From the NCBI GenBank assembly GCA_017448345.1, contig JAFSLP010000075.1, positions 33,265 through 97,264 on the forward strand: DNA of 64,000 bases. Reading direction: 5' to 3'. Shown one piece after another: positions 1 to 64,000 of the stretch. A program made the position numbers and the translations under genes. Origin of the DNA: Paludibacteraceae bacterium. GTDB taxonomy: Bacteria; Bacteroidota; Bacteroidia; Bacteroidales; Paludibacteraceae. The notes below the pieces were generated by a model. That model was given only the letters and a program-made list of their open reading frames with translations. It made no database searches and had not been told where the DNA came from. The stretch's first letter is position 1; every line of letters starts with the position of its first letter.

Positions 1-2
1 TA

Positions 3-668
3 CCATGTTCCATTTACCGTTCGGAGGAGTTCTGGGGGCGTGCAGACGGATGGTATATATTAGCGTTGGTGGATGTGCTGGAAGCCTATATGAAGGGGGC
101 AACGGACAATGGACAAGGGACAAGGGACCAAGTACCAAGTACCGTTTCTCATTCGGCGGAGTTTAAGATACTGCACGGGTATCTGAAGGAACTGGCAGAG
201 GGGCTGGTGGCGCGACAGGACCCCATGACAGGATGCTGGTACCAGCTGCTGCAATACGGGCCGGAGAAATGCGCGACGCAGGGCGTGGACGACACCGGTT
301 CGCCCCAATACACGAACGTAGCGGAAGGCGGCACACAGTGCAACTACTTGGAGTCCTCAGCATCGTGCCTGATTACGGCGGCACTGCTGAAAGGCACGCG
401 GTTAGGGCTGCTGGACTATGCGGAAGCCGGCAAACGCGGTTTTGAAGGTATCGTGAAGCATTTCCTGACAACAGGCTATGACATCACGTCCAGCTGTCAG
501 TCGGCAGGGTTGAGCAAAGACCGTAACGGCACTGCCGCCTATTACCTGATAGGCAAAGACGTGCCGATACAGGATAACACAGAAGGAAAAGTGTTAGGAG
601 CCTTCCTGATGGCTGCCGTGGAATATGAGCGGGCCTACCCACCCAAAGCGGCAACGAGGGAGAAATAG
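3..668 (+). CDS. GH105/GH88-type unsaturated glucuronyl/rhamnogalacturonyl hydrolase, 3' part
   Basis: This is the C-terminal part of a glycoside hydrolase whose start lies before the window; the frame is open from base 3. Family members cleave unsaturated uronic acids from pectin- or glycosaminoglycan-derived oligosaccharides. The motif EEFWGRADGWYILALVDVLE (codons from about base 24) matches the W-G-R-x-x-G-W barrel signature of GH105. Downstream, QDPMTGCWYQLL and SSASCLITAALLKG also follow the family pattern. After LEAYMKG, a stretch (NGQGTRDQVPSTVS) is encoded by imperfect 7-nt repeats of the GGACAAG/ACCAAGT type and looks like an in-frame insertion between helices. The protein ends at TAG 666-668. 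Nothing is known about upstream neighbours. Family assignment is fairly safe; the exact substrate is not known. Confidence 0.8.
   Translation, partial: PCSIYRSEEFWGRADGWYILALVDVLEAYMKGATDNGQGTRDQVPSTVSHSAEFKILHGYLKELAEGLVARQDPMTGCWYQLLQYGPEKCATQGVDDTGSPQYTNVAEGGTQCNYLESSASCLITAALLKGTRLGLLDYAEAGKRGFEGIVKHFLTTGYDITSSCQSAGLSKDRNGTAAYYLIGKDVPIQDNTEGKVLGAFLMAAVEYERAYPPKAATREK
104..143. repeat. Heptamer-type tandem repeat inside the GH105 gene
   Basis: Imperfect 7-nt units (GGACAAT, GGACAAG, GGACAAG, then ACCAAGT twice) run in tandem and stay in frame with the glycosidase. The same words recur in other genes of this window. Confidence 0.75.
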
Positions 669-684
669 ACCAAGAACCTAATGT

Positions 685-720
685 AATGGTATCGGAATAG
701 TATTTCAGGAGGAGGGTATC
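685..720. repeat. 36-bp dispersed repeat, copy A
   Basis: This 36-bp sequence (starts AATGGTATCGG, ends GAGGGTATC) occurs again as a perfect reverse complement at 38883-38918. Both copies lie 70-96 bp upstream of the start codon of a giant surface-protein gene, in opposite orientations relative to the gene. It could be a regulatory site or a remnant of a mobile element. Confidence 0.8.
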
Positions 721-757
721 TCATGGGTATTGAGAAATCAAGATACCAAAAAAACAG

Positions 758-765
758 TAACTTTG
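758..765 (+). promoter_or_regulatory. Possible -7 box (TAACTTTG) for the 2226-residue protein gene
   Basis: TAACTTTG fits the Bacteroidota -7 consensus TAnnTTTG and lies 51 bp before the start codon. No good TTTG sits 19-21 bp upstream, so this is a weak call. Confidence 0.35.
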
Positions 766-816
766 TGCTCAAAATTGTGAAACTATTAACCACAGGATAC
801 ATAAGGAATTAAAACC

Positions 817-3800
817 ATGAAAAAAAATTTCCTCTTTGTCGCATTATTTTTCACCACCTTCGCATTTGGGGAAGACATCTCCAATTATGCCACCGGTTTT
901 GAGAACGGCACGAGCAACATAACCAAAGACCAATGTAGTGCCGTAGCTTCATCTTCGGATGCCCCGCGAACGGGTTCGGCGTGCCTGACAACCAGTTATA
1001 ATAATAACAATAACAGGCGATTCTACTTAACTCCCACTTTCGCGGTACCAAAGAATTCCTATCTTCATGTTATTGCTTACGCCAAATTGCTTTCCACAGA
1101 TGTCACGACAGCCAGTACGGGAACTCAGGCATCCGCAGAAGCTTACGGAACGGGTACTACAGGCACCGGATTAGCGGAGAACCTTACGACCTCATGGAGG
1201 CGTATCACAGCCTCTTCAGGCAAAGCCGGTTCGGACAAGACCGGTGCGACAGCCCGTTTCTATCGGAAGCACGCCAATAAGCAAGATGTGTTGTTCGACG
1301 ATATAATCGCGTATGTATCCACCGAGTCGTCAGTCGATTTGACGGCTCCTACTGCTGCAACTTCGGCATCAGCTACCGAAACGAAGATTACTTGGACTTG
1401 CGGTACGGATGCCAATACGGGCGTGCAAGCGACATTGATCTGGAAACGTATCGATGGCACCGAGAATGACTTGACGCTCAACAACCAAGGTATCTATGCC
1501 TTGGCAGCAACCGAGGGTCCGAAGATAGATCAAAACGGGCATTGGGAGTTGGTGAGAGTGTTAGCAAAAGATGCTACTGCATATAACGCAAGCACAACCT
1601 TCGCCAGCAAGGAAGTATATGCCATCGTTCACCGCGATATGGCGTATAACTATTCTCCCCCTACATACGTGACGACTCCTGACTTATCCGTCAAGACGCT
1701 TTATCTGAGACCGGGAACGAATTGGTTACAAAAGGGCGGATCCACAAACCCTCGTTTTGCGGTATATTGCTACGACGGCGACGGAGATAAATGGTACGAT
1801 ATGACGGCAGTAGATGCCGGCTGTAGTTCGGGTACGGTTTATAAGGCGGAGGTAAAAGCCACTTATAGCAATTTGATCTTCTGCCGCATGAATGGCAGTA
1901 CTACTGAGAACAACTGGGGCAATAAATGGAACCAAACCGGCAACCTGACGATGCCGATCGCTGAGGCTGGAGTTTATGAAGTACCAAATAGTGCGTGGGA
2001 TGGAAGTACCGACACCCACTGGAGAACACAACCCTTGAGTATCTGCGTGTCAAGTACCAATACAAACCTAAGTTCCAATACTTGTCTTTGCTTCGTGGGT
2101 GAAGCACTGAGTTTGACGGCAACCAGTACAGGCGCCACACGCTACCAGTGGTATAAAGGAGGAACAGATGAGAGCAATAAAATAGCCGGTGCTACCACCG
2201 CCACCTACATCAACTATAATTTCACATTCGAAGACGCAGGGGATTATTATTGCAAATCACGCATCGGAGACGGGGCAGAAATCACAAGTGCCAAGTACAC
2301 CGTAAAGACGCTGCGGATGTATTTCAATGTGGGTCGTGGAGGTACATATTATGGCACAATAGACTTGCGTAATACAGATTCTGATAACAAGAAAGCAACA
2401 GGTATGATTTTCTTGGGTAAAGAATGGACATATGCGTTCAGCGTGGCAGATGGTTGCGGAAACTACTACGGTCAAGAAAACACAGATAACGAGGCTGGTT
2501 GGATGAAGAGTAGCAACTGTACCAATTGGGCAATGAATAGCGATAAACAATGTTTTATTCGTACAGAGAATGGTGCGACTTACACGTTTATAGTGGATTA
2601 TACAAACATATCTCTACCTAAGGTTTCCGCTATCTATCCTCCCGACAACCAAGTAGCAGGCAAGATGATTTATTTTGATAATAGTTTACTGGATTGGGAA
2701 GAACCTTTGTATTACCGTGTTGGTCGTGGAAAACGTGGTAGTGCTAATCATACCCAAGCGGCAGCGATTTCCAAAGTACCGGGTACAGCAAACCTATACC
2801 AATACAAAACACCTGAATACAACGATTTGGACGAATGGCACATTGCGAACAACGATGGTACAACCGGTAGTGGCTCCGATTACTCCATCTATAAGACCAA
2901 GACCGGTGACACGCATGAGATTACCAAATCTGTTAATTACGAGGGCGGAGCCACCACACAAGATATAACGATTGTACCGACAGGTGATCACTCGACAGGA
3001 ACAGATGTCGGCGTAAATGATAACTGCGAATTCTATCCGTACCAGACAGTGCCCGGTATGAAGACGCAGAACGTAATGATTGATAATCCGGAGAACGGAA
3101 CCATCACGGTTAGTTACACGGATGTGGAAGGTAATAATCAATCATTCACCAGCGGAGACCGCGATTTGGCGCATACCTGTTACTTGAAGATAGAGGCAGC
3201 ACCTGCCACCTGCGGCTATCAGTTAGCCTCGCTATATGTGAACGGAACTCCTTTCACCAGCGGAGACACCTATATCTTGGATGCCCGAACAACCATTGAT
3301 GCAGAGTTTGAACCCGCCACCTACAGCGTCACGTTGCATGCAAACGGCGGACTTATCTTAGAGGGTGACGTGACAGAATACACATATGGCATCGGAGCCA
3401 CATTGCCGACGCGTCTGTCGCTTACCGGCAAGGATTTCATGGGGTGGTATGATAATGAGGGATTGACAGGTACGTCGGTAACGGAGATAAGTGCTACCGA
3501 CTGCAACGACAAGCAATACTATGCTAAATGGGAGAACGAAAAGACCAAAGTGACTTATATCATCGGTTCATGCCAAGTGACCGGCGAGGAATGGATACAA
3601 GGAGAGAATGGTAGTTACAGCGCTTGGTTGTACAAAGCTGGTGCGACTGCTGACCAAAACACCTTAAAAGCCACCTCGGATATCAAGATTCCTTCTCTCA
3701 ATACGGCAAACCAGTGGTTCTTGACAAAGGATGTTACCAAACTCACCGACAATGCCAGTTGGAGCCATAATGATGATGCTACAACAAAGGTAAACAAATC

Positions 3801-6800
3801 AATCCGAGCTTTCAAGGTAGGAAGTGGTAGCACCATGAAGTTTAACTTGAACGACTTGGTAGCCAGCAGCATTATGTTCTACGTCTTCCCGGCAAGTGCA
3901 GATGGATACAAAGTGGATATCAAAGTGAACGGCACGACAAGCACTTATTCTATTCCGTCGGGCGAACAATATGAGTTGCACCGTTTTGACTATTTTGAGG
4001 GACCGTATAGCGGTGAGTTTTCTATCAAGAGTGACGGAAAAGAAAGTCGTGTCATAGTAGTGGTAGAAGTGCCTACCGTGACGATTCAGTTTGATAAGAA
4101 TGCCACAGATGCAACAGGCACGATGGAGTCGCTTGTGGTTCCGAAAGGTACCAAGCCGACATTGCCCGCAAATAGTTATGAGCGAATCGGCTATGAATTC
4201 AAATGCTGGACAGAAGGTTCAACCACCGGTCCCGAGATAGCCGATAGAGCGGCGTACAAAGCGAACGCCGATGTGACGCTTTATGCCAAGTGGGTGGAAC
4301 ATTTTGAAACAGAGGTAAATTTGAGTGCACCGGACGCAGAGAATAGTTATACAAAATCTGTGACAGCCGTTTACACTCAAGCGATGCCAACCATAACTGA
4401 CTTACCGACACGTGAGTGGTATATTTTCGAGGGCTATTTTGAGAACCCGGACGGTACCGGCACGCAGTATTATTCATCGACAGGCGAGAGCGTTACAGCA
4501 TGGGATAAAACCACTCCTACGGCGACAATCTATGCCAAATGGACAGAGATCAAACATACGGAAATCACTCTGAAGGCTACCGATGCATACAACCATTATA
4601 CTTCTTCGGTGGTTGCTCCGCTCAATCAACCGATGCCGGTTATTCCGAACTTACCGTTGAGCACAACGCATGTGTTTGCAGGCTATTTCGAGAATCCGGA
4701 CGGCATCGGCACGCAGTATTATACCGCCACCGGTACGAGTGCGAGGAACTGGGATAAGGATGTAGCTTCCGCCACTTTGTACGCCAAATGGATGGAGCCT
4801 TGTGAAATCCCGCCAACGCTCACGCCGGCAGCACCCGTAATAACTATATGGAATGGTAAGAAAGCAGATGTGACCTTAGCCACACTTTCGTGTTCGATAG
4901 ATACCACGACACTCAAGTACTCGTTTGTCTCCGCAAGCGACAATATTACCGGATGCGAATACAAGTATTTCGATTCACGTATCCACCTCATAGGCACGCC
5001 GACGGGTTATTCGACTGCGGAGACAAAGACCATCACCTTCACCTTCAAGAACAACTGTGAACCGGAACAAACCTATACCGTGGAGCAGGCTGTTCGCATC
5101 TATCCGGCAGGTCAAAAAGCACGTATCGCTTTGATTCTGACAGGAAAAGAAGGAGGGGATTTCGATGAGTACACCGAGAGCGACTCTACCAGCTGCGCCG
5201 AACTAATCGAGTATCTAAATCACACCTACGATGTGAAGTGCGTGAACGGCTACGCCTCAAAGAATACGACTGATATAGCTACCTATTATAACGACTACGA
5301 CCTGCTCATCGTAACTGATTTCCTCAATACCGGCAAGGGTTATACCAATGCCATCGGTACACTGATTGACAAGAGGCCGATTTTGAGTTTTGAGGCGTAT
5401 GTAGCAAACCTCTCCAACTGGCACATCCAATCCAACCCGACAGACCCGAGTCCGAAAGTAAAGAACATGAAAGTGCTCTGTGCCGGACACGCAGTCTTCA
5501 AGGACGCCAAGTATGACGAGGAGGACGCATCGCCGGTAGATGTAATCAACGATGCGGATACCACAGTCGTTGTATTGGATGCATTGAGTTCGGAAAAGGA
5601 CGCAAAAGGACTGCAAGGTTTCACCATCAATGAGGCACCGGACTTTATCTTCCTCGCCACGATACGGGATGAAAATAATAAACGAGACTTGATTGTCTGC
5701 TGCGAGCGGCAAGTGGTCTTCTCCGCCCGTCTGATGCTGTACGGTATCAATTTCTATGAGATGGGTAACCTCTCTAAGGCGGGACGCATCATCATTCGCC
5801 AGATGGTAGATTACCTGTTGATGACCGATGAAACAACTATCGCCGACTGCTCGTTGGTATTTGATAATGGAGCCGGAAACACCACGTTTGACCCCGGCAC
5901 TTATAAGGGCACAGGAGAAAAAGGAGATGGCAAATGGTCCACCGCAGCCAACTGGGCTCCCGGATATAACATCATCCCTACTCCCGTTCATCCGACGCGT
6001 ATCATTGCCGAGTGTCATGTAGATACAGACGATGCGCATGCAGGTAGTGTAAAAGTGAACAAAGGTCGTGACGAACACAATAAACTTGTGGAGGGCAAGT
6101 TAATCATCGAGCCGGAAGGCGGATTGACGATAGCCGGTTTGGTAGCCACCGTGAATGACACACGATACGCTTCGCCAATCACCATTTCGGCAGATGAACT
6201 GCTGATTAAAGCCGATGCTTCGCACAATGGTGCCTTCGTATATGGCAATAAAGAGTCGGACGTGCGGGCTACGGTTCAGTACTACAGTAGCGGTAGTGAA
6301 GCCAAGACAGCACATCCGGTATGGCAGTACATGGGTATTCCGTTCCAGTCCGGACATACGGCTATCCAGATGTACTACGCGGCATGGATGTGCCGGTGGG
6401 CAAGCGGTTCGACAGACGGGTTAGGAGGTCTATGGCAATGGGTAGAAAACGATGATGTGTTACTGCCGTTCGAAGGATATTGTATCACGCAAGAGGCGGC
6501 GAAAATCTATGAGTTTGAAGGTAAACTCAATCCGCCTGTTACAACTACTCTGGAGCTGGACAACCGCGATGGAGATGGATTCGCTTTTGCTGCTAACAGC
6601 TGGACGGCACCTATCAAGATACAGGAAATGGAGGATGCCGATTTCGTCAATGCGGACAAATCTATCTATATCTATCATACAGGTTCATACGCCAACTGGG
6701 GAGAGAACGGGACTCCCGTAGATGCACACTTCGGTTCGGCGGCTACCTTGCCCGGTCAGTATGCTGTGATTCCTATTCACTCGTCACCCTACCTGACGGG

Positions 6801-7497
6801 CGCAGATTCGGTTATCCCGGCTATGCAGGGATTCTTCGTGCAAACCACTGCTGCCAACGCCCAACTGAAACTGGTATATAACCGCACCGTCTATGACGCT
6901 ACCTATTTCAAGACATCCACTCAGCCGATGCGTGCACCGCGTATCAACGACCGACCGGAGGTGATGCAACTGACCGTCAGTGGCGACTCATACGGTGACC
7001 GCGTTCATCTATTGGCACGTAATGACTTCTCTGATGAATTCCAAGACGGATGGGATGGCCGTAAGATTGAAGGCGATGGGAGAGCACCAATGTTAGCCGT
7101 GGTTAAAGAAGCAGGAAATATGGCTGTAGCAGCAATCCCCACAATAGATGAACGTTTTTTGACTTTCCGTGCGGGTGAAGACAGTATCTATACCTTCACG
7201 TTCGATTACGAGGGCGAGACGATTTATCTCTATGACCGTCTGGCGGAGAGGGCTACGGAGATCCGTACAGGAAACACTTATACCTTCCGCACAACGAACA
7301 AGACCGCTGCACCCCGATTCCTGATTACCGCCACTCCTCCCCGGACACCTACGGCGGTAGAGCCTGTCGGCGTAGATCCGCGTGGCACGAAGGCTGAGAA
7401 GATTATCCACGAGGGTAAGCTGATGATTCTCTATCACGGGGCGGTATATGACGCGCGAGGCACGCGTGTAACAATAGGAAAGGAGGGTGCGAGATGA
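817..7497 (+). CDS. Giant secreted multi-domain surface protein with InlB-type repeats (2226 aa)
   Basis: An exported protein with a clear signal peptide (MKKNFLFVALFFTTFAFG). Visible modules in order: a beta-rich N-terminal region; an Ig-like domain at about 405-497 (YQWYKGG ... DAGDYYCKS); Listeria-Bacteroides (InlB B) repeats at about 835-907 and 1088-1160 (LTGKDFMGWYDNEG, ending YYAKW); two related repeats at about 1164-1326 that are near copies (FEGYFENPDGTGTQYY and FAGYFENPDGIGTQYY); an alpha/beta segment at about 1432-1670 (ARIALILTGKEGGDF, YDLLIVTDF) resembling amidotransferase/flavodoxin-like folds; and a late beta-sandwich at about 2060-2190 (DEFQDGWDGRKIEGDG, LTFRAGEDSIYTFTF) of a kind that in my recollection often precedes sorting tails in T9SS cargo. 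The end (KIIHEGKLMILYHGAVYDAR) matches the tail of the BspA-like proteins further on. The stop overlaps the next ATG. The adhesin role is inferred. Confidence 0.85.
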   Translation: MKKNFLFVALFFTTFAFGEDISNYATGFENGTSNITKDQCSAVASSSDAPRTGSACLTTSYNNNNNRRFYLTPTFAVPKNSYLHVIAYAKLLSTDVTTASTGTQASAEAYGTGTTGTGLAENLTTSWRRITASSGKAGSDKTGATARFYRKHANKQDVLFDDIIAYVSTESSVDLTAPTAATSASATETKITWTCGTDANTGVQATLIWKRIDGTENDLTLNNQGIYALAATEGPKIDQNGHWELVRVLAKDATAYNASTTFASKEVYAIVHRDMAYNYSPPTYVTTPDLSVKTLYLRPGTNWLQKGGSTNPRFAVYCYDGDGDKWYDMTAVDAGCSSGTVYKAEVKATYSNLIFCRMNGSTTENNWGNKWNQTGNLTMPIAEAGVYEVPNSAWDGSTDTHWRTQPLSICVSSTNTNLSSNTCLCFVGEALSLTATSTGATRYQWYKGGTDESNKIAGATTATYINYNFTFEDAGDYYCKSRIGDGAEITSAKYTVKTLRMYFNVGRGGTYYGTIDLRNTDSDNKKATGMIFLGKEWTYAFSVADGCGNYYGQENTDNEAGWMKSSNCTNWAMNSDKQCFIRTENGATYTFIVDYTNISLPKVSAIYPPDNQVAGKMIYFDNSLLDWEEPLYYRVGRGKRGSANHTQAAAISKVPGTANLYQYKTPEYNDLDEWHIANNDGTTGSGSDYSIYKTKTGDTHEITKSVNYEGGATTQDITIVPTGDHSTGTDVGVNDNCEFYPYQTVPGMKTQNVMIDNPENGTITVSYTDVEGNNQSFTSGDRDLAHTCYLKIEAAPATCGYQLASLYVNGTPFTSGDTYILDARTTIDAEFEPATYSVTLHANGGLILEGDVTEYTYGIGATLPTRLSLTGKDFMGWYDNEGLTGTSVTEISATDCNDKQYYAKWENEKTKVTYIIGSCQVTGEEWIQGENGSYSAWLYKAGATADQNTLKATSDIKIPSLNTANQWFLTKDVTKLTDNASWSHNDDATTKVNKSIRAFKVGSGSTMKFNLNDLVASSIMFYVFPASADGYKVDIKVNGTTSTYSIPSGEQYELHRFDYFEGPYSGEFSIKSDGKESRVIVVVEVPTVTIQFDKNATDATGTMESLVVPKGTKPTLPANSYERIGYEFKCWTEGSTTGPEIADRAAYKANADVTLYAKWVEHFETEVNLSAPDAENSYTKSVTAVYTQAMPTITDLPTREWYIFEGYFENPDGTGTQYYSSTGESVTAWDKTTPTATIYAKWTEIKHTEITLKATDAYNHYTSSVVAPLNQPMPVIPNLPLSTTHVFAGYFENPDGIGTQYYTATGTSARNWDKDVASATLYAKWMEPCEIPPTLTPAAPVITIWNGKKADVTLATLSCSIDTTTLKYSFVSASDNITGCEYKYFDSRIHLIGTPTGYSTAETKTITFTFKNNCEPEQTYTVEQAVRIYPAGQKARIALILTGKEGGDFDEYTESDSTSCAELIEYLNHTYDVKCVNGYASKNTTDIATYYNDYDLLIVTDFLNTGKGYTNAIGTLIDKRPILSFEAYVANLSNWHIQSNPTDPSPKVKNMKVLCAGHAVFKDAKYDEEDASPVDVINDADTTVVVLDALSSEKDAKGLQGFTINEAPDFIFLATIRDENNKRDLIVCCERQVVFSARLMLYGINFYEMGNLSKAGRIIIRQMVDYLLMTDETTIADCSLVFDNGAGNTTFDPGTYKGTGEKGDGKWSTAANWAPGYNIIPTPVHPTRIIAECHVDTDDAHAGSVKVNKGRDEHNKLVEGKLIIEPEGGLTIAGLVATVNDTRYASPITISADELLIKADASHNGAFVYGNKESDVRATVQYYSSGSEAKTAHPVWQYMGIPFQSGHTAIQMYYAAWMCRWASGSTDGLGGLWQWVENDDVLLPFEGYCITQEAAKIYEFEGKLNPPVTTTLELDNRDGDGFAFAANSWTAPIKIQEMEDADFVNADKSIYIYHTGSYANWGENGTPVDAHFGSAATLPGQYAVIPIHSSPYLTGADSVIPAMQGFFVQTTAANAQLKLVYNRTVYDATYFKTSTQPMRAPRINDRPEVMQLTVSGDSYGDRVHLLARNDFSDEFQDGWDGRKIEGDGRAPMLAVVKEAGNMAVAAIPTIDERFLTFRAGEDSIYTFTFDYEGETIYLYDRLAERATEIRTGNTYTFRTTNKTAAPRFLITATPPRTPTAVEPVGVDPRGTKAEKIIHEGKLMILYHGAVYDARGTRVTIGKEGAR

Positions 7498-8135
7498 AAA
7501 GGTTCCGTATTCAATTAATATTGGCGTTCATCGTACTGATTTGCGGTGTGTCGCTGATGGGACTGGTCTATATTGTGTTTAACAAACCCGAGGTGTATAT
7601 CAATCCCGGTATCGTAGTGTCCCATCCTTCCCCGGTATCCGAACCCGTGCTGCCCATCGCTTCACATGTAACCACGACCTCGCAATCGCTGTTCCATCAT
7701 ACGCCGTACAGCTATACCTATCACTCCAAAGAGAATACCTCCGCAGTGCATGCCGTAAAAGGGCTCTATCTACATTCCAGTGCCAAGGTTCGCTCGGTAG
7801 GCGGCGGAGGTATCGGAACCCCGGGTGTAGCGAATTCTTCCGGTTCGGGTTCCCAGCGCGGGATTATCTATACGCAGACTTCGGTTGCTACGATGCCGAT
7901 GACGAGTTTCGTAGCGGTAGCATCGACGCGTCAGATAGCGCAACCGGAGGCACAAGAAGCACCTCAGATGGCGAGTATGGCGGCACCGCGCCGTGCACCG
8001 GGACCTCCTGACCCTTCGGGACCGCTACCCGAAGACCACCAGCTTGTAGAACACCCGATAGGCGATGCTATAATACCGCTGCTATTTTTCTCTATCGGGT
8101 ATATCGTATATAGAAGAAAAAGACTCGCTGTATGA
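7494..8135 (+). CDS. Small membrane-anchored protein with sorting-like C-terminus (213 aa)
   Basis: The start ATG overlaps the stop of the giant gene (ATGA), so the two are probably translationally coupled. Residues 1-30 form an N-terminal membrane segment (LILAFIVLICGVSLMGLVYI). The middle is low-complexity, rich in Ser, Gly, Pro and Ala. The C-terminus has three parts: a PIGDA motif, a hydrophobic helix (IIPLLFFSIGYIVY) and a basic end (RRKRLAV). This layout is like that of C-terminal sorting or anchoring signals, but I do not recognise a named family. Coupling to the large surface protein suggests an accessory, chaperone or anchoring role, which is inference only. The stop codon lies within the terminator hairpin. 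Confidence 0.7.
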   Translation: MKRFRIQLILAFIVLICGVSLMGLVYIVFNKPEVYINPGIVVSHPSPVSEPVLPIASHVTTTSQSLFHHTPYSYTYHSKENTSAVHAVKGLYLHSSAKVRSVGGGGIGTPGVANSSGSGSQRGIIYTQTSVATMPMTSFVAVASTRQIAQPEAQEAPQMASMAAPRRAPGPPDPSGPLPEDHQLVEHPIGDAIIPLLFFSIGYIVYRRKRLAV

Positions 8136-8147
8136 GCGAGTCTTTTT
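8117..8147 (+). terminator. Rho-independent terminator overlapping the stop codon
   Basis: A 13-bp perfect stem (AAAAAGACTCGCT / AGCGAGTCTTTTT) with loop GTATG ends in a T run. The TGA stop of the preceding gene (8133-8135) is part of the hairpin. The A-run on the other arm means it may also serve the convergent minus-strand operon that ends at 8164. Confidence 0.85.
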
Positions 8148-8163
8148 CATAGAAGCGTAATGT

Positions 8164-10101
8164 TCAGAAGCGGTAGGTTACCCCGATGAGGCAGTTGATG
8201 CCCTGCGAACGGTAGCCGTAATAATACTCGTTCTTGCGGTGGAGCCAGTTGTTGACTTGCAGGAAGAGCGAGAGGTTGGGCTTGGGTTCGGGACGAAGAA
8301 CCGTACCATTTGCCATTTTGTCATTTACTATTTTATCATTTTTTTTGCCCACCCACATGTCGTATTGCAGACCGAGGTCGAGGTCAATGACCGGTTTGAG
8401 GGTATGCTCACCGTCTTTGGCTAACGCCAGCCTGCTTCCTTCGAAGCGGTTATCGGAGTAGAGCGACCAGTGGCGGTCAATCCGTCCGTCGATACGGCAG
8501 CCTATCTGCCAGTTGGCGCGGTCATAGACGGTATTGTTAGTGCCGGCATTGATGGCGTCAATCTCTGTGCAGGGAGAGGTGAAGGTGTAGCCTATCTTCT
8601 CATGCCGGAGAGCGGACCAGAAGTAATAGTCACCATAGATGTTGATACGCACGGCATCGCGGAAGTGGTAGTTGATCTGTCCGCCCACCTTTCCCCGGCT
8701 GTAGTCGCTGTAGGTGTATGCGAAATCTCCAGCCTCCATCGCTACCGGAGGTTGGTATTTCACGCCGTTATAGACAGACTGGTTGTCGGTATTGGCGATG
8801 AGGGTCATCTGGTCGAACTGCAAGGCATAGCCTCCGTGGAGTTCCAAGAGCAGGTTATGAAGCGGCCGGATATGGAATCCCAGTTCTCCATCCACGGGCG
8901 TGTATGCGCACGAGTGGTGCGAGACGATACCCGGATGGATGAGGCGGTAGCGGTTTGCCTCCATATAACTTTGCAGGCTCCCCAGTCCGTGCGAACCGGT
9001 TATATCCGCATAGATAGTCAGCCATTCGCGTGCCACCTGTGCTTCCAAGTTAATATGCGGCGAGGGAGCGAAGGAGAGGTTCTCCACGCCAGAGAGATTG
9101 TTCTTTCCGCGTCCCAGATTGAGGTCCAGATTGACGCCGAGGTGCAGGCGCAGCCGTCTGCCATGATAGGCATAATACGGCTCCACACGGAAGTTATGGC
9201 GTCCGTTATAGAGTGAGTCGGGTATGACATCCGCCAGCGAACGGAGCTGCAAGAAATTATTCTGCACATACAGCACGGCACCCACATGGTGCGCCTCGCT
9301 ATGCCAGTCAAACGACGCGTGGGTCCGTATCTGGTGTTCGGCTACGGCACCGGGTTTGGCAAAGAGCATGTAGCCCGTCTGGAGCTTGTATTGGAAGTCC
9401 TGTTTGGCATTCGCCTTGACGCCGAAGAACGCTTCTGCCGTCCAGAGGGCAGTCAGGTCTTTGGCAAGCGGAGACTGATAGTTGGAATACGCCTCCTTGT
9501 TCTTCGCCCACATGTTCCACGGCTGGGAATAGTCATACCAGTGACCGTATTTGTGGTAATAGATATTGCCACCATTGAAGCCGAAATAGAGGTCGCAAGC
9601 GGAGTAGGTGTGGGTGAAATCCAGTCCTATCTTGGTCTTACTCAAGGCGGCGAGACCCCATTCCGCCTTATGATGCGCATAGACATCAAGGATGGAGTTT
9701 TTGCCGTCATTGAGATGATAGCCGAAATCAAAGAGCGTGTTGGGGTGCCCTATGGCTCCGCGCAGGTATCCGTGATAGGGTTTGCCGGGTTCGAAGCGTG
9801 TAGGCTGCGAGAGGAGCGGATTGAAGGCGGAGCCCGGAGCGAGTTCCGCCGTGTATTCGGAATACTCGACAGGCGCAGGGTCAATCGTTGTCTCAATCAC
9901 CTCCAGTTTGGTGGATACCTTGCCTGCAGCCTGTATCACCGGCTGGAAATCCCGCTCCACGGTGACGGAACGGTTCAGGGTGCTGTCAGACTGGGCGAGA
10001 GCAGGAACAAAGACCGCTTCGCTCAAAGACAAAAGACCAAAGACAACCGATATACCGATATACCGGAATACCGATATTCCGAGAGTATTAATCCTCTTCA
10101 T
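8164..10101 (-). CDS. Outer-membrane beta-barrel protein, partner of the TPR protein (645 aa)
   Basis: An exported protein with a signal peptide ending ...VPALAQ, then a conserved N-terminal segment (LNRSVTVERDFQPVI, with ETTIDPAPVEYSEY) seen in Bacteroidales barrel proteins annotated as TonB-dependent-receptor-like. The rest is made of alternating amphipathic strands, and the last residue is Phe (GVTYRF), as expected for a BAM substrate. It has no plug domain or TonB box that I can see, so active transport is unproven. Its start overlaps the end of the upstream TPR gene by 14 bp, indicating a coupled operon. Two oddities: the signal-peptide codons are made of short repeats (10023-10085), and a loop near the C-terminus (KKNDKIVNDKMANGT) is encoded by the AAATGACC-type repeat. 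Confidence 0.7.
   Translation of the reverse strand: MKRINTLGISVFRYIGISVVFGLLSLSEAVFVPALAQSDSTLNRSVTVERDFQPVIQAAGKVSTKLEVIETTIDPAPVEYSEYTAELAPGSAFNPLLSQPTRFEPGKPYHGYLRGAIGHPNTLFDFGYHLNDGKNSILDVYAHHKAEWGLAALSKTKIGLDFTHTYSACDLYFGFNGGNIYYHKYGHWYDYSQPWNMWAKNKEAYSNYQSPLAKDLTALWTAEAFFGVKANAKQDFQYKLQTGYMLFAKPGAVAEHQIRTHASFDWHSEAHHVGAVLYVQNNFLQLRSLADVIPDSLYNGRHNFRVEPYYAYHGRRLRLHLGVNLDLNLGRGKNNLSGVENLSFAPSPHINLEAQVAREWLTIYADITGSHGLGSLQSYMEANRYRLIHPGIVSHHSCAYTPVDGELGFHIRPLHNLLLELHGGYALQFDQMTLIANTDNQSVYNGVKYQPPVAMEAGDFAYTYSDYSRGKVGGQINYHFRDAVRINIYGDYYFWSALRHEKIGYTFTSPCTEIDAINAGTNNTVYDRANWQIGCRIDGRIDRHWSLYSDNRFEGSRLALAKDGEHTLKPVIDLDLGLQYDMWVGKKNDKIVNDKMANGTVLRPEPKPNLSLFLQVNNWLHRKNEYYYGYRSQGINCLIGVTYRF
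8304..8343. repeat. AAATGACC-type repeat in the barrel gene
   Basis: On the minus strand, units such as AAATGAT, AAATGAC and AAATGGC follow one another and encode NDKIVNDKMANG in a near-C-terminal loop. The family recurs in rluD, obg and the 62 kb BspA-like gene. Confidence 0.7.
10009..10028. repeat. 20-nt dispersed element next to heptamer repeats, copy 1
   Basis: AAAGACCGCTTCGCTCAAAG occurs here and as its exact reverse complement at 15748-15767. Shorter forms (11 of 12 core bases) occur at 15896-15907 and 48221-48232. Each copy abuts a tandem repeat. Confidence 0.7.
10023..10085. repeat. Tandem repeats encoding the signal peptide of the barrel protein
   Basis: AAAGACA/AAAGACC heptamers followed by a CCGATATA/ATACCGAT series. 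On the minus strand they encode ISVFRYIGISVVFGLL, the hydrophobic core of the signal peptide. Confidence 0.7.
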
Positions 10102-13039
10102 TGTTATCCTCCTTTCTTACAGGTTTTTCCAGTTCGTCGAGTGCTGCCAAGCGTTTGCCGATGAGAGTCTGTATGTCATCCTTGGCGGTGTAGTTCTGCT
10201 GTAGCACGAGCAGGTACTGGCGTGCTTGGAAATACTCGCCTCTGTCGCGGTTGATGTCGCTGAGAAGGATGAGTGCACGTGCCAGCCAGTACTGCTGCTG
10301 GGTGTTCATCTTGGTAAACTCCATGATTTCCACCTCGGCGGCATCAAGGTCTTTGGCAGCATAGAAACTCTCGGCGAGCAGGTATTTGGCTTCCGCGCCT
10401 TGTGCGGTGCGTACCTCGGCAGAGAGGAGCTGCAGGTCCGGCTGTGCCTTTTCCCATTGCCCCAAAGCGATATAGGCTTTTGCGCGTTCGTAGAGTGCTT
10501 CCTTGCGTGTGTCATCGCTCAGCGGCGTGTCGGAGAGAATCTGTTCGGCGATGTCGATGGTAGCCTGATGGCGTGCGAGAGCTTGATTACAGCGCAGGAT
10601 GCCGAGGCGTGCCACGGTAGCGTTCTCCCGTGACGAGGCGAGGGCATGCATCTTGTAGAACCCGTCAAGGGCGCAGGTGTAGTCTCCTTTGTCATAACAG
10701 ATTTCCGCCACGCGTGTAGCCGCTTCCTCCTGATAGGGGTTGGCAGCAGTCTCGGCGAGAATGATATAGTGCCCCAAGGCGTCGGAGGTCTTGCCCAACC
10801 GGTAATAGGAGTCGGCAAGGTAATAGCGTGCGGATGTGCAGTAGCGTCCTCCTGCACAATACTGCGTGATGTAGTTGTTGAGCGAGACAGCAGCTTTCTG
10901 GTACGACGCCTGCATATACTGCATCTCCGCCGCCGCATAGAGCAGACTGTCCTCCTGTGTGGAGACGGTCATGTTCATCTTGGCGAGGGACTTGGTGTAG
11001 GCGAGGTATTCGTTCACGTTGCCCTGCTCCACATACAATGCCTGTAATGCTTCCAGTGCTGTGTAAGCCTCCTCCGTAGCCGGATATTTCTCTATCGTGC
11101 GTCGGTAAGCTGCAATGGCTTGGTCGTTGTTGCCAAGGTTGCGGTAGAGCATCGCCCTCTCCAGCGACGCCTTGCGTGCCAGCGAGGAGTGGGGATAGGC
11201 GTTGAGCAGCTGCTCGTAGGTGACGATAGCGCCCCGTTCGTCGTTCTGCTCCAGTTGTGCACGTGCCGTCTCATAGACACCGTCATCGGCGTAGTCCGAC
11301 TTGGGATAGCGTTTGACGAGTTCGCGCAGGACGCTGATTTTCTCTGCATACTTACGCTGCAAGCCGAGTGCGTATCCGCGTTGGAAGAGCGCATAGTCGG
11401 CTCCGGCTGCCTGCAGTCTGCTGACCTGTGTATAATAGGTGATAGCGGACTGGAACTGGCGTGCGTTGAAATAGCAGTCACCGATACGGTTAAGGGCATC
11501 GGCGTAGGTGGGGTCGGTGGCGTCTGCCGCATCTATATAGGCTGAGAAGGCGTCACGCGCCTTGCCGTACTCGTTCTGTGAGAAAGCGCAGTATCCCTGC
11601 AGGTATCGTGCAATGCCGTAGTTGGCGGACTTGCGGGCGTCGGGACGGGCGAAGAAGTACGTCAGGTCCTTCTCGCACGCCATGTAACTGCGCAGACGGT
11701 AATAGGCTTCCGCCCGCACGTAATATGCCTCCGTGGTGTATTTGTCGGACTCGCCGGCATGGCTGATGACCTCAGTCATCCACTCTGCCGACTGCTGCAT
11801 CTTGCCCTGCAGGAAATTATCCGCGCCCAGTTGGTAACGCAGGTACTGCTTGGTCTCGCGCATCTTGGGCGAGGGGTTTGGGATGGAGTCCAGCGTGGCG
11901 ATGGCAGCGGCATAGTTCTTACTCTGCATCAGTGCATCGGAGAGGAGGCGGTAGATACTGCCTTCGTACTTGGAGTCCGGGAAGCGGTGCAGGAAGTCAT
12001 TGAAGGCGCGAACGGACTCGCCCAAGGCGCTGGAGGACTGATAGGTGCAGAGGGTGTAGTTGTAACTGGCTTCTTCTGTCACGGCGGGTGTCAGTCCGAA
12101 GCCTGCTGCGGCTTGGTAGGACAGTTTCGCCTGCTCCGGCTGGTTGAGCTTGACATAAGCATTACCCATCGCCAGACAGGTAGCCTCAGAGAGTGTGTCT
12201 TTCTCCTGTTTGACCTGCTTGTATGCTTTGACAGCGGCTTCATAGTCGCCGGACCGGAACGCGGCATTCCCGAGCATATACATGTCGTTGCGCAGCGGCT
12301 CAGCTTTCTGTTCCGATGCCGAGGCGAGGTAGCTGTTCAGGTGCTCAGTCGCCTTGGCATAGTCCTGCTTGAGGTAAGCCATCTCTCCCAAGATACGGTG
12401 CAGTTCTCCGTTATTGAGGCTCTCCGGGTGTTCGCGAAGCAGCGTGCTGGCACGTGCCTCCGCCTCTTCGTAGTTACCCTGCGCATAATACAGCTGCACC
12501 AGATAATAGGGGACGGTCTTGTCGTACTGAGGAGTGTTCTCCAAGTGCTTGAAGGCAGGCAGCGCCTTGTCGTATTTCTCCAGTTTATACATGCAATAGG
12601 CATAATAATAGGTGCCGCGCGTGGTGTGGCGGCTCGTGCCTTTGCTCAGTTGGGAGAAATAGACAGATGCCCGCTGGTACTCCTGCATCATCAGATAGGC
12701 GTATCCGCGATAGAACGAATAGTCGGTCTGATGGGGACGTGTGAGCACCTGCGGGTTGAGCGCCTCAAACACTTTGAGTGCCTGTTTGTAATGCCCTTTC
12801 TCCACCTGCAGGACACCCTGCATGAACTTCACCTCGTCGGCGAAGGTGGTGTATGGGTATGCCTCCAAGTAGGTCTTGAGGTCGCGCTGCAGCAGCTTGT
12901 CGCGTCCGTCAAAACGGGCTTCAAGAGCTTGGTAGCGCGTCTCCATCTCCGTTGTCTGGGCTGTAGAACGGACAAAGGGACAAAGTACCAAATACAAGGT
13001 ACAAAGGGTCGTGATTACGTACTGTCGTAATGACGTCAT
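10088..13039 (-). CDS. Large exported TPR-repeat protein (983 aa)
   Basis: The protein has a signal peptide (hydrophobic TTLCTLYLVLCPFV, then TAQ) and then almost entirely tetratricopeptide repeats, visible as recurring patterns such as YYYAYCMYKLEKYDKALPAF and YYLADSYYRLGKTSDALGHY across the whole length. Such proteins are scaffolds for complexes in the periplasm or at the outer membrane. It starts 12 bp after the potD stop and overlaps the downstream barrel gene by 14 bp, so the TPR protein and barrel are probably a functional pair, as in other Bacteroidales. The C-terminus is acidic (KEDNNEED). The signal-peptide codons are built from repeats (12970-13012). No enzymatic domain is visible. 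Confidence 0.75.
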   Translation of the reverse strand: MTSLRQYVITTLCTLYLVLCPFVRSTAQTTEMETRYQALEARFDGRDKLLQRDLKTYLEAYPYTTFADEVKFMQGVLQVEKGHYKQALKVFEALNPQVLTRPHQTDYSFYRGYAYLMMQEYQRASVYFSQLSKGTSRHTTRGTYYYAYCMYKLEKYDKALPAFKHLENTPQYDKTVPYYLVQLYYAQGNYEEAEARASTLLREHPESLNNGELHRILGEMAYLKQDYAKATEHLNSYLASASEQKAEPLRNDMYMLGNAAFRSGDYEAAVKAYKQVKQEKDTLSEATCLAMGNAYVKLNQPEQAKLSYQAAAGFGLTPAVTEEASYNYTLCTYQSSSALGESVRAFNDFLHRFPDSKYEGSIYRLLSDALMQSKNYAAAIATLDSIPNPSPKMRETKQYLRYQLGADNFLQGKMQQSAEWMTEVISHAGESDKYTTEAYYVRAEAYYRLRSYMACEKDLTYFFARPDARKSANYGIARYLQGYCAFSQNEYGKARDAFSAYIDAADATDPTYADALNRIGDCYFNARQFQSAITYYTQVSRLQAAGADYALFQRGYALGLQRKYAEKISVLRELVKRYPKSDYADDGVYETARAQLEQNDERGAIVTYEQLLNAYPHSSLARKASLERAMLYRNLGNNDQAIAAYRRTIEKYPATEEAYTALEALQALYVEQGNVNEYLAYTKSLAKMNMTVSTQEDSLLYAAAEMQYMQASYQKAAVSLNNYITQYCAGGRYCTSARYYLADSYYRLGKTSDALGHYIILAETAANPYQEEAATRVAEICYDKGDYTCALDGFYKMHALASSRENATVARLGILRCNQALARHQATIDIAEQILSDTPLSDDTRKEALYERAKAYIALGQWEKAQPDLQLLSAEVRTAQGAEAKYLLAESFYAAKDLDAAEVEIMEFTKMNTQQQYWLARALILLSDINRDRGEYFQARQYLLVLQQNYTAKDDIQTLIGKRLAALDELEKPVRKEDNNEED
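12970..13012. repeat. Heptamer-type repeats in the TPR-protein signal peptide
   Basis: Units of the GGACAAA/GTACAAA/TACAAGG type run in tandem. Read on the minus strand they encode TTLCTLYLVLCPFV. The same words occur at 44828-44863 and upstream of adk. Confidence 0.7.
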
Positions 13040-13051
13040 AATAAGAGTTTT

Positions 13052-14311
13052 TTATCGTGCTAATTTGATTTCATTCCACATCTCCAGCAGCATCTCCTGT
13101 GCATCGCCTGCGTCGTGCATCAGCGCGCAGCGGTCGATGATACTCTTGTCGGCATAATAAACGGGATTGAGGTGCAGTGCGTGCGGGTCGAGCATTTCAT
13201 CCCCTACTTTGATGGGTTCGTCGCCGAAGAAATAGGAAGCATCAACGGTCTCGGGCCACTCCTCCTCGTCGTTCTGCTCGGCAAGGATGACAGCGGCAGC
13301 TTCGGGTCCGCCTGCGCAGGATACATAGCCTATCTCGTCCATGTTAGCCAGTGCGTTGTCGGCACGGCACATATAGTCGATGAAATAGGTGGCAGCCTTC
13401 ACGTTCTTGGCAAATTTAGGAATCACCCATCCGTCGAACCATACGTTGGAGCCTTCCTGCGGCACGATATAGTCCAGCATCACGCCCATGTCGGCAGCTT
13501 CCTCGATGGCAAACTGTGCATCGCCGGACCAGCTGAGGTTGAGCCATGCCTTGCCTTTGGTCATCTCTTCCTTGCCGAAATCGACCTCCCAGCCGCATAT
13601 CTGTTTCTTGGCTTTGAGCAGGATGTCTTTGACAGCAGCCACGCGCTTGGGAGTGATGTTACGCACCAGCTCGTCGCGGTTGACTCTGCCAGCCTCTATA
13701 TCGTCGGCAAAAGCATAGAGCACGAGGACGGAATAGACATCGCGGAACGCATCTTTCATCAGGATACGGTTCTCGAACTTGGGGTCGAGCACAGCCCCCC
13801 AGCTGAGCAGGTCCTCGCGGTTGACGAACTGCGGGTTGTAAATGAAACCGGTAGTGCCCCACATATAGCCCACGGTGTAGTCGCTGACCTTGATGTCGTG
13901 TCTCGGAGCCATCTGCTGGAACTTGCCGGTAACGAAGGGCGAGATGTTGTCAAAATACCAGATGGAGTCCGGGATGAGCTCTTTTTGGATAGGCAGGATG
14001 AGGTCTTTCTTCAGCATCCGCTCAATGATATACTCGGACGGGCAGAAGACATCATAGTCCTCGTGTCCCACCTCAATCTTGGTGAGGGCTGTCTCGTTGA
14101 TGTCGAAGGTCTCATAGACAAGCTCCACTTTCTCGCCGGTCTGGTCGAAATACCACTGCTCGAAGTTCGCCTTGACGTCCTCGTCGATATAGTCCGCCCA
14201 GTTGAGCACTTTGAGCTGGTGTGCACGGTCGGTACCGGTACAGGAACAGAGTATTAGCGCGAGTGCCAATACAATTGAGAATTGAGAATTGAGAATTGAG
14301 AATTTTTTCAT
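13052..14311 (-). CDS. potD: Spermidine/putrescine ABC transporter substrate-binding lipoprotein
   Basis: The periplasmic polyamine receptor of the Pot importer. The N-terminus is a lipoprotein signal ending in LILCSC, with the lipobox Cys at about residue 23. The mature part starts with the family motif LKVLNWADYIDEDV. Further typical blocks are YDVFCPSEYIIERM, GYMWGTTGFIYNP, NVWFDGWVIPKFAKN and the C-terminal helix. Length (419 aa) is slightly above the usual 350-370. It is the last pot gene; the order on the minus strand is potA-potB-potC-potD. The signal peptide contains FSILNSQFSI, encoded by four copies of the heptamer AATTGAG. Whether it binds putrescine or spermidine cannot be decided. 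Confidence 0.9.
   Translation of the reverse strand: MKKFSILNSQFSIVLALALILCSCTGTDRAHQLKVLNWADYIDEDVKANFEQWYFDQTGEKVELVYETFDINETALTKIEVGHEDYDVFCPSEYIIERMLKKDLILPIQKELIPDSIWYFDNISPFVTGKFQQMAPRHDIKVSDYTVGYMWGTTGFIYNPQFVNREDLLSWGAVLDPKFENRILMKDAFRDVYSVLVLYAFADDIEAGRVNRDELVRNITPKRVAAVKDILLKAKKQICGWEVDFGKEEMTKGKAWLNLSWSGDAQFAIEEAADMGVMLDYIVPQEGSNVWFDGWVIPKFAKNVKAATYFIDYMCRADNALANMDEIGYVSCAGGPEAAAVILAEQNDEEEWPETVDASYFFGDEPIKVGDEMLDPHALHLNPVYYADKSIIDRCALMHDAGDAQEMLLEMWNEIKLAR
14272..14304. repeat. Heptamer repeat (GAGAATT) in the potD signal peptide
   Basis: Over four perfect 7-nt units in a row. Because 7 is not a multiple of 3, the reading frame shifts through the unit and gives FSILNSQFSI. Confidence 0.85.
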
Positions 14312-14395
14312 AACGGTTATATTTTAGGGGTTGATATTATTATCCGGTGAACCGGAGTACCAGTATATTGGTAAACAGGTAAACTGTAATCGGTT
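14312..14395. other. potC-potD intergenic spacer
   Basis: 84 bp holding small imperfect repeats (CCGGTGAACCGG palindrome, GGTAAACAGGTAAAC). No convincing promoter or terminator is visible, consistent with read-through from potC to potD. Confidence 0.4.
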
Positions 14396-15913
14396 CTATT
14401 TCTTCTCTTCTTTGGCAGCACGGATGTTGATATAGACAAGCACCGTCAGCATGACGAGCAGAATGATGGTGAACAGCGGCCGCAGTTCGGGTGTCAGTCC
14501 TCCTTTGCGCGCATCGGAATAGATGAAGGTGGACAATGTCTCCAAACCTCCTGAGCCTTTGGTGAAGAACGTCACGCCGAAGTCGTCCACGGAGAGCGTG
14601 AGGGCGAGAATGAACCCGCTAATCATCCCGGGCCACAACTCCGGCAGCATCACCATGCGCAGCGCTTGGGCAGGTGTCGCGCCGAGGTCGAGTGCCGCCT
14701 CATAGGTGTTCGGGTTCATACGGCTCAGACGCGGCAGGACGCTCAGCACCACATAGGGTGTGCAGAACACCACATGGGCGATGCAAACGGTAGCCAGTCC
14801 CTGACTCATGCCCAGTGCCACAAAGAGCAGGAAGAGCGAGATACCGGTGATGATGTCCGGGTTAATCATCGGCACGGAGTTGAGGAAACTGACCACTTTG
14901 CGCTGGCGCGCGCGCATGTTGTATATACCTATTGCTGCAAGTGTGCCGAGCAGGGTAGAGCTGACGGCGGCGACCAGTGCGATGACGACGGTGTACCAGA
15001 TAGCACTGTTCAGCCCTGCGTCCGCCTGTCCTGTGAAGAGGTTGGCGTACAGGTCAAGCGAGAAGCCCGTCCAGTTGCCAAGGACCTTGCTCTTTGTGAA
15101 CGAGAAGACGGCAATGAGGGCTATCGGCGCATAGAGGACGAGCAGCAGCAGCCAGAGGTATAGCTGCGCGCCGTAATGGCGTCTCTTACCCATACGCTTC
15201 CGGCGGAGCGTCTCCTGCTCCACAGAGCTCAGTTCCCGCTCTTTTCTCCGCTGTAGGACCACCAAGCAAGCATAGGCGGCGCCTGCGGCGAACAGTAATC
15301 CTGCAAAGACCCACCATATCCATCCTTGGCTGCGGCTGCTGCCTGTCTCCTTATGCAGATATTGCACAAAGGCGTTTCTGCCGTTCGCCACCAAGACGCG
15401 CTGGTTGCGGTTCTTGGGCTCTTTCTTGCTCCGCCAGACGGTCCAGACGACTTCGTCGCTCTCGTGGTAGCAGAAGACGCTGTCACCCCACGCGGTCAGG
15501 TCCTCTTCGCCCGGATGCGCAAAGATGAAATCCACGGTGTCGCGCCCTTCGTCGTAGCGCAACGGCTCGTATTTGCCGCCGTCATAGAGCCGGATATTCA
15601 CTTTCTCGGTCTCATAGACGGCAGGGAAGTTATCCAGCAGTTCCACTTCGTCCGTCGCCGCCATACGCAGCGTGTAGGTCAGGTTGGACTGGGCAAATGA
15701 GAATACAGAGTACAGAATACAGAGTACAGACAAAATCAGTCTATATTCTTTGAGCGAAGCGGTCTTTATTCTTAGCCTCTCGGCACGATTATTTCTTAGC
15801 CTTTCGGCACGATTATTTCTTAGCCTCTCGGCACGATTATTTCTTAGCCTTTCGGCACGATTATTTCTTAGCCTTTCGGCACGATTATTTCTTTTAGCGT
15901 AGCGGTCTATCAT
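14396..15913 (-). CDS. potC: PotC-type polyamine permease with unusual N-terminal extracytoplasmic extension (505 aa)
   Basis: The C-terminal ~255 residues are a standard PotC permease: six predicted membrane segments and the EAA loop (YEAALDLGATPAQALRMVMLP) that contacts PotA. Before it come about 250 extra residues: five exact copies of NNRAERLR (residues 9-48), a signal-anchor-like segment (LILSVLCILYSVFSFAQ), a ~120-residue domain (TLRMAATDEVELLDNFPAVY ... FVQYLHKETG), one further TM helix and a basic linker (RRKRMGKRRH). PotC is normally about 260 aa, so this looks like a fusion with a small exported domain. The start ATG overlaps the potB stop (ATGA) and follows GGAGGG, supporting this long start. 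An internal start near IKTASLKEYR would drop the repeat. Confidence 0.8.
   Translation of the reverse strand: MIDRYAKRNNRAERLRNNRAERLRNNRAERLRNNRAERLRNNRAERLRIKTASLKEYRLILSVLCILYSVFSFAQSNLTYTLRMAATDEVELLDNFPAVYETEKVNIRLYDGGKYEPLRYDEGRDTVDFIFAHPGEEDLTAWGDSVFCYHESDEVVWTVWRSKKEPKNRNQRVLVANGRNAFVQYLHKETGSSRSQGWIWWVFAGLLFAAGAAYACLVVLQRRKERELSSVEQETLRRKRMGKRRHYGAQLYLWLLLLVLYAPIALIAVFSFTKSKVLGNWTGFSLDLYANLFTGQADAGLNSAIWYTVVIALVAAVSSTLLGTLAAIGIYNMRARQRKVVSFLNSVPMINPDIITGISLFLLFVALGMSQGLATVCIAHVVFCTPYVVLSVLPRLSRMNPNTYEAALDLGATPAQALRMVMLPELWPGMISGFILALTLSVDDFGVTFFTKGSGGLETLSTFIYSDARKGGLTPELRPLFTIILLVMLTVLVYINIRAAKEEKK
15701..15729. repeat. Heptamer repeat (ACAGAGT/ACAGAAT) in potC
   Basis: Four 7-nt units encode LCILYSVFS, the hydrophobic segment that looks like a signal anchor at the start of the extra domain of PotC. 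Confidence 0.75.
15748..15767. repeat. 20-nt dispersed element, copy 2 (inverted)
   Basis: Exact reverse complement of 10009-10028. It lies between the ACAGAGT heptamer block and the 24-bp repeat block of potC and encodes KTASLK. Confidence 0.7.
15771..15890. repeat. Five tandem 24-bp repeats at the start of potC
   Basis: Five 24-bp units (CTTAGCC[T/C]TT-type start, then CGGCACGATTATTT on the plus strand) with a single variable base. On the minus strand each codes for NNRAERLR. Near-perfect identity suggests recent expansion and possible copy-number variation between cells. Confidence 0.95.
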
Positions 15914-16704
15914 ATCATCCCTCCTTTCTCTGTTTCGGAGCTGTTGTCGCCGAAGAAAGACGTAAGACCGATGATGATGAGCAGCACGAGGCTGAGTACA
16001 GCGCCGTAGTTCAGCAGGTCGGTCGTGGTGATATAGTCCTGAATAAGCGAACCGAACAGTTTGATGTTGTTATGCGTCAGCAGTTCCGCAATGGCGAACG
16101 TGGAGACCGTAGGCATGAAAACCATCACGATGCCGCTATAGACACCGGGCATGGACAGGGGCACGATAACTTTCCAGAAACATACCCAGCGGTTGGCTCC
16201 GAGGTCCTGTGCCGCCTCGACAAGTGAGGTGTCCATCTTCTGCAGCGTGTTGTAGATGGGATAAATCATAAACGGCAGGTAGTCGTAACAGAGTCCGAAA
16301 AGCAGCGCTCCCTCGCCCAAAGGCAGCCCGAAGATGTTGAACAGCTCCACGGTAGCCACGGTGCGGAGGAGGAAATTAATCCACATCGGCAGGATAAACA
16401 GCATCGCCATCACTTTAGGCGTCTTGAAATCCTCAGCAGCCATGAAATAGGCGGCAGGATAGCCGATGAGGAGACATATGGCGGTATTGAAGACCGCTAT
16501 CATGAGCGAATACAGGAAGGTCTGTATCGCCTCGCTATGCGTGAAGAACTTCGCAAAATTACGGAGCGTGAAATGCCCCTCAATGTCCGTGAAGGCATAT
16601 ACGCCGACCAAGAGCAGCGGCAGCACCACGAAGAGAAGCATAAACAGCACATATGGCCAAGCCCATGTCCGACGCGAAGAAGCTATTTGAAGTATCTTAC
16701 TCAT
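15910..16704 (-). CDS. potB: PotB-type polyamine ABC transporter permease (264 aa)
   Basis: Inner-membrane permease of normal family length with six predicted membrane segments. It opens with WPYVLFMLLFVVLPLLLVGV. The cytoplasmic EAA loop (VEAAQDLGANRWVCFWKVIVP) is intact. Its stop overlaps the potC start (ATGA), so PotB and PotC are probably made in equal amounts. The start codon and the 57-bp gap to potA lie within an AAATGACC-type repeat tract, so upstream translation signals are unusual. Neighbouring potA, potC and potD support the assignment. Confidence 0.9.
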   Translation of the reverse strand: MSKILQIASSRRTWAWPYVLFMLLFVVLPLLLVGVYAFTDIEGHFTLRNFAKFFTHSEAIQTFLYSLMIAVFNTAICLLIGYPAAYFMAAEDFKTPKVMAMLFILPMWINFLLRTVATVELFNIFGLPLGEGALLFGLCYDYLPFMIYPIYNTLQKMDTSLVEAAQDLGANRWVCFWKVIVPLSMPGVYSGIVMVFMPTVSTFAIAELLTHNNIKLFGSLIQDYITTTDLLNYGAVLSLVLLIIIGLTSFFGDNSSETEKGGMI

Positions 16705-16770
16705 TTACTATTTGGTCATTTACCATTTGTTCATTTATTCATTTACCATTTATTCATTTATTTAGTCATT
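16701..16770. repeat. AAATGACC-type repeat filling the potA-potB gap
   Basis: About nine imperfect 7- to 8-nt units (minus strand AAATGAA, AAATGGT, AAATGAC) cover the whole gap. They supply the stop and last codons of potA and run into the potB start codon. Confidence 0.8.
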
Positions 16771-18243
16771 CGGTAATTTGCCGATAAGAATATCCTCCGG
16801 TTTGATGACTATTCCCACGCGGTCTCCGTCATCCCAGACGTCATTGGTATCGACATAGAGGTCGTGTCCCTCGTCGGTACGGATGGTGAGGTGGTAATGG
16901 TTGCCTTTATAGAGGATGAAATGCACTTCTCCGGAGAGCGTGCCTTCTTCTTCGTAGTCCTGCAGGTCGATATTCCTGAAGGGCACGCGTACCTGCACGC
17001 GTTCGCCGGGTTCGAATCCTGCGAGCTGCTGCTCCGTCACCTCCCATTCGGCGTCGATGAAACGGACTTTGCCGTTCTTGGTCACCTCACCCTCGAAATA
17101 GTTATAGAGATAGTGCTCTTTCTTTACAATCTGTATATCCTCGGGTTTGACGAGCATTCCCACTTCCGTACCGGGCAGGAACTCATGGTAGTCCTGAATG
17201 AGGAACTCAAATCCGTCGGGAGTGAGGACTCGCATTTCGTAGTGGACCCCTTTGAAGATACAGCTCTGCACCGTGCCGTACCACTTGGTGAACTTGCCCT
17301 TCGGTACGCGGTCCTCCTTGTCCAAATCGGCTTGTGAGGCAGCATCGGGACCTTTGTCGCTCAGTACATTGTCCCCCTGTACTTTCCACAGGTAGATGTC
17401 TTCGGGCCGGATGACCACATCGACGGGTACGTCTTCTCCGAAGCCAGTGTCGATACAGTCAAACTGTTGTCCGATGAACTCTACCCGTTTGTCGCGTATC
17501 ATCCTGCCGGAGAGGATGTTGCTCTCGCCGATGAAGTCCGCCACGAAGCAGTTCTGCGGCTCGTTGTATATGTCTGTCGGAGTACCGATTTGTTTGATTC
17601 TGCCTTCGTTCATCACGACGACGCGGTCGGAGAGAGTCAGTGCCTCTTCCTGATCGTGCGTGACATAGATAAAGGTTATACCGAGTTTCTCGTGCAGCTC
17701 CTTGAGTTCAATCTGCATATCGTGCCGCATCTTCAGGTCGAGAGCGGAGAGCGGTTCGTCCAAGAGCAGCACTTCGGGTTCGTTGACGATAGCCCGTGCG
17801 ATGGCAACACGCTGTTGCTGTCCTCCAGAGAGGGTGTCCACCTTTCGTTCCTCGTAGCCTGTCATGTTCGCCATCTTGAGGGCGCGGCGCACTTTCTTCT
17901 TGATGACATCCGGTGCCTCTTTCTTCAGCTTCAAGCCGAAGGCGACATTGTTGAAAACATTCAGATGGGGGAACAGGGCGTATTTCTGGAACACGGTGTT
18001 CACGGGTCGCCGGTAGGGCGGTGTCTTCGTCACGTCTTCGCCTTTAAGGAGGATGTCTCCCGAGCTGGCTACTTGGAATCCGGCAATGCATCGCAAGAGT
18101 GTCGTCTTGCCGCAACCGGAAGGACCCAAGATGGTTACAAACTCTCCTTTCTTCACTTGCAGGCTCACGTCGTCGAGGGCGTACTTGCCGTCCTCAAACT
18201 GTTTCGAGACGTGATTCACCTCAATGATAAACTCATTCTTCAT
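16762..18243 (-). CDS. potA: PotA-type polyamine ABC transporter ATPase, extended form (493 aa)
   Basis: ATP-binding subunit of the Pot importer. All motifs are present: Walker A GPSGCGKT (40-47), Q-loop [11 protein letters not shown] (84-94), signature LSGGQ (138-142), Walker B VLLLDE (158-163) and switch His in VTHDQEE (196). The C-terminal part has two TOBE-like domains, making it about 120 residues longer than the usual PotA. Between them, [20 protein letters not shown] looks like an inserted loop whose codons match the GTACAAGGGACAATGT repeat words seen elsewhere. It is the first gene of the presumed potABCD-TPR-barrel operon and has a good promoter at 18387-18418. Confidence 0.9.
17361..17386. 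repeat. Repeat-like insert in the potA TOBE region
   Basis: Minus strand GTACAGGGGGACAATGTACTG shows the ACAATGT/GGGGACA words found in tandem at 44828-44924. It encodes VQGDNVL in a surface loop that standard PotA proteins lack. Confidence 0.5.
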
Positions 18244-18336
18244 CTTCTCAATACAAACTAAATCGGTTTCTGTGCCCCTAAATCGGGTTTCTGTACTCCG
18301 AATAAATCATAAAAAAACTCATTTAATTAAACAATG

Positions 18337-18362
18337 CTCGCGTGTGTTCAAGCACGCGCGAG
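18337..18362 (-). promoter_or_regulatory. Stem-loop in the potA leader
   Basis: CTCGCGTGTG / CACGCGCGAG with loop TTCAAG forms a 10-bp GC-rich stem (one G-U pair) in the 5' leader of potA, about 95 nt before the start codon. It could regulate translation or mRNA stability; no known riboswitch class is recognised. Confidence 0.5.
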
Positions 18363-18386
18363 TGCGCACTCACGCAATTTCTGGTG

Positions 18387-18418
18387 CAAAGGTACTACTT
18401 TTTTTTTATATACGCAAG
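18387..18418 (-). promoter_or_regulatory. Promoter of the potA operon
   Basis: On the minus strand, TACCTTTG (18387-18394) fits the Bacteroidota -7 box TAnnTTTG. A CTTG (18415-18418) lies exactly 20 bp upstream as a -33 box. The predicted leader is about 135 nt. Confidence 0.65.
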
Positions 18419-18510
18419 AAAAAGGATATTTTTTTTGAGAGAAAGACCAGAGCAGCGGAAGAGTAGCGGGTCGGAAAGTGGGGGAGACGAGCGCTCGCAG
18501 AGCACTCGCA

Positions 18511-18800
18511 CAGGACCGGAGGGAGAGGGGGAGTGCGACGCAGGGGAGGGTAAACGGAGGGGTAAGGGGAGGCTCGCGGTACTACCCGCGAGAGCAGGAC
18601 CGGAGGGAGATTGCCAAAGCAGGAGGTTTGCGGTACTACCCGCGAGAGCAGGACCGGAGGGGGATTGCCAAAGCAGGAGGTTTGCGGTACTACCCGCGAG
18701 AGCAGGACCGGAGGGGTGTACGAAGCAGGGGAGGGTAAACGGAGGGGTATGGGGAGGCTCGCGGTACTACCCGCGAGAGCAGGACCGGAGGGAGTGTACG
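18511..18800. repeat. GC-rich tandem repeat with embedded hairpins
   Basis: A 32-nt core (GCGGTACTACCCGCGAGAGC onward to GGACCGGAGGG) appears four times at 54, 54 and 77 bp spacing, plus a partial copy at 18511. The outer copies form a hairpin CTCGCGG-TACTAC-CCGCGAG; inner ones keep GCGG-TACTAC-CCGC. The segments between copies are themselves repeats, so this is not a CRISPR array. The region lies between the divergent potA and TPR-AraC genes and has no convincing gene. Confidence 0.85.
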
Positions 18801-18829
18801 GTGCGCGTAATGTCACGGCAAAGGTGGAT

Positions 18830-18876
18830 AAATAACCTAGGTATAACCTAGGTATCACCTAGGTATCACCAAGGTT
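18830..18876. repeat. Short tandem CCTAGGTATCA repeat
   Basis: About four imperfect 12-nt units of the form ACCTAGGTATCA, each with the palindrome CCTAGG. No function can be assigned. Confidence 0.7.
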
Positions 18877-18947
18877 AGGCAGGTAGAAGAAGAAGCCGAC
18901 ACTCGGCCGGCACAAAGGATGAACACACCCCCCAACCCCCTTTGTAA

Positions 18948-19042
18948 GGGGGAGAATGGGGGAAGGAGGGATGGAGAAAGGGGGAGGAAAGGAGAGGAGA
19001 GGGGAAAGAGATGATGGTGAGAGGGGGAAGGGGTGGTGAGGA
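18948..19042 (+). other. Homopurine G-run tract
   Basis: About 95 nt almost free of pyrimidines, with many runs of 3-5 G. It is preceded by a small hairpin (CCCCCTTTGTAAGGGGG at 18936-18952). Such tracts can form G-quadruplex or triplex structures. It lies about 180-275 bp upstream of the TPR-AraC regulator gene; the rest of 18863-19160 shows nothing else. Confidence 0.6.
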
Positions 19043-19169
19043 TTATTAGGACATGATGGTGGAAAAATAGGAAAACAATGGGCGGAAATTAGCATAGATA
19101 AGTGTAAAAAAGTGCAAAAAATGCTAAAAGTAAAGAAAATGATAAATCTTTTTAAGAAAATGCTAATAG

Positions 19170-19196
19170 TTATTTCAAAATAAAGTTGTATCTTTG
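19170..19196 (+). promoter_or_regulatory. Promoter of the TPR-AraC regulator gene
   Basis: TATCTTTG at 19189-19196 matches the Bacteroidota -7 box. The -33 region is weak (TTATTTC). Because the box overlaps the TTG at 19194, translation must start downstream, at ATG 19224. Confidence 0.6.
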
Positions 19197-19223
19197 CAGC
19201 GGATTTCTAAAAAGAGAGATGCT

Positions 19224-21167
19224 ATGAGGACACAATTCCCTGTTTTTCTCCTGTGGCTGATGCTGGTACCGGCATCCGTTCCGGCATATACACAGGTTCA
19301 TGATAGTAGTCAAAAGAGTCAAACCTCCAATAGTTTGTACACGCAGAAGAGTCAAACCGCCAATGGATTGTACGCGCAGGGCGGTGAGACAGCCAACGGA
19401 TTGTACGCGCAGGGCGGTGAGAGCACGAGCAGTTTGCACGCGCAGGCACAGCCGGCGGGTGTGCGACAAGCGGAGGCAGATGCGGCGAAGAAACAGGCAG
19501 ATGCGGCGAAGATACAGGCGGATGCGCAGGCTGATGTGACGGGTGTTGAGAAGACGGAGGCGGAGTTGATGAAGCAGTACGCATGCAAATACCGTGCAGC
19601 GGAGGAGCCGGCAAAGAGGCTGGTGCTTGCGAACGAGTTCTTCGGACACCTGTACCAGACCGGGTATATCGACGAGCCTATCGTGTTTCCAGCCGGAGCC
19701 CACATGGACTCGGTGGACGTGAATGTATGGTTCTATATCTCGGAATGGTACTACTACGAGGGCGAATACGGTCTTGCCGTGCAGTACGCGAAGCGTGCAG
19801 AGGAGCACTGTACAAGCCATGTCGATGAGATTTCCAAGAGCGATGTATATAGCCAGTTGGGCAGTGCGTATTTCCGTGCGAGCGACTACGAGAAAGCCGC
19901 CGAGGCACTGCTGAAGAGCTACGAGATAGACCGTAAGAGCGGCGACTACGACCGTCTAAGTTCGACACTGAACGGGATAGGGTGCGTCTTCGTGGCAGGC
20001 GGCAAGGCACCAGAGGCGGAGAAATACGTGATGGAAGGTATCGCAGCGAACGCTCTGACGAACAACCTCTCGCGTCGTGCGGTGCTTTTCGGCACGGCGT
20101 CGGAGATGTACAAGGCGATAGGCGACAACCCGAAGGCGTTGCAGTACGCCACGGGAGCTCTGGAAATAGCACGCGAGACGGGCGACAGCTCGAAGATAGG
20201 GGTACGTCTTTCGCAGGTGGCGAACGTGCAGCTCGGAATGGGTCAGGTAGAGGACGCGAAGCGTTCGCTGGCAGAAGCGATGCCGTTGCTACAGGAGAGC
20301 GGGAACCTGCATTCGTACGGCATATGCATGAACCAGATGGGTGACATTCTCGCCAACGAGGGTAAGACGGAAGAGGCGACGGACTACTACCGCGAGGCGG
20401 CAGGTATCTTCCTGAGACAGAAAGACATGCGCAACGAGCTTCATTCGCGCGAGGGTCTTTACCGCGTGACGAAGCTGACGCTTCCGGGCGAGGCGATGCT
20501 GCATTTGGAGCGTGCGAAAGTGCTGCAGGACTCGATCTACCGTCAGGAGACAGGCGAGGCGCTGGGCAAATACAACGCCATCTATTACAACGACATCCTG
20601 CAGGAGAAACAGCAGCAGGCGGAGCACCAGAAGCGAGTTATCCTCTGGACCTCCATCACCCTCGCGGTAGTGGTGCTGTTCATTATCATCATCGGTGTGA
20701 CCACCGCGTGGCGTTACCACAAACGCAAACAGACGGACTACGAGCAGGATCTGAATTCGCTCAAGGGTCAGTACGACGAGGTGAACAAACACTACCGGAA
20801 CCTTGTGACAGAGCAGATGAAAGAGAACACGGGTATGACAGACGACGACCGGCTGTTCATCGGCGAGCTGATAGACGCCATCAACACGGAGGCGGAGAAA
20901 GGCATCGTGAGCATCGACAAGATAGCGGATCATATGCACATCAGCGTAGTGACGCTGAGGCGTCGGATAACGCGTACGCTGTCAATGACTCCGCAGGCAT
21001 ATGTGCTGCAAGTGCGTATGCACAAAGCCAAATACCTGTTAGAGAACTACCGCGACATCACGATAGCGGAGGTGTCGGAGCGATGCGGTTACTCGCAGGT
21101 GCCGAATTTCACGCGCGCGTTCCAAAAATACTACGGCATCAGCCCCAAAGAGGCGAGAGCGAAGTGA
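19224..21167 (+). CDS. Membrane-anchored TPR regulator with AraC-type DNA-binding domain (647 aa)
   Basis: The domain order is signal peptide (residues 1-24), a low-complexity segment of four 11-residue repeats (QKSQTANGLYA type, 31-74) and Ala/Gln-rich heptads (AEADAAKKQADAAKIQADA), TPR repeats (about 120-420), one transmembrane helix (about 471-496, LWTSITLAVVVLFIIII), a short coiled coil, and a C-terminal AraC-type double HTH (about 545-647; SIDKIADHMHISVVTLRRRI and ITIAEVSERCGYSQVPNFTR). This layout lets a periplasmic sensor act on DNA directly. It lies just upstream of, and in the same direction as, the BspA-like island and is a good candidate to control it. ATG 19224 is chosen because the promoter overlaps the upstream TTG. 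The ligand is unknown. Confidence 0.85.
   Translation: MRTQFPVFLLWLMLVPASVPAYTQVHDSSQKSQTSNSLYTQKSQTANGLYAQGGETANGLYAQGGESTSSLHAQAQPAGVRQAEADAAKKQADAAKIQADAQADVTGVEKTEAELMKQYACKYRAAEEPAKRLVLANEFFGHLYQTGYIDEPIVFPAGAHMDSVDVNVWFYISEWYYYEGEYGLAVQYAKRAEEHCTSHVDEISKSDVYSQLGSAYFRASDYEKAAEALLKSYEIDRKSGDYDRLSSTLNGIGCVFVAGGKAPEAEKYVMEGIAANALTNNLSRRAVLFGTASEMYKAIGDNPKALQYATGALEIARETGDSSKIGVRLSQVANVQLGMGQVEDAKRSLAEAMPLLQESGNLHSYGICMNQMGDILANEGKTEEATDYYREAAGIFLRQKDMRNELHSREGLYRVTKLTLPGEAMLHLERAKVLQDSIYRQETGEALGKYNAIYYNDILQEKQQQAEHQKRVILWTSITLAVVVLFIIIIGVTTAWRYHKRKQTDYEQDLNSLKGQYDEVNKHYRNLVTEQMKENTGMTDDDRLFIGELIDAINTEAEKGIVSIDKIADHMHISVVTLRRRITRTLSMTPQAYVLQVRMHKAKYLLENYRDITIAEVSERCGYSQVPNFTRAFQKYYGISPKEARAK
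19314..19445. repeat. Four 33-bp coding repeats in the TPR-AraC gene
   Basis: Four units encode QKSQTSNSLYT, QKSQTANGLYA, QGGETANGLYA and QGGESTSSLHA. They lie just after the signal peptide, in the exported part. Confidence 0.8.
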
Positions 21168-21169
21168 TG

Positions 21170-21305
21170 AGTGTTGAGAGTTTAGAGTTGAGGGTAGTTG
21201 AAAGTTGAAAGTTGATAGTTGAAAGAAGTTAAGTGTTGAGTGTTGAGAGTTTAGAGTTGAGGGTAGTTGATAGTTGAAAGAAGTTGATAGTTGAAAGAAG
21301 TCGTA
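21170..21305. repeat. GTTGAAA/GTTGAGA heptamer repeats
   Basis: The whole spacer after the regulator gene consists of 7-nt words (GAGTGTT, GAGAGTT, TAGAGTT, GAAAGTT, GATAGTT), including a near-duplicate of about 45 nt (GAGTGTTGAGAGTTTAGAG repeated). A second AT-rich series (ATTATTAACCAA) follows up to 21370. No clear promoter is visible before the next gene. Confidence 0.75.
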
Positions 21306-21376
21306 TAGTTAAAAGTTATATATTTAACACAATTAACATTATTAACCAAATTATTATTAACCAAATTATTAACAAC

Positions 21377-24300
21377 ATGAGAAAGATTTTATCTTTGTTC
21401 GCCTTGGCAGCGGTAGTGCTGACAGGCGTGAGTGTGACAGCCCATGCGCAGAACTCGACGACATCGGACCTGAATGCCGTCGGCGCAAAAGGTTATGTCA
21501 ATGCCTACGAAGGTTCGTTAGGCAGCAGCATGTCCAACTACGGCTGTACTGTAGCAGTAACCAAAATGCCGTCCTCGGGTGCCCCGGGTACGCTGAAGAT
21601 TACGGACATCAGTTCCGCGTACTCGTACTGGCTGAAAGATGCCTGTATTGCCGGCTATGTATCGGACAAGAACGGCAGGAAGTTTGTCGTAACGAGGATT
21701 GACGACAACGCTTTTTCCGATTCTTGGGCGAAAAAGAACGTAACTAATATCACCATCTATTACGAAAAAGCGGATGTGTTCACCAATTATGTGCAGGGCA
21801 AGTTCGAGATAGGCGCCAGCGCCTTTGAGGGCTGCGAGGTGTTGACGGAAGTCAGGTACGCACCCTTGATTGCCGGTTCGACGTACATCAGCTGCGACCG
21901 TATAGGCGCGAAGGCATTCAAAAACTGCCCGAAATATAACTCCACGAGAATCCGTGTAGTGAACGCCGGCACCATCGGTTCCGAAGCGTTTGCGAACTGT
22001 ACGTCGCTGAGCACCATCCATGTAAGCGGTACGATAGACAAGACCGCTTTCGAGGGCTGTACGGGCGTGAAGGACATCTACTGGTACGGAAACGGCTACG
22101 GACATTCGAAGAAATATTCTTCATCCACAGAATCTCCGTTCTATCCATTGCGCAATTCCGTAACGAAGATTCACCTCTACAGCGGCGTACAGGGAAACAT
22201 GTTTACGGGCTTCTACGCATTGACAGAAGTAGTCACCCCTGCTGACATCTGGGACAAATTGAAAAATGTCAATATCTATGAAATGGGTATCGGGTACGGT
22301 GCTTTCGGCAGCTGCTATAACCTGAAGACCATTTCCGTAGCGGGCAAGATAGACCCGTCTGCGTTCTACAGCTGCAACCAGCTGAGTTCCATCACGTACC
22401 GTGGCGCCTATCTGTCGCAGTCCAGCAAGCCCGCCGACAATGGGGATTCGTACTTCGCCAACTACGCAAAGACCGTCACAAGCTTTGCTATCGAATCCAC
22501 TTCGACAGAGAATGTCCCGAACACGTTTATACCAGCCTATCTCTGTTATGACTTGTATAATCTGACCTCACTCTCCATCCCTAACTATGTGACGACTATC
22601 GAAGAGGGTGCATTCCGAGCCTGTTCGTCTCTCACGTCCGTGACTCTTCCCGCTTCTATCAAATATATAGGAGAGTCGGCTTTTGAAAACTGCTCGAAGC
22701 TGGCAACCTGTTCTCTGGGTTCCTCGCATACCGCGCTGAAAACCATTGGCAAGAGAGCCTTTGCACGCACTGCCATCAACTCGTTCTATGTGCCGGAGTC
22801 GGTTACCTCTATGGGAGGACAGCTCGTGGACGGATGCAAGAGCCTGAAGGAAATACGGTTCAACACAAGGTCTTTGACCAAATATGCAGTAGGCGGCAGC
22901 TATGCCAACCTGTTCTTCAAACTCGATGGCGCAGAGCGCCGGAATGTGGAGAGCTTCTATGTCAACCCCGAACTGACCGTCATTCCTGATTCGTTGTTCT
23001 ATGACTTCGAGGGTCTGCAGCAAGTGTTGACGACCAGCAACTCCGCCTATTTGAACAGCGTGAAGACGGTAGGCAAAGCCGCGTTCTTCAACTGCAAGGC
23101 TATGTGGGGCGCAGGCAGCCAGACGAAGATGGAGAACGTGACAGAGGTAGGCGAGTCCGCCTTCGAGGGCTCTAACTACAACGGCGTATGCAAGTTCGAA
23201 CAGCTGTCCACTATTGGCAAACGCGCTTTCGCCAACACGCAGCTGATGTATATGCACGATATGGGCACCATGGCAAACCTGAAGAGCATCGGCGAGGAAG
23301 CGTTTGCCGACAACGCCAAGTTGGCGTCGGCAGAGTTCAACGGCGTACAGACCCTCGGCGTCCGCGCCTTTGCGAACAACGCCAAATTGGAGACCATCAA
23401 CATCTCCAAAGCCGTTCCTGCCATCCAGTCGAACACGTTCGAGGGCTGCAATGTGAAGAGCATCAAAGCGAGCTGCTCCATCATCGATGCCATCAAGGCG
23501 GACGCCAACTGGACAGCCGTATGCGCTAACATACAAGCTACTGACACCAAATATACCCAGTCCTATCTTGACAATCTGCTCGGTAACAACTATGGCGACT
23601 CGTGGTGGTCATACAACGGAAAGATTGAGGTAGTCAGCGACCTCGACTGCGAGGGTAATGTAACGCTCAAGTGCAATCCGGATGAGGGTTATACCTTCGC
23701 TTACTGGCGCGGCGACGGTTCAACGGAGAACCCGCGCGACTTCGACCTCAGTACCTACGACCTGTGGTATCTCGGTGCCCAGTGCTACAACGATGCCAAC
23801 CTCTATCAGACCAACTTCCAAGTGAAACCTGCCGGTGCCGGTGCCATCAAGATCACCAACCAGTACGGACACAACCGCAACGACCAGAAGTTTATTATCA
23901 TGGGCAACGTGGACAGAGAAGAGGCTTATCTTACTCCTATGAGCAACGGATGGTACGACTTCAAGGAGTGGGAATACGACGAAGGAGCGTACTCTATGAG
24001 ACCGGAAGAACTGTACGAGCACCCGGGCACCTATTCTCTTATGCTCGACGTAATGGAGAATATGGGCGGCGGAGAATACGACCCGGAGACCGGCATGTGG
24101 ATGGACGGCGAGACGACCTACGATCCTCAGTTCGACCCGAACCTGACGGCAGTGTTCGCGCTCAAAGCGGTGCCAGTGGCAGTAGAGCGCTGCACGGACG
24201 GCAACGGTACGGTTGAGTTGAGCGAGCCGTACTCCAGCGTGGGCAGCACCGTAACGCTGACGGCAACGCCGAAGGAAGGCTTCGAGTTCGACCAATGGGA

Positions 24301-24631
24301 AGACGGCAACAAGGACGCCACACGCGAGGTGACCATTACTCCGGAACTGCTGACAGAACTACAGCCGATGGGTATGGACCCCGAGTTAGGAGAAGAGACC
24401 TACAACGAGTACCCCGTAGATATGGGCGACGGAATGTTAGAAGCGTACCACCCCGAGTCCAGTTATAAACTCCGTCTCTGCGCACAGTTCAAGCAGAAAG
24501 ACGCGACAGGACTCGATGAAGTCGAAAGTCAAAAGTCGAAAGTCGAAAGCACCAAGATCCTCCGTGACGGCGTGCTGTATATAATGTACAACGGTACAAT
24601 GTATAATGTACAAGGTCAGCGCGTGAAGTAA
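21377..24631 (+). CDS. BspA-like leucine-rich-repeat surface protein 1 (1084 aa)
   Basis: A secreted protein with signal peptide MRKILSLFALAAVVLTGVSV...AHA. From about residue 140 to 675 it carries many BspA/Treponema-type LRR_5 repeats (IGASAFEGC, IGAKAFKNC, IGESAFENCSKL, IGKRAFA). A conserved block follows (YTQSYLDNLLG ... STENPRDFDL ... YGHNRNDQKF), then a bacterial beta-repeat (STVTLTATPKEGFEFDQWED). The end is KDATGLDEV, a repeat-encoded linker (ESQKSKVES) and the shared tail TKILRDGVLYIMYNGTMYNV. LRR_5 proteins of this kind act as adhesins in oral and gut Bacteroidota. ATG 21377 is chosen since the signal peptide begins there. It is a close paralogue of the protein at 28872. Export by T9SS is inferred. 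Confidence 0.88.
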   Translation: MRKILSLFALAAVVLTGVSVTAHAQNSTTSDLNAVGAKGYVNAYEGSLGSSMSNYGCTVAVTKMPSSGAPGTLKITDISSAYSYWLKDACIAGYVSDKNGRKFVVTRIDDNAFSDSWAKKNVTNITIYYEKADVFTNYVQGKFEIGASAFEGCEVLTEVRYAPLIAGSTYISCDRIGAKAFKNCPKYNSTRIRVVNAGTIGSEAFANCTSLSTIHVSGTIDKTAFEGCTGVKDIYWYGNGYGHSKKYSSSTESPFYPLRNSVTKIHLYSGVQGNMFTGFYALTEVVTPADIWDKLKNVNIYEMGIGYGAFGSCYNLKTISVAGKIDPSAFYSCNQLSSITYRGAYLSQSSKPADNGDSYFANYAKTVTSFAIESTSTENVPNTFIPAYLCYDLYNLTSLSIPNYVTTIEEGAFRACSSLTSVTLPASIKYIGESAFENCSKLATCSLGSSHTALKTIGKRAFARTAINSFYVPESVTSMGGQLVDGCKSLKEIRFNTRSLTKYAVGGSYANLFFKLDGAERRNVESFYVNPELTVIPDSLFYDFEGLQQVLTTSNSAYLNSVKTVGKAAFFNCKAMWGAGSQTKMENVTEVGESAFEGSNYNGVCKFEQLSTIGKRAFANTQLMYMHDMGTMANLKSIGEEAFADNAKLASAEFNGVQTLGVRAFANNAKLETINISKAVPAIQSNTFEGCNVKSIKASCSIIDAIKADANWTAVCANIQATDTKYTQSYLDNLLGNNYGDSWWSYNGKIEVVSDLDCEGNVTLKCNPDEGYTFAYWRGDGSTENPRDFDLSTYDLWYLGAQCYNDANLYQTNFQVKPAGAGAIKITNQYGHNRNDQKFIIMGNVDREEAYLTPMSNGWYDFKEWEYDEGAYSMRPEELYEHPGTYSLMLDVMENMGGGEYDPETGMWMDGETTYDPQFDPNLTAVFALKAVPVAVERCTDGNGTVELSEPYSSVGSTVTLTATPKEGFEFDQWEDGNKDATREVTITPELLTELQPMGMDPELGEETYNEYPVDMGDGMLEAYHPESSYKLRLCAQFKQKDATGLDEVESQKSKVESTKILRDGVLYIMYNGTMYNVQGQRVK
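24521..24550. repeat. AAAGTCG heptamers before the C-terminal tail
   Basis: Four GTCGAAA/GTCAAAA units encode VESQKSKVES between KDATGLDE and the conserved TKILRDG tail. Confidence 0.85.
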
Positions 24632-24635
24632 GACC

Positions 24636-24677
24636 GAATTACGAATTACGAATTACGAATTACGGATTACGTAATCA
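24636..24677. repeat. GAATTAC heptamer repeat
   Basis: Four GAATTAC units, then GGATTAC and the palindrome GATTACGTAATC, directly after the stop codon of BspA-like gene 1. Confidence 0.85.
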
Positions 24678-24688
24678 CGAATAACCTC

Positions 24689-24718
24689 GGTAGTACGGCA
24701 TTGGGTTGCCGTACTATC
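24689..24718. repeat. Recurring intergenic stem-loop, copy 1
   Basis: GGTAGTACGGCA / TGCCGTACTATC with loop TTGGGT: a 12-bp stem with one G-T pair. Followed by ACAAAAAAA rather than a T run, so it is not a normal plus-strand terminator. Five copies exist in the window. Confidence 0.9.
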
Positions 24719-24869
24719 ACAAAAAAACAGGCATTGACCAGCAGTTGCATAGGTGATTTACAGGTGATACCTCTGACTTGCATATGAGATGATGCTCAAA
24801 TGCCTGAAAATGAGCAATAAAAAATCAAAAATCTGAAAGATAATGTATAATTTTTAATTTTTTATTCCT
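24719..24869. other. Spacer before BspA-like gene 2
   Basis: About 150 bp, AT-rich near the gene. It holds an 8-bp inverted repeat (CAGGCATT ... AATGCCTG) 63 bp apart and a direct repeat AGGTGAT. No promoter matching the Bacteroidota consensus is seen. Confidence 0.35.
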
Positions 24870-27800
24870 ATGAAACAGAAAATCTTATTTTGGGTTGCTC
24901 TGGCAACCATGTTAGTAACCGGAGCGCTGTGTACCGATGTACAAGCAGCCCTCAAAGTGTTGGGAAATACGATCCCCCTCAAGGACGGTACTTCCACTAT
25001 TGGAAACATCTCCATTGAGCAGTCCGTTGAGGACAGGACGGTGAGCATCCTGTTCGGAGAAACATCCTCTAAAACGTTAGATGTCGCATCAGACATCAAC
25101 CTTATTTCTTATATAGGGGATGACTACGACTACATTTTGATAGGATTTGATGACGACCTTGAAATCACTCATAGTACGAAAGACGGGGTGCGGTTATTCG
25201 AATTCTGTGACACCAAATCCGATCCTGTAGAGGTGTTATTTATGAATAACAACCTGAAGAAAGACGTTACGCTGAAGATTAACATAACTAACGAAGAAAC
25301 ATGGAAGCCGGTTTTTTATTTGTACCGTATGAATCTTTATCTGAATCCTTTCGGTACCGGACTTGTTGAGGATTCCAAACTCCGCAAACTCAATTTTGAT
25401 ATCCAAACCGCCTCGGATATGATATTCTTAGACAATCAGCAGGAGCGTGCGTTTGTCAATTTGGGCTATGGTGATTACCATTTTTCCTTTACCAATACCG
25501 AAAAGAAAGGAGATGTTTTCTTTAATAATGTTGATGTTAAAGGTCTGGGACGGCTTGATACGTATGATGCACGTAATTACCTCTCAAAACCTCAGGGCTT
25601 AGGCTTCTATCTTTTGGGAACTCAGGCTGCTCTTTATGAATGTGGAGCCGCTATAGACTTCATAAAACGTTACCAGGGCGAAGTGAATCTTACTTATGCG
25701 CCTTTCGATTGGCAGTATTTCGGACCGGACGATTACTCCTCTTGGCGGCTTCAAGAGAGCTGTGAAGGAGGCGTGATTCTGCAAGCAACTTGCGCGGGAG
25801 ACCTCTCGTCACTGGAAAGCGAAGACCTGCCGTGGATGCCGTTTAAAGACATAATTACCCGCGTCGAATTGCAGGAAGATGTAATGTATCCGTGCGACAA
25901 ACTGCCCAAAGGTGCTTTCAAAGAATTCACCGCCCTGACCTCTGCATCGCTTAGCGGGCTTTATGGTCTGACAGAGATTCCCGACAAGCTGTTTTGTAAC
26001 TGCGACAAACTGGAAGAAGTCACCTTCCCGACCATAACCGAGGGTATAGAGTCCATCGGCAATCGTGCGTTCTACATGTGCAAAAAACTGACTACGATGG
26101 AACTGCCCGAGACGGTGGAAGAAATTAGCGACTTCGCGTTCTACGACTGCCCCCAATTGGACGTGACACTCCCCAAGAGCCTCAAGAAAGTGGGTTACCG
26201 AGCCTTCGACGAGTGCAACACCGTCACCATGCCCAAGGAAATAGGAGAGAATGTGGAAACAGTGCTGGAGGACGAAGAGGAAAATTGGGCACCGGTGTTC
26301 CGTGTGGGACGATTAGTCTTTGAAGGCACGATGGAAGAGTGGCTCGCCCGCGACAATAAATGGATAATGAGTGCGTGGACGAATTACACCTCCGACGGCG
26401 GATACCTCAATATCGGCGGCGAGGACATCGTGGATCTGGTTATCCCGAATGGCACTACCGAGCTTAAACCCTATGCTTTCGCCAACGCCAAACAGATAAA
26501 GACTGTTACCTTCCCCTCCACGCTGACCAAAATAGGAAGATGTGCCTTCTATGAGAATGAGCGATTGGAGGCAGCCGACCTTCCGGACAATATCATTGAG
26601 CTGGGTGACGAATGCTTCGCATACAGCGGTATAGAAACGCTCACATTGTCCAAGAGCATCACCGTCATTCCCGAAGCAGCTTTTGAGGGCTGTGAAGACC
26701 TGGAATCCCTGAATCTTCCGGAGGGGCTGACCACCATCTCCGTATCGGCTTTCGGTGGTTGCCCCTTGCTGCAATCGCTCGTGTTGCCCAATTCGGTTAT
26801 TTCCATCGGCGCCGGGGCATTTATGGAATGTGGCTTGAAGGAGGTCACACTGCCCAAGAGCCTTACCTCCATCTCGCCGATCGCCTTCTCCGGGTGTATG
26901 CTCCTCAACACGGTACACGTTCCCGCTGGTATGGGTGATGTGGAATTCGATTTATCGTTGTTAGATGAAGTTCCCGAAGAATTTAAACAGAGCTTTGGCT
27001 TCCCGTACGTGACCGACATCCGGTTCGGCGGCGATATGAACGAATGGCTCTCCAAGAGCCGCCCGTGGCTGATGGAAAACCTACCGGCGACCATTCTTGA
27101 CATCATTAATGAAATCTATGTCCCGCACGAGGTCAATCTCTATCTCTCAGGAAGCGACGAACCGCTACAGGAAGCCGTTGTCCCCGAGGGCGTGACCGCC
27201 ATTCCGGAAGACGCGTTCCACATGACCACATTGGCGAGCCTGACTCTTCCCGCAAGTATGAAGGAGATAGGAGCCCGTGCTTTTGAAGGATGCAAGAACA
27301 TACAGAACTTGTACATCTATGCATGGAATCCGCCGACACTCGGTAAGGACGCTTTTGAGGGTGTAAACGGATTTATCACACCGTGGTACACGGCAAGGGA
27401 CAATTACGAAAAAGCCGATGGATGGGGAACGTATGTTTTTTTGCTGCAGTTCGATTTTTATTATGACTGGCCCGTGCCGATGAGAGACGACTATGTACAA
27501 GTAAGGGTTAAAGAGGGTCAGGAGGCATTTGGTAGCGTCAGTCTGAATGTGCCGGAACAGCACCGCACCGGCGGTTATGAGTCGGAGACCGAGTTAACCG
27601 TCATGGTGGGCGGAGATATTACCGTCGTTGCCGAGCCTGCCGAAGGCTACCGCTTCGTCAGATGGGAGAGGTGGCTGTATAACGGAGCAATGGTAACTTC
27701 CGATTGGGAAGAAGTGTCCAACGAGGCAAGCTATACCACACAAGCACTTGGCCAATCATTTGACGGTACCATGCAGAACATCTTCCGCGCCGTGTTCGAG

Positions 27801-28589
27801 GAAGCGAAAGGCAGTTTTGACATCTCCGTCACCGTAAAGGGCATCGACCCCGAGTTGGTGGAGATTACCGGTGCCGGAACTTATAAGGAAGGCGACAACG
27901 CCACCCTATCGTTTACACTCAAAGACGATGAACACTACACCTTCTCCATGTGGCTGTTCGACGAGAACAACTTCCGTACGACCCAAACGCTCTCGTTTGA
28001 GAATATCGACGCCAACCACGACGTGGAGATTGTCTTCAATGTCAACAAATACACCGTGACAGCCACCGTCATTCCTGCCGGAGCCGGAGTGGTCAAAGGG
28101 CAGGGAGAATATGACTACGGCACGGACTACACACTGACGCTCGAACCCGCCGAGGGCTGGGTACTCAAGGAGTGGCGCGACGGCATTGCCTTGGATGAGA
28201 AATCCAACACCTTGACAGGCACGGTCTATGGTGCCATCAACATAGAGGTAGAGCTGGTACAGACCGTGAAGACTTATACCGTCACCTTCCTTGACTGGAA
28301 CGCCACCAAGCTCTACGAGGAAAAAGTGGAGGAAGGCAAGGACGCCAAGGGACCGGACACCAACCCCGAACGCGAGGGCTATACCTTCATCGGCTGGGCG
28401 CCTGACATCACCAACGTCACCTCCGACCGCACCGTCATCGCACAATACGAGAAGAAAGACGCGACAGGAATAGAAGAAGTCGAAAGTCAAAAGTCGAAAG
28501 TCGAAAGCACCAAGATCCTCCGTGACGGCGTGCTGTATATCATGTACAACGGTACAATGTACAATGTTCAAGGCCAGTGCTTGCGCTAA
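24870..28589 (+). CDS. BspA-like leucine-rich-repeat surface protein 2 (1239 aa)
   Basis: Signal peptide MKQKILFWVALATMLVTGAL...VQA, then a ~320-residue N-terminal region without clear repeats and with lower GC than the rest. LRR_5 repeats follow at about 340-820 (IESIGNRAFYMCKKLTTMEL, ITVIPEAAFEGCEDLESL). The C-terminal third has bacterial beta-repeats (FDISVTVKGIDPELVEITG) and an InlB-type repeat (KLYEEKVEEGKDAKGPDTNP ... YTFIGWAPD). One block (YGTDYTLTLEP ... LKEWRDGIALDEK ... TGTVYG) is nearly identical to a block in the protein at 38990, showing module sharing. The end is KDATGIEEV plus repeat linker plus the shared tail, here finishing QGQCLR. Exported adhesin role is inferred. Confidence 0.87.
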   Translation: MKQKILFWVALATMLVTGALCTDVQAALKVLGNTIPLKDGTSTIGNISIEQSVEDRTVSILFGETSSKTLDVASDINLISYIGDDYDYILIGFDDDLEITHSTKDGVRLFEFCDTKSDPVEVLFMNNNLKKDVTLKINITNEETWKPVFYLYRMNLYLNPFGTGLVEDSKLRKLNFDIQTASDMIFLDNQQERAFVNLGYGDYHFSFTNTEKKGDVFFNNVDVKGLGRLDTYDARNYLSKPQGLGFYLLGTQAALYECGAAIDFIKRYQGEVNLTYAPFDWQYFGPDDYSSWRLQESCEGGVILQATCAGDLSSLESEDLPWMPFKDIITRVELQEDVMYPCDKLPKGAFKEFTALTSASLSGLYGLTEIPDKLFCNCDKLEEVTFPTITEGIESIGNRAFYMCKKLTTMELPETVEEISDFAFYDCPQLDVTLPKSLKKVGYRAFDECNTVTMPKEIGENVETVLEDEEENWAPVFRVGRLVFEGTMEEWLARDNKWIMSAWTNYTSDGGYLNIGGEDIVDLVIPNGTTELKPYAFANAKQIKTVTFPSTLTKIGRCAFYENERLEAADLPDNIIELGDECFAYSGIETLTLSKSITVIPEAAFEGCEDLESLNLPEGLTTISVSAFGGCPLLQSLVLPNSVISIGAGAFMECGLKEVTLPKSLTSISPIAFSGCMLLNTVHVPAGMGDVEFDLSLLDEVPEEFKQSFGFPYVTDIRFGGDMNEWLSKSRPWLMENLPATILDIINEIYVPHEVNLYLSGSDEPLQEAVVPEGVTAIPEDAFHMTTLASLTLPASMKEIGARAFEGCKNIQNLYIYAWNPPTLGKDAFEGVNGFITPWYTARDNYEKADGWGTYVFLLQFDFYYDWPVPMRDDYVQVRVKEGQEAFGSVSLNVPEQHRTGGYESETELTVMVGGDITVVAEPAEGYRFVRWERWLYNGAMVTSDWEEVSNEASYTTQALGQSFDGTMQNIFRAVFEEAKGSFDISVTVKGIDPELVEITGAGTYKEGDNATLSFTLKDDEHYTFSMWLFDENNFRTTQTLSFENIDANHDVEIVFNVNKYTVTATVIPAGAGVVKGQGEYDYGTDYTLTLEPAEGWVLKEWRDGIALDEKSNTLTGTVYGAINIEVELVQTVKTYTVTFLDWNATKLYEEKVEEGKDAKGPDTNPEREGYTFIGWAPDITNVTSDRTVIAQYEKKDATGIEEVESQKSKVESTKILRDGVLYIMYNGTMYNVQGQCLR
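28479..28507. repeat. AAAGTCG heptamers before the tail of BspA-like protein 2
   Basis: Same repeat and same position as at 24521-24550. The flanking ~100 bp are almost identical in both genes, a sign of recent duplication or gene conversion. Confidence 0.85.
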
Positions 28590-28702
28590 TGCTTGCACGA
28601 CTGCGCGTTACACGCTTGTATAGTGCTGCGCATTGCGCTACGCTTTCCCCGACGGACGCGCTTCGTTAGCGCCCGTCGGGGACCCCAAAAGGGAATCACA
28701 CA

Positions 28703-28732
28703 GATAGTACGGCATTGGGTTGCCGTACTATC
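28703..28732. repeat. Recurring intergenic stem-loop, copy 2
   Basis: GATAGTACGGCA / TGCCGTACTATC, loop TTGGGT: the perfect 12-bp version of the element. Confidence 0.9.
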
Positions 28733-28739
28733 ACAAGGA

Positions 28740-28815
28740 ATCGGAGATTATCGGAGTTAATCGGAATTAATCGGAATTAATCCGAGTTTATCCGAATTTA
28801 TCCGAATAATCCGAA
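28740..28815. repeat. TCGGAATTAA-type repeat tract
   Basis: Seven or so 10- to 11-nt units (ATCGGAGTTA, ATCGGAATTA, ATCCGAATTT). The same type appears at 38345-38423, 44995-45105 and inside obg. Confidence 0.8.
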
Positions 28816-28871
28816 TGCATTACATATAACAATAAACTCTTATACTATAAACAACTAAAATTAAAAATGAC

Positions 28872-31800
28872 ATGAGAAAGATTTTATCTCTCTTTGCAGT
28901 GCTGATAGCAGTTATCGGCCTGCAAGCGGCAACAATCACCAAGGTGGGTGACACCTTCGGTACCGTAGGATTTGCTTCAGTAGGACAGCAAACCGTCTCC
29001 TTTAGCTATCAGGTGACGAAACTACCTTCGGGTTCCGCTCCCGGTGAGGTCAAACTGACCGCTGTGGACGCCAAAGGCTTCGCGTACCAGAACCTGTATG
29101 TGCCCGCTGCTTTCCAGCACACCTACAGCGGATCCAACAAAGTGTTCCGTCTGACAGAAGTAGGCAGAGATGTGTTCTATTACTCTAATTACGTGAATGT
29201 ATTGTTCGGATACTCGTACGGAGAGTTGCCGCCTTACATCCAGTTTGATGAATACTCCTTCGCTGTGAGCACGGAGTTGCTTTCCGTCCGTTGGTACACC
29301 GGCACCACGAATCCGTCTGCCTCGGAGATCTCCTCGCAGAGCTATGTTAAGTTCGGCGACGTATTGGACGATGCGTTCGTCAACTGCCACAAGCTGAACA
29401 TGATCGTCGAGTGCGGCGAGGTGGTGAAGAACGGCGGGGCGAATGTGACGCACAAGCTCGGCAAATACGCGTTCGGTAACTGCTATGAGATACCTGCAAT
29501 CATCTGCGGCGGTTCGAACATTGACCCGACGGCGTTCAGCGAATGTAAGGGAGTCCGCCTCCTTACATGGTTAGGCGGCAGTGCTTCCATCACCAGCGAG
29601 GAACAATCCCCCTTCTATTCTATGCGGTACGGCATACTCGGCATCTCCATATACGGTTCAGTGCCGGACTACTACTTCCGCAATTTCCAAAACCTTGCTT
29701 CTGTGGGCATGCCTGAGGACATCTGGTCATACGCCAGTGTCTATAACACCACTATCGGCAAATATGCCTTCGCCGTTTGTCCGAAGCTGTCGTACGTATC
29801 CATCGGCGGCAAAGTGGATGGCAATGCGTTCTACGACAGCCCGAACATCAACACTGTCTATTGGCGCGGCGGCGAGACGGACATCAAGTCGGACAACATG
29901 TCCATCTTCCGCTCCTCGGCAAACAAGATAACCACCTTCAAGTTCGAGAGCACGTCCGGCAGCTGCTCCGTTCCTGCCTATATCTGCGCAGGACTCAAAG
30001 CCATCAAGTCCGTCACTATCCCTGCCAACACGGGCGGTAAGATCGGTCAGTCCGCCTTCAAAGAGTGTACCGCACTGGAGACGGTGAACTTCGACGGCGA
30101 CTTCAGCACCTATGCACCCGAAATAGGACCGTACGCCTTCAACAAGTGTACCGCTCTGAAGACCGTCACCACGAACAACAAGACCGGTTTCCCGGACAAG
30201 CTGTACAAGGTAGGCGAGAACGCGTTCGCCGGATGCTATGCGCTGACCACCGGTCTGCAAAAGAACAACACGAACATCGCCGAGATAGGCACCAATGCCT
30301 TCTACTCGACGGGTATCACCACGCTGGTCATTCCTAACACCACGCAGAACCTCAAATTAGGCAAGGAGATAGCCGGCGGCTACCAGTCCAAACTGACAGC
30401 CATCCACTATCTCTACAGCAAGTCGCTGAGCCGTGCCAATGCAGGCGGCAGCTATGCCAACGTGTTCCTCTCCGCCGGTTCGAGCGGCACAAGCTACCGT
30501 AAGAACGTGACGAAAATCGAGTTGGGCACGACGGTGACCGAGATACCCGACTCGCTCTTCTACAGTTTCAAGGGCGTGGAGGACGTCACGTGGGGAGCCG
30601 CTGTAGAGAAAATCGGCAACCACGCCTTCCATGACTGCACCAAACTCAAATACATCTTGATGAACAATGTGAAGACTATCGGCGAGAGTGCATTTGAGAA
30701 TGCGGACATGTCCGGCAGTGCTCCTGTCAACGCAGCCAAACTGACGAGTATCGGCAAGAGTGCGTACAAGAACACCCTCATCACCGAGGCAGGCACCAAC
30801 TGCAACGCCCTGACGAAGATAGAGGACAACGCCTTTGAGAACTGCAAGAAACTGGTGACGGTGACCATCCCTGAGAATGTGACCACCCTCTATTCGGACA
30901 TCTTCAAGGGCTGCAGCGCGCTGACCACCGTCAACTGGGAAGCCAAGTCGTATGCCTATGCCGGTCCGTTCGACGAGACCATCGGCAAACAGATTACCAA
31001 GTTCGGCTTGGGAGACAACGTAGAGCTGGTGCCGCGCCAGCTGCTCAACGGCGCGAACCTCAAACTGCTGGAGTTCCCGACGAGCGTGAAGAACATCGGC
31101 GCCAACGCCTTCAAGAACTGCACCATCGACTCGGTAGCCTTTGTCTGCTACAACGCCGCCGCTCAGTCCTCTACCGTCAGCAAGCCGGAGAACGGACCTT
31201 TTGCCGGTTCGGTCATCAAGGCACTCTATATGCCGGGTTCCGTCAAGACCGCTCCGAAATATATGTTCGCCAACGCAGCCGCTATCGACAAGTTCGTCTA
31301 TAAAGGCTTGGAGACCTTCGACCAGTATTCGTTCGCAGGAGCCGGACTCAAGGAGGTGACTTTCAACAACATCAAGTCTATCAACGCCAATGCGTTTGCC
31401 AACTGCGCATCGTTAGGAACCATCTATCTCATCGGCAGCGTCTGCACGCCGGGCAACTCCGCCTTCTCCGGATGTTCGGTCAAGAAGATTGTCGCTACGT
31501 GCGCGAATTATAATGATATATATAATAACGCTACGTGGAAAGCCGTCTGCGCGACGATTGAGAACTCCGAGTCCAAGTTCACCCAGAGCTATCTGGACGA
31601 GCTGTTAGGCCGCGACGTGATGGGCACGGATTTCTGGTCCACCAACAGCCGGATAGAGATTACCTCTCCGCTGAGCTGCGACGGCACGGTAACGCTGAAA
31701 GCCATCCCTGCCGACGGCGCTGCGTTCCAGTACTGGAAGATAGACGGCTCGACGGAGAACCCGCGCACCTTCGACCTCAACGAGTGGGACTTCTGGTTCA

Positions 31801-33548
31801 TCGGTGCGTTCAGTGCCTTCCCGTCCGACTTCCACCAGCAGCATTTTGCCATGGTGCCGGAAGAGGCGGGCTATATCGAGGCAACCAACGAATACGGCCA
31901 TGACCGCAACGACCAGCGTTTCATCAACGAGGAGCAGGCTGTCCTCAGAGCGCATATCACCAACGACTGGTATGAGTTCCAAGAGTGGCAATGGGCGGAC
32001 GGTGTATCCGACCAGCCGATGATGGACCCCGAGGACCCTGCCAAGTGCTCGTTCTACATCCGTTACATGCCCGGCATGGGCGGTGACATGGGCGGCGGAA
32101 TGGGCATGCCCGGTTACTATAAAGTGACGGCAGACCCTGTGGACTGGTCCGGCACCTATTATATCGGTTACGAGGACCCGGATGACCTGTCGATGATGAA
32201 AGTGCTGGACGGCTCGCTCTCAACGGGTATGGATGCAGCCAACAACTATATGACCGTCAGCCTGATGGGAGACATGACCCCGGAAATGAACCCGTCCGCC
32301 GAATTCACCATCGAGCCGAACGGCACCGGATGGGCTATCCATAACTCGATGGGCGAGTATATCAACGTCAATTCGGACGCTAACAAGCTGAACGTGTCCA
32401 CCACAATGGGCGAACCTCTGACACTGGCTATGGGTGCCGACGGCGGTATCGACATCATCGCCGCTTCCGGCGCACACCTGCGTTTCAACAAGGCCCAAGA
32501 CCAGATGCGTTTCCGCTTCTTCAAATCGACGAGCTACAACAACCAGCAGCCTGTACAGCTCTACCGCTACAGCAGCGGTGGCGGCGGTACGGAGCCGACC
32601 GAGCAACCGCAGCACGACGAGAACTTGAAAGCCGTCTGCCGGCTCCGTGCAATAGACGTAGCGGTTGAGGTTTCGCACAACGGCGGCGGTGTCGTTAACG
32701 TAGAGGGAGGCAGCATGCACAAGCTCGGCGAGGAGATTACTCTCACCGCTACAGCGGACGAAGGATTCGTCTTCAAAGGCTGGAGCAACAACACCACCAA
32801 TGCGACTGTCAAACTGACTCTCGACATCAAGAATCTTATCCAGCGTACCATGATGGGTATGGACCCGGAGACGGGCGAGATGACCTTCAACGAAGAGAAT
32901 GTATGGGACGGCTACACCTTCCGTCCGTTCGACCCGTCAGCCGAGTACATATATAAAATCAGCGCAGTCTTCGATGCCGACCCGAACTACAAGAAGACCT
33001 ACACCATTACCGCTGTCAGCCTTGACCCGGAGAAGGGTAGCGTCAGCGGCGGCGGCGAGTATAAGGAAGGCGAGATGGCAACGCTCACCGCTACCCCGGC
33101 AGAGGGCTTCCAGTTCTCCGTCTGGTCGGACGGCGTGGCAGCCAACCCGCGTGTAGTGACCGTGACCGGCGATGCCACCTTTACCGCTATCTTCACCGAG
33201 AAAGTGATAGAGAAACCGACCTACACCATCACCGTGACGGCAGAGCCGGCAGAGGGTGGTTCCGTCAGCGGCGGAGGCGTCTATGACGAGGGCTCGACCA
33301 TCACCCTTGTAGCCGTGCCTGCGGCAGGATATGAGTTCGTCAAGTGGTCCGACGAGAACACCGACAACCCGCGTACCGTGGTGGTCACCGGCGATGCAAG
33401 TTACACCGCACTCTTCAAGGTCGCTGGAGAAGGAATAGGGGAAGTACCAAGTGACCAAGTACAAAGTATCAAGGTGCTGCGTGACGGTGTGCTCTATATC
33501 GAACGCAACGGCAGGACCTACGATGCGCAAGGAAAGAGAGTGAAGTAA
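28872..33548 (+). CDS. BspA-like leucine-rich-repeat surface protein 3 with inserted domain (1558 aa)
   Basis: Start and signal peptide (MRKILSLFAVLIAVIGLQA) share 19 nt exactly with BspA-like gene 1. LRR_5 repeats cover about 130-870 (IGQSAFKECTALETVNF, IEDNAFENCKKLVTVTI). The block FTQSYLDELLG ... STENPRTFDL ... YGHDRNDQRF matches gene 1. After a Met/Gly-rich linker (MGGDMGGGMGMPG) a ~150-residue domain is inserted (about 1080-1235; YYKVTADPVDWSGTYYIGYE ... MRFRFFKSTSYNNQQPVQLY), of a type I recall from other Bacteroidales secreted proteins. Three bacterial beta-repeats follow (GSVSGGGEYKEGEMATLTA). The tail is VPSDQVQSIKVLRDGVLYIE. The next gene starts 41 bp later, so both are probably co-transcribed. 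Confidence 0.87.
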   Translation: MRKILSLFAVLIAVIGLQAATITKVGDTFGTVGFASVGQQTVSFSYQVTKLPSGSAPGEVKLTAVDAKGFAYQNLYVPAAFQHTYSGSNKVFRLTEVGRDVFYYSNYVNVLFGYSYGELPPYIQFDEYSFAVSTELLSVRWYTGTTNPSASEISSQSYVKFGDVLDDAFVNCHKLNMIVECGEVVKNGGANVTHKLGKYAFGNCYEIPAIICGGSNIDPTAFSECKGVRLLTWLGGSASITSEEQSPFYSMRYGILGISIYGSVPDYYFRNFQNLASVGMPEDIWSYASVYNTTIGKYAFAVCPKLSYVSIGGKVDGNAFYDSPNINTVYWRGGETDIKSDNMSIFRSSANKITTFKFESTSGSCSVPAYICAGLKAIKSVTIPANTGGKIGQSAFKECTALETVNFDGDFSTYAPEIGPYAFNKCTALKTVTTNNKTGFPDKLYKVGENAFAGCYALTTGLQKNNTNIAEIGTNAFYSTGITTLVIPNTTQNLKLGKEIAGGYQSKLTAIHYLYSKSLSRANAGGSYANVFLSAGSSGTSYRKNVTKIELGTTVTEIPDSLFYSFKGVEDVTWGAAVEKIGNHAFHDCTKLKYILMNNVKTIGESAFENADMSGSAPVNAAKLTSIGKSAYKNTLITEAGTNCNALTKIEDNAFENCKKLVTVTIPENVTTLYSDIFKGCSALTTVNWEAKSYAYAGPFDETIGKQITKFGLGDNVELVPRQLLNGANLKLLEFPTSVKNIGANAFKNCTIDSVAFVCYNAAAQSSTVSKPENGPFAGSVIKALYMPGSVKTAPKYMFANAAAIDKFVYKGLETFDQYSFAGAGLKEVTFNNIKSINANAFANCASLGTIYLIGSVCTPGNSAFSGCSVKKIVATCANYNDIYNNATWKAVCATIENSESKFTQSYLDELLGRDVMGTDFWSTNSRIEITSPLSCDGTVTLKAIPADGAAFQYWKIDGSTENPRTFDLNEWDFWFIGAFSAFPSDFHQQHFAMVPEEAGYIEATNEYGHDRNDQRFINEEQAVLRAHITNDWYEFQEWQWADGVSDQPMMDPEDPAKCSFYIRYMPGMGGDMGGGMGMPGYYKVTADPVDWSGTYYIGYEDPDDLSMMKVLDGSLSTGMDAANNYMTVSLMGDMTPEMNPSAEFTIEPNGTGWAIHNSMGEYINVNSDANKLNVSTTMGEPLTLAMGADGGIDIIAASGAHLRFNKAQDQMRFRFFKSTSYNNQQPVQLYRYSSGGGGTEPTEQPQHDENLKAVCRLRAIDVAVEVSHNGGGVVNVEGGSMHKLGEEITLTATADEGFVFKGWSNNTTNATVKLTLDIKNLIQRTMMGMDPETGEMTFNEENVWDGYTFRPFDPSAEYIYKISAVFDADPNYKKTYTITAVSLDPEKGSVSGGGEYKEGEMATLTATPAEGFQFSVWSDGVAANPRVVTVTGDATFTAIFTEKVIEKPTYTITVTAEPAEGGSVSGGGVYDEGSTITLVAVPAAGYEFVKWSDENTDNPRTVVVTGDASYTALFKVAGEGIGEVPSDQVQSIKVLRDGVLYIERNGRTYDAQGKRVK
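33443..33474. repeat. ACCAAGT heptamers before the tail of BspA-like protein 3
   Basis: GTACCAAGTGACCAAGTACA and related units encode VPSDQVQSIK just before LRDGVLYI. Confidence 0.8.
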
Positions 33549-33589
33549 GGCACCCCCAAACGACAATTATTCATTAAACAACAATTGTT

Positions 33590-36500
33590 ATGAAAAAGAT
33601 TCTATCTTTAATCGCCTTTGTGCTGCTGGTGGCGGTGCAGACGGCAAGTGCAGCGGTTGTGAAGAGCTATGCTACCAGTAAGGATGGCAGGTTCGAGCTT
33701 CGCTGCGAGTATGACACGGAAACCGACGAGTTCGAAATCTTCATGACCTCCGTCAACTGGGAGGCGTACGGGAAGGACATGGTCATTCCGTATAGTATGG
33801 GTGCCAAGTTTGAGGACTACGACGGCAAGGGAGGTACCAAAGAAGATGATGAGTTCACCTACCTGTTAGACGAGTACTGCACCTTGGACATGGTGAGCCA
33901 CAAGAACGAAATCGAGAGCATCACAATTAATTGCGGAGGTAAGGTCCCCGATGGTTTCGCCATGAGTGACCCTAACTTCTCTCACGCAGAGCCGTCGGCG
34001 CTGAAATCGGTTAAAATCGGCTCGTACATCACTGAGATAGGAAGCGAGGCGTTTGCCTACAACGAGAACCTGACAGAAGTTGACATCATGTCGGTCCGGA
34101 CGATTGGTGAACGCGCTTTTGCCGCCGCATACGCAGATGACATGATGGGCGGAAAGGAATGGTACGGTAATATCGAAGAGCTCTATCTCAATCAAGCAAC
34201 AGAGATAGGCGTAGAGGCGTTTATCGGTCAAGGCGCATTGACAAACATCATCTTCAACGAAAATGAAGGCTACACGATTCACAGCGATGCGTTTAAGGAT
34301 TGCGGTATCCGGTCATTGACGCTGTCTTCCAATGTCAGCGGCTACGGGCTGACACAGTCGCCTTTCATTGGCTGTCCGCTTGAGAAAGTCATCATGAGGT
34401 CAACCGACGGAGCGGAAGGCAGGATGATACTGGTTGCGCCCTATTTGTTCGCAGGCGTATCCGGCGCGTTTGATTTTGAATATGAGGATGACCCTAACTC
34501 AGCACTTCCCGAAGGACAATACGAGTCTGTGTTGTTCTATGACCATTGTTTCTACAATTCGGGCGTCAAGTCTGTCAAAGGACCGGAGGGCTGGAAGATT
34601 GATGTCATTAGTCCGGCAACACCCTCTGTATCCATCGGTGAGAGTGCTTTTGCAAACACGTTTAATCTCAAGGATTTCGATCTGCCGGATGAAACAGCAG
34701 GCGATGTGGATATCCTGAACGAGGCTTTCCGCTATTCGGGTATTGAATCTGTCAATCTTGCCAAAAACAATCACCTCCGTAAAATCGGCGACCGCGCTTT
34801 CGAAGGCTCCAAACTGAAGACTCTGCACCTCATTGGCAGTCATAATCCGATAAACGATGAGGCTCGTTCCATAGAGCTGGGCGAAGAGGTGTTCGGATAC
34901 ACCAACAATCTGAAAAGCGCTGTGATTGAGGCGGACATCAACGGCGGTATGGACAATTTCCTGCCTGCCGGCACTTTCCACCACTCGGCGTTGGAGGAAT
35001 GTACGCTGCCCGAAAGCCTGACATGGATCGGCGGCGGCGCATTTGCGTACAGCAACCTGAAATCGTTCACCGGATGGGCTGCGCTGGAGAAGATAGAAGC
35101 GAGTGCGTTCGAGGACTGCCAGAAACTGGAGTCCGTTGACTTGTCGAACACCAAAGTAAAGTTCATCAACCAGCGTCTTTTCGCCAACGCCGTGAAACTG
35201 AGCGAGTTGAAATTAGCGGAACGCCTTGATTATATCCGCGAGTACGCTTTGGAGGGCACCGCCCTGAAGAGCCTGAGTATTGACGCTTCGCACCTCGACG
35301 CGTATGCTATCACGGGCATGCCGGAGCTGGAGAGCGTTGCGTTCGTTCATCCGGACTACCAGTTCGTGCTGGAGAACACGCTGACCAACCTGCCCAAACT
35401 CAAAAACATCGACTGGGGAAGCTATGTCGGCAATCTTGTGAAGAACGTGATAGTGGACTGCCCTGCTCTGGACAGCCTCGTTACCCCTGCCGCTGCGGAG
35501 TATATAGACAAAGACGCATTCAGCGGCATTGCCTCGCAAGTGAAGGCACTGTATTTCAATTCGCCTTCGCTCAATGCCCCGGAGAAAGCGGACGAGGCTC
35601 CTTTCAGCGCTTTCTCGGCACGCTTGTATTTTGCGCCGAGTGTGATGAATGTGAATGCGTTCATATTCAGCGGGATGAATGTCACCAATTCTCCGGAGCT
35701 GCGGAGTAACTTGGCGTTCGACGAGGACGCTTTCGCCGATGCAACGATTGATTCGCTGAACTGGCATTTTCCCAACGAATCAGTTTATCCGTTCAAGAAA
35801 GCCGATGTTGACAAACTGGCTTTCAGCAAGATGACCGCTATACCACACGATTTATTTGCCTACAGTACGATAGGTACATTGTATTTAGACGGCATCGAAG
35901 AGATAGGCGAGAGTGCTTTCAGCAAGGCTTCCATAAGTAATTCCGCACTGGACGGCGCTTTGGTAATCCCGGGCTCCGTGAAGAGCATCGGCAGCTATGC
36001 GTTCGAGGGCGTGATGTGTGACAAACTGATTTTCGAGCAAGGTACCGGTCTGACCATCGGCAACAACGCGTTCAAGTTAGGGGAAGGCGAAGGCTCTTTC
36101 TGGAGCATCCGTTCCTATTACGGCAAAGACAACATCCCTTCGGCGGACGGCGCATTCAGCATCGAGGACAAGATTGCGCATTTCTACGCCGGTTCGTGCG
36201 ACGATGTAGAGGCATACAAAGCCGCTGACGGCTGGAAAGACCTGCCTGTGGACAAATGGGACGGTCTGAGCGAATACAAGTATTCGTTCGAGGTAATCGG
36301 CGACAACGGCACACACCCGATAGAGTTCTATGTCAATGATATGATCTATCTGAACGGACAGATAGCGAGCCAAGGTGCCGTAACCTGCGACAACAAGATG
36401 AAGCTGGAGTTCTGGCCCTTCTGCTCCGACATCACGTTCGACCACTGGCCGGACGGCAGTACCCATCAGGCGGAGTACACAGCTACCCTCTCTTCCGACA

Positions 36501-38305
36501 CCGTCATCCGTATCTACGTCAAGGAGAACGACTATGACCTGTATCTGTCGCTGGAGAACCCTGCACTGAGCGAGGTGGCGAAGATCTACATAGCGCAAGC
36601 CAAAGACCACTGGGAGTGGGTTGAGAAGAGCGAAGCAAAAGTAAGCTCCTGCAACGAGGCGAGCGTCAAGTTGGAACTGTTGGATACCGAGCACTACTAT
36701 TTCATCGGCTGGTATGACGAGAAGGACAAACTCGTTTCCAGTACTTCTATTATGGAAAATATCACGGGTGCGGGCAACCTCAAAGCCAAGGTGGGTATCA
36801 ACCAGTACTATATATCCGTGATGTTCAACCCGGGCTGCATGGACTGCTACGGCATGGACGCCACCGACCATTTCGAGCTCAACGGTGTGAACAAGGGTAA
36901 CAACGACTTCGGCGAGAACCTCGACTACGGCACGCAGGTGACCCTCAAGTTCGTGGGCGAGAAGGGTCCGAACTACCGCTACGTCATCGACTACTGGACG
37001 GACGAGTACGGCAATATTGTTTCCGAGGAGAACGAGTTCACCTTCGCCGTAAGCGAAAACCGCACCTTCCATCCGGTTATCAAGCTGGCTAACTCGTATT
37101 TCGTGACCGCCAAGTCCGCTGACGAGACGCTCGGTTCCGTCACACTCACGCCGGTTGGCGATGCAGTGGCAGGCGAGGGTGCCTACTGGGAGAAATCGCA
37201 GCTCGAACTGCAAGCCATCCCGGCAGGTGACCATATCCGCCTCAAGAGCTGGAACGACAACGCGGGCGAAGAGAGCGCATGGCAATTCCGTACCGTCACC
37301 GTCAACGGCAACTTCGATTATGTAGCCGAGTTCGAGAAAGACTCGTTCAACGTGGTCATCACCGTCAACAACGCTATTGACCCGTCAATGATAGAGTTTA
37401 CCGGCGAGGGACGCTACGGCTGGGGCGATGACGTGACCGTCAGTTGCAAGATTCTCGACGACCACTACTACTTCCAGAGCTGGATGGGACCGAAGGTTTA
37501 CTCGGACGAGCAGACTACGACCTTTGAGAACTTGGGTTCGTACAGCGACATCGAGATCAAGCTCTATATCCAGCCCAAGGAGTATGAGATTACGCTGTCG
37601 GCAGAGCCTGCCGAAGGCGGAACGGTAGAAGGCGGAGGAAAGGCAGTCTATATGCAGCTGCTCCCCATCACCGCCATACCGAACGACGGCTATGAGTTCG
37701 TTGAGTGGAAAGAGACCGGCGACAAAAACGCCGAGACGAAGGTTGAAGTGACTGGTGACGCCGCCTATACCGCAGTCTTCCAACTCAAAGAGTACACGGT
37801 TACCTTCGTGGACAACAACGGCGAGACGATCGAAGCAGTCAAGGTACAGCACGGCAAAGACGCTACGGCTCCCGAGGCACCGGAGGTAACAGGATACCAC
37901 TTCACCGGTTGGGACAAGTCGTGCAAGAACGTGACATCCGACCTTACCGTCCAAGCGCAGTACGAGATTAACACCTATACTGTCAAGTTCCTTAACTGGG
38001 ACGGCACGCAGCTGGAGGCACAGGTCATCAAACATGGTGAGACGCCTGTCTATGGCGGCGAAGAACCGACCAGAGAGGCGGACAAGGACTACACCTATAC
38101 CTTCAAGGGCTGGACACCGGAAATCAGCGCTGCTACAGCGGATGCCGAATACACCGCTGAGTTCACCGCAACCCCGAAGGATGCAACAGGACTCGGAGAT
38201 GTACCAAGTGACCAAGTACAAGGTACCAAGGTGCTCCGTGACGGTGTGCTCTATATCGAGCGCAACGGCAGGACCTACGATGCGCAAGGAAAGCGCGTGA
38301 AATAG
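33590..38305 (+). CDS. BspA-like leucine-rich-repeat surface protein 4 (1571 aa)
   Basis: Signal peptide MKKILSLIAFVLLVAVQTASA. LRR_5-type repeats at about 145-830 (ITEIGSEAFAYNENLTEVDI, LRKIGDRAFEGSKLKTLHL, IEEIGESAFSKA) mixed with longer loops. From about 890 on it is built of bacterial beta-repeats and two InlB-type repeats (VQHGKDATAPEAPEVTGYHF; FLNWDGTQLEAQVIKHGETP). The end is KDATGLGDV, the linker PSDQVQG and the tail TKVLRDGVLYIERNGRTYDA. Its last ~100 bp are nearly identical to those of gene 3, though the rest differs, which points to gene conversion or tail shuffling. Probably the second gene of a two-gene transcript with gene 3, ending at stem-loop copy 3. Confidence 0.87.
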   Translation: MKKILSLIAFVLLVAVQTASAAVVKSYATSKDGRFELRCEYDTETDEFEIFMTSVNWEAYGKDMVIPYSMGAKFEDYDGKGGTKEDDEFTYLLDEYCTLDMVSHKNEIESITINCGGKVPDGFAMSDPNFSHAEPSALKSVKIGSYITEIGSEAFAYNENLTEVDIMSVRTIGERAFAAAYADDMMGGKEWYGNIEELYLNQATEIGVEAFIGQGALTNIIFNENEGYTIHSDAFKDCGIRSLTLSSNVSGYGLTQSPFIGCPLEKVIMRSTDGAEGRMILVAPYLFAGVSGAFDFEYEDDPNSALPEGQYESVLFYDHCFYNSGVKSVKGPEGWKIDVISPATPSVSIGESAFANTFNLKDFDLPDETAGDVDILNEAFRYSGIESVNLAKNNHLRKIGDRAFEGSKLKTLHLIGSHNPINDEARSIELGEEVFGYTNNLKSAVIEADINGGMDNFLPAGTFHHSALEECTLPESLTWIGGGAFAYSNLKSFTGWAALEKIEASAFEDCQKLESVDLSNTKVKFINQRLFANAVKLSELKLAERLDYIREYALEGTALKSLSIDASHLDAYAITGMPELESVAFVHPDYQFVLENTLTNLPKLKNIDWGSYVGNLVKNVIVDCPALDSLVTPAAAEYIDKDAFSGIASQVKALYFNSPSLNAPEKADEAPFSAFSARLYFAPSVMNVNAFIFSGMNVTNSPELRSNLAFDEDAFADATIDSLNWHFPNESVYPFKKADVDKLAFSKMTAIPHDLFAYSTIGTLYLDGIEEIGESAFSKASISNSALDGALVIPGSVKSIGSYAFEGVMCDKLIFEQGTGLTIGNNAFKLGEGEGSFWSIRSYYGKDNIPSADGAFSIEDKIAHFYAGSCDDVEAYKAADGWKDLPVDKWDGLSEYKYSFEVIGDNGTHPIEFYVNDMIYLNGQIASQGAVTCDNKMKLEFWPFCSDITFDHWPDGSTHQAEYTATLSSDTVIRIYVKENDYDLYLSLENPALSEVAKIYIAQAKDHWEWVEKSEAKVSSCNEASVKLELLDTEHYYFIGWYDEKDKLVSSTSIMENITGAGNLKAKVGINQYYISVMFNPGCMDCYGMDATDHFELNGVNKGNNDFGENLDYGTQVTLKFVGEKGPNYRYVIDYWTDEYGNIVSEENEFTFAVSENRTFHPVIKLANSYFVTAKSADETLGSVTLTPVGDAVAGEGAYWEKSQLELQAIPAGDHIRLKSWNDNAGEESAWQFRTVTVNGNFDYVAEFEKDSFNVVITVNNAIDPSMIEFTGEGRYGWGDDVTVSCKILDDHYYFQSWMGPKVYSDEQTTTFENLGSYSDIEIKLYIQPKEYEITLSAEPAEGGTVEGGGKAVYMQLLPITAIPNDGYEFVEWKETGDKNAETKVEVTGDAAYTAVFQLKEYTVTFVDNNGETIEAVKVQHGKDATAPEAPEVTGYHFTGWDKSCKNVTSDLTVQAQYEINTYTVKFLNWDGTQLEAQVIKHGETPVYGGEEPTREADKDYTYTFKGWTPEISAATADAEYTAEFTATPKDATGLGDVPSDQVQGTKVLRDGVLYIERNGRTYDAQGKRVK
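38201..38230. repeat. ACCAAGT heptamers before the tail of BspA-like protein 4
   Basis: Same words as at 33443-33474; encodes VPSDQVQGTK. Confidence 0.8.
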
Positions 38306-38310
38306 ACACA

Positions 38311-38340
38311 GGTAGTACGGCATTGGCTTGCCGTACTATC
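38311..38340. repeat. Recurring intergenic stem-loop, copy 3
   Basis: GGTAGTACGGCA / TGCCGTACTATC, loop TTGGCT, six bases after the stop codon of BspA-like gene 4. Confidence 0.9.
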
Positions 38341-38344
38341 ACAA

Positions 38345-38423
38345 AAAATCCGAGTTTCTCCGATAAATTCGGATAATCTCGGATAAACTCGGATAAACTC
38401 CGATAATCTCGGATAAAATCCGA
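38345..38423. repeat. CGGATAAACTC-type repeat tract
   Basis: About seven 11-nt units (CTCGGATAAA, CTCCGATAAT, TTCGGATAAT) between stem-loop copy 3 and the next start codon. Confidence 0.85.
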
Positions 38424-38439
38424 AAAACAGACCACACAT

Positions 38440-38844
38440 ATGAAACGAATACTGCTATTGTTTATGACATTATTATCTATTGCAGGCGCGGACGCGTGCA
38501 AACACAAGACGTACAAGATTGACTTCTCGGGGCAGGAATATGCTTATGCGGAGTCAAAAGTCGAAAGTCAAAAGTCGAAAGCCGAAAGCAAAGACCCTTG
38601 GCTGAGTGAGCAGGGACTGATGCCTGCCCGTGCGGAACACAAGGCGGGCGAGGAAGTGGTGCTGTATTTCCCGATGGTAGCCACCGACACCGACTACCGC
38701 TTTATCCTTGATGGCACGGAGATACGCCCGGAATACGACTCCCGCAAAGGCTTCATCATCCGTTTCACCATGCCCGAACATGATGTGACGCTGCGGTACC
38801 TCCAGCGCAACTCCATGAACGAAATACCCGAGCCGTGGAGATAA
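38440..38844 (+). CDS. Small exported protein of unknown function (134 aa)
   Basis: Signal peptide MKRILLLFMTLLSIAGADA, possibly a lipoprotein (GADAC, Cys 20). A central part (AESKVESQKSKAES) is encoded by the AAAGTCG heptamer repeat. The C-terminal ~70 residues form a beta-rich module (EVVLYFPMVATDTDYRFILD ... IRFTMPEHDVTLRY) that looks like one unit of the bacterial beta-repeat found in its large neighbours. It lies between BspA-like genes 4 and 5 and could be a remnant or an accessory protein of them. No family recognised. Confidence 0.65.
   Translation: MKRILLLFMTLLSIAGADACKHKTYKIDFSGQEYAYAESKVESQKSKAESKDPWLSEQGLMPARAEHKAGEEVVLYFPMVATDTDYRFILDGTEIRPEYDSRKGFIIRFTMPEHDVTLRYLQRNSMNEIPEPWR
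38552..38588. repeat. AAAGTCG heptamers inside the 134-aa gene
   Basis: Five units (GTCAAAA, GTCGAAA, GTCAAAA, GTCGAAA, GCCGAAA) encode the middle of the protein. Confidence 0.85.
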
Positions 38845-38882
38845 TGTTTCTCCACCCCACAATGACCGTGAAATGACTTCCT

Positions 38883-38918
38883 GATACCCTCCTCCTGAAA
38901 TACTATTCCGATACCATT
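38883..38918. repeat. 36-bp dispersed repeat, copy B (inverted)
   Basis: Exact reverse complement of 685-720, 71 bp before the start codon of BspA-like gene 5. The rest of 38845-38989 shows no other element. Confidence 0.8.
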
Positions 38919-38989
38919 GCTTTATCACTAAACAGGGTGCTAGGCGAATTGGTCAGAAAACTGAATACTAACTCAATATATTAACCGGT

Positions 38990-41900
38990 ATGAAAAAAAT
39001 GTTTACACTTTTGGTTGGGCTGATAGCGGCTGCAACCATGCACATGGCTACAGCTCAGGAAAAGGCTGTGCCGGCGGAACTGACGAACTATGCAAAGTTC
39101 GAAAAACGGCTCAGTAAGACCACCATTGACAACGTGACCTATCTCTATCCGCGTGGGTATCACCTGATGTGGGATATGATTGAAGATCAGTACGGGGTCA
39201 GTGCGGGGGGGCATTATCCCCAAGCCGAAGACGGTCAGACCGTGATTTATTTTACGGACAAAGACGGCGTGCTCCGCGTAACACCACTCCGATGCTATGT
39301 ATATGATGTAGAGGAGGTCGAGAAAGTCACCATTCCGGCTACGGTGGGAATATATATCAAGAAAGATGACAACTCCATCCCCAAACACGGATTTGTAGCT
39401 GATTTTGCGGTTTCCGGTCCGATTGAGTTAGATTCAAGATATTATGGAGACAATCGTATTCTCGGGGAGAGCTTGAATACAAAATTAATTAAAGAACTGA
39501 CGGTGGATGTAAGCCGTTGGCCTTCGCTGCATAAGGAAGCGTTCCATGATTTAGGTGGTGTCAAGAAACTGACCCTCATAGAGAACCAACGCAGCGAGCT
39601 TATGCCCGGGTATGTGCTTGATACCATAAATAGAGATATAGTTAAAGGCGATAGTTTGGAGCAAGTGACGATTGTGGCGTACAATGTGGATATTATAAAG
39701 CAATTTGCGTTTGATAAGATAAGAAAGACGCTCAAGTCTCTCTCTATCGAAACGTCCAAGCATTTTGCCATGGCAGATGCTCTATTAAAAAGTGCCCCTG
39801 CTTTGGAGAGCGTGAAGCTCCAGCTGACCGGCGAGAAGCCCGCCGAGCGGTTCAATATCAGCGATAAGGCGTTCGCCGAATGTCTGAAACTGAAAGAAAT
39901 CCGGCTCGCCGGTGTGGATACGATAGGCGAAGCCGCATTCATGAATTGTACGGCACTGGACAACTTGCAGCTCTATGGTGTGGGACTCGTTCCTACCCTG
40001 CGCGTGATCGGTCCTCATGCCTTCGACGGAGCGAAATTGGGGAATAGCCTGTTTTTCGGCGACAAGACAGCGTACGAGAACCTTGAGAAGATAGACACCC
40101 ACGCTTTTGCGAACACCAACATCGAGTCGGTGACCTTCAGTGGCTACAAACGCCGGATAGACGTCAACAACGAGATTTTCTATAACTGCAAGAAACTCAA
40201 GACGCTGATATTCACCATGTCTTCTCTGGAGCACTATCTGGCGGCGGAAGGAGCCACGACCTATATAGCCCAAAACTGTCCTGCTCTGACCTCCATCTCC
40301 GCCTACAGCGCGGAGCAGGGCTTCTACCTCGGCGGCAAGGTCTTCAGCGAGCAAGCCTATCCGTGGTACAACCTGCGCGAGCAGATCACCTCGTTCACAT
40401 GGAGAGGTCCGTACTCCGGCTGGATACCGAACTATCTGTTCAAAGGCATGAGCGCTCTCCAGACCTTGGATATTGTGTCTCCGTTAGGCTGGGAGCTCCG
40501 CTGCGGCGTGGAGTCGTTCGCAGGCTCCCATCTGACACAGCTGCCCTATCGAGTACGCCAAGCGGCGGAGAAGGCATTCTACCAGTCCAAGCTGCAGCAG
40601 GTGGAGATAGCGCCGGGTACCACGGAGGATCCTACCGTCATTGAGAACCTGTCTTTCTCCGAGACCGCGCTGAAATCCGTCTCCTTCCCCGATGGCGTGT
40701 ACACAATCTACGAATCCGCCTTCAGGAACAACAGCCAGCTCACGACCTTTGATATGAGCAAGGTCAAGCAGCAGTTCACCGGCGTGTCGCGCCAGTACGT
40801 AGCTGACGGCACGGAGTTCAAAGCCGCAGACAATGCTTATACCTCTTATCCCAACACCATTCCCGCCCATTTATGCCGGGGATGCCGGTTGCTGACGCTC
40901 TCGCTGCCAAAGGCAACCACAAATATTATGACAGCCGCTTTTGCTGGCAATAGTTTGTCCTATATCTTCATTCCCGACGAGGTGACGGAGGTAGGTCTGA
41001 GTGCTTTTGCTCCGGCAGAGGTAACGGCGAAGCGCACCGTGCGGGTTGGCAAGAAAGTCACCAAGCTGGACGAGTACGCCTTCGGTTATTCCGGCAATAA
41101 GAGCAAAGCCGAGACCCAGCGGCTTATCTGGCTGAACGACCAGTGGAACAACGGAAGTATCGTCAAGATTTTCCCGAAGATAGAGGCATTGGAGCTGACG
41201 GACGGCGGCGTGTATTGCGAGACCATACCCGACTTTCTCTGCGACGGCTGCGCGTCCATCACCTCTGTCACGTTTGCGGACGACACCAAGCGGATTGGCG
41301 AATTCGCCTTTGCGGGACTGAAGAACCTGAAGTCCGTCAAGATACCGTTCTTCTGCGAGGAGATTGGCAGATCGGCGTTCTTGGATGCGTCTTCCTTGAG
41401 CCAGATTATCATTTCTGAGCAATGCCGTCTGAAGAAGATCGGTAGCTGGGCATTTGGCTCCGCGTCCTTCACCGGGCCGTTCGTGCTGCCGGAGAACTTG
41501 GAGATTGTGGACTTTCTGGCACTTCCGATGAAACTTACCTCGGTGGAGTACTACGCCAAGAACCTGAAATCGAGCCGGCCGTTCATTGCTACCCTGAACC
41601 TGAAGGAGGTGAACATCCGCGAGGGGGTGGAGAGCCTGCCCGATTCGCTGTTAACGAACACGTATGTTACGCAGATGACTATTCCTTCTACCGTAAAGCG
41701 CCTCGGCAGGCAGATGTTAGCCGGTGTACAAACGCTCGACGGCAACACCTTCCGCATCTATTACAACGCCAAGAACGCCACCTTCGAGCCGTACGAGAAG
41801 TTTGGTAAAAACAGACCATCGGAAGATCACACCAAAGCACATTACTTCAGCCCGTGGGGTGTGGACCATGTCAACAAGGTGGTGAACAATCTGGCGTACT

Positions 41901-44900
41901 ACGAGGACTTCAGCGGCTACAGCGAGAAGATATTGGAGACCAAGTTCGACCTCGTCATCGGCTCCATCGTAGAGAGCCTGCCCGATTTCTTCTTCGCCGG
42001 ACTGAAGATGCACCGCCGCAACTATACCCTGCCCGAACACGTCAAGAAAGCCGGCAAGTTCGCTTTCTATAACACCGACATCCAAAGTTTGACCGCCGAG
42101 GGCTTGGAGACAGCAGACGAACATGCGTTCTATTTCTCCGACTCGCTCCGCCGCGCTACGCTGCCGAACCTCAAAGCGGTGGCGCCGTACGCGTTCAGAC
42201 ATTGTAGAAACCTCACATCCGCAGATATACGTTCCGCTCAGGAAATAAGTGAAGAAGCTTTCTCCAATTGTCAAAAACTGGCGGGTGTCCGGATCGGCGA
42301 GAGTCTGGTTACTATCGGGAAATGGGCATTCCATAACTGCTACACTCTCTCGGACGGTCTGGTTCCGCGCTATGCACAGGTCATCGGCGATTCGGCGTTC
42401 TTCGAAACCGAAATCAGGGATGTAACCATGCAGAACGTACGCAAAATGGGTACCGGCGTCTTCGCCAAAGCCAGTCTTCAAAAGATACATCTGGATTTCC
42501 TCACAGCCGTTCCCGAGACGAACGAACACACCTTCGACGGTATTACCCCCGGCAATGTAACTGTGACTGCCAACTGCGATCTGATACCTCTCTTGGAAGC
42601 GGACGACAACTGGAAGGACTTTGATATACAGGGTTACGGCTCCCGTTACCTGAGTATTGTTCCGGCTCCTGACCCCAAGGAAGGAAGCGTCAGTGTCTCC
42701 GTCCCCGGATGCGACAACGTAGTGAGGGTGGAAGCCCAGCCTGCGAAGTTCTACACCTTCAAGCAATGGTCGGACGGCTCAACTGAGAACCCGCGCGAGA
42801 TAACGCTGACGGAAGACATGAGTCTGGGCGTTGAGTTCGAGAAGACCGGCGATTATGTCAAGAAATACTTCCGCTTCGGCTTCAGCACGCCCGATGGCGC
42901 TACATTCTCCAAAGACCCGTCGGGCTGGTATGTCATCGACTATGAAGTGGCATACGAGTACCCAATCTATGATATCAACGTCTTCGCCAACGAGCATTTC
43001 CGCATTGATTTCAATGAATCACTCATGCCGCGCGACACGAAGGGTAATATCCTCCCGGATGCACCCACCCTGATGTGTACCTCCGACGGAGGACCGGAGA
43101 ACTGCACCTCGGCTACCCTCGCGTTCGACTATGCGGACAAAGAGTCTATCCTGAACGCCCAGACGGACACCATCGTCATCACCATCCCGCTCATCGGCGA
43201 GAATGTACGGCTGAGTGACGTACTGCAAAGCAGCGACACGGATATGGGCGGGCTGTACTACTATGACAAGGAGGACTATAACTACAAGATGCATGGCATA
43301 GCAGAAGGTGACATGGTACCCTACGGCAGCGAGGTGACGGTTTATGCACACCCGAACACCGGACATAACTTCATCGGCTGGGATGACGACGTCACCGACG
43401 AAATACGCACCTTTACCATCGGCGAGGAGATCCATAAAGCCATCTTCGAACCCAAAGAGTTCCTCGTTACCTTCTCGGTCAGCGAACCGGAGTATGCTAC
43501 GCTATTGGCATGGGGAGAAGAATATAAATACTTTGAGCAGACCTATTCTTACGGAGAAGCAATTGATTTGCTACCCGACGAATATATTCAGGTACTTGAA
43601 GCAGCCGGTACTTTCGACCACTGGGAGGTCAACGGCAAGGTAGCAGAGATTGAACTCATTGAAGACGACTGGATTGGTTTTATTCCTTATCTGAAAGACC
43701 CGATAACGGAGGATCTCAACATCGTTGCCGTCATCAAGCTCAACGAGTTTGACGTACAACTGCTCTCCTCCGATGAAGCGATGGGAACGGTAGCAGTAGA
43801 GGGCGAGTACTCGCACTACGGCGACCAAGCCACCCTCACCGCTACGCCCGCTTCCGAGCACTACGAGTTCACAGGCTGGTCGGACGGTCTCATCGACAAC
43901 CCACGTGAGATAACCATCACTTCAGACACGACTATCAAGGCGCTCTTTGAGCCTGTGAAATATAATGTCAGCCTGACTATCCTGCCGGAAGGAGCAGCGG
44001 TGGCAGAGGGCGCAGGCGAATACGCATACGGCACGGACTACACGCTCACGCTGGACCTGAAAGAGGGCTACGAACTCAAAGAGTGGCGTGACGGCATCGC
44101 CCTCGACGAGAAGGGGCTCACCCTTACCGGCACCGTCTATGGCGATGTGCATATCGAGGCGGAGCTGCAGCTCAAGAAATATACTGTCACCACCTCGGTG
44201 GACGACAAGGCGGACGGTTCCGTCACCGGCGGCGGCACCTACGACTACGGTACGGAGGTGAAGCTCGTTGCCGAACCGGCAGCAAACATGGTCTTCGCCG
44301 GATGGGAGGATGACCCCTCGGCACCGGCAGAGCGCATCGTCACCGTCACCGGCAATGCCTCCTACAAGGCTCTCTTCGAGCGCGGTACGGTCAACATCAC
44401 CGTGCTCTCGTCGAACATCAACCTCGGCTCGGTAGTAACCAACATCGGGACAACGGACGTAGCTATCGGCACGCAGATTTCGCTTATCGCGCTGCCCAAG
44501 ACCGGCATCCGCTTCACGATGTGGTCCGACGGCAATACCGACAACCCGCGCACCGTCACCGCCACGGAAGACGCAACGCTGATTGCACTCTTCGCACCCG
44601 AAGTGTTCACCGTCACGGTCGGTGACTACGACAAGACGATGGGTTCCGTTGCTATCGACGGAGAGGAGTATGAGTACCTCGACTACGCGCACCTCGTCGC
44701 TACGCCGAACGAAGGATACGAGTTCAAGGGATGGGACAACGGCGAGACGGAAGATGACATCTACGTCCTCGTCGAGTCGGACATCACCGTGACACCGATC
44801 TTCGCGAAGAAAGACGCTACGGGAATAGACAATGTACAAAGGGACAATGTACAATGTACAAAGGTGCTCCGCGACGGCGTCATCTATATCATATACAAGG

Positions 44901-44938
44901 GGACAATGTACAATGTACAAGGTCAGCGTGTGAAATAG
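38990..44938 (+). CDS. BspA-like leucine-rich-repeat surface protein 5 (1982 aa)
   Basis: The largest of the island. Signal peptide MKKMFTLLVGLIAAATMHMATA. LRR_5-type repeats at about 285-1185 (VDTIGEAAFMNCTALDNLQL, LKKIGSWAFGSASFTGPFVL, LVTIGKWAFHNC). The C-terminal ~750 residues are beta-repeats (EGSVSVSVPGCDNVVRVEAQ, MGTVAVEGEYSHYGDQATLT, DGSVTGGGTYDYGTEVKLVA) ending in -GWSDG- or -GWEDD- motifs. A block (YGTDYTLTLDL ... WRDGIALDEK) is shared with protein 2. The tail is KDATGIDNV, linker QRDNVQC and TKVLRDGVIYIIYKGTMYNV. The 3' end, including part of the conserved tail, is encoded by ACAATGT/TACAAAG-type heptamers. A copy of the 36-bp repeat lies upstream. Adhesin role inferred. Confidence 0.87.
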   Translation: MKKMFTLLVGLIAAATMHMATAQEKAVPAELTNYAKFEKRLSKTTIDNVTYLYPRGYHLMWDMIEDQYGVSAGGHYPQAEDGQTVIYFTDKDGVLRVTPLRCYVYDVEEVEKVTIPATVGIYIKKDDNSIPKHGFVADFAVSGPIELDSRYYGDNRILGESLNTKLIKELTVDVSRWPSLHKEAFHDLGGVKKLTLIENQRSELMPGYVLDTINRDIVKGDSLEQVTIVAYNVDIIKQFAFDKIRKTLKSLSIETSKHFAMADALLKSAPALESVKLQLTGEKPAERFNISDKAFAECLKLKEIRLAGVDTIGEAAFMNCTALDNLQLYGVGLVPTLRVIGPHAFDGAKLGNSLFFGDKTAYENLEKIDTHAFANTNIESVTFSGYKRRIDVNNEIFYNCKKLKTLIFTMSSLEHYLAAEGATTYIAQNCPALTSISAYSAEQGFYLGGKVFSEQAYPWYNLREQITSFTWRGPYSGWIPNYLFKGMSALQTLDIVSPLGWELRCGVESFAGSHLTQLPYRVRQAAEKAFYQSKLQQVEIAPGTTEDPTVIENLSFSETALKSVSFPDGVYTIYESAFRNNSQLTTFDMSKVKQQFTGVSRQYVADGTEFKAADNAYTSYPNTIPAHLCRGCRLLTLSLPKATTNIMTAAFAGNSLSYIFIPDEVTEVGLSAFAPAEVTAKRTVRVGKKVTKLDEYAFGYSGNKSKAETQRLIWLNDQWNNGSIVKIFPKIEALELTDGGVYCETIPDFLCDGCASITSVTFADDTKRIGEFAFAGLKNLKSVKIPFFCEEIGRSAFLDASSLSQIIISEQCRLKKIGSWAFGSASFTGPFVLPENLEIVDFLALPMKLTSVEYYAKNLKSSRPFIATLNLKEVNIREGVESLPDSLLTNTYVTQMTIPSTVKRLGRQMLAGVQTLDGNTFRIYYNAKNATFEPYEKFGKNRPSEDHTKAHYFSPWGVDHVNKVVNNLAYYEDFSGYSEKILETKFDLVIGSIVESLPDFFFAGLKMHRRNYTLPEHVKKAGKFAFYNTDIQSLTAEGLETADEHAFYFSDSLRRATLPNLKAVAPYAFRHCRNLTSADIRSAQEISEEAFSNCQKLAGVRIGESLVTIGKWAFHNCYTLSDGLVPRYAQVIGDSAFFETEIRDVTMQNVRKMGTGVFAKASLQKIHLDFLTAVPETNEHTFDGITPGNVTVTANCDLIPLLEADDNWKDFDIQGYGSRYLSIVPAPDPKEGSVSVSVPGCDNVVRVEAQPAKFYTFKQWSDGSTENPREITLTEDMSLGVEFEKTGDYVKKYFRFGFSTPDGATFSKDPSGWYVIDYEVAYEYPIYDINVFANEHFRIDFNESLMPRDTKGNILPDAPTLMCTSDGGPENCTSATLAFDYADKESILNAQTDTIVITIPLIGENVRLSDVLQSSDTDMGGLYYYDKEDYNYKMHGIAEGDMVPYGSEVTVYAHPNTGHNFIGWDDDVTDEIRTFTIGEEIHKAIFEPKEFLVTFSVSEPEYATLLAWGEEYKYFEQTYSYGEAIDLLPDEYIQVLEAAGTFDHWEVNGKVAEIELIEDDWIGFIPYLKDPITEDLNIVAVIKLNEFDVQLLSSDEAMGTVAVEGEYSHYGDQATLTATPASEHYEFTGWSDGLIDNPREITITSDTTIKALFEPVKYNVSLTILPEGAAVAEGAGEYAYGTDYTLTLDLKEGYELKEWRDGIALDEKGLTLTGTVYGDVHIEAELQLKKYTVTTSVDDKADGSVTGGGTYDYGTEVKLVAEPAANMVFAGWEDDPSAPAERIVTVTGNASYKALFERGTVNITVLSSNINLGSVVTNIGTTDVAIGTQISLIALPKTGIRFTMWSDGNTDNPRTVTATEDATLIALFAPEVFTVTVGDYDKTMGSVAIDGEEYEYLDYAHLVATPNEGYEFKGWDNGETEDDIYVLVESDITVTPIFAKKDATGIDNVQRDNVQCTKVLRDGVIYIIYKGTMYNVQGQRVK
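44828..44924. repeat. ACAATGT/TACAAAG heptamers in the tail of BspA-like protein 5
   Basis: Two blocks (44828-44863 and 44892-44924) flank the LRDGVIYII codons. They encode NVQRDNVQCTK and GTMYNVQGQ, so the repeat contributes to the conserved tail itself. Confidence 0.8.
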
Positions 44939-44943
44939 ACACA

Positions 44944-44973
44944 GGTAGTACGGCATTGGCTTGCCGTACTATC
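44944..44973. repeat. Recurring intergenic stem-loop, copy 4
   Basis: GGTAGTACGGCA / TGCCGTACTATC, loop TTGGCT, same position relative to the stop codon as copy 3. Confidence 0.9.
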
Positions 44974-44994
44974 ACACACTAAAGAAAAAAACGA

Positions 44995-45105
44995 GATAAT
45001 CCGACTCAATCGGATAAATTCGGATTTAATCGGATAAAACTCCGATAAACCCCGATAAACTCCGATAAACTCCGATAAAATCGGATAAATTCCGATAAAT
45101 TCAGA
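44995..45105. repeat. CTCCGATAAA-type repeat tract
   Basis: Ten or so 10- to 11-nt units (ACTCCGATAA, CCCCGATAA, ATTCGGATTT). The following 45106-45236 shows nothing recognisable. Confidence 0.85.
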
Positions 45106-45236
45106 GAGGCTACAGCGAGGGTACGGTGACGTACGTAGTGCGAACGAGATGTGTTCCCGGCGGGATGGAGGCGGGTTGGAGCCAATTTCGAAGATAACAA
45201 AAAATGCATAAATAACCCTTTAAATTACCAGCAACA

Positions 45237-46466
45237 ATGAAGAAACTATTCAGACTGGCGGCTCTTGCAGCCGTGGCACTGCCGCTGATGGTGGCTTGTA
45301 AACCCAATGATGGCAATCAACCTACACAACCCACCAACAACGAACTTGAAGGTCCGTACGTTGATTTTGCAGAAATCACTGACGGAAAACTGGTTCTTGG
45401 CAATCAGTTGTTCCAAAACAACGAACCGTTCAGTTTTGACATCACCTATAGCTCTAACGGAGTGGTATATTACAATGGCGAAGAAAGCCGTATTCTTACC
45501 ATCGGTGACCCCAAAGTAACCGGTGAAGGAGCAAAAAGAGGTTATGCTTTCCCCGTTACCGTCAATCCTCCGCTGGACGGCGAAGACGCCGAGTTTACGC
45601 TGGTGTTTTCCGTACAATATGATGCCAACACCGTGGTCGAGCAAGCCAGCCGGCTCACTATTGTCCGCAAAGGATTGCAAAACTACGAGATACCTGAAGG
45701 TGCTCTGACAGGCAAGTTCTCGGTAGGCAAAGGCAGACAGCTCTATTTCGCCAAAGGAAATCTTGAGTACGACTCGCTGCTTAACAAATATTCATTTGCC
45801 GAAAGTCAGTACAAAGACGAAAAAGGCGTATTGGGTACCGACAGGTATGTGTCCCGTTTCCCGCAGACACCGTACTTCAAAAACAACGAGCCGCTGTATG
45901 TGCTTGAAGGGGTGTTCTCGAGTTGGACTATTGATGGGGCAGAGCCAAGCGATGATAACAATTATTGGCTCATCCCCGCTGCCGAAGAGTGGGATTATCT
46001 CATCTACAAGCGTGCCAATGCCGACAAACTGCGTGTCCAGTACATCATTGACGACCATCTCAATCCCGGTGGACAAAGCGGTCTGATCCTTCTGCCGGAC
46101 AACTACCTTGATATGGCTGCCGAGAAAGACTGGGATGTGACCAATATAGGACGAGGTTTCGTAATAAGCACCGAAGAGGAACTCAAACTCTTGGAAAGCC
46201 GTGGTGCCCTTATCTTGGCACCGTTTGGCTGGTTGAGTGCATCGGATATCTATAATGACATACCCATGGAAGAATCGAGAGCGATGCTCGGCGTTTATTG
46301 GTCATCCAGCATGCAGAATGAAGCAGAGGGTAAAACAAGTACGATAGCACTTGTGCTGAACGAAGTGAGAAGTGAGGATAACGGAATCAACCTCATCCGC
46401 GTACATCAGGACGTACCATCTGCCCGCAATGTATGCATCCGCCTCGCCTACCAGAAATTCCAATAA
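45237..46466 (+). CDS. Surface lipoprotein of the Bacteroidales 'FSVGKGRQLYFAKGNL' type (409 aa)
   Basis: Lipoprotein signal MKKLFRLAALAAVALPLMVAC with Cys 21. Residues ~30-150 look like a beta domain. From ~155 the protein matches a domain I recall from many Bacteroidales surface proteins (GALTGKFSVGKGRQLYFAKG, YSFAESQY, WLIPAAEEWDYLIYKRANAD, LILLPDNY, LGVYWSSSMQ, CIRLAYQ). Its function is unknown; homologues are often found beside InlB-repeat and BspA-like proteins. It lacks the LRDG tail of its neighbours and is probably lipid-anchored instead. It is followed by stem-loop copy 5, so it belongs to the same island. Confidence 0.75.
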   Translation: MKKLFRLAALAAVALPLMVACKPNDGNQPTQPTNNELEGPYVDFAEITDGKLVLGNQLFQNNEPFSFDITYSSNGVVYYNGEESRILTIGDPKVTGEGAKRGYAFPVTVNPPLDGEDAEFTLVFSVQYDANTVVEQASRLTIVRKGLQNYEIPEGALTGKFSVGKGRQLYFAKGNLEYDSLLNKYSFAESQYKDEKGVLGTDRYVSRFPQTPYFKNNEPLYVLEGVFSSWTIDGAEPSDDNNYWLIPAAEEWDYLIYKRANADKLRVQYIIDDHLNPGGQSGLILLPDNYLDMAAEKDWDVTNIGRGFVISTEEELKLLESRGALILAPFGWLSASDIYNDIPMEESRAMLGVYWSSSMQNEAEGKTSTIALVLNEVRSEDNGINLIRVHQDVPSARNVCIRLAYQKFQ

Positions 46467-46476
46467 TATCCAACAG

Positions 46477-46506
46477 GTAGTACGGCATTGGTTTGCCGTA
46501 CTATCT
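46477..46506. repeat. Recurring intergenic stem-loop, copy 5
   Basis: GGTAGTACGGCA / TGCCGTACTATC, loop TTGGTT. It marks the right end of the surface-protein island. Confidence 0.9.
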
Positions 46507-46640
46507 CTAAAATATAGATTAACCGTATTTTAACTATATTATTACCTTATTTTAAGCTGTTCAGAATTTTCAGAACGACCTGTAATCTCATCAAAAACGT
46601 ACTGAAAACACCACTTTTGCAAAAAAAAATCCCTTTCCCC

Positions 46641-46671
46641 TTGCATATGTGCGATTTTTGTAGTAATTTTG
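46641..46671 (+). promoter_or_regulatory. Promoter of the CNNM/CBS gene
   Basis: TAATTTTG at 46664-46671 is a -7 box; TTGC at 46641 lies about 20 bp upstream as a weak -33 box. The start codon is 17 bp further on. Confidence 0.55.
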
Positions 46672-46687
46672 CACAGAATTTTGGATT

Positions 46688-47806
46688 ATGGGACTATTAT
46701 TGCTGTTTTTATTAGGTGCCATGGGCATCAGTTTTGTGTGCTCCGTGCTGGAGTCCGTGCTGATGTCCACCACCCTCAGTTATATCAATCTCCGTGAGGA
46801 AGAAGGCTATGCACCCGCCAAGCTGATGGAGGGCTATAAGGAGAACACGGGCAGACCGCTTGCGGCTATCCTCTCGCTCAACACCATCGCCAACACCATC
46901 GGTGCCGCCGGCGTCGGAGCGCAGGCTACCATCGTCTTCGGCTCCAAGTGGTTCGGGCTCGTCTCTGCCGTCACTACCATCCTCATCCTCATCTTCTCGG
47001 AGATTATCCCCAAGCGTATCGGCACCACCTATTGGCGCAATCTCATGGGTTTCACCGCGCGCACCATACGCGTGCTCATTTTTGTCTTGTATCCGCTCGT
47101 CCTGCTCATTGAGTTCATCACACGCATGTTTCCCGACAACGAGGACGAACCCTCTGTCAGCCGGGAGGAAGTGCTCTCGATGGTCAATGTGGGCGAGGAA
47201 GAAGGCGTGGTGGACGAGGACGAGAACAAGATTTTCTCCAACCTCATGCGCCTCGACACCATTCACGCCTATGACGTGATGACACCCCGCGTGGTGGCGA
47301 AGACGGCACCCGAAAACATGACCCTCCGCGCCTATTACGACAACGACGAGTACGACCATTTCTCGCGTATCCCTCTCTATAAACCCGAGGCACCCGAGTA
47401 TATCACCGGTTATATCCTGCGCAACGACGCGCTGGAGGACTTGACGGAGGACCATTTCCGCAAGACTCTCGGCTCCATCAAGCGCCCGCTGCCCGCCTTT
47501 GACCAAGACCTGACCCTCGGCACTATCTTTGACTCGATGCTCAAGCAGAAGAGCCAGATAGCCCAAGTGATTGATGAATATGGCATGTTCGTCGGTATCC
47601 TCACCTTGGAGGACATTATTGAGACCATCTTCGGCTTGGAGATTATCGACGAGAACGACACCGTCATCGATATGCAGCAGTACGCCCGCGAACGGTGGCA
47701 GCTACGCCAGAAAAAATACCAGAAAGTACCCGCCAAGCTTGGCGGGTTAGAACCCAATGAGACAGAAGAGCAACATACAGATACTGAACAAAAAAGCGAG
47801 GTTTGA
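46688..47806 (+). CDS. CNNM-CBS membrane protein (TlyC/CorC-like family), short form (372 aa)
   Basis: The N-terminal CNNM (DUF21) domain has membrane segments starting [20 protein letters not shown] and the conserved [19 protein letters not shown] pair of CBS domains follows (about 190-320; [40 protein letters not shown]). Related proteins move or sense Mg2+ or other divalent ions. The C-terminal CorC_HlyC domain seen in TlyC and in gliding protein GldE is missing; instead a short charged tail follows. The last 50 bp overlap smpB in another frame, so expression of the two is probably linked. Substrate is not known. Confidence 0.8.
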
Positions 47807-48221
47807 GTACATCATCCTCGACCGCTACACCGCAGGCATTCAGCTCTTCGGTACGGAGATCAAGTCCATCCGCGAGGGCAAAGCCTCCCTCATCGACAGC
47901 TACTGCGCGGTGGAGCACGGCGAGGTCTTTGTCAAACAGATGCACATCGCCGAGTACCGTTTCGGCTCCTACGCCAACCATGACGTCCGCCGCGACCGCA
48001 AGCTGCTCCTTCAGCGGCGCGAGATTCGCAAACTGGAGAAAGCCACCAAGGACACCGGCAAGACCATCATCCCCCTCTCGCTTTTTATCAATGACAAAGG
48101 TTACGCCAAGATGGAGATAGCCCTCTGTCAGGGCAAGCATGCTTACGACAAACGCCAGTCCCTCCGCGAAGCCGACGACAAACGCGAGATGGCGCAACTC
48201 CGGAAAGCAATGAGAAGATAG
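47757..48221 (+). CDS. smpB: SsrA-binding protein SmpB
   Basis: The tmRNA partner in ribosome rescue. The conserved core is complete: [58 protein letters not shown] and the basic C-terminal tail [17 protein letters not shown]. The length of 154 aa is normal. The start ATG at 47757 lies inside the 3' end of the CNNM gene. Downstream, repeats of the TTTTGTC and TATTAAT type fill the gap to the aquaporin gene. Confidence 0.96.
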
Positions 48222-48227
48222 ACCGCT

Positions 48228-48305
48228 TCGCGACTTTTGTCTTTCGACTTTTGTCTTTTGTCTTTTGACTGAAACTATTAATTATTAACTATTAATTATT
48301 AATTC
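48228..48305. repeat. TTTTGTC and TATTAAT heptamer blocks
   Basis: Two different 7-nt families stand next to each other: TTTTGTC-type (48235-48270) and TATTAAT-type (48275-48303). They are preceded by the GACCGCTTCGC word shared with 10012 and 15753. Confidence 0.8.
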
Positions 48306-48307
48306 AT

Positions 48308-49021
48308 ATGAAGTTATGTAACAAATTCGCTGCAGAGTTCTTCGGAACGGCAGTATTGGTTCTGGGCGGTTGCGGAACTGCCCTGTTCGGACATGTCGGA
48401 TTCCTCGGCGTAGCCTTGGCGTTCGGTCTTACTATCGTTGCCGCTGCCTATGGCATCGGTCATATCAGCGGCGCGCATCTTAACCCCGCTGTCAGCCTCG
48501 GCGTCTTCGTCAACGGCAGAATGACTTGGCAGGAGATGCTGTGCTACTGGTGCGCACAGATTCTCGGCGCTATTGCTGCTGCGGCTATCCTCTTCGGTAT
48601 TGCCAAATCGGCTGGAATGGAGATCGGCACCTTCGCTGCGAACGGTTATGGCGAGTTCTTCTCCGACGCTGACGTGGCTGGCGGTTATCTGCGGACCAAC
48701 GTATGGGGCGCTTTCGCTACCGAGTGTGTGCTGACCTTCGTCTTCCTGATGGTCATCCTCGGTGTGACGGACAGCAAGCACGCCAACGGCGCTTTCGGAG
48801 GACTGGCTATCGGTCTGACACTGACCCTTATCCATCTCATCTCTATCCCTCTGACCAACACCTCCGTCAACCCTGCCCGTTCTATCTCGCAGGCTCTCTT
48901 CTCGGAGAACGCACTGGCGCTGCCGCAGCTCTGGCTCTTCATCGTTGCGCCGCTCGTTGGCGCCGCGCTCGCCGGTCTCTGTTATAAATGCATATCATGC
49001 GAGGGTAACTGTAAGAAATAA
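48308..49021 (+). CDS. aqpZ: Aquaporin, AqpZ-like water channel
   Basis: Six membrane helices and two half-helices with NPA motifs: GAHLNPAVSLG (NPA at 59-61) and NTSVNPARSIS. The stretch LIHLISIPLTNTSVNPARS, with the pore His and Arg, agrees with the water-selective AqpZ type rather than the glycerol channel GlpF. The length of 237 aa is normal. Cysteines at the C-terminus (CYKCISCEGNCKK) are unusual and could bind metal or form disulfides. gpmI starts 9 bp downstream and is probably co-transcribed. Confidence 0.92.
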   Translation: MKLCNKFAAEFFGTAVLVLGGCGTALFGHVGFLGVALAFGLTIVAAAYGIGHISGAHLNPAVSLGVFVNGRMTWQEMLCYWCAQILGAIAAAAILFGIAKSAGMEIGTFAANGYGEFFSDADVAGGYLRTNVWGAFATECVLTFVFLMVILGVTDSKHANGAFGGLAIGLTLTLIHLISIPLTNTSVNPARSISQALFSENALALPQLWLFIVAPLVGAALAGLCYKCISCEGNCKK

Positions 49022-49030
49022 GACACAGCC

Positions 49031-50566
49031 ATGAGCAAAGCATTATTGATGATTCTGGACGGATGGGGCATCGGCGACAAAAGCAAAGCCGATGTCATCT
49101 CCGTCACGCCGACGCCGCATTGGGATGCGCTGTTGGCTACTTATCCGCACTCGCAGCTCCAAGCCAGCGGCGAGAACGTAGGTCTGCCCGACGGACAGAT
49201 GGGTAACTCGGAAGTAGGACACCTCAATATCGGTGCCGGACGTGTGGTCTATCAGGACCTTGTCAAAATCAACCGCTCTATCCGCGACAACTCGATTATG
49301 CAGAACCCCGAGGTTGTCGCTGCCTACAAGGCGGCGCAGGCGCAGGGCAGAAAACTGCACCTCATGGGTCTCTGCTCCACCGGCGGCGTACACTCCTCGC
49401 TCGACCACCTCTTCAAACTGGTGGAGATAGCCAAGGAATACGGCGTGGCGGACAAGACTTTTGTCCACTGTTTCATGGACGGACGCGACACCGACCCGCG
49501 CAGCGGCAAGGGTTTTGTACAGGACCTGCAGCAGGTCTGTGACGCCAACGGAGCGCACATCGCCTCCATCATCGGGCGTTTCTATGCCATGGACCGTGAC
49601 AAACGCTGGGAGCGTATCAAAGTGGCGTACGACCAGCTCGTCAACGGTGTCGGACGGCAGGAGACTGACATGGTCGCTGCCGTGCAGGGCTGCTATGACC
49701 GCCACACCGAGGAGCACAAAGACACCGATGAGTTCATGGAGCCGCTCGTCAACAGCACCTGCGACGGACGTATTGCCGAAGGTGATGTCGTCATCTTCTT
49801 CAACTACCGCAACGACCGGGCGAAAGAAATAACCATCGCCCTCACCCAGCAGGACATGCCCGAGCAAGGGATGCACACCATTCCGGGACTGCACTACTGC
49901 TGTATGACGCCCTATGACTCCTCCTTCACCGGGCTTCATGTCCTTTTCCCCAAAGAGAACGTGGAGAACACCCTTGGCGAAGTGGTCAGCCGGCTGGGAA
50001 TGAAGCAGTTGCGTATTGCCGAGACCGAGAAATTCGCACATGTCACCTTCTTCTTCAATGGCGGGCGTGAGGCGGAATACCCGGGCGAGGAACGTATCCT
50101 CATCCCCTCTCCGAAAGTGCCCACCTACGACCTCAAGCCGGAGATGTCGGCGCCCGAGGTGACGGAAGCACTCGTAGCGGCTATCAAGACACAGAAGTTC
50201 GATTATATCACCCTCAACTTCGCCAACGGAGACATGATTGGTCACACCGGTGTCTATGAGGCTATCGAGAAGGCGGTCAAGTGTATCGACGACTGTTCGC
50301 ACCGTGTCATTGAGGCGGCGCTGGAGAACGGCTATGAGATTATCGTCATTGCCGACCACGGCAACTGCGACAATGCCATCAACCCCGACGGCACGCCCAA
50401 CACCGCGCACTCTCTCAATCCCGTGCCCTTTGTATATATCAGTAAGGACCACGTGCATGCACACGTGGAGAACGGCATCCTCGCAGACGTCGCTCCCTCT
50501 CTCTGCCATATCATGGGCATCCCCCAACCCAAGGAGATGACCGGCCACTGCCTCATCAAGGACTAA
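49031..50566 (+). CDS. gpmI: Cofactor-independent phosphoglycerate mutase
   Basis: Converts 3-phosphoglycerate to 2-phosphoglycerate in glycolysis and gluconeogenesis, using two metal ions and a phosphoserine. Seen motifs: ILDGWGIGD (metal Asp 10), [17 protein letters not shown] (nucleophile Ser 60), [30 protein letters not shown] and the C-terminal [11 protein letters not shown] metal site. The length of 511 aa is normal. It ends before a strong terminator. Confidence 0.97.
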
Positions 50567-50590
50567 CCGCTGAACAGAGGTCCCTATACA

Positions 50591-50629
50591 CAGAAAAATC
50601 GCCCGAGAGGACGATTTTTCTGTTTTTTT
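50591..50629 (+). terminator. Rho-independent terminator after gpmI
   Basis: CAGAAAAATCG / CGATTTTTCTG (11-bp stem, loop CCCGAGAGGA) followed by TTTTTTT. The A/T symmetry makes it useful for the convergent lipoprotein gene as well. Confidence 0.85.
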
Positions 50630-50649
50630 GTACCTTGACAGTACAGCGA

Positions 50650-50859
50650 TTAGAGAGCATTGATAGCCTCAACAGCCTTCTCTGCAGCAGCCTCTACAAC
50701 AGTGTCGCATGCAGCCTTAACTGCATCTTCCTCTGCCGGTTCTGCTACAACCTCTGTTGCGGGAGCCTCTGCAGCTTCCTCACAGCACTTTTTCTCGCAT
50801 TTGTTTCCGCAGCTGAGTGCAGCAAAAGCAACAGCTACGATAAGAATCAATTTCTTCAT
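50650..50859 (-). CDS. Small Ala/Glu-rich lipoprotein (69 aa)
   Basis: MKKLILIVAVAFAALSC is a full lipoprotein signal (lipobox AALSC, Cys 17). The mature part is only ~50 residues: a Cys/Lys patch (GNKCEKKCC) and a low-complexity Ala/Glu/Val helix. It has its own promoter (50930-50961), so it is probably a real and well-expressed gene. Small Ala-rich envelope lipoproteins occur in Bacteroidota, but I can name no function. The cysteine cluster might bind metal. Confidence 0.75.
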   Translation of the reverse strand: MKKLILIVAVAFAALSCGNKCEKKCCEEAAEAPATEVVAEPAEEDAVKAACDTVVEAAAEKAVEAINAL

Positions 50860-50929
50860 ACTCTTAAAAATTTTAAGTTAATAAAGCTTTATTTTTCTAT
50901 TATTTTTCGTCTTTTTGCGAAAAACGCTG

Positions 50930-50961
50930 CAAAAGTACAAACTTTTTTGCACATATCCAAA
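50930..50961 (-). promoter_or_regulatory. Promoter of the 69-aa lipoprotein gene
   Basis: Minus strand TTTG (50958-50961), exactly 20 bp, TACTTTTG (50930-50937): a full match to the Bacteroidota consensus. Confidence 0.8.
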
Positions 50962-50977
50962 AAAAATTGTAATTTTG
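50946..50977 (+). promoter_or_regulatory. Promoter of the PASTA-rluD-porX operon
   Basis: TTTG (50946-50949), 20 bp, TAATTTTG (50970-50977). It overlaps the divergent promoter at 50930-50961, so the two probably compete for RNA polymerase. The start codon is 20 bp downstream of the box. Confidence 0.8.
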
Positions 50978-50997
50978 CGCAATAATTTTTACTTTTT

Positions 50998-51825
50998 ATG
51001 GAAAAAAAGGGCTTTTTTGATAAATCCGACCTTGGATTTGTGGGTTGGAACGTCTTTTTTGCCATCCTCTTTGGGGTAGGCATTCTGGTGGGGTTGTTCT
51101 TCTGGTTGCGCACCTATACGCAGCATGGTGTAGAGGTGGAAGTGGAGGATGTACGCGGATTGGTGGTGGCGGAAGCGGAGCCGCTGCTCGCCGCACAAGG
51201 CTTGCAGGTGGTGGTTATCGACTCTACTTACACCGACAAAGTGCCGTTTGGCACGATTGTTGAACAGGATCCAAAGCCGATGTGTCATGCCAAACACGGG
51301 CGCTCGGTCTATGTGATTATCAATGCCACCACAAGAAGGCAGATCACGATGCCGAATCTGCAGGACATGAGTTACCGTCAGGCAGAGACGACCCTGCGCG
51401 GTATAGGGTTGCAGGTGGACACCGTCTATGACTACGAGCCGTCCGCCTTCCGCGACTTGGTGCTCGATGTGAAACGTGACGGCGAGTCCGTCCAGCCCGG
51501 CGACAAACTGCCGGTAGGCACGATGGTCCGGCTGGTGGTCGGTTTCGGCAGGGGCACGGAAGAGGTGGAGGTGCCCTCCGTTCTCGGGCTGACCCTGCAG
51601 GACGCACGCAGTCTGCTGTTGGGCTCGCATCTCATCGTCGGAGCCGTCACATACGATGCGCCCGAAGAGGAAGGGGTGGTGCAGTATGTCTATCGCCAGA
51701 CACCGCGTGCAGGCGAAAGGCTGTTGGAGGGAGAAACGGTGACACTCAAACTCTCGCCGGATATCGAGAAAGCAGCCACGGCGGCTGAGACCTACACTGA
51801 GCCGGAGGAAGACAGCTGGTTTTAA
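50998..51825 (+). CDS. PASTA-domain membrane protein (275 aa)
   Basis: A short cytoplasmic start, one TM helix (VGWNVFFAILFGVGILVGLFFWL, about 15-37) and three extracytoplasmic PASTA domains (about 45-112, 115-187, 188-257; e.g. VEDVRGLVVAEAEPLLAAQG, MPNLQDMSYRQAETTLRGIG, VPSVLGLTLQDARSLLLGSH). PASTA domains bind peptidoglycan fragments. There is no kinase domain, as is usual for Bacteroidota homologues, so a role in cell-wall sensing or division is inferred. rluD follows after a 32-bp gap made of AAATGGC-type repeats. Confidence 0.88.
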   Translation: MEKKGFFDKSDLGFVGWNVFFAILFGVGILVGLFFWLRTYTQHGVEVEVEDVRGLVVAEAEPLLAAQGLQVVVIDSTYTDKVPFGTIVEQDPKPMCHAKHGRSVYVIINATTRRQITMPNLQDMSYRQAETTLRGIGLQVDTVYDYEPSAFRDLVLDVKRDGESVQPGDKLPVGTMVRLVVGFGRGTEEVEVPSVLGLTLQDARSLLLGSHLIVGAVTYDAPEEEGVVQYVYRQTPRAGERLLEGETVTLKLSPDIEKAATAAETYTEPEEDSWF

Positions 51826-51869
51826 TAAATGCCCAATGGCAAATGAAAAAATGGTAAATGGCAAATGAC
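51825..51869. repeat. AAATGGC/AAATGAC repeat spanning the rluD start codon
   Basis: Units AAATGCC, CAATGGC, AAATGAA, AAATGGT, AAATGGC, AAATGAC. The rluD ATG and its first codons (MANDP) lie inside the repeat. Confidence 0.8.
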
Positions 51870-52910
51870 CCGATAGAAAATATGGACGAAGAGCTCTGGG
51901 AGCGTTGGCGCTGCGAAGTTGACAAAGGGCAGGGCAAGGAACGTATAGACAAATACCTTGCCACGCATATGACCAACACCAGCCGCAACCGCATTCAGAC
52001 GGCTGCGGATGCCGGCAACGTATGGGTGAACGGTGAGCCGGTGGCGTCCAACTACCGCGTCAAACCCGGAGATGTCATTCAGGTGCTCCTTGACCATGAG
52101 CCGCATGATTTCACCATCACGCCGGAGAACATACCGCTGGACATCGTCTATGAGGACGGCGACCTGCTGGTGGTCAACAAACCTGCCGGACTGGTTGTGC
52201 ATCCCGGGCACGGCAACTACGAGCACACGCTCCTGCATGCCCTCGCGTGGCATTTCGAGCATAGCCAAATGGTAAATGACCAAATGGTAAATATCAATAA
52301 TCCCGATATAGGTCTGGTGCACCGGATAGACAAAGACACCAGCGGTCTGCTGCTGGTAGCCAAGACGCCGGAAGCGAAGGCGCACCTTGCCAAGCAGTTC
52401 TTCGACCATACCACCGAGCGGACCTATAACGCCCTTGTCTGGGGAACTTTCAAGGAGGAGAGCGGCACCGTCGAGGGGGCGTTGGCACGCGACAACCGCG
52501 ACCGCACCATCTACAGGGTCTGGGACCCCGAGGAATGTCCGCAGGCGAAGGAGGCTGTCACCCACTGGCGCGTCTTGGAGCGGTTCCCCTACGTGACGCT
52601 TGTCGAATGCCGCTTGGAGACCGGACGCACACACCAGATACGCGTGCATATGAAACATATCGGGCATCCCCTTTTTGCGGACGAGAAATACGGCGGATGC
52701 GAGATTCTCAAAGGGCTGCGTACACAGAAATACCGCCAGTATATAGAAAACTGCTTTGCGCTCTGCCCGAGGCAGGTCCTGCACGCCAAGACCCTCGGTT
52801 TTACCCATCCGCGCACGGGAGAGCGGCTGTTCTTTGACAGCCAATGGCCCGAAGACATGACTAACCTGATTAACAAATGGAGGCATTATGAGACAAATAC
52901 TCTGGGTTGA
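51858..52910 (+). CDS. rluD: 23S rRNA pseudouridine synthase, RluD/RluA family
   Basis: Makes pseudouridines in 23S rRNA. An N-terminal S4 domain (about 28-80; RIDKYLATHMTN, DAGNVWVNGEPV) precedes the catalytic domain with VVNKPAGLVVHPGHGN and HRIDKDTSGLLLVAKT (catalytic Asp 158). GRTHQIRVHMKHIGHPLFAD is also intact. Just before the catalytic motif is an insert (SQMVNDQMVNINNPD, about 136-148) encoded by the AAATGACC repeat; typical RluD proteins have a short loop here. The extreme N-terminus is also repeat-encoded. The 3' end overlaps porX by 23 bp, suggesting coupling. Confidence 0.93.
   Translation: MANDPIENMDEELWERWRCEVDKGQGKERIDKYLATHMTNTSRNRIQTAADAGNVWVNGEPVASNYRVKPGDVIQVLLDHEPHDFTITPENIPLDIVYEDGDLLVVNKPAGLVVHPGHGNYEHTLLHALAWHFEHSQMVNDQMVNINNPDIGLVHRIDKDTSGLLLVAKTPEAKAHLAKQFFDHTTERTYNALVWGTFKEESGTVEGALARDNRDRTIYRVWDPEECPQAKEAVTHWRVLERFPYVTLVECRLETGRTHQIRVHMKHIGHPLFADEKYGGCEILKGLRTQKYRQYIENCFALCPRQVLHAKTLGFTHPRTGERLFFDSQWPEDMTNLINKWRHYETNTLG
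52265..52297. repeat. AAATGACC repeat inside rluD
   Basis: CAAATGGTAAATGACCAAAT and one more AAATGGT unit, in frame, encoding QMVNDQMVN eight residues before the catalytic HRID motif. Confidence 0.85.
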
Positions 52911-54441
52911 CGACGAGATAGACTTGTTGCAACCCTATATCATCTATCTGAAAGACAAAGGCTATGAGGTCATCACCGCCAGCAACGGCGAGGATGCACT
53001 GGATATTGTCAACGGTATGTTCGACATCGTCTTCCTTGACGAGAACATGCCCGGTATGACAGGTCTGGAGACCCTGCAGGAAATCAAACGCCGGCATCCC
53101 GAACTGCCGGTGGTGATGATTACCAAAAGCGAGGAGGAGCATATCATGGAGCAGGCGATAGGGGAGAAGATTGCCGATTATCTCATCAAACCCGTCAATC
53201 CCAGCCAGATACTTCTCTGCCTCAAGAAACATATCCACCAGCAGGAGATTGTCAGCGAACAGGCGCGCCAGAACTACCGCGAGGAATGGGGTGACATCTC
53301 CTATATGATTAACACCGCCTCTACGTTCGAGGAATGGCAGGCGGTGGCACGCGAACTCAGCAAATGGGATATCGACTTGGAGAACTCCTCCATGCGCTCT
53401 ATGGTGGACGACCAGCGGGCGGAGGCAAACTCCGCCTTCAGCAAATGGATTGCGAAAAACTATGTGTCGCTGGTCGGGAATCAGAAGCAGAAAACCGAAG
53501 GTGCAGGGGAGGTCATCATGTCGCATAACGTGATGAAAAACGCCGTCTTCCCGCTCTTGGACAAGGGCGAGAAAGTGCTCTTCTGTGTCATAGACAATTT
53601 CCGTTACGACCAGTGGAAGACCATCCAGCCGCTGCTGAGCGAGTGGTATTCCGTCCGGACGGAGCAGCAGTATATGAGTATCCTGCCCACCGCCACCCAG
53701 TATGCGCGTAATGCCATCTTCTCCGGACTCCTGCCCCTGCAGATACAGGAGATGTATCCGGACCTGTGGGTGGAGGAAGGCGACGAGGAGAGCAAGAACC
53801 AGCATGAGAAAGAACTTGTCCAGACCCTCCTTGACCGCTACCGCCGCCGCGAGAGTTTTAACTATTGGAAAATCAACGAGAGCGATTTCTGCGAACGGGT
53901 CATCCATCAGCTCAAGGGTGCCGCCCATACACCGCTGAACATCATCGTGCTCAATTTCATCGATATGCTCTCTCATTCGCGTACGGAGAGCAAGATGATG
54001 CGCGAACTGGCGAACGACGAGGCGGCATACAGAAGCCTCACCCTCAGCTGGTTCCGCCATTCGCCTACCTCCGACCTGCTCAGAAGGGCTGCCGAGCTGG
54101 GCTTCACACTCGTCCTGACCACCGACCATGGCACCACACGCGTCAGGAACGCCGTGCAGATTATCGCGGACAAGAACACCAACACCAACATCCGTTACAA
54201 GGTCGGCAAGGCGCTCAACTGCTCCGACAAATCGGTCATGACCATCGACCAGCCCAAGCGTGTCGGACTGCCGTGCCCCAATGTCAGCAGCAGTTATATG
54301 TTCTGCACGGGCAGCGATTTCTTCGCGTACCCCAACCAGTTCAATTATTACGCCCAGTATTACCGCAACACCTTCCAGCACGGCGGTATCTCGCTTGAAG
54401 AGATGATTATTCCGCTGGTGACTCTCACTCCCAAGAAATGA
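52888..54441 (+). CDS. porX: PorX-type response regulator with PglZ domain
   Basis: In Porphyromonas and Flavobacterium PorX controls and supports the type IX secretion system with PorY. The receiver domain (1-120) has the acidic pocket DDE (8-10), phospho-acceptor Asp 51 (VFLDENMPG), Thr 79 and Lys 101 (YLIKPVNPSQ). After a helical linker comes a PglZ/alkaline-phosphatase-like domain (about 230-517; CVIDNFRYDQWK, VLTTDHGTTRV), which in known PorX is a metal-dependent phosphodiesterase. The length of 517 aa is as expected. It overlaps rluD by 23 bp and the next gene by 4 bp. Its presence implies a T9SS elsewhere in the genome, in line with the surface proteins here. Confidence 0.93.
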   Translation: MRQILWVDDEIDLLQPYIIYLKDKGYEVITASNGEDALDIVNGMFDIVFLDENMPGMTGLETLQEIKRRHPELPVVMITKSEEEHIMEQAIGEKIADYLIKPVNPSQILLCLKKHIHQQEIVSEQARQNYREEWGDISYMINTASTFEEWQAVARELSKWDIDLENSSMRSMVDDQRAEANSAFSKWIAKNYVSLVGNQKQKTEGAGEVIMSHNVMKNAVFPLLDKGEKVLFCVIDNFRYDQWKTIQPLLSEWYSVRTEQQYMSILPTATQYARNAIFSGLLPLQIQEMYPDLWVEEGDEESKNQHEKELVQTLLDRYRRRESFNYWKINESDFCERVIHQLKGAAHTPLNIIVLNFIDMLSHSRTESKMMRELANDEAAYRSLTLSWFRHSPTSDLLRRAAELGFTLVLTTDHGTTRVRNAVQIIADKNTNTNIRYKVGKALNCSDKSVMTIDQPKRVGLPCPNVSSSYMFCTGSDFFAYPNQFNYYAQYYRNTFQHGGISLEEMIIPLVTLTPKK

Positions 54442-55304
54442 GACGTCTGCTGCACATATTCATCTGGCTTGGTATGGCGCTTCCCTTCCTCTCCGCGAGG
54501 GCGGGGGAGTCGCTCACCGTCCTCACATGGAACACCGGGCGGATGGGGCAGTATGCCAAGCCGGAGAAGAACGAAGTGCTGCAGTATCTGCTCTCGCAGA
54601 ACGCGGACATCATCTGTCTGCAGGAGGTGGACGTCTATAAGGATGCGCGTTTCCTCACCCTGCCGGAACTCAAAGCGGCGCTCTCGCGCAAATACCCCTA
54701 TTCGTATATTGATTTTGCCGTGTATAACAGCCGCCACCAGTTCGGCACGATGGTCTGGTCCAGATATCCGCTGGTCAACAAACAGAGCATCCATTACGAG
54801 ACGCGTGCCAACCTCTCCAACCGCTGCGATGTGGTCATCGGAGCGGACACGGTGCGGCTTTTCAATAATCATCTGGAGTCCTATAGCTTCACGCCTGCGG
54901 ATTTGGCGGACGTGGACAGCCTGCATAACTACAAAGGACTGGTCTCCACTCTCCGGCACCTGAAAACCAAATGGCAGCGCGCCGTGCCGCTGCGCAACAA
55001 ACAGGCGCAGATAGTGCGCACGGAGATTGATGCCAGTCCTCATCCCGTCATTGTGGTGGGGGATTTCAACTCTGTCGAATGGAGTATGGCGTACTGGACC
55101 CTGAGCAGCGGGCTGTACGACGCATGGCGCGAGACGCACCATTTCTGGGAATGGGGCGCTACGTGTGAGCACAGGGGGATAGGGCTCAGGATAGATTATA
55201 TCCTCTCTTCAAACACGCTGGTTCCTGTGGCATGTTCTGTGCCTGAGACCACCGGCTCCGACCATCGTCCTGTCGTAGCCGTTCTCCGTATCAAGAAAGA
55301 TTGA
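54438..55304 (+). CDS. Exported endonuclease/exonuclease/phosphatase-fold protein (288 aa)
   Basis: Signal peptide MRRLLHIFIWLGMALPFLSA, then the complete fold: TWNTGRMGQYA (Asn 32), CLQEVDVYKD (metal Glu 63), VVGDFNSVEWSMAYW, RIDYILSSN and the catalytic TGSDHRPVVAVL near the end. Substrates in the family range from DNA to phospholipids and inositol phosphates, so the target is open. The ATGA overlap with porX indicates coupled translation. The rhomboid gene converges 19 bp after the stop. Confidence 0.85.
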   Translation: MRRLLHIFIWLGMALPFLSARAGESLTVLTWNTGRMGQYAKPEKNEVLQYLLSQNADIICLQEVDVYKDARFLTLPELKAALSRKYPYSYIDFAVYNSRHQFGTMVWSRYPLVNKQSIHYETRANLSNRCDVVIGADTVRLFNNHLESYSFTPADLADVDSLHNYKGLVSTLRHLKTKWQRAVPLRNKQAQIVRTEIDASPHPVIVVGDFNSVEWSMAYWTLSSGLYDAWRETHHFWEWGATCEHRGIGLRIDYILSSNTLVPVACSVPETTGSDHRPVVAVLRIKKD

Positions 55305-55323
55305 GAACCTCTGCCCTCGGCGG

Positions 55324-56091
55324 TTATACCCGCTTGTGGTAGTGGTAGTTGTCAAAACGGCTGTCGCTGTCCGTGCTGTCAAGGCGCGAACGCCCTCCGA
55401 AACGGCTCTTGAGAGACCGCCATAACTCTCCGGGCTCGCGCCAGTTCGTCTTTTTCCAATACAGTATCAGCAGCCATCCGAAGAGCATACCGCCCAGATG
55501 GGCGAAATGCGCTACGTTGTCGGCGGAGAATACAGTAACAGATCCTAATCCAAAGAATAGTTCTACGATTGCATATATAAATACGAACGTACGCGCGCGT
55601 ATAGGGATTGGGAAAAATATAATATACATAGGAATATCAGGATACAACCACCCAAAAGCCAGAAGAATACCAAAAATAGCACCAGACGCACCGATGGTAT
55701 TCATATAATAGTAACTATAGTAGGCTAACTCAGTTGCATCATAGGAATTCGCCATGTGCGCAAGCATAATCGTCCATACAAGTTCCTGTATAACACCCGC
55801 ACCCAATCCGCAAATAATATAGTATAGAGAGAAGCGTCGTTCTCCCCATTCTTCTTCAATCATCGGACCAAACATGCATAGCGCAAACATGTTGAAGAAA
55901 AAATGAGCGAAGTTCGCGTGCAGGAACATGTAGGTGAACGGCTGCCACCAATGAAACGACTGGGCGGACACATAATGCAGACCGCCGATACTGTTCAAAT
56001 CTATGCCACCACGTCTAAGAAAGGCGGTTAGCAATAAGATGATAAAGTTGGCAATAAGGAGCCAACGAGTAACTGGAGTTAATTTTCGCAT
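55324..56091 (-). CDS. Rhomboid-family intramembrane serine protease (255 aa)
   Basis: Six or more TM segments with the rhomboid features: PFTYMFLHANFAHFFFNMFA (His/Asn of the oxyanion region), GASGAIFGILLAFG with the catalytic Ser, and AHLGGMLFGWL with the catalytic His. It cleaves membrane proteins within the bilayer; targets are unknown. ATG 56091 is chosen because a longer reading has no homology, and the promoter box at 56100-56107 lies just upstream. Roughly 55530-55850 is clearly more AT-rich than the flanks. The C-terminus is polar (RLDSTDSDSRFDNYHYHKRV). Confidence 0.9.
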   Translation of the reverse strand: MRKLTPVTRWLLIANFIILLLTAFLRRGGIDLNSIGGLHYVSAQSFHWWQPFTYMFLHANFAHFFFNMFALCMFGPMIEEEWGERRFSLYYIICGLGAGVIQELVWTIMLAHMANSYDATELAYYSYYYMNTIGASGAIFGILLAFGWLYPDIPMYIIFFPIPIRARTFVFIYAIVELFFGLGSVTVFSADNVAHFAHLGGMLFGWLLILYWKKTNWREPGELWRSLKSRFGGRSRLDSTDSDSRFDNYHYHKRV

Positions 56092-56099
56092 AACGGGTA

Positions 56100-56107
56100 C
56101 AAAGATA
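56100..56107 (-). promoter_or_regulatory. -7 box of the rhomboid gene
   Basis: Minus strand TATCTTTG, 8 bp before ATG 56091, which would give a very short or leaderless mRNA. The -33 region has only TTGTG. Confidence 0.5.
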
Positions 56108-56199
56108 CTGCTTTTTACGCAAATATCACACAAGAAATGCACCAAAAAGGCGAAAAAACAGCTTTTTTTTAAAAAAAGTGAATTTTTTTGCTCAAAATA

Positions 56200-56230
56200 T
56201 TTGGTATATAAAGAAAAAGTTGTAAATTTG
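56200..56230 (+). promoter_or_regulatory. Promoter of the HU gene
   Basis: TTTG (56200-56203), 19 bp, TAAATTTG (56223-56230). The leader is about 95 nt. Confidence 0.8.
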
Positions 56231-56330
56231 CAAGCGGTTTTCGTTCTGAATGGCGGAAACTCCGGTAGGAAGGACAAATACGACCCCCATAATTAACATT
56301 ATTAATCAATAAATTTTAAAATTTTAGATT

Positions 56331-56594
56331 ATGAACAAGATTGGACTTATTGATGCCGTAGCAGCTAAGGCTGAGGTATCGAAAGCATTGGCAGGCAAAG
56401 TTATCGACGCAGCTCTTGAGGCAGCAGTTGAGGCAGTTAAGAACGGTGAGAGCGTACAGCTCGTTGGCTATCTCGCACTCGCTCCTGTTCAGAAACCCGC
56501 CCGTAAGGCTAAAAACCCGCGTACCGGTGCCGTAGTTGAGGTTCCGGCTAAGAAGGTTGTTAAAGCTAAACTCGGTGCAAAATTTGCTCTCTGA
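56331..56594 (+). CDS. hup: HU-family DNA-binding protein (87 aa)
   Basis: A histone-like nucleoid protein. The start MNKIGLIDAVAAKAEVSKAL and the C-terminal KNPRTGAVVEVPAKKVVKAK are typical for HU; length is near the usual 90. The central GFGTF motif is replaced by GYLALA, as in some Bacteroidota paralogues. It is a single-gene unit with its own promoter and terminator. Confidence 0.92.
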   Translation: MNKIGLIDAVAAKAEVSKALAGKVIDAALEAAVEAVKNGESVQLVGYLALAPVQKPARKAKNPRTGAVVEVPAKKVVKAKLGAKFAL

Positions 56595-56614
56595 TTTAGT
56601 AAATGCAGCTTAGC

Positions 56615-56650
56615 AAACGAGTTGCCCGTTTAGCAGGGCAACTCGTTTTG
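56615..56650 (+). terminator. Rho-independent terminator after HU
   Basis: AAACGAGTTGCCC / GGGCAACTCGTTT, a perfect 13-bp stem with loop GTTTAGCA, followed by T-rich sequence. Confidence 0.9.
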
Positions 56651-56671
56651 CGTCTGTTTATTTTAAGGATT

Positions 56672-56712
56672 TAGGTACTTTGTACACGGTACATCGTCCC
56701 TTTGTACATTAC
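56672..56712. repeat. TACAAAG-type words before adk
   Basis: GGTACTTTGTACACGGTACATCG and further TTTGTAC/ATTACAT words match the 44.8 kb heptamer family. They fill the space between the HU terminator and the adk start. Confidence 0.55.
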
Positions 56713-56715
56713 ATT

Positions 56716-57282
56716 ATGCTGAATATTATTTTATGTGGTGCGCCCGGTAGCGGCAAAGGCACCCAATCCGGGTTTATCGTCGAGAAATACGGGCTGCAGC
56801 ACCTCTCTACGGGGGATGTGTTGCGTGCGGAGATTGCCTCCGGCAGTGAGCTCGGGAAGAAGATTGACGACCTCATTTCAAAAGGTAATCTCGTCCCCGA
56901 TGATCTCATGTACGGCGTGATAGAGAACTATATAGCCTCTCTTCCCGCTGATTGCAAAGGTACTATCTTTGACGGCTATCCCCGTACGGTGGCGCAGGCT
57001 GAGGCGCTTACTTCCCTCCTTGCCAAATACCATATGGACGCCATCATGATTGACCTCTTGGTGGACGAACAGCTGCTCATCCAGCGTCTTATCGAACGCG
57101 GCAAAGTGAGCGGACGCGCTGATGACAACCTCAACACTATCCGTCACCGCATCGCCGTCTATCACAACCAGACGGAGCCTATCGCCCATTATTACCTCCA
57201 TCATGGCAACTACTGCCCTGTCAACGGAAACCATTCCGTAGAGGATGTGTTCCTGCAGATTGAGCGTATCTTGGATAAATGA
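56716..57282 (+). CDS. adk: Adenylate kinase, short form (188 aa)
   Basis: Catalyses AMP + ATP = 2 ADP. P-loop GAPGSGKGTQ (8-17), AMP-binding STGDVLRAEI, GNLVPDDLM, FDGYPRTVAQAE, and the lid region RGKVSGRADDN without the long zinc-type lid insertion, as in other Bacteroidales. ATG 56716 fits the family start MLNIILCG. The stop is followed directly by AAATGACC repeats that run into obg. Confidence 0.95.
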   Translation: MLNIILCGAPGSGKGTQSGFIVEKYGLQHLSTGDVLRAEIASGSELGKKIDDLISKGNLVPDDLMYGVIENYIASLPADCKGTIFDGYPRTVAQAEALTSLLAKYHMDAIMIDLLVDEQLLIQRLIERGKVSGRADDNLNTIRHRIAVYHNQTEPIAHYYLHHGNYCPVNGNHSVEDVFLQIERILDK

Positions 57283-57320
57283 CCAAATGGTAAATGATTA
57301 AATAGTAAATGCTCATGACC
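57275..57320. repeat. AAATGACC repeat spanning the adk-obg junction
   Basis: Units AAATGAC, CAAATGG, TAAATGA, TAGTAAATGC. They provide the adk stop codon (TGA) and the obg start codons. Confidence 0.8.
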
Positions 57321-58526
57321 AATTTTATCGACTACGTGAAGATATACTGCCGCTCAGGCAAGGGCGGAGCCGGGTGTATGCACCTCCATCGTGCCAAATA
57401 TCTGCCCAAAGGCGGACCGGACGGCGGCGACGGCGGTAAGGGCGGGTCGGTAATCCTGCATGGAAACAGGAACCTCTGGACCCTCCTGCACCTCAAGTAC
57501 CAGAAACATATCATGGCTACTGACGGAGGCAGAGGCGGTCAGAGTCGTTCCTTCGGCAAAGACGGCGAGGACAAGATTATCGAAGTGCCTTGCGGCACAG
57601 TCGTCTATGACGGGGAGACGGGGGAATTTATCTGCGAGGTGAAGGAGCATGACGAGCGCGTGGTGCTCCTCAAAGGCGGTCGCGGAGGACTGGGGAACTG
57701 GCATTTCCGTACCGCCACCAACCAAGCGCCCCGTTATGCACAGCCCGGTGAACCGGCGCAGGAAAGGACGGTCATCATGCAACTCAAAGTATTGGCGGAC
57801 GTGGGTCTTGTCGGCTTCCCGAATGCCGGCAAGTCCACCCTGCTCAGTGTCGTCTCCGCCGCCAAACCGGAGATAGCCGATTACCCTTTCACCACACTCA
57901 CGCCCCAGTTGGGCATTGTCTCCTATCGGGACGGACGGTCGTTCTGCATGGCGGACATACCCGGTATCATCGAGGGAGCAAGCGAGGGGAAAGGACTCGG
58001 GCTCCGTTTCCTGAGACATATTGAGCGCAATGCCGTGTTGCTGTTCATGGTTCCGGCTACCAGCGAAGATATTGTCGGCGAGTACAACATCCTTCTTCGC
58101 GAACTGGAGAACTACAACCCGGAACTCCTCACCAAGGCGCGCATTCTGGCAATCTCCAAGATGGATATTGCACAACCGTCCGCTTCCCCGGATTCTTCCG
58201 CTTCTTCCGATTTCTCGGATTTCTCGGATATATCCGAAAAAATAGGAATACCCGTTCTGCCCATATCGTCCCTCACCGGCGAAGGCATTGCCGCGCTCAA
58301 AGATGCGCTGTGGGAGGAACTGAACAAGGAGCAGAACCAAGTCATCGAGATTTCCCATGCCCCGATTGACATAAATGAACCAATGCCAAATGACCAAATG
58401 GTAAATGACCAAATAAATGACCAAATGGTAAATGACCAAATGGTAAATGAAACTACCATCTACCTCAACGAGGTGGAGGAAGAGTGGGACCTTGACAAAT
58501 ACAAAGGCATCGGCTGGGACGAATAG
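57309..58526 (+). CDS. obg: GTPase Obg/CgtA with repeat-derived C-terminal extension
   Basis: A ribosome-associated GTPase. The glycine-rich Obg fold is at 3-160 (FIDYVKIYCRSGKGGAGC, GPDGGDGGKGGSVIL), then the G domain with P-loop GFPNAGKST (about 168-176), switch FTTLTPQLG, DIPGIIEG and SKMD. Within the G domain after SKMDIAQ, a Ser/Asp-rich loop (PDSSASSDFSDFSDISEK) is encoded by TCGGATTTC-type repeats. After the G domain a segment (NDQMVNDQINDQMVNDQMVN, about 360-381) is encoded by the AAATGACC repeat. Both stay in frame. ATG 57315 (MTNFIDYV) is an equally likely start. It is followed by a CLC channel gene. Confidence 0.94.
   Translation: MLMTNFIDYVKIYCRSGKGGAGCMHLHRAKYLPKGGPDGGDGGKGGSVILHGNRNLWTLLHLKYQKHIMATDGGRGGQSRSFGKDGEDKIIEVPCGTVVYDGETGEFICEVKEHDERVVLLKGGRGGLGNWHFRTATNQAPRYAQPGEPAQERTVIMQLKVLADVGLVGFPNAGKSTLLSVVSAAKPEIADYPFTTLTPQLGIVSYRDGRSFCMADIPGIIEGASEGKGLGLRFLRHIERNAVLLFMVPATSEDIVGEYNILLRELENYNPELLTKARILAISKMDIAQPSASPDSSASSDFSDFSDISEKIGIPVLPISSLTGEGIAALKDALWEELNKEQNQVIEISHAPIDINEPMPNDQMVNDQINDQMVNDQMVNETTIYLNEVEEEWDLDKYKGIGWDE
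58188..58245. repeat. TCGGATTTC-type repeat inside obg
   Basis: GATTCTTCCGCTTCTTCCG, GATTTCTCG (twice) and GATATATCCG encode a Ser/Asp-rich loop next to the SKMD nucleotide-specificity motif. Confidence 0.75.
58377..58450. repeat. AAATGACC repeat inside obg
   Basis: About ten 7- to 8-nt units in tandem (AATGCC, AAATGACC, AAATGGT ...). Composite units are 12 or 15 nt, so the frame is kept. Confidence 0.9.
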
Positions 58527-58529
58527 TAA

Positions 58530-58590
58530 GTACTATTTGGTCAAATGATTCAATGACCAAATAAATGAACAAATTGTAAATGAACAAATG
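58530..58590. repeat. AAATGACC-type repeat between obg and the CLC gene
   Basis: Units TCAAATGATT, CAATGACC, AAATAAATGAAC, AAATTGT, AAATGAAC, AAATGAG. The start codon of the CLC gene is part of the last unit. Confidence 0.8.
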
Positions 58591-60372
58591 AGAAAATTCT
58601 ATGACTTTGTCATAGACTGGCGTGAACGCCACATCAGCGAGAAGCATCTGGTGCTCCTCCTCTCTTTCTTCGTCGGGGCGCTCTCGGCGGCTGCGGCGGC
58701 ATTGCTCAAGTCGTTCATCCATCTCATCCAGTGGCTTGTCGAGGAACAGCTCATCGCCGGTGAGCGCACATGGTGGTATCTCATCACGCCGATTATCGGT
58801 ATCACACTTGCGGCGTTGTTCGTCAAATATATTGTGCGGGATGACATCTCGCATGGTATCACCAAGATTCTTTATGCCATCTCCCAGCGCAAATCTATCA
58901 TCAAGGCGCATAACATGTGGAGTTCGGTCGTCGGCTCCGGACTGACCATCGGTTTCGGTGGTTCGGTGGGTGCCGAGGCGCCTATTGTCCTCACGGGTGC
59001 GGCTATCGGCTCGAACCTTGCCAAGGCGTTCCGGCTCGACCAGAAGACGATGATGCTTATGATTGGTTGCGGTGCTGCCGGAGCCATCGGTGGTATCTTC
59101 AAAGCGCCTATCGCCGGACTCGTCTTCACGCTGGAGGTGCTGATGATGGACCTGACGATGACCTCTGTCGCGCCGCTGCTCATCTCCTCGGTCACTGCCA
59201 CCGCTATCTCATATATCCTCACCGGCACGGACCCTATGTTCCCGCTGCATAACGCCGAGCCTTTCCTTGTCCAGCGTATCCCGTGGTATCTCGTCCTCGG
59301 TGTCGTCTGCGGATTTATCAGCCTCTATTTCACACGCGGCATGAACGGTCTGGAGCGATGGTTCAAACATTCGATTAAGAACATGTGGGTGAAGCTGCTG
59401 TTAGGAGGCATGACACTGAGCGTGCTGATTTTCATTTTCCCTCCTTTGTACGGCGAGGGTTACGATGTCATCCGCCAGTTGATTAACGGTGACTGCATGT
59501 CCGCATTGGCTAACAGCCCTCTGGAGCATAACGAATGGGCGTCTCGTAACGGGTCATGGCTTCTGCTGACTTATTTCGGTTTTATCATTTTATTCAAGAT
59601 AGTCGCGAGTGTTGCGACGAACGGTGCCGGAGGCGTCGGAGGTATCTTCGCCCCCTCGCTTTTCATGGGAGCTATTACCGGTTTTCTCACTGCGCGGATA
59701 ATGAACATGACAGGCTTGAGTGTGCCGGAGGCTAACTTCGCGCTGGTCGGTATGGCGGGACTGATGTCGGGAGTCATGCACGCGCCGCTGACGGGTATCT
59801 TCCTCATTGCGGAGCTGACGGGCGGATACCATCTCTTCATGCCGCTGATGATTGTCTCTGTTATATCCTATCTGACCATCATGCTCTTCGAGCCGCACTC
59901 GCTCTACGCCATGCGTCTGGCGCAGAAAGGCGAACTGCTGACTCATAACAAGGACCGTAACGTCCTCACACTCTTGAAGATGGATAATGTGCTCGAGACG
60001 GATTTCACAACCGTCTTTCCCGATATGACGCTGGGTGAACTGGTTAAAGTGATTAGCGAGAGCCACAGAAATATCTTCCCGGTGATAGACCATAAGGGGC
60101 ATCTGAAGGGAATACTTCTCTTGGATGAAGTGCGGAATATCATGTTCCAGCCGCGTCTCTACAAGCGCTTCACCGTCGGGCAGCTGATGACCTCGCCGGC
60201 GGCGGTCCTGCCCTTTGATATGACGATGGACAAGGTGATGGAGAAGTTTGAGGACACCGGGGCGTGGAATCTGCCCGTCGTGGATCAGGACCGCCGCTAT
60301 CTGGGTTTCGTCTCAAAGTCCAAGATTTTCAATTCATACCGCCACGTGCTCGTCCATTTCAGCGACGAGTAA
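58588..60372 (+). CDS. CLC-family chloride channel/transporter with CBS domains (594 aa)
   Basis: About ten membrane helices followed by a CBS pair (about 455-590; TVFPDMTLGELVKVISESHR, QLMTSPAAVLPFDMTMDKVM). The anion-pathway motif reads GSVGAEAPIVLTG (about 125-137), keeping the gating Glu of the canonical GREGP. By eye, FTLEVLMMD aligns with FIIEEM of the E. coli antiporter, giving Val where the proton glutamate (E203) sits. Channels of the family also have a non-acidic residue there, so passive chloride conductance is possible. GGIFAPSLFMG is also present. The gene ends directly at the convergent stop of the next gene (no gap). Confidence 0.9.
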   Translation: MRKFYDFVIDWRERHISEKHLVLLLSFFVGALSAAAAALLKSFIHLIQWLVEEQLIAGERTWWYLITPIIGITLAALFVKYIVRDDISHGITKILYAISQRKSIIKAHNMWSSVVGSGLTIGFGGSVGAEAPIVLTGAAIGSNLAKAFRLDQKTMMLMIGCGAAGAIGGIFKAPIAGLVFTLEVLMMDLTMTSVAPLLISSVTATAISYILTGTDPMFPLHNAEPFLVQRIPWYLVLGVVCGFISLYFTRGMNGLERWFKHSIKNMWVKLLLGGMTLSVLIFIFPPLYGEGYDVIRQLINGDCMSALANSPLEHNEWASRNGSWLLLTYFGFIILFKIVASVATNGAGGVGGIFAPSLFMGAITGFLTARIMNMTGLSVPEANFALVGMAGLMSGVMHAPLTGIFLIAELTGGYHLFMPLMIVSVISYLTIMLFEPHSLYAMRLAQKGELLTHNKDRNVLTLLKMDNVLETDFTTVFPDMTLGELVKVISESHRNIFPVIDHKGHLKGILLLDEVRNIMFQPRLYKRFTVGQLMTSPAAVLPFDMTMDKVMEKFEDTGAWNLPVVDQDRRYLGFVSKSKIFNSYRHVLVHFSDE

Positions 60373-61848
60373 TCACCGCATCACATACGCCCGCAGCCAT
60401 GCGTCGATGTCCTCTATCCGCTCATCCACATGCTTGCGTACTATCTGCCGCCTGTGGTAGATGGTCTGTTTCTGCACGTTGAGCACGATGGACATGTCCG
60501 TGTCGCTGGCGCCGATGATGGAGAGAATCGCGAATTGCATGTCCGACTCCGTCAGAGCGGGGTATTCGCTCCGCAGACGGCTGATGGCGCCGTCAAGCGC
60601 TTTGTCAATGGAGCGGATCAGCTCGTCCAGACTCTCTTTGTTCATCGTCAGCTGCTCGTCGCGGTAGGTCTGAAGCCATTTGGGAAACTCCACCTCCTTG
60701 CCGCGCATGCGTTGAAGCTCAATCTCGCGGGTCAGGTTCACTTTCTGCTGCAGCCGCTCTAACGCCAGTTGCAGCTGCTGGGTGTATTTCTCTTTGAGCG
60801 CCTGCAAAGCGGCGTTCTGTTCGCGCCTCCGTTGCTGCCAGTAACGCCATAACACGAAAAGCAGCATCACCACCAACACTAACAGCAGCATCAGCACGAC
60901 GGATATCTGCCGTTGCCATGACCGCTCACGCTCCGCTTCTTCCGCCAACTGCTGCTCGCGGGCGACATCATAATGCAGAGACAGCGCATATGTCCGCGCA
61001 CCGGCATCGCGCTGCAGCTCTTCTATCTTCCGGTCATACAGGTCTAACAGCACGGCGTACGCCTCCTCGGTCTTGCCCTCGCAGCGGAGCAGTTTGCTCT
61101 GCAGATAGGCGTAGCTCTGCTCGAACCAGTACGCGTAAGCCGAGTCCTGAGGATGCAGCCGTTCCAGGTAATAGGCGGCGGAGTCGGTGGCTTCTTCTGC
61201 CAGCAGCAGTTCCACTAACTCCGAATAACGGGCGTGCGCGCCGTATTCTTCTGCCAGCTTCCGGCATACGGCCATACGTTGTGCCACGCTGTCTGGATAG
61301 CATAACTGGTAGCGGTAAGCCGCAATGTCTTGTACCAACAGGTCGTTCTCTGCCTCCTGCGCATAACGCTCCGCCTTGTCAAAATACAGGAGCACGCTGT
61401 CCTGCCTGCCGCCGGTCAGCGACATCGTGCGGGCGATGTCACGGTACGCGCAAGCCAGAAATATCCGGTTGGCAGGAACTTGCTCTTCTAACATCGGAAC
61501 GGACCTGCGGTAATAACTCTGTGCTATCTCATATAGCATCTCGCTCTCCGACGAATTGCCCAGACGGAACCATGTCAGTCCTAACAGCCGGTTGCGTTTC
61601 GCGTACTCCTCATGGCTGACATCAGAAGGCTGGATGCCTAACAGTGCCTCTTCTGCCTGCTTCAGGTAATAGGTCGATTCCTCATAATGGCTGGCGTTGT
61701 TGGACGATGTGCCGGAACGGTACAGCTCTTCGCCTTCCGCTAACCGTTTTGCTCCTTCAGATGAGCCCAAATGGCAGCCGGAGAGCAAAAACGGAAGGAA
61801 AAAAAACGGGCAAAAAATGACGCGTACAACTTTACAACTCATATTCAT
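60373..61848 (-). CDS. Membrane-anchored TPR-type regulator with LuxR-like C-terminal HTH (491 aa)
   Basis: The signal peptide has a likely lipobox (LLSGC). Residues ~30-290 are helical TPR-like repeats (YYLKQAEEALLG, YYRRSVPMLEEQ, LLYFDKAERYAQ), followed by one TM helix (about 309-333; VVLMLLLVLVVMLLFVLW), a coiled coil (LKEKYTQQLQLALERLQQKV) and a C-terminal segment (about 430-480; LTESDMQFAILSIIGASDTD, VLNVQKQTIYHRRQIVRKHV) shaped like a LuxR-type HTH. A lipid anchor plus a TM helix would be odd, so the Cys may not be modified. It is divergent from the BspA-like gene at 62012 and is a candidate regulator of it. Confidence 0.75.
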   Translation of the reverse strand: MNMSCKVVRVIFCPFFFLPFLLSGCHLGSSEGAKRLAEGEELYRSGTSSNNASHYEESTYYLKQAEEALLGIQPSDVSHEEYAKRNRLLGLTWFRLGNSSESEMLYEIAQSYYRRSVPMLEEQVPANRIFLACAYRDIARTMSLTGGRQDSVLLYFDKAERYAQEAENDLLVQDIAAYRYQLCYPDSVAQRMAVCRKLAEEYGAHARYSELVELLLAEEATDSAAYYLERLHPQDSAYAYWFEQSYAYLQSKLLRCEGKTEEAYAVLLDLYDRKIEELQRDAGARTYALSLHYDVAREQQLAEEAERERSWQRQISVVLMLLLVLVVMLLFVLWRYWQQRRREQNAALQALKEKYTQQLQLALERLQQKVNLTREIELQRMRGKEVEFPKWLQTYRDEQLTMNKESLDELIRSIDKALDGAISRLRSEYPALTESDMQFAILSIIGASDTDMSIVLNVQKQTIYHRRQIVRKHVDERIEDIDAWLRAYVMR

Positions 61849-61926
61849 ACGTGTATATTTGTGTAATAATCATATTTTCAGTATGTTTTGCAAAAGCATA
61901 AAAATGCGTGTCGTACAACTGTTTAA

Positions 61927-61958
61927 TTTGCATATATCAAAAAAAAGCTGTACCTTTG
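61927..61958 (+). promoter_or_regulatory. Promoter of the 463-aa BspA-like gene
   Basis: TTTG (61927-61930), 20 bp, TACCTTTG (61951-61958). The -33 box is extended (TTTGCATATATCAAA), exactly as at 63699. The leader is about 45 nt. Confidence 0.85.
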
Positions 61959-62011
61959 CACTCGAATTTGAAAATCTATCACGGTGCAAAATTAGTATAA
62001 ATTTCTAACAT

Positions 62012-63403
62012 ATGCAAATTATGGAACGGAAAAATGTTTTTTGTCTGCTTTTTGTAGCACTTTTGTCATTAAACGGTACGTACGCGGCGTATTATACGGG
62101 TACATGCGGAGAAAATCTCACTTGGCACTTGGATTCCGAAGAAGGACTGTTGGTGGTCTCCGGAGAAGGGGAGATGATTGGCAGTAACTATTGCCTGCCG
62201 CCTGTCAACCAGTATGTAAAGCAGGTACAGCTGCCGGAAGGGCTGACGGCGCTCGGGAACGGGGCGTTGGGAAACCTGCAGAACTTGGAGTCTGTGACTA
62301 TCCCGGAAGGAGTGACCTCCATAGGCGAGCGCGCTTTCTTCTTCTGCCAGAAACTGGAGTCCATACCCCTGCCCGCCGGGCTTGCGTATATAGGAAAAGG
62401 AGCTTTTCAGGACTGTACGCACCTCAAGTCCATAACCGTTCCTTCCGCCACGAAAACCATTGAGCAGGGAGCTTTCTTTGGCTGTTCGCGCATGACTTCC
62501 GTCACCCTGCCTGAAGACTTGCAAATCATCTATGCCAATACCTTTCAGGACTGCAAAGCGTTGACGCAGATTGACCTGCCTGCCTCCCTCACCTCTATCG
62601 GGGAACAGGCGTTTGCAGGAGACGTTGCGCTTGCTGTCATCACCTGTCAGGCTCTCACACCCCCTGCTATCGTGGAGAGCACTTTCTCCGGCGTGCCCGA
62701 CGAGACGCTGCTTGAGGTGCCGGACGAGAGCTATTATCTCTATAAGAATGACACCTACTGGGGGCGTTTCCGCATGAAAGATGCGCCATATGAGGAGATT
62801 CCGGCAAAGGTGACGGTGGACCCCGGAGAGACAACAGCCATGTTCGCGTGGCCCGCTGACACACAGGCTTCATCCTATCAGATAGATATTTACAAAGACG
62901 GTGCGGTCTTCTGCAAACTCACTCTCGGTCCCAAAGGACAGCTCCTCGCCATAGCGTTCTCCCTGCCTCAACGCAAAAATGACCAAATGGCAAATGACCA
63001 AATAAATGCCCAAATGGTAAATGACCAAATAAATGCCCAAATAAATGACCAAATGGTAAATGACCAAATGGTAAATAATTCGGTCTTGTCCTTTATGGTC
63101 ACGGGCTTGGACGAAGCGTCGCGGTATAACTATGTGCTCTCCGCCTTGGACGCTGACGGCAAACCCATACACGTCTATACAGGCGATTTCGCCACGCTCG
63201 GCTATCAAGGCGAACTCAAAGGCGGAGGCGATGAGGTCATTCCTACGCCGCCCATCGTGCCCGGAGACCCCGAGTCACCGGCTACGGATGTCCCGTCGCT
63301 GATTCAGCCTGCCCGTACAAGCGTCAAACTCTTCCGTGACGGACAGCTCCTGCTGCTTCTCGGCAACCAAACCTACGACATCTCCGGCAAACGCCTTGAG
63401 TAG
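62012..63403 (+). CDS. Small BspA-like leucine-rich-repeat surface protein (463 aa)
   Basis: Signal peptide (ERKNVFCLLFVALLSLNGTYA), then a short N-terminal domain (TCGENLTWHLDSEEGLLVVS) typical of BspA-like proteins. About six LRR_5 repeats follow at 70-225 (VTSIGERAFFFCQKLESIPL, TKTIEQGAFFGCSRMTSVTL), then a fibronectin-III-like domain (about 267-398) that is split by 34 residues (NDQMANDQINAQMVND...) from the AAATGACC repeat. The end RTSVKLFRDGQLLLLLGNQT fits the tail shared with the large proteins. ATG 62021 is an alternative start. It has its own strong promoter. Confidence 0.88.
   Translation: MQIMERKNVFCLLFVALLSLNGTYAAYYTGTCGENLTWHLDSEEGLLVVSGEGEMIGSNYCLPPVNQYVKQVQLPEGLTALGNGALGNLQNLESVTIPEGVTSIGERAFFFCQKLESIPLPAGLAYIGKGAFQDCTHLKSITVPSATKTIEQGAFFGCSRMTSVTLPEDLQIIYANTFQDCKALTQIDLPASLTSIGEQAFAGDVALAVITCQALTPPAIVESTFSGVPDETLLEVPDESYYLYKNDTYWGRFRMKDAPYEEIPAKVTVDPGETTAMFAWPADTQASSYQIDIYKDGAVFCKLTLGPKGQLLAIAFSLPQRKNDQMANDQINAQMVNDQINAQINDQMVNDQMVNNSVLSFMVTGLDEASRYNYVLSALDADGKPIHVYTGDFATLGYQGELKGGGDEVIPTPPIVPGDPESPATDVPSLIQPARTSVKLFRDGQLLLLLGNQTYDISGKRLE
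62976..63078. repeat. AAATGACC repeat, longest coding copy
   Basis: About 14 units (AAATGACC, AAATGGC, AAATGCCC, AAATGGT) over 103 bp, fully in frame, placed inside the FN3-like domain of the BspA-like protein. Confidence 0.92.
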
Positions 63404-63698
63404 CCTGCACCCTTTGTCCCTTCTCCTTTGTCCCTTCTCCTTTGTTCCTTTCGGCGGCATTTTTGCCGCCGTTTGCTTTCTTGGTATTTCTTTCTTGGTA
63501 TTCCGTTTTTTTCTTTTTCTTTCTTGGTATTTCTCTTTAGTATTTTTCTTTCTCGGCTGTTTTCTTTCTTGTATTTTTCTTTCTTGGTAGTTTCAGGGCA
63601 ATACAATTGCCCGCTCTCCTCTCCGCATGGTTCCGGATGAGCGCAGCGGTCCGGTCTATCCGGATTTTCCGGTTTTCCACCTTCCATCCCCCAAAAAA
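63404..63698. other. Pyrimidine-rich spacer with repeats
   Basis: CTTTGTCCCTTCTC repeats (63411-63450) are followed by TTTCTTTCTTGGTATTTC repeats (63472-63595). No gene is supported. The last part leads into the promoter at 63699. Confidence 0.65.
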
Positions 63699-63730
63699 TT
63701 TGCATATATCAAATATTTTTTATATCTTTG
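63699..63730 (+). promoter_or_regulatory. Promoter of the last gene
   Basis: TTTG (63699-63702), 20 bp, TATCTTTG (63723-63730), with the same extended TTTGCATATATCAAA as at 61927 and the same TTTGCACTCG downstream. Confidence 0.85.
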
Positions 63731-63844
63731 CACTCGGAAAAACCTATCCATCTATCCTGCGCGTTCGTATCGCTACCTATATATCCTAGACTTTGTTATT
63801 TTCGAACCATACCTAAACAGCATAATATCAACCGTTTACGCCCC

Positions 63845-64000
63845 ATGTCACAACACTTGAAAACACGCGTAATCCGCCGTTTGAAGTCCGTTGACTGCAC
63901 TTTTGTGTCACTTCCGGCAGGTTCCACTCCCCATAAAAGGGGCGTGTACTACTTTCGTTTCTGTGCGGGCGTGGAGTGCTACTGGGGTACCATGGATTAC
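63845..64000 (+). CDS. Unrecognised gene, 5' part only
   Basis: An open frame from ATG 63845 to the window end (52 codons): MSQHLKTRVIRRLKSVDCTF, then a Gly/Tyr-rich stretch (KRGVYYFRFCAGVECYWGTM). It has no signal peptide. The promoter at 63699-63730 gives a leader of about 108 nt. No family can be named from so short a piece. Confidence 0.5.
   Translation, partial: MSQHLKTRVIRRLKSVDCTFVSLPAGSTPHKRGVYYFRFCAGVECYWGTMDY

Follow-up and report, generated by a model that had tools for sequence, protein, structure and literature searches.

Introduction

STRR sequences are heptanucleotide repeats of heterocystous cyanobacteria, and an initial annotation of the DNA studied here likened its short tandem words to them, while professing to know of no description of such repeats in Bacteroidales. 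The group has been described as carrying them: TAACTGA heptamers are reported in five Bacteroidetes, one of which is Paludibacter propionicigenes (PMC4679880). The same paper places the TAACTGA heptamers of Beggiatoaceae mostly in spacers near start codons. According to PMC4679880 and PMC4692102, Mrazek et al. 2007 reported that in most genomes heptamers outnumber every other class of long repeat, and the idea of a 7-nt slippage step or of a polymerase basis is credited there to the same study. PMC4692102 also cites a report on STRR in Calothrix and describes GGGNATC heptamers in Xanthomonas and Nostoc, often found between the same genes in relatives and with large variation in length and sequence. 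Counts of bacterial heptamer repeats go back to 2007 (cited in PMC4679880), with no settled cause for the 7-nt step or for their spread.

The hosts considered here are uncultured rumen Bacteroidales, whose heptamer repeats occupy intergenic gaps and the loops of conserved proteins. The window is the whole 64-kb stretch of DNA analysed, and its genome is designated G000; other G numbers denote congeners, and L numbers congener loci. The congener sequences are metagenome bins, most of them from different species. Within this genus, tract-rich species can be set against tract-poor ones, a single loop can be read with different words, a short MetK state is found in about half of the loops, and candidate genes are at hand.

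Results

Extent of the period-7 excess

Across 451 kb sampled from G000, the distribution of unit lengths peaked at 7 (206 arrays/Mb) and was zero for units of 1–6, while a shuffled Markov-4 control contained no period-7 array and other families of the order contained one (311 kb, nine genomes). The proposal that families of 7-nt tandem repeats exceed chance is upheld by this peak, which also holds outside the window (81 arrays in 388 kb, or 209/Mb, against 188/Mb in the window alone). In the window, Tandem Repeats Finder at a minimum score of 30 assigned a smallest period of 7 to 24 of 68 clusters, against a mean of 1.05 and a maximum of 3 in Markov-4 controls (n=20); at score 40 the count was 12 of 37, with none in all 20 Markov-4 sequences. 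Exact runs of at least 12 numbered four at lag 7, ten at lag 14 and ten at lag 15, and averaged 0 in 20 Markov-3 sequences, so that the tracts exceed sequences of like composition. All word families listed by the initial annotation were recovered in the window by the same program (Table 1). Its statement that the unit is nearly always 7 captured the peak but was too strong, since the smallest period was 7, 8, 14, 15 or 21 in 22 of the 37 score-40 clusters and something else in the remaining 15, and arrays of 10 nt (28739–28816, 38357–38428, 44997–45099), 11 nt (18832–18875), 24 nt (15769–15893), 33 nt and 54 nt are present as well.

The vocabulary is small: ten heptamers occur in 89 of the 104 arrays of G000, and several word families are dispersed over this genome. 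The distance from core to core was 7 in 83 of 90 intervals for AAAG (14 in the other 7), and 7 or 8 in 108 of 128 for AAATG, counts that together with the peak support a 7-nt step shared across families. Tracts were also said to lie often in coding sequence, and 64 of 157 clusters in the 451 kb do; the other 93 fall outside our own gene calls, a non-coding excess given that these calls cover 85% of the sequence.

The G000 stretches were drawn from contigs with the AAATGACC word, and those of G034 and G133 from contigs bearing the phrase described below, a choice that possibly inflates densities; hence other contigs were checked again. Contigs of G000 lacking the AAATGACC word yielded 20 arrays in 116 kb (172/Mb), and other contigs of congeners yielded 183/Mb in G034 (60 kb), 272/Mb in G035 (37 kb) and none in G028 (40 kb), while G133 had no arrays in the 27 kb of its short contigs but 300/Mb in those with the phrase. 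Densities by stretch thus ran from 183 to 200/Mb in G034, from 272 to 350/Mb in G035 and from 0 to 300/Mb in G133, and one congener had no period-7 arrays in 80 kb. The excess spans the genus, but unevenly.

Table 1. Repeat tracts of the window, with strand and genic context.
Tract	Positions	Strand	Context
GGACAAG (96–128) / ACCAAGT (127–143)	96–143	+	5' part of GH88-like coding sequence
AAATGACC-type, 15-nt (7+8)	8307–8341	-	3' part of 8164–10101 gene
8-nt ACCGATAT + 7-nt AAAGACA	10025–10082	-	5' end of 8164–10101 ORF; reads as hydrophobic leader (by eye)
TACAAAG reversed	12970–13007	-	Hydrophobic leader LCTLYLVLCPF of TPR protein (by eye, without signal-peptide program)
GAATTGA reversed (GAGAATT family)	14273–14304	-	5' end of solute-binding protein gene
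AGAATAC/AGAGTAC (ACAGAGT family), 14-nt composite	15700–15730	-	Upstream part of permease ORF
AAATGACC-type	16697–16762	-	Fills spacer, ABC ATPase gene 16762–18243 / permease gene 15910–16704
GTTGAAA/GTTGAGA/GTTGATA	21168–21301 (21162–21301 by Tandem Repeats Finder)	+	Begins 1 nt past stop codon; spacer ahead of 21377 gene start (our gene calls)
AAAGTCG	24519–24549	+	Coding, near C-terminus
ACAATGT-type (ACAATGT/TACAAAG family)	24583–24613	+	C-terminal coding region shared with 24519–24549 tract
GAATTAC	24635–24682	+	Spacer, 4 nt past stop codon
AAAGTCG (28477–28507) + ATGTACA (28542–28571)	28477–28571	+	Near C-terminus, LRR protein 24870–28589
ACCAAGT/ACAAAGT	33442–33473	+	Near C-terminus of 28872–33548
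ACCAAG-type (7/8)	38201–38232	+	Near C-terminus of 33590–38305
AAAGTCG/AAAGTCA	38552–38588	+	Within coding sequence 38440–38844
ACAATGT, two tracts (44829–44861, 44903–44920)	44829–44920	+	Near C-terminus of 38990–44938
CTTTTGT/CTTTCGA (TTTTGTC family, 48231–48270), then TATTAAT (48273–48304)		+	Spacer ahead of 48308 gene
AAATGGC-type	51827–51867	+	Junction, 50998–51825 gene / rluD-type gene
Hypervariable RluD loop EHSQMVNDQMVN, AAATGACC/AAATGGT word	52257–52292	+	Coordinates computed from residues 134–145; other words in other species
AAATGACC-type	57276–57311	+	Whole spacer before obg, stop codon to start codon
AAATGACC/AAATGGT	58371–58450	+	Codes Obg linker INEPMPNDQMVNDQINDQMVNDQMVN
AAATGAAC-type	58563–58591	+	Spacer, obg / chloride-channel gene
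AAATGACC/AAATGGT	62977–63076	+	Codes NDQMVNDQ in LRR protein 62012–63403
CCTTTGTCCCTTCT (14-nt)	63411–63450	+	8 nt past stop codon at 63403

Length change between relatives

Twelve close pairs (the closest pairs minus redundant ones, L004 entering two) were aligned, and blocks with at least 4 and fewer than 400 gapped columns were listed. Seven of the 11 pure indels were multiples of 7 (7, 14, 14, 21, 21, 21 and 126); four of these were flagged as lag-7 by script, and inspection by eye places a fifth within a heptamer tract. Whole-unit length differences are thus seen between species, as expected from the 7-nt slippage that had been suggested for these tracts.

Tracts inside proteins

We counted 113 arrays within coding sequences, in 104 genes, and the comparison covered those, among the arrays listed, that a relative spans. 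Among 101 genomes of the genus, 14 carry a 19-nt heptamer phrase, at 22 places in all and in some 17 gene contexts (reversed-phrase control, 0 places), with an 8-nt unit at a constant place in unrelated genes. For comparison with the longer palindromic elements considered below, the phrase is put at about 30–40 nt. It is read in one frame at 21 places, a 21:1 bias that is conditioned on the exact 19-mer, one of whose three frames has a stop; the bias could reflect selection on the peptide and not neutral filtering.

Of 81 loci, 22 yielded the RluD loop; many of the rest lack the gene or have a differing flanking motif. Three of the six aligned close pairs with the loop found in both carry different words there: L001/L004, L022/L026 and L017/L019, whose flanks (60 nt each side) are 97.5%, 98.3% and 90.8% identical. 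Among the matches listed, no sampled third species was closer in flanks to these pairs. A fourth exchange was seen in a PglZ response regulator (L020/L021). Distant congeners, meanwhile, have the same word in the same phase at the RluD loop (L026 and L004; L022 and L013). In a lag test 17 of the 22 loops passed at p 0.01 and two more at p 0.05, two failed and one was short; loops with the AAATGACC word did not reach p 0.01 when a lag of 7 or 8 nt was tested. Giving each family its own word, as the initial annotation did, overlooks what matters most: a single site may be written differently by sister species, and the same word turns up at many unrelated sites. Different words at one loop in close relatives point to an unexplained writing or overwriting of short DNA tracts.

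The MetK loop, searched with a query that itself carries the phrase, was located in 24 of 30 loci, these being the best 30 matches among 45 matching genomes. Thirteen of the 24 congeners read have a short state, and several different inserts occur among the others; five loops passed the lag test at p 0.01, three more at p 0.05 (including the short loop L216), and 16 failed. The inserts of L217 and L222 (GGTGAAT, GGTGAAC) are much like the GGTGACG or GGTGAGC next to them and look locally seeded, so that a donor is not needed. The metK gene of G000 changes frame at an AAAGTCG tract, through either collapse of the repeat or genuine variation. Within the literature searched, in-frame dispersal and word exchange look new.

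Word sharing across genomes and phyla

Since a random-seed null (1%) is too weak, sharing was measured against a fairer unit-permutation null, which lowers the excess: words were shared at 1.25–1.33 times this null between G000 and the obg loci or G035, and at 2–3 times between G000 and G034 or G133. Between-genome sharing is partly a matter of composition. Cyanobacterial plasmid DNA (300 kb, picked because a heptamer-like peptide matched there) held 73 period-7 arrays/Mb, and words were common to 11.1% of its array pairs with G000 against 4.8% expected, or 10.4% against 7.3% without arrays of the top word, AATTACG; the proposed likeness to cyanobacterial repeats thereby gains some support. 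Of 395 Bacteroidota genomes, counting G000, 9 had AATTACG x3 and none had its reversed control; AAAGTCG x3, with G000 set aside, occurred in only 2 of 148 genomes of the class, and its reversed control in 1. The idea of one vocabulary shared by every lineage, supported by AATTACG but not by AAAGTCG, was rejected. So was the idea that words are selected for their open reading frames: both strands were open in 29% of words, one in 50% and neither in 20%, against 26, 49 and 25% of permuted ones, which leaves openness little effect on word choice. An exact search of viral_contigs with two phrases for signs of phage carriage gave no match.

Enzymes and repair genes

Reverse transcriptase (RVT_1) matched in 15 of 61 genomes of the genus, twice in G000, and had no match in G034, G035 and G133 (97–98% complete), all tract-bearing; it is not required for tracts. 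Loss of mismatch repair was ruled out, MutS_V being kept in 60 of 61 genomes, and a split MutS match in G026, considered as a tract insertion, proved to be a run of N. At least two CTTTCRA matches occurred in 50 of 81 genomes with a DinB domain against 1 of 20 without it, and in 18 of 33 against 0 of 11 at 90% completeness or more (both post hoc, unadjusted). Within MetK-similarity groups the association lost significance (p 0.11 and 0.46), and for the AAATGACC word it was weaker (p 0.06). One reversed-pattern control was left unused, because the reversed word can match a near-identical word and is not independent.

Discussion

Our best reading, held tentatively and at somewhat less than an even chance, combines slippage in a 7-nt step with insertion or overwriting of short patches, filtered by reading frame. 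Within a tract, whole units are gained and lost between relatives in 7-nt steps, as by strand slippage, consistent with the indels above. A tract of some 30–45 nt can appear at a site, or be swapped for one of another word, with its flanks unchanged, the outcome seen at the RluD loop. In such a swap, a stalled or slipping nascent strand might pair with the 4–6-nt core of another tract (AAATG, AAAG, ACAA, GTTGA and AATTA are examples), copy a few units and return, and the 7-nt spacing between cores would keep tracts interchangeable. We infer this copying step. Selection would merely filter, with tracts surviving at tolerated sites (spacers, linkers, loops and hydrophobic leaders), and we infer no common function for them. 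A bolder version, possible but doubtful, would make the phrases gene-less cassettes of 30–45 nt, copied into and over each other at tolerated sites genome-wide, loops of essential enzymes among them, by a host replication process that advances 7 nt at a time and perhaps involves a Y-family polymerase, rewriting loops and spacers faster than point mutation does. Such cassettes would be the smallest kind of dispersing DNA known to us.

Purely local slippage, in which duplications of about 7 nt expand in place, loops of 7 nt elude repair or match the footprint of the polymerase, and A+T-rich words are the slippery ones, appears rather unlikely as a full account. Mismatch repair mends short-unit loops, and longer loops may escape it; the retention of MutS is in keeping with this, short-unit loops being repaired and longer ones perhaps not, as is a G000 peak at period 7 with units 1–6 absent. 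The locally seeded MetK inserts and the overlap of words across phyla favour it too, and the idea of a polymerase basis is reported in PMC4679880 and PMC4692102. It fits poorly, however, with the concentration of G000 arrays on ten heptamers, with a phrase and its 8-nt unit recurring in unrelated genes of 14 genomes, and with the replacement of whole tracts by another word between sister species. Homologous recombination between species, reshuffling old tract alleles at one loop, would explain why distant congeners share a word and its phase at RluD. We nevertheless judge it improbable: flanks of 60 and 240 nt stay nearest the sister and are not clearly raised toward carriers of the same word (six genomes, best seven matches each), so that any conversion patch would be very short, and the phrase in unrelated genes is left unexplained.

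Slightly less probable again is a functional role, as sites for RNA- or DNA-binding proteins or as ribosome-shuttling intergenic sequences like those proposed for Beggiatoaceae TAACTGA. Of 70 tracts in co-directional spacers, 33 start right at the stop codon of the upstream gene and 18 span stop to next start, and AAATGACC lies 18 times on the coding strand and once on the other, with four between genes of opposite direction; yet that orientation is partly explicable by a reading-frame filter, several of the same words lie within coding sequence, some in both orientations, and the orthologous spacer before obg has either no tract words or very different ones. A dedicated enzyme working from a template, for instance a reverse transcriptase of telomerase type adding 7-nt repeats from RNA, would account for the fixed step, the constant core with its variable part and the words shared between sites, but is very improbable when RVT_1 is absent from three tract-bearing genomes and present in a minority of the genus. 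An assembly or binning artefact seems the least credible of all: the congener records are metagenome bins and the frame change in metK may be a collapsed repeat, but where a tract lies in a conserved gene, the same gene stays open to either side of it, in bins titled from several projects.

If the preferred reading, with its copying step, is true, it diversifies the loops of essential proteins in frame, and the tracts amount to selfish or neutral DNA of a new form. More practically, gene models, start-site calls and short-read assemblies may be led astray by such tracts in gut Bacteroidales.

Comparison with known systems

Rickettsia palindromic elements, of about 100–150 nt and with a palindromic fold, are inserted in frame in many unrelated protein genes, as are copies here; they are longer and palindromic, whereas the present tracts are built of 7-nt units and mostly span about 30–100 nt. 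With the cyanobacterial STRR the present tracts share tandem heptamers of several families and apparently part of the words, AATTACG foremost (300 kb of plasmids); cyanobacteria are another phylum. Beggiatoaceae have one word, TAACTGA, against the many of G000, where it is missing from the 40 most frequent of 113 consensus words. GGGNATC is a G-quadruplex-forming word, whereas the common words here seldom have a run of three Gs. As a kind, heptamer repeats are already known, and the present tracts fit it in their unit-7 excess, several families and non-coding excess. To the bacterial heptanucleotide LSSRs they correspond in the 7-nt unit class; they differ in being, in many cases, imperfect mosaics of a small vocabulary, in lying within conserved protein loops and in having their words exchanged from one sister species to another.

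Unit length of the repeats

Tandem Repeats Finder recovered in the window all the heptamer word families (a word being the repeat unit) listed in the initial annotation, and its count of period-7 arrays was far above that in Markov controls. The annotation had also proposed a histogram of unit lengths as a check. Made on 451 kb of the genome that holds the window (G000; 2.5 Mb, 120 contigs, 80.6% complete; window within contig C68), that is, on the window and 20 further stretches forming part of the genome, it peaked at 7, with 206 arrays per Mb having 7 as smallest period, none at periods 1-6, 38 at 8, 29 at 10 and 58 at 11. A fourth-order Markov sequence matched in size to this sample contained no period-7 array. 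Because the 20 stretches were drawn from contigs bearing one known word, density was remeasured on 116 kb of G000 contigs without that word, where it was 172 period-7 arrays per Mb.

The close relatives of the window obg are bins labelled Bacteroidales, Paludibacteraceae and, in one case, Bacteroidia, with a rumen or gut origin in many titles. Across 80 congeners, obg loci totalling 953 kb contained 90 period-7 arrays per Mb; nine genomes from other families of the order (311 kb) contained one in all. Tract density is uneven among members of the genus. Two samples each gave 350 and 272 arrays per Mb in G035 and 200 and 183 in G034. For G133 the figure was 300 in phrase-bearing contigs, but a further 27 kb of short contigs had no array, and neither had 80 kb of G028. 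Samples of 20-80 kb per genome yielded 38 (G008), 50 (G014, G050 and G011), 75 (G017 and G059), 91 (G027), 95 (G051) and 150 (G049). A second, lower peak lay at period 11: the genus samples had about 54-58 such arrays per Mb and the order's other families 13. Heptamers do not account for it.

Words and their cores

Across the genus sample, 272 period-7 arrays gave 113 consensus words, most commonly AAAGTCG, AAAAATT, AATTACG, AATTCTC and AAAGTTG. The word families examined share a design: a constant 4-6 nt core, variable nucleotides for the remainder, and successive cores spaced 7 nt, or 7 and 8 nt, apart. Between them, ten heptamers are found in 89 of 104 sampled G000 arrays of period 7, 14 or 21, and 13.4% of array pairs inside G000 have a heptamer in common, versus 6.7% with the unit's columns permuted as a null. 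The sequence AAATGACCAAATG has 133 copies in G000 (one for the reversed pattern used as control) and was found in 33 of 61 genus genomes; beyond the genus it fell to chance level (8 of 40 genomes, versus 7 of 40 for the control).

Tracts within conserved proteins

The window RluD-type protein matches E. coli RluD structures (E about 2e-51) and has a mean column identity of 88% among the window and ten congeners, within which one loop of ~12 residues lacks any sequence relation; at this variable loop the structure alignment places nine gaps in E. coli RluD. We located the loop in 22 of 81 loci, of which 17 were periodic at lag 7/8 (p 0.01 or better). At least six word families occupy it: TCAGNNN, GACAAAG, AATTAAA, CAATTCA, CACCAAT and AAATGACC, the last assigned by eye, in loops that fall short of p 0.01. 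Among aligned close pairs with the loop found in both, the word was kept in L004/L007, L020/L021 and L005/L027 (locus handles) and exchanged in L001/L004, L022/L026 and L017/L019, with 60-nt flanks on each side identical at 97.5%, 98.3% and 90.8%, respectively. The L022 and L026 tracts are equal in length (36 nt), and the flanks of exchanged loops showed no clear pull toward species bearing the new word. A further exchange separates L020 and L021, in a gene whose window copy has PglZ and response-regulator domains.

Tracts also lie in other conserved proteins. The Obg linker has an acidic stretch in most species read, and NDQMV-type repeats in at least eight species and the window. A loop of MetK, a protein identified by matches to solved structures, was readable in 24 congeners: 13 have a short form (e.g. 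DEGVTPEQ) and 11 a longer one, five of the latter being heptameric at p 0.01 and drawn from three word families. The metK frame of G000 changes at such a tract (see table), reflecting either an assembly-collapsed repeat or a real variant.

Two species have the 19-nt phrase ACAAAGTGACAAAGGACAA, itself built of heptamers, in their RluD loop, and G000 has it in a different gene. The phrase has 22 copies in 14 of 101 genus genomes (reversed control, 0 in all), spread over about 17 contexts, with MetK represented three times. Other hosts, tentatively named by motif, would be AlaRS, Ddl, fumarase, RsgA and MazG. Taking the longest open frame around each copy, the phrase reads QSDKGQ at 21 and KVTKDKVQ at one; the remaining frame contains a stop. 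At least two of these frames (L151, L155) may not be genuine genes.

Position relative to genes

Simple gene calls made for this analysis place 64 of 157 G000 clusters within coding sequence and a further 70 in the spacers of gene pairs that run the same way. Of these 70, 33 start at the stop codon of the preceding gene, and 18 take up the entire spacer between stop codon and following start codon. Coding-strand copies of the word AAATGACC number 18, against one on the opposite strand and four between oppositely directed genes. Reversed words at the 5' ends of several window genes read, by eye, as hydrophobic leaders. The spacer tract itself supplies the N-terminus predicted for the RluD-type protein, making start sites beside tracts doubtful.

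Repeats of other kinds also occur in the window. A hairpin-like sequence that resembles a common terminator or RNA element recurs in five post-gene spacers, and in three of them 10-nt arrays, partly inverted, lie 3' of it.

Coordinates of individual features
Feature	Location	Remarks
metK frame shift	L093:10641-10960 (contig G000:C15)	at AAAGTCG tract; stop in upstream frame
RluD-type N-terminus	window 51858-51890	predicted; spacer tract
(GG)TAGTACGGCATTGGNTTGCCGTACTATC hairpins	window, about 24689-24720, 28704-28732, 38311-38341, 44944-44974, 46476-46506	coordinates by eye
10-nt arrays AATCGGAATT, CTCGGATAAA	window 28739-28816, 38357-38428, 44997-45099	
24-nt array	window 15769-15893	5.2 copies; upstream part of permease ORF; unlike heptamers
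54-nt array	window 18568-18716	2.8 copies; unlike heptamers

Possible origins of the tracts

Slippage in whole 7-nt units accounts for the changes in tract length. Twelve close pairs yielded 11 pure indels (4, 7, 8, 11, 14, 14, 21, 21, 21, 40 and 126 nt), of which seven are multiples of 7; four of the seven were lag-7-flagged by script and another falls, by eye, within a heptamer tract. One tract accounts for two of the seven, in L001/L004 and L004/L007. Whole tracts are also present in one member of a close pair and absent from the other, in spacers (L012/L023, L014/L020) and 3' of obg (L022/L026). Slippage alone is insufficient to place one phrase in many genes or to exchange words in place. 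We infer that short-patch copying between tracts, with the constant core as pairing site, could produce both dispersal and exchange, after which frame-breaking tracts would be purged by selection. Some MetK inserts resemble their flank, as if seeded there, which favours the view that at least some tracts arose locally.

As to the machinery, a reverse transcriptase is not needed, though G000 itself has two matches; MutS is retained in 60 of 61 genus genomes, and viral contigs held no exact match to either of two phrases tested. A Y-family polymerase domain is present in 81 of 101 genus genomes, and at least two CTTTCRA hits occur in 50 of these 81, versus one of the 20 without the domain (Fisher p 2.5e-6, relatedness uncontrolled). 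The association had no significance within MetK-similarity groups, and we regard the link as a lead, no more.

Comparison with published heptamer repeats

Within the open-licence literature searched, we found no account of heptamers dispersing in frame or exchanging words, a weak indication that none exists. A passage of PMC4692102 describes GGGNATC repeats and states that detailed literature on heptameric repeats is lacking. Passages of PMC4679880 cite a 2007 survey in which heptanucleotides were the most abundant long-repeat category in most genomes, together with the suggestion that the polymerase contacts a stretch of 7 nt, and record TAACTGA repeats in Beggiatoaceae, cyanobacteria and five Bacteroidetes.

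Between G000 and cyanobacterial plasmids, 11.1% of array pairs share a heptamer (null, 4.8-4.9%), and with AATTACG arrays removed 10.4% do so versus 7.3%. The triplet (AATTACG)3 occurs in nine of 395 Bacteroidota genomes, from nine genera and G000 among them (reversed control, 0), and, outside G000, only two of 148 genomes from the class have (AAAGTCG)3 (reversed control, 1). On these figures, some vocabulary is shared, mostly through one word.
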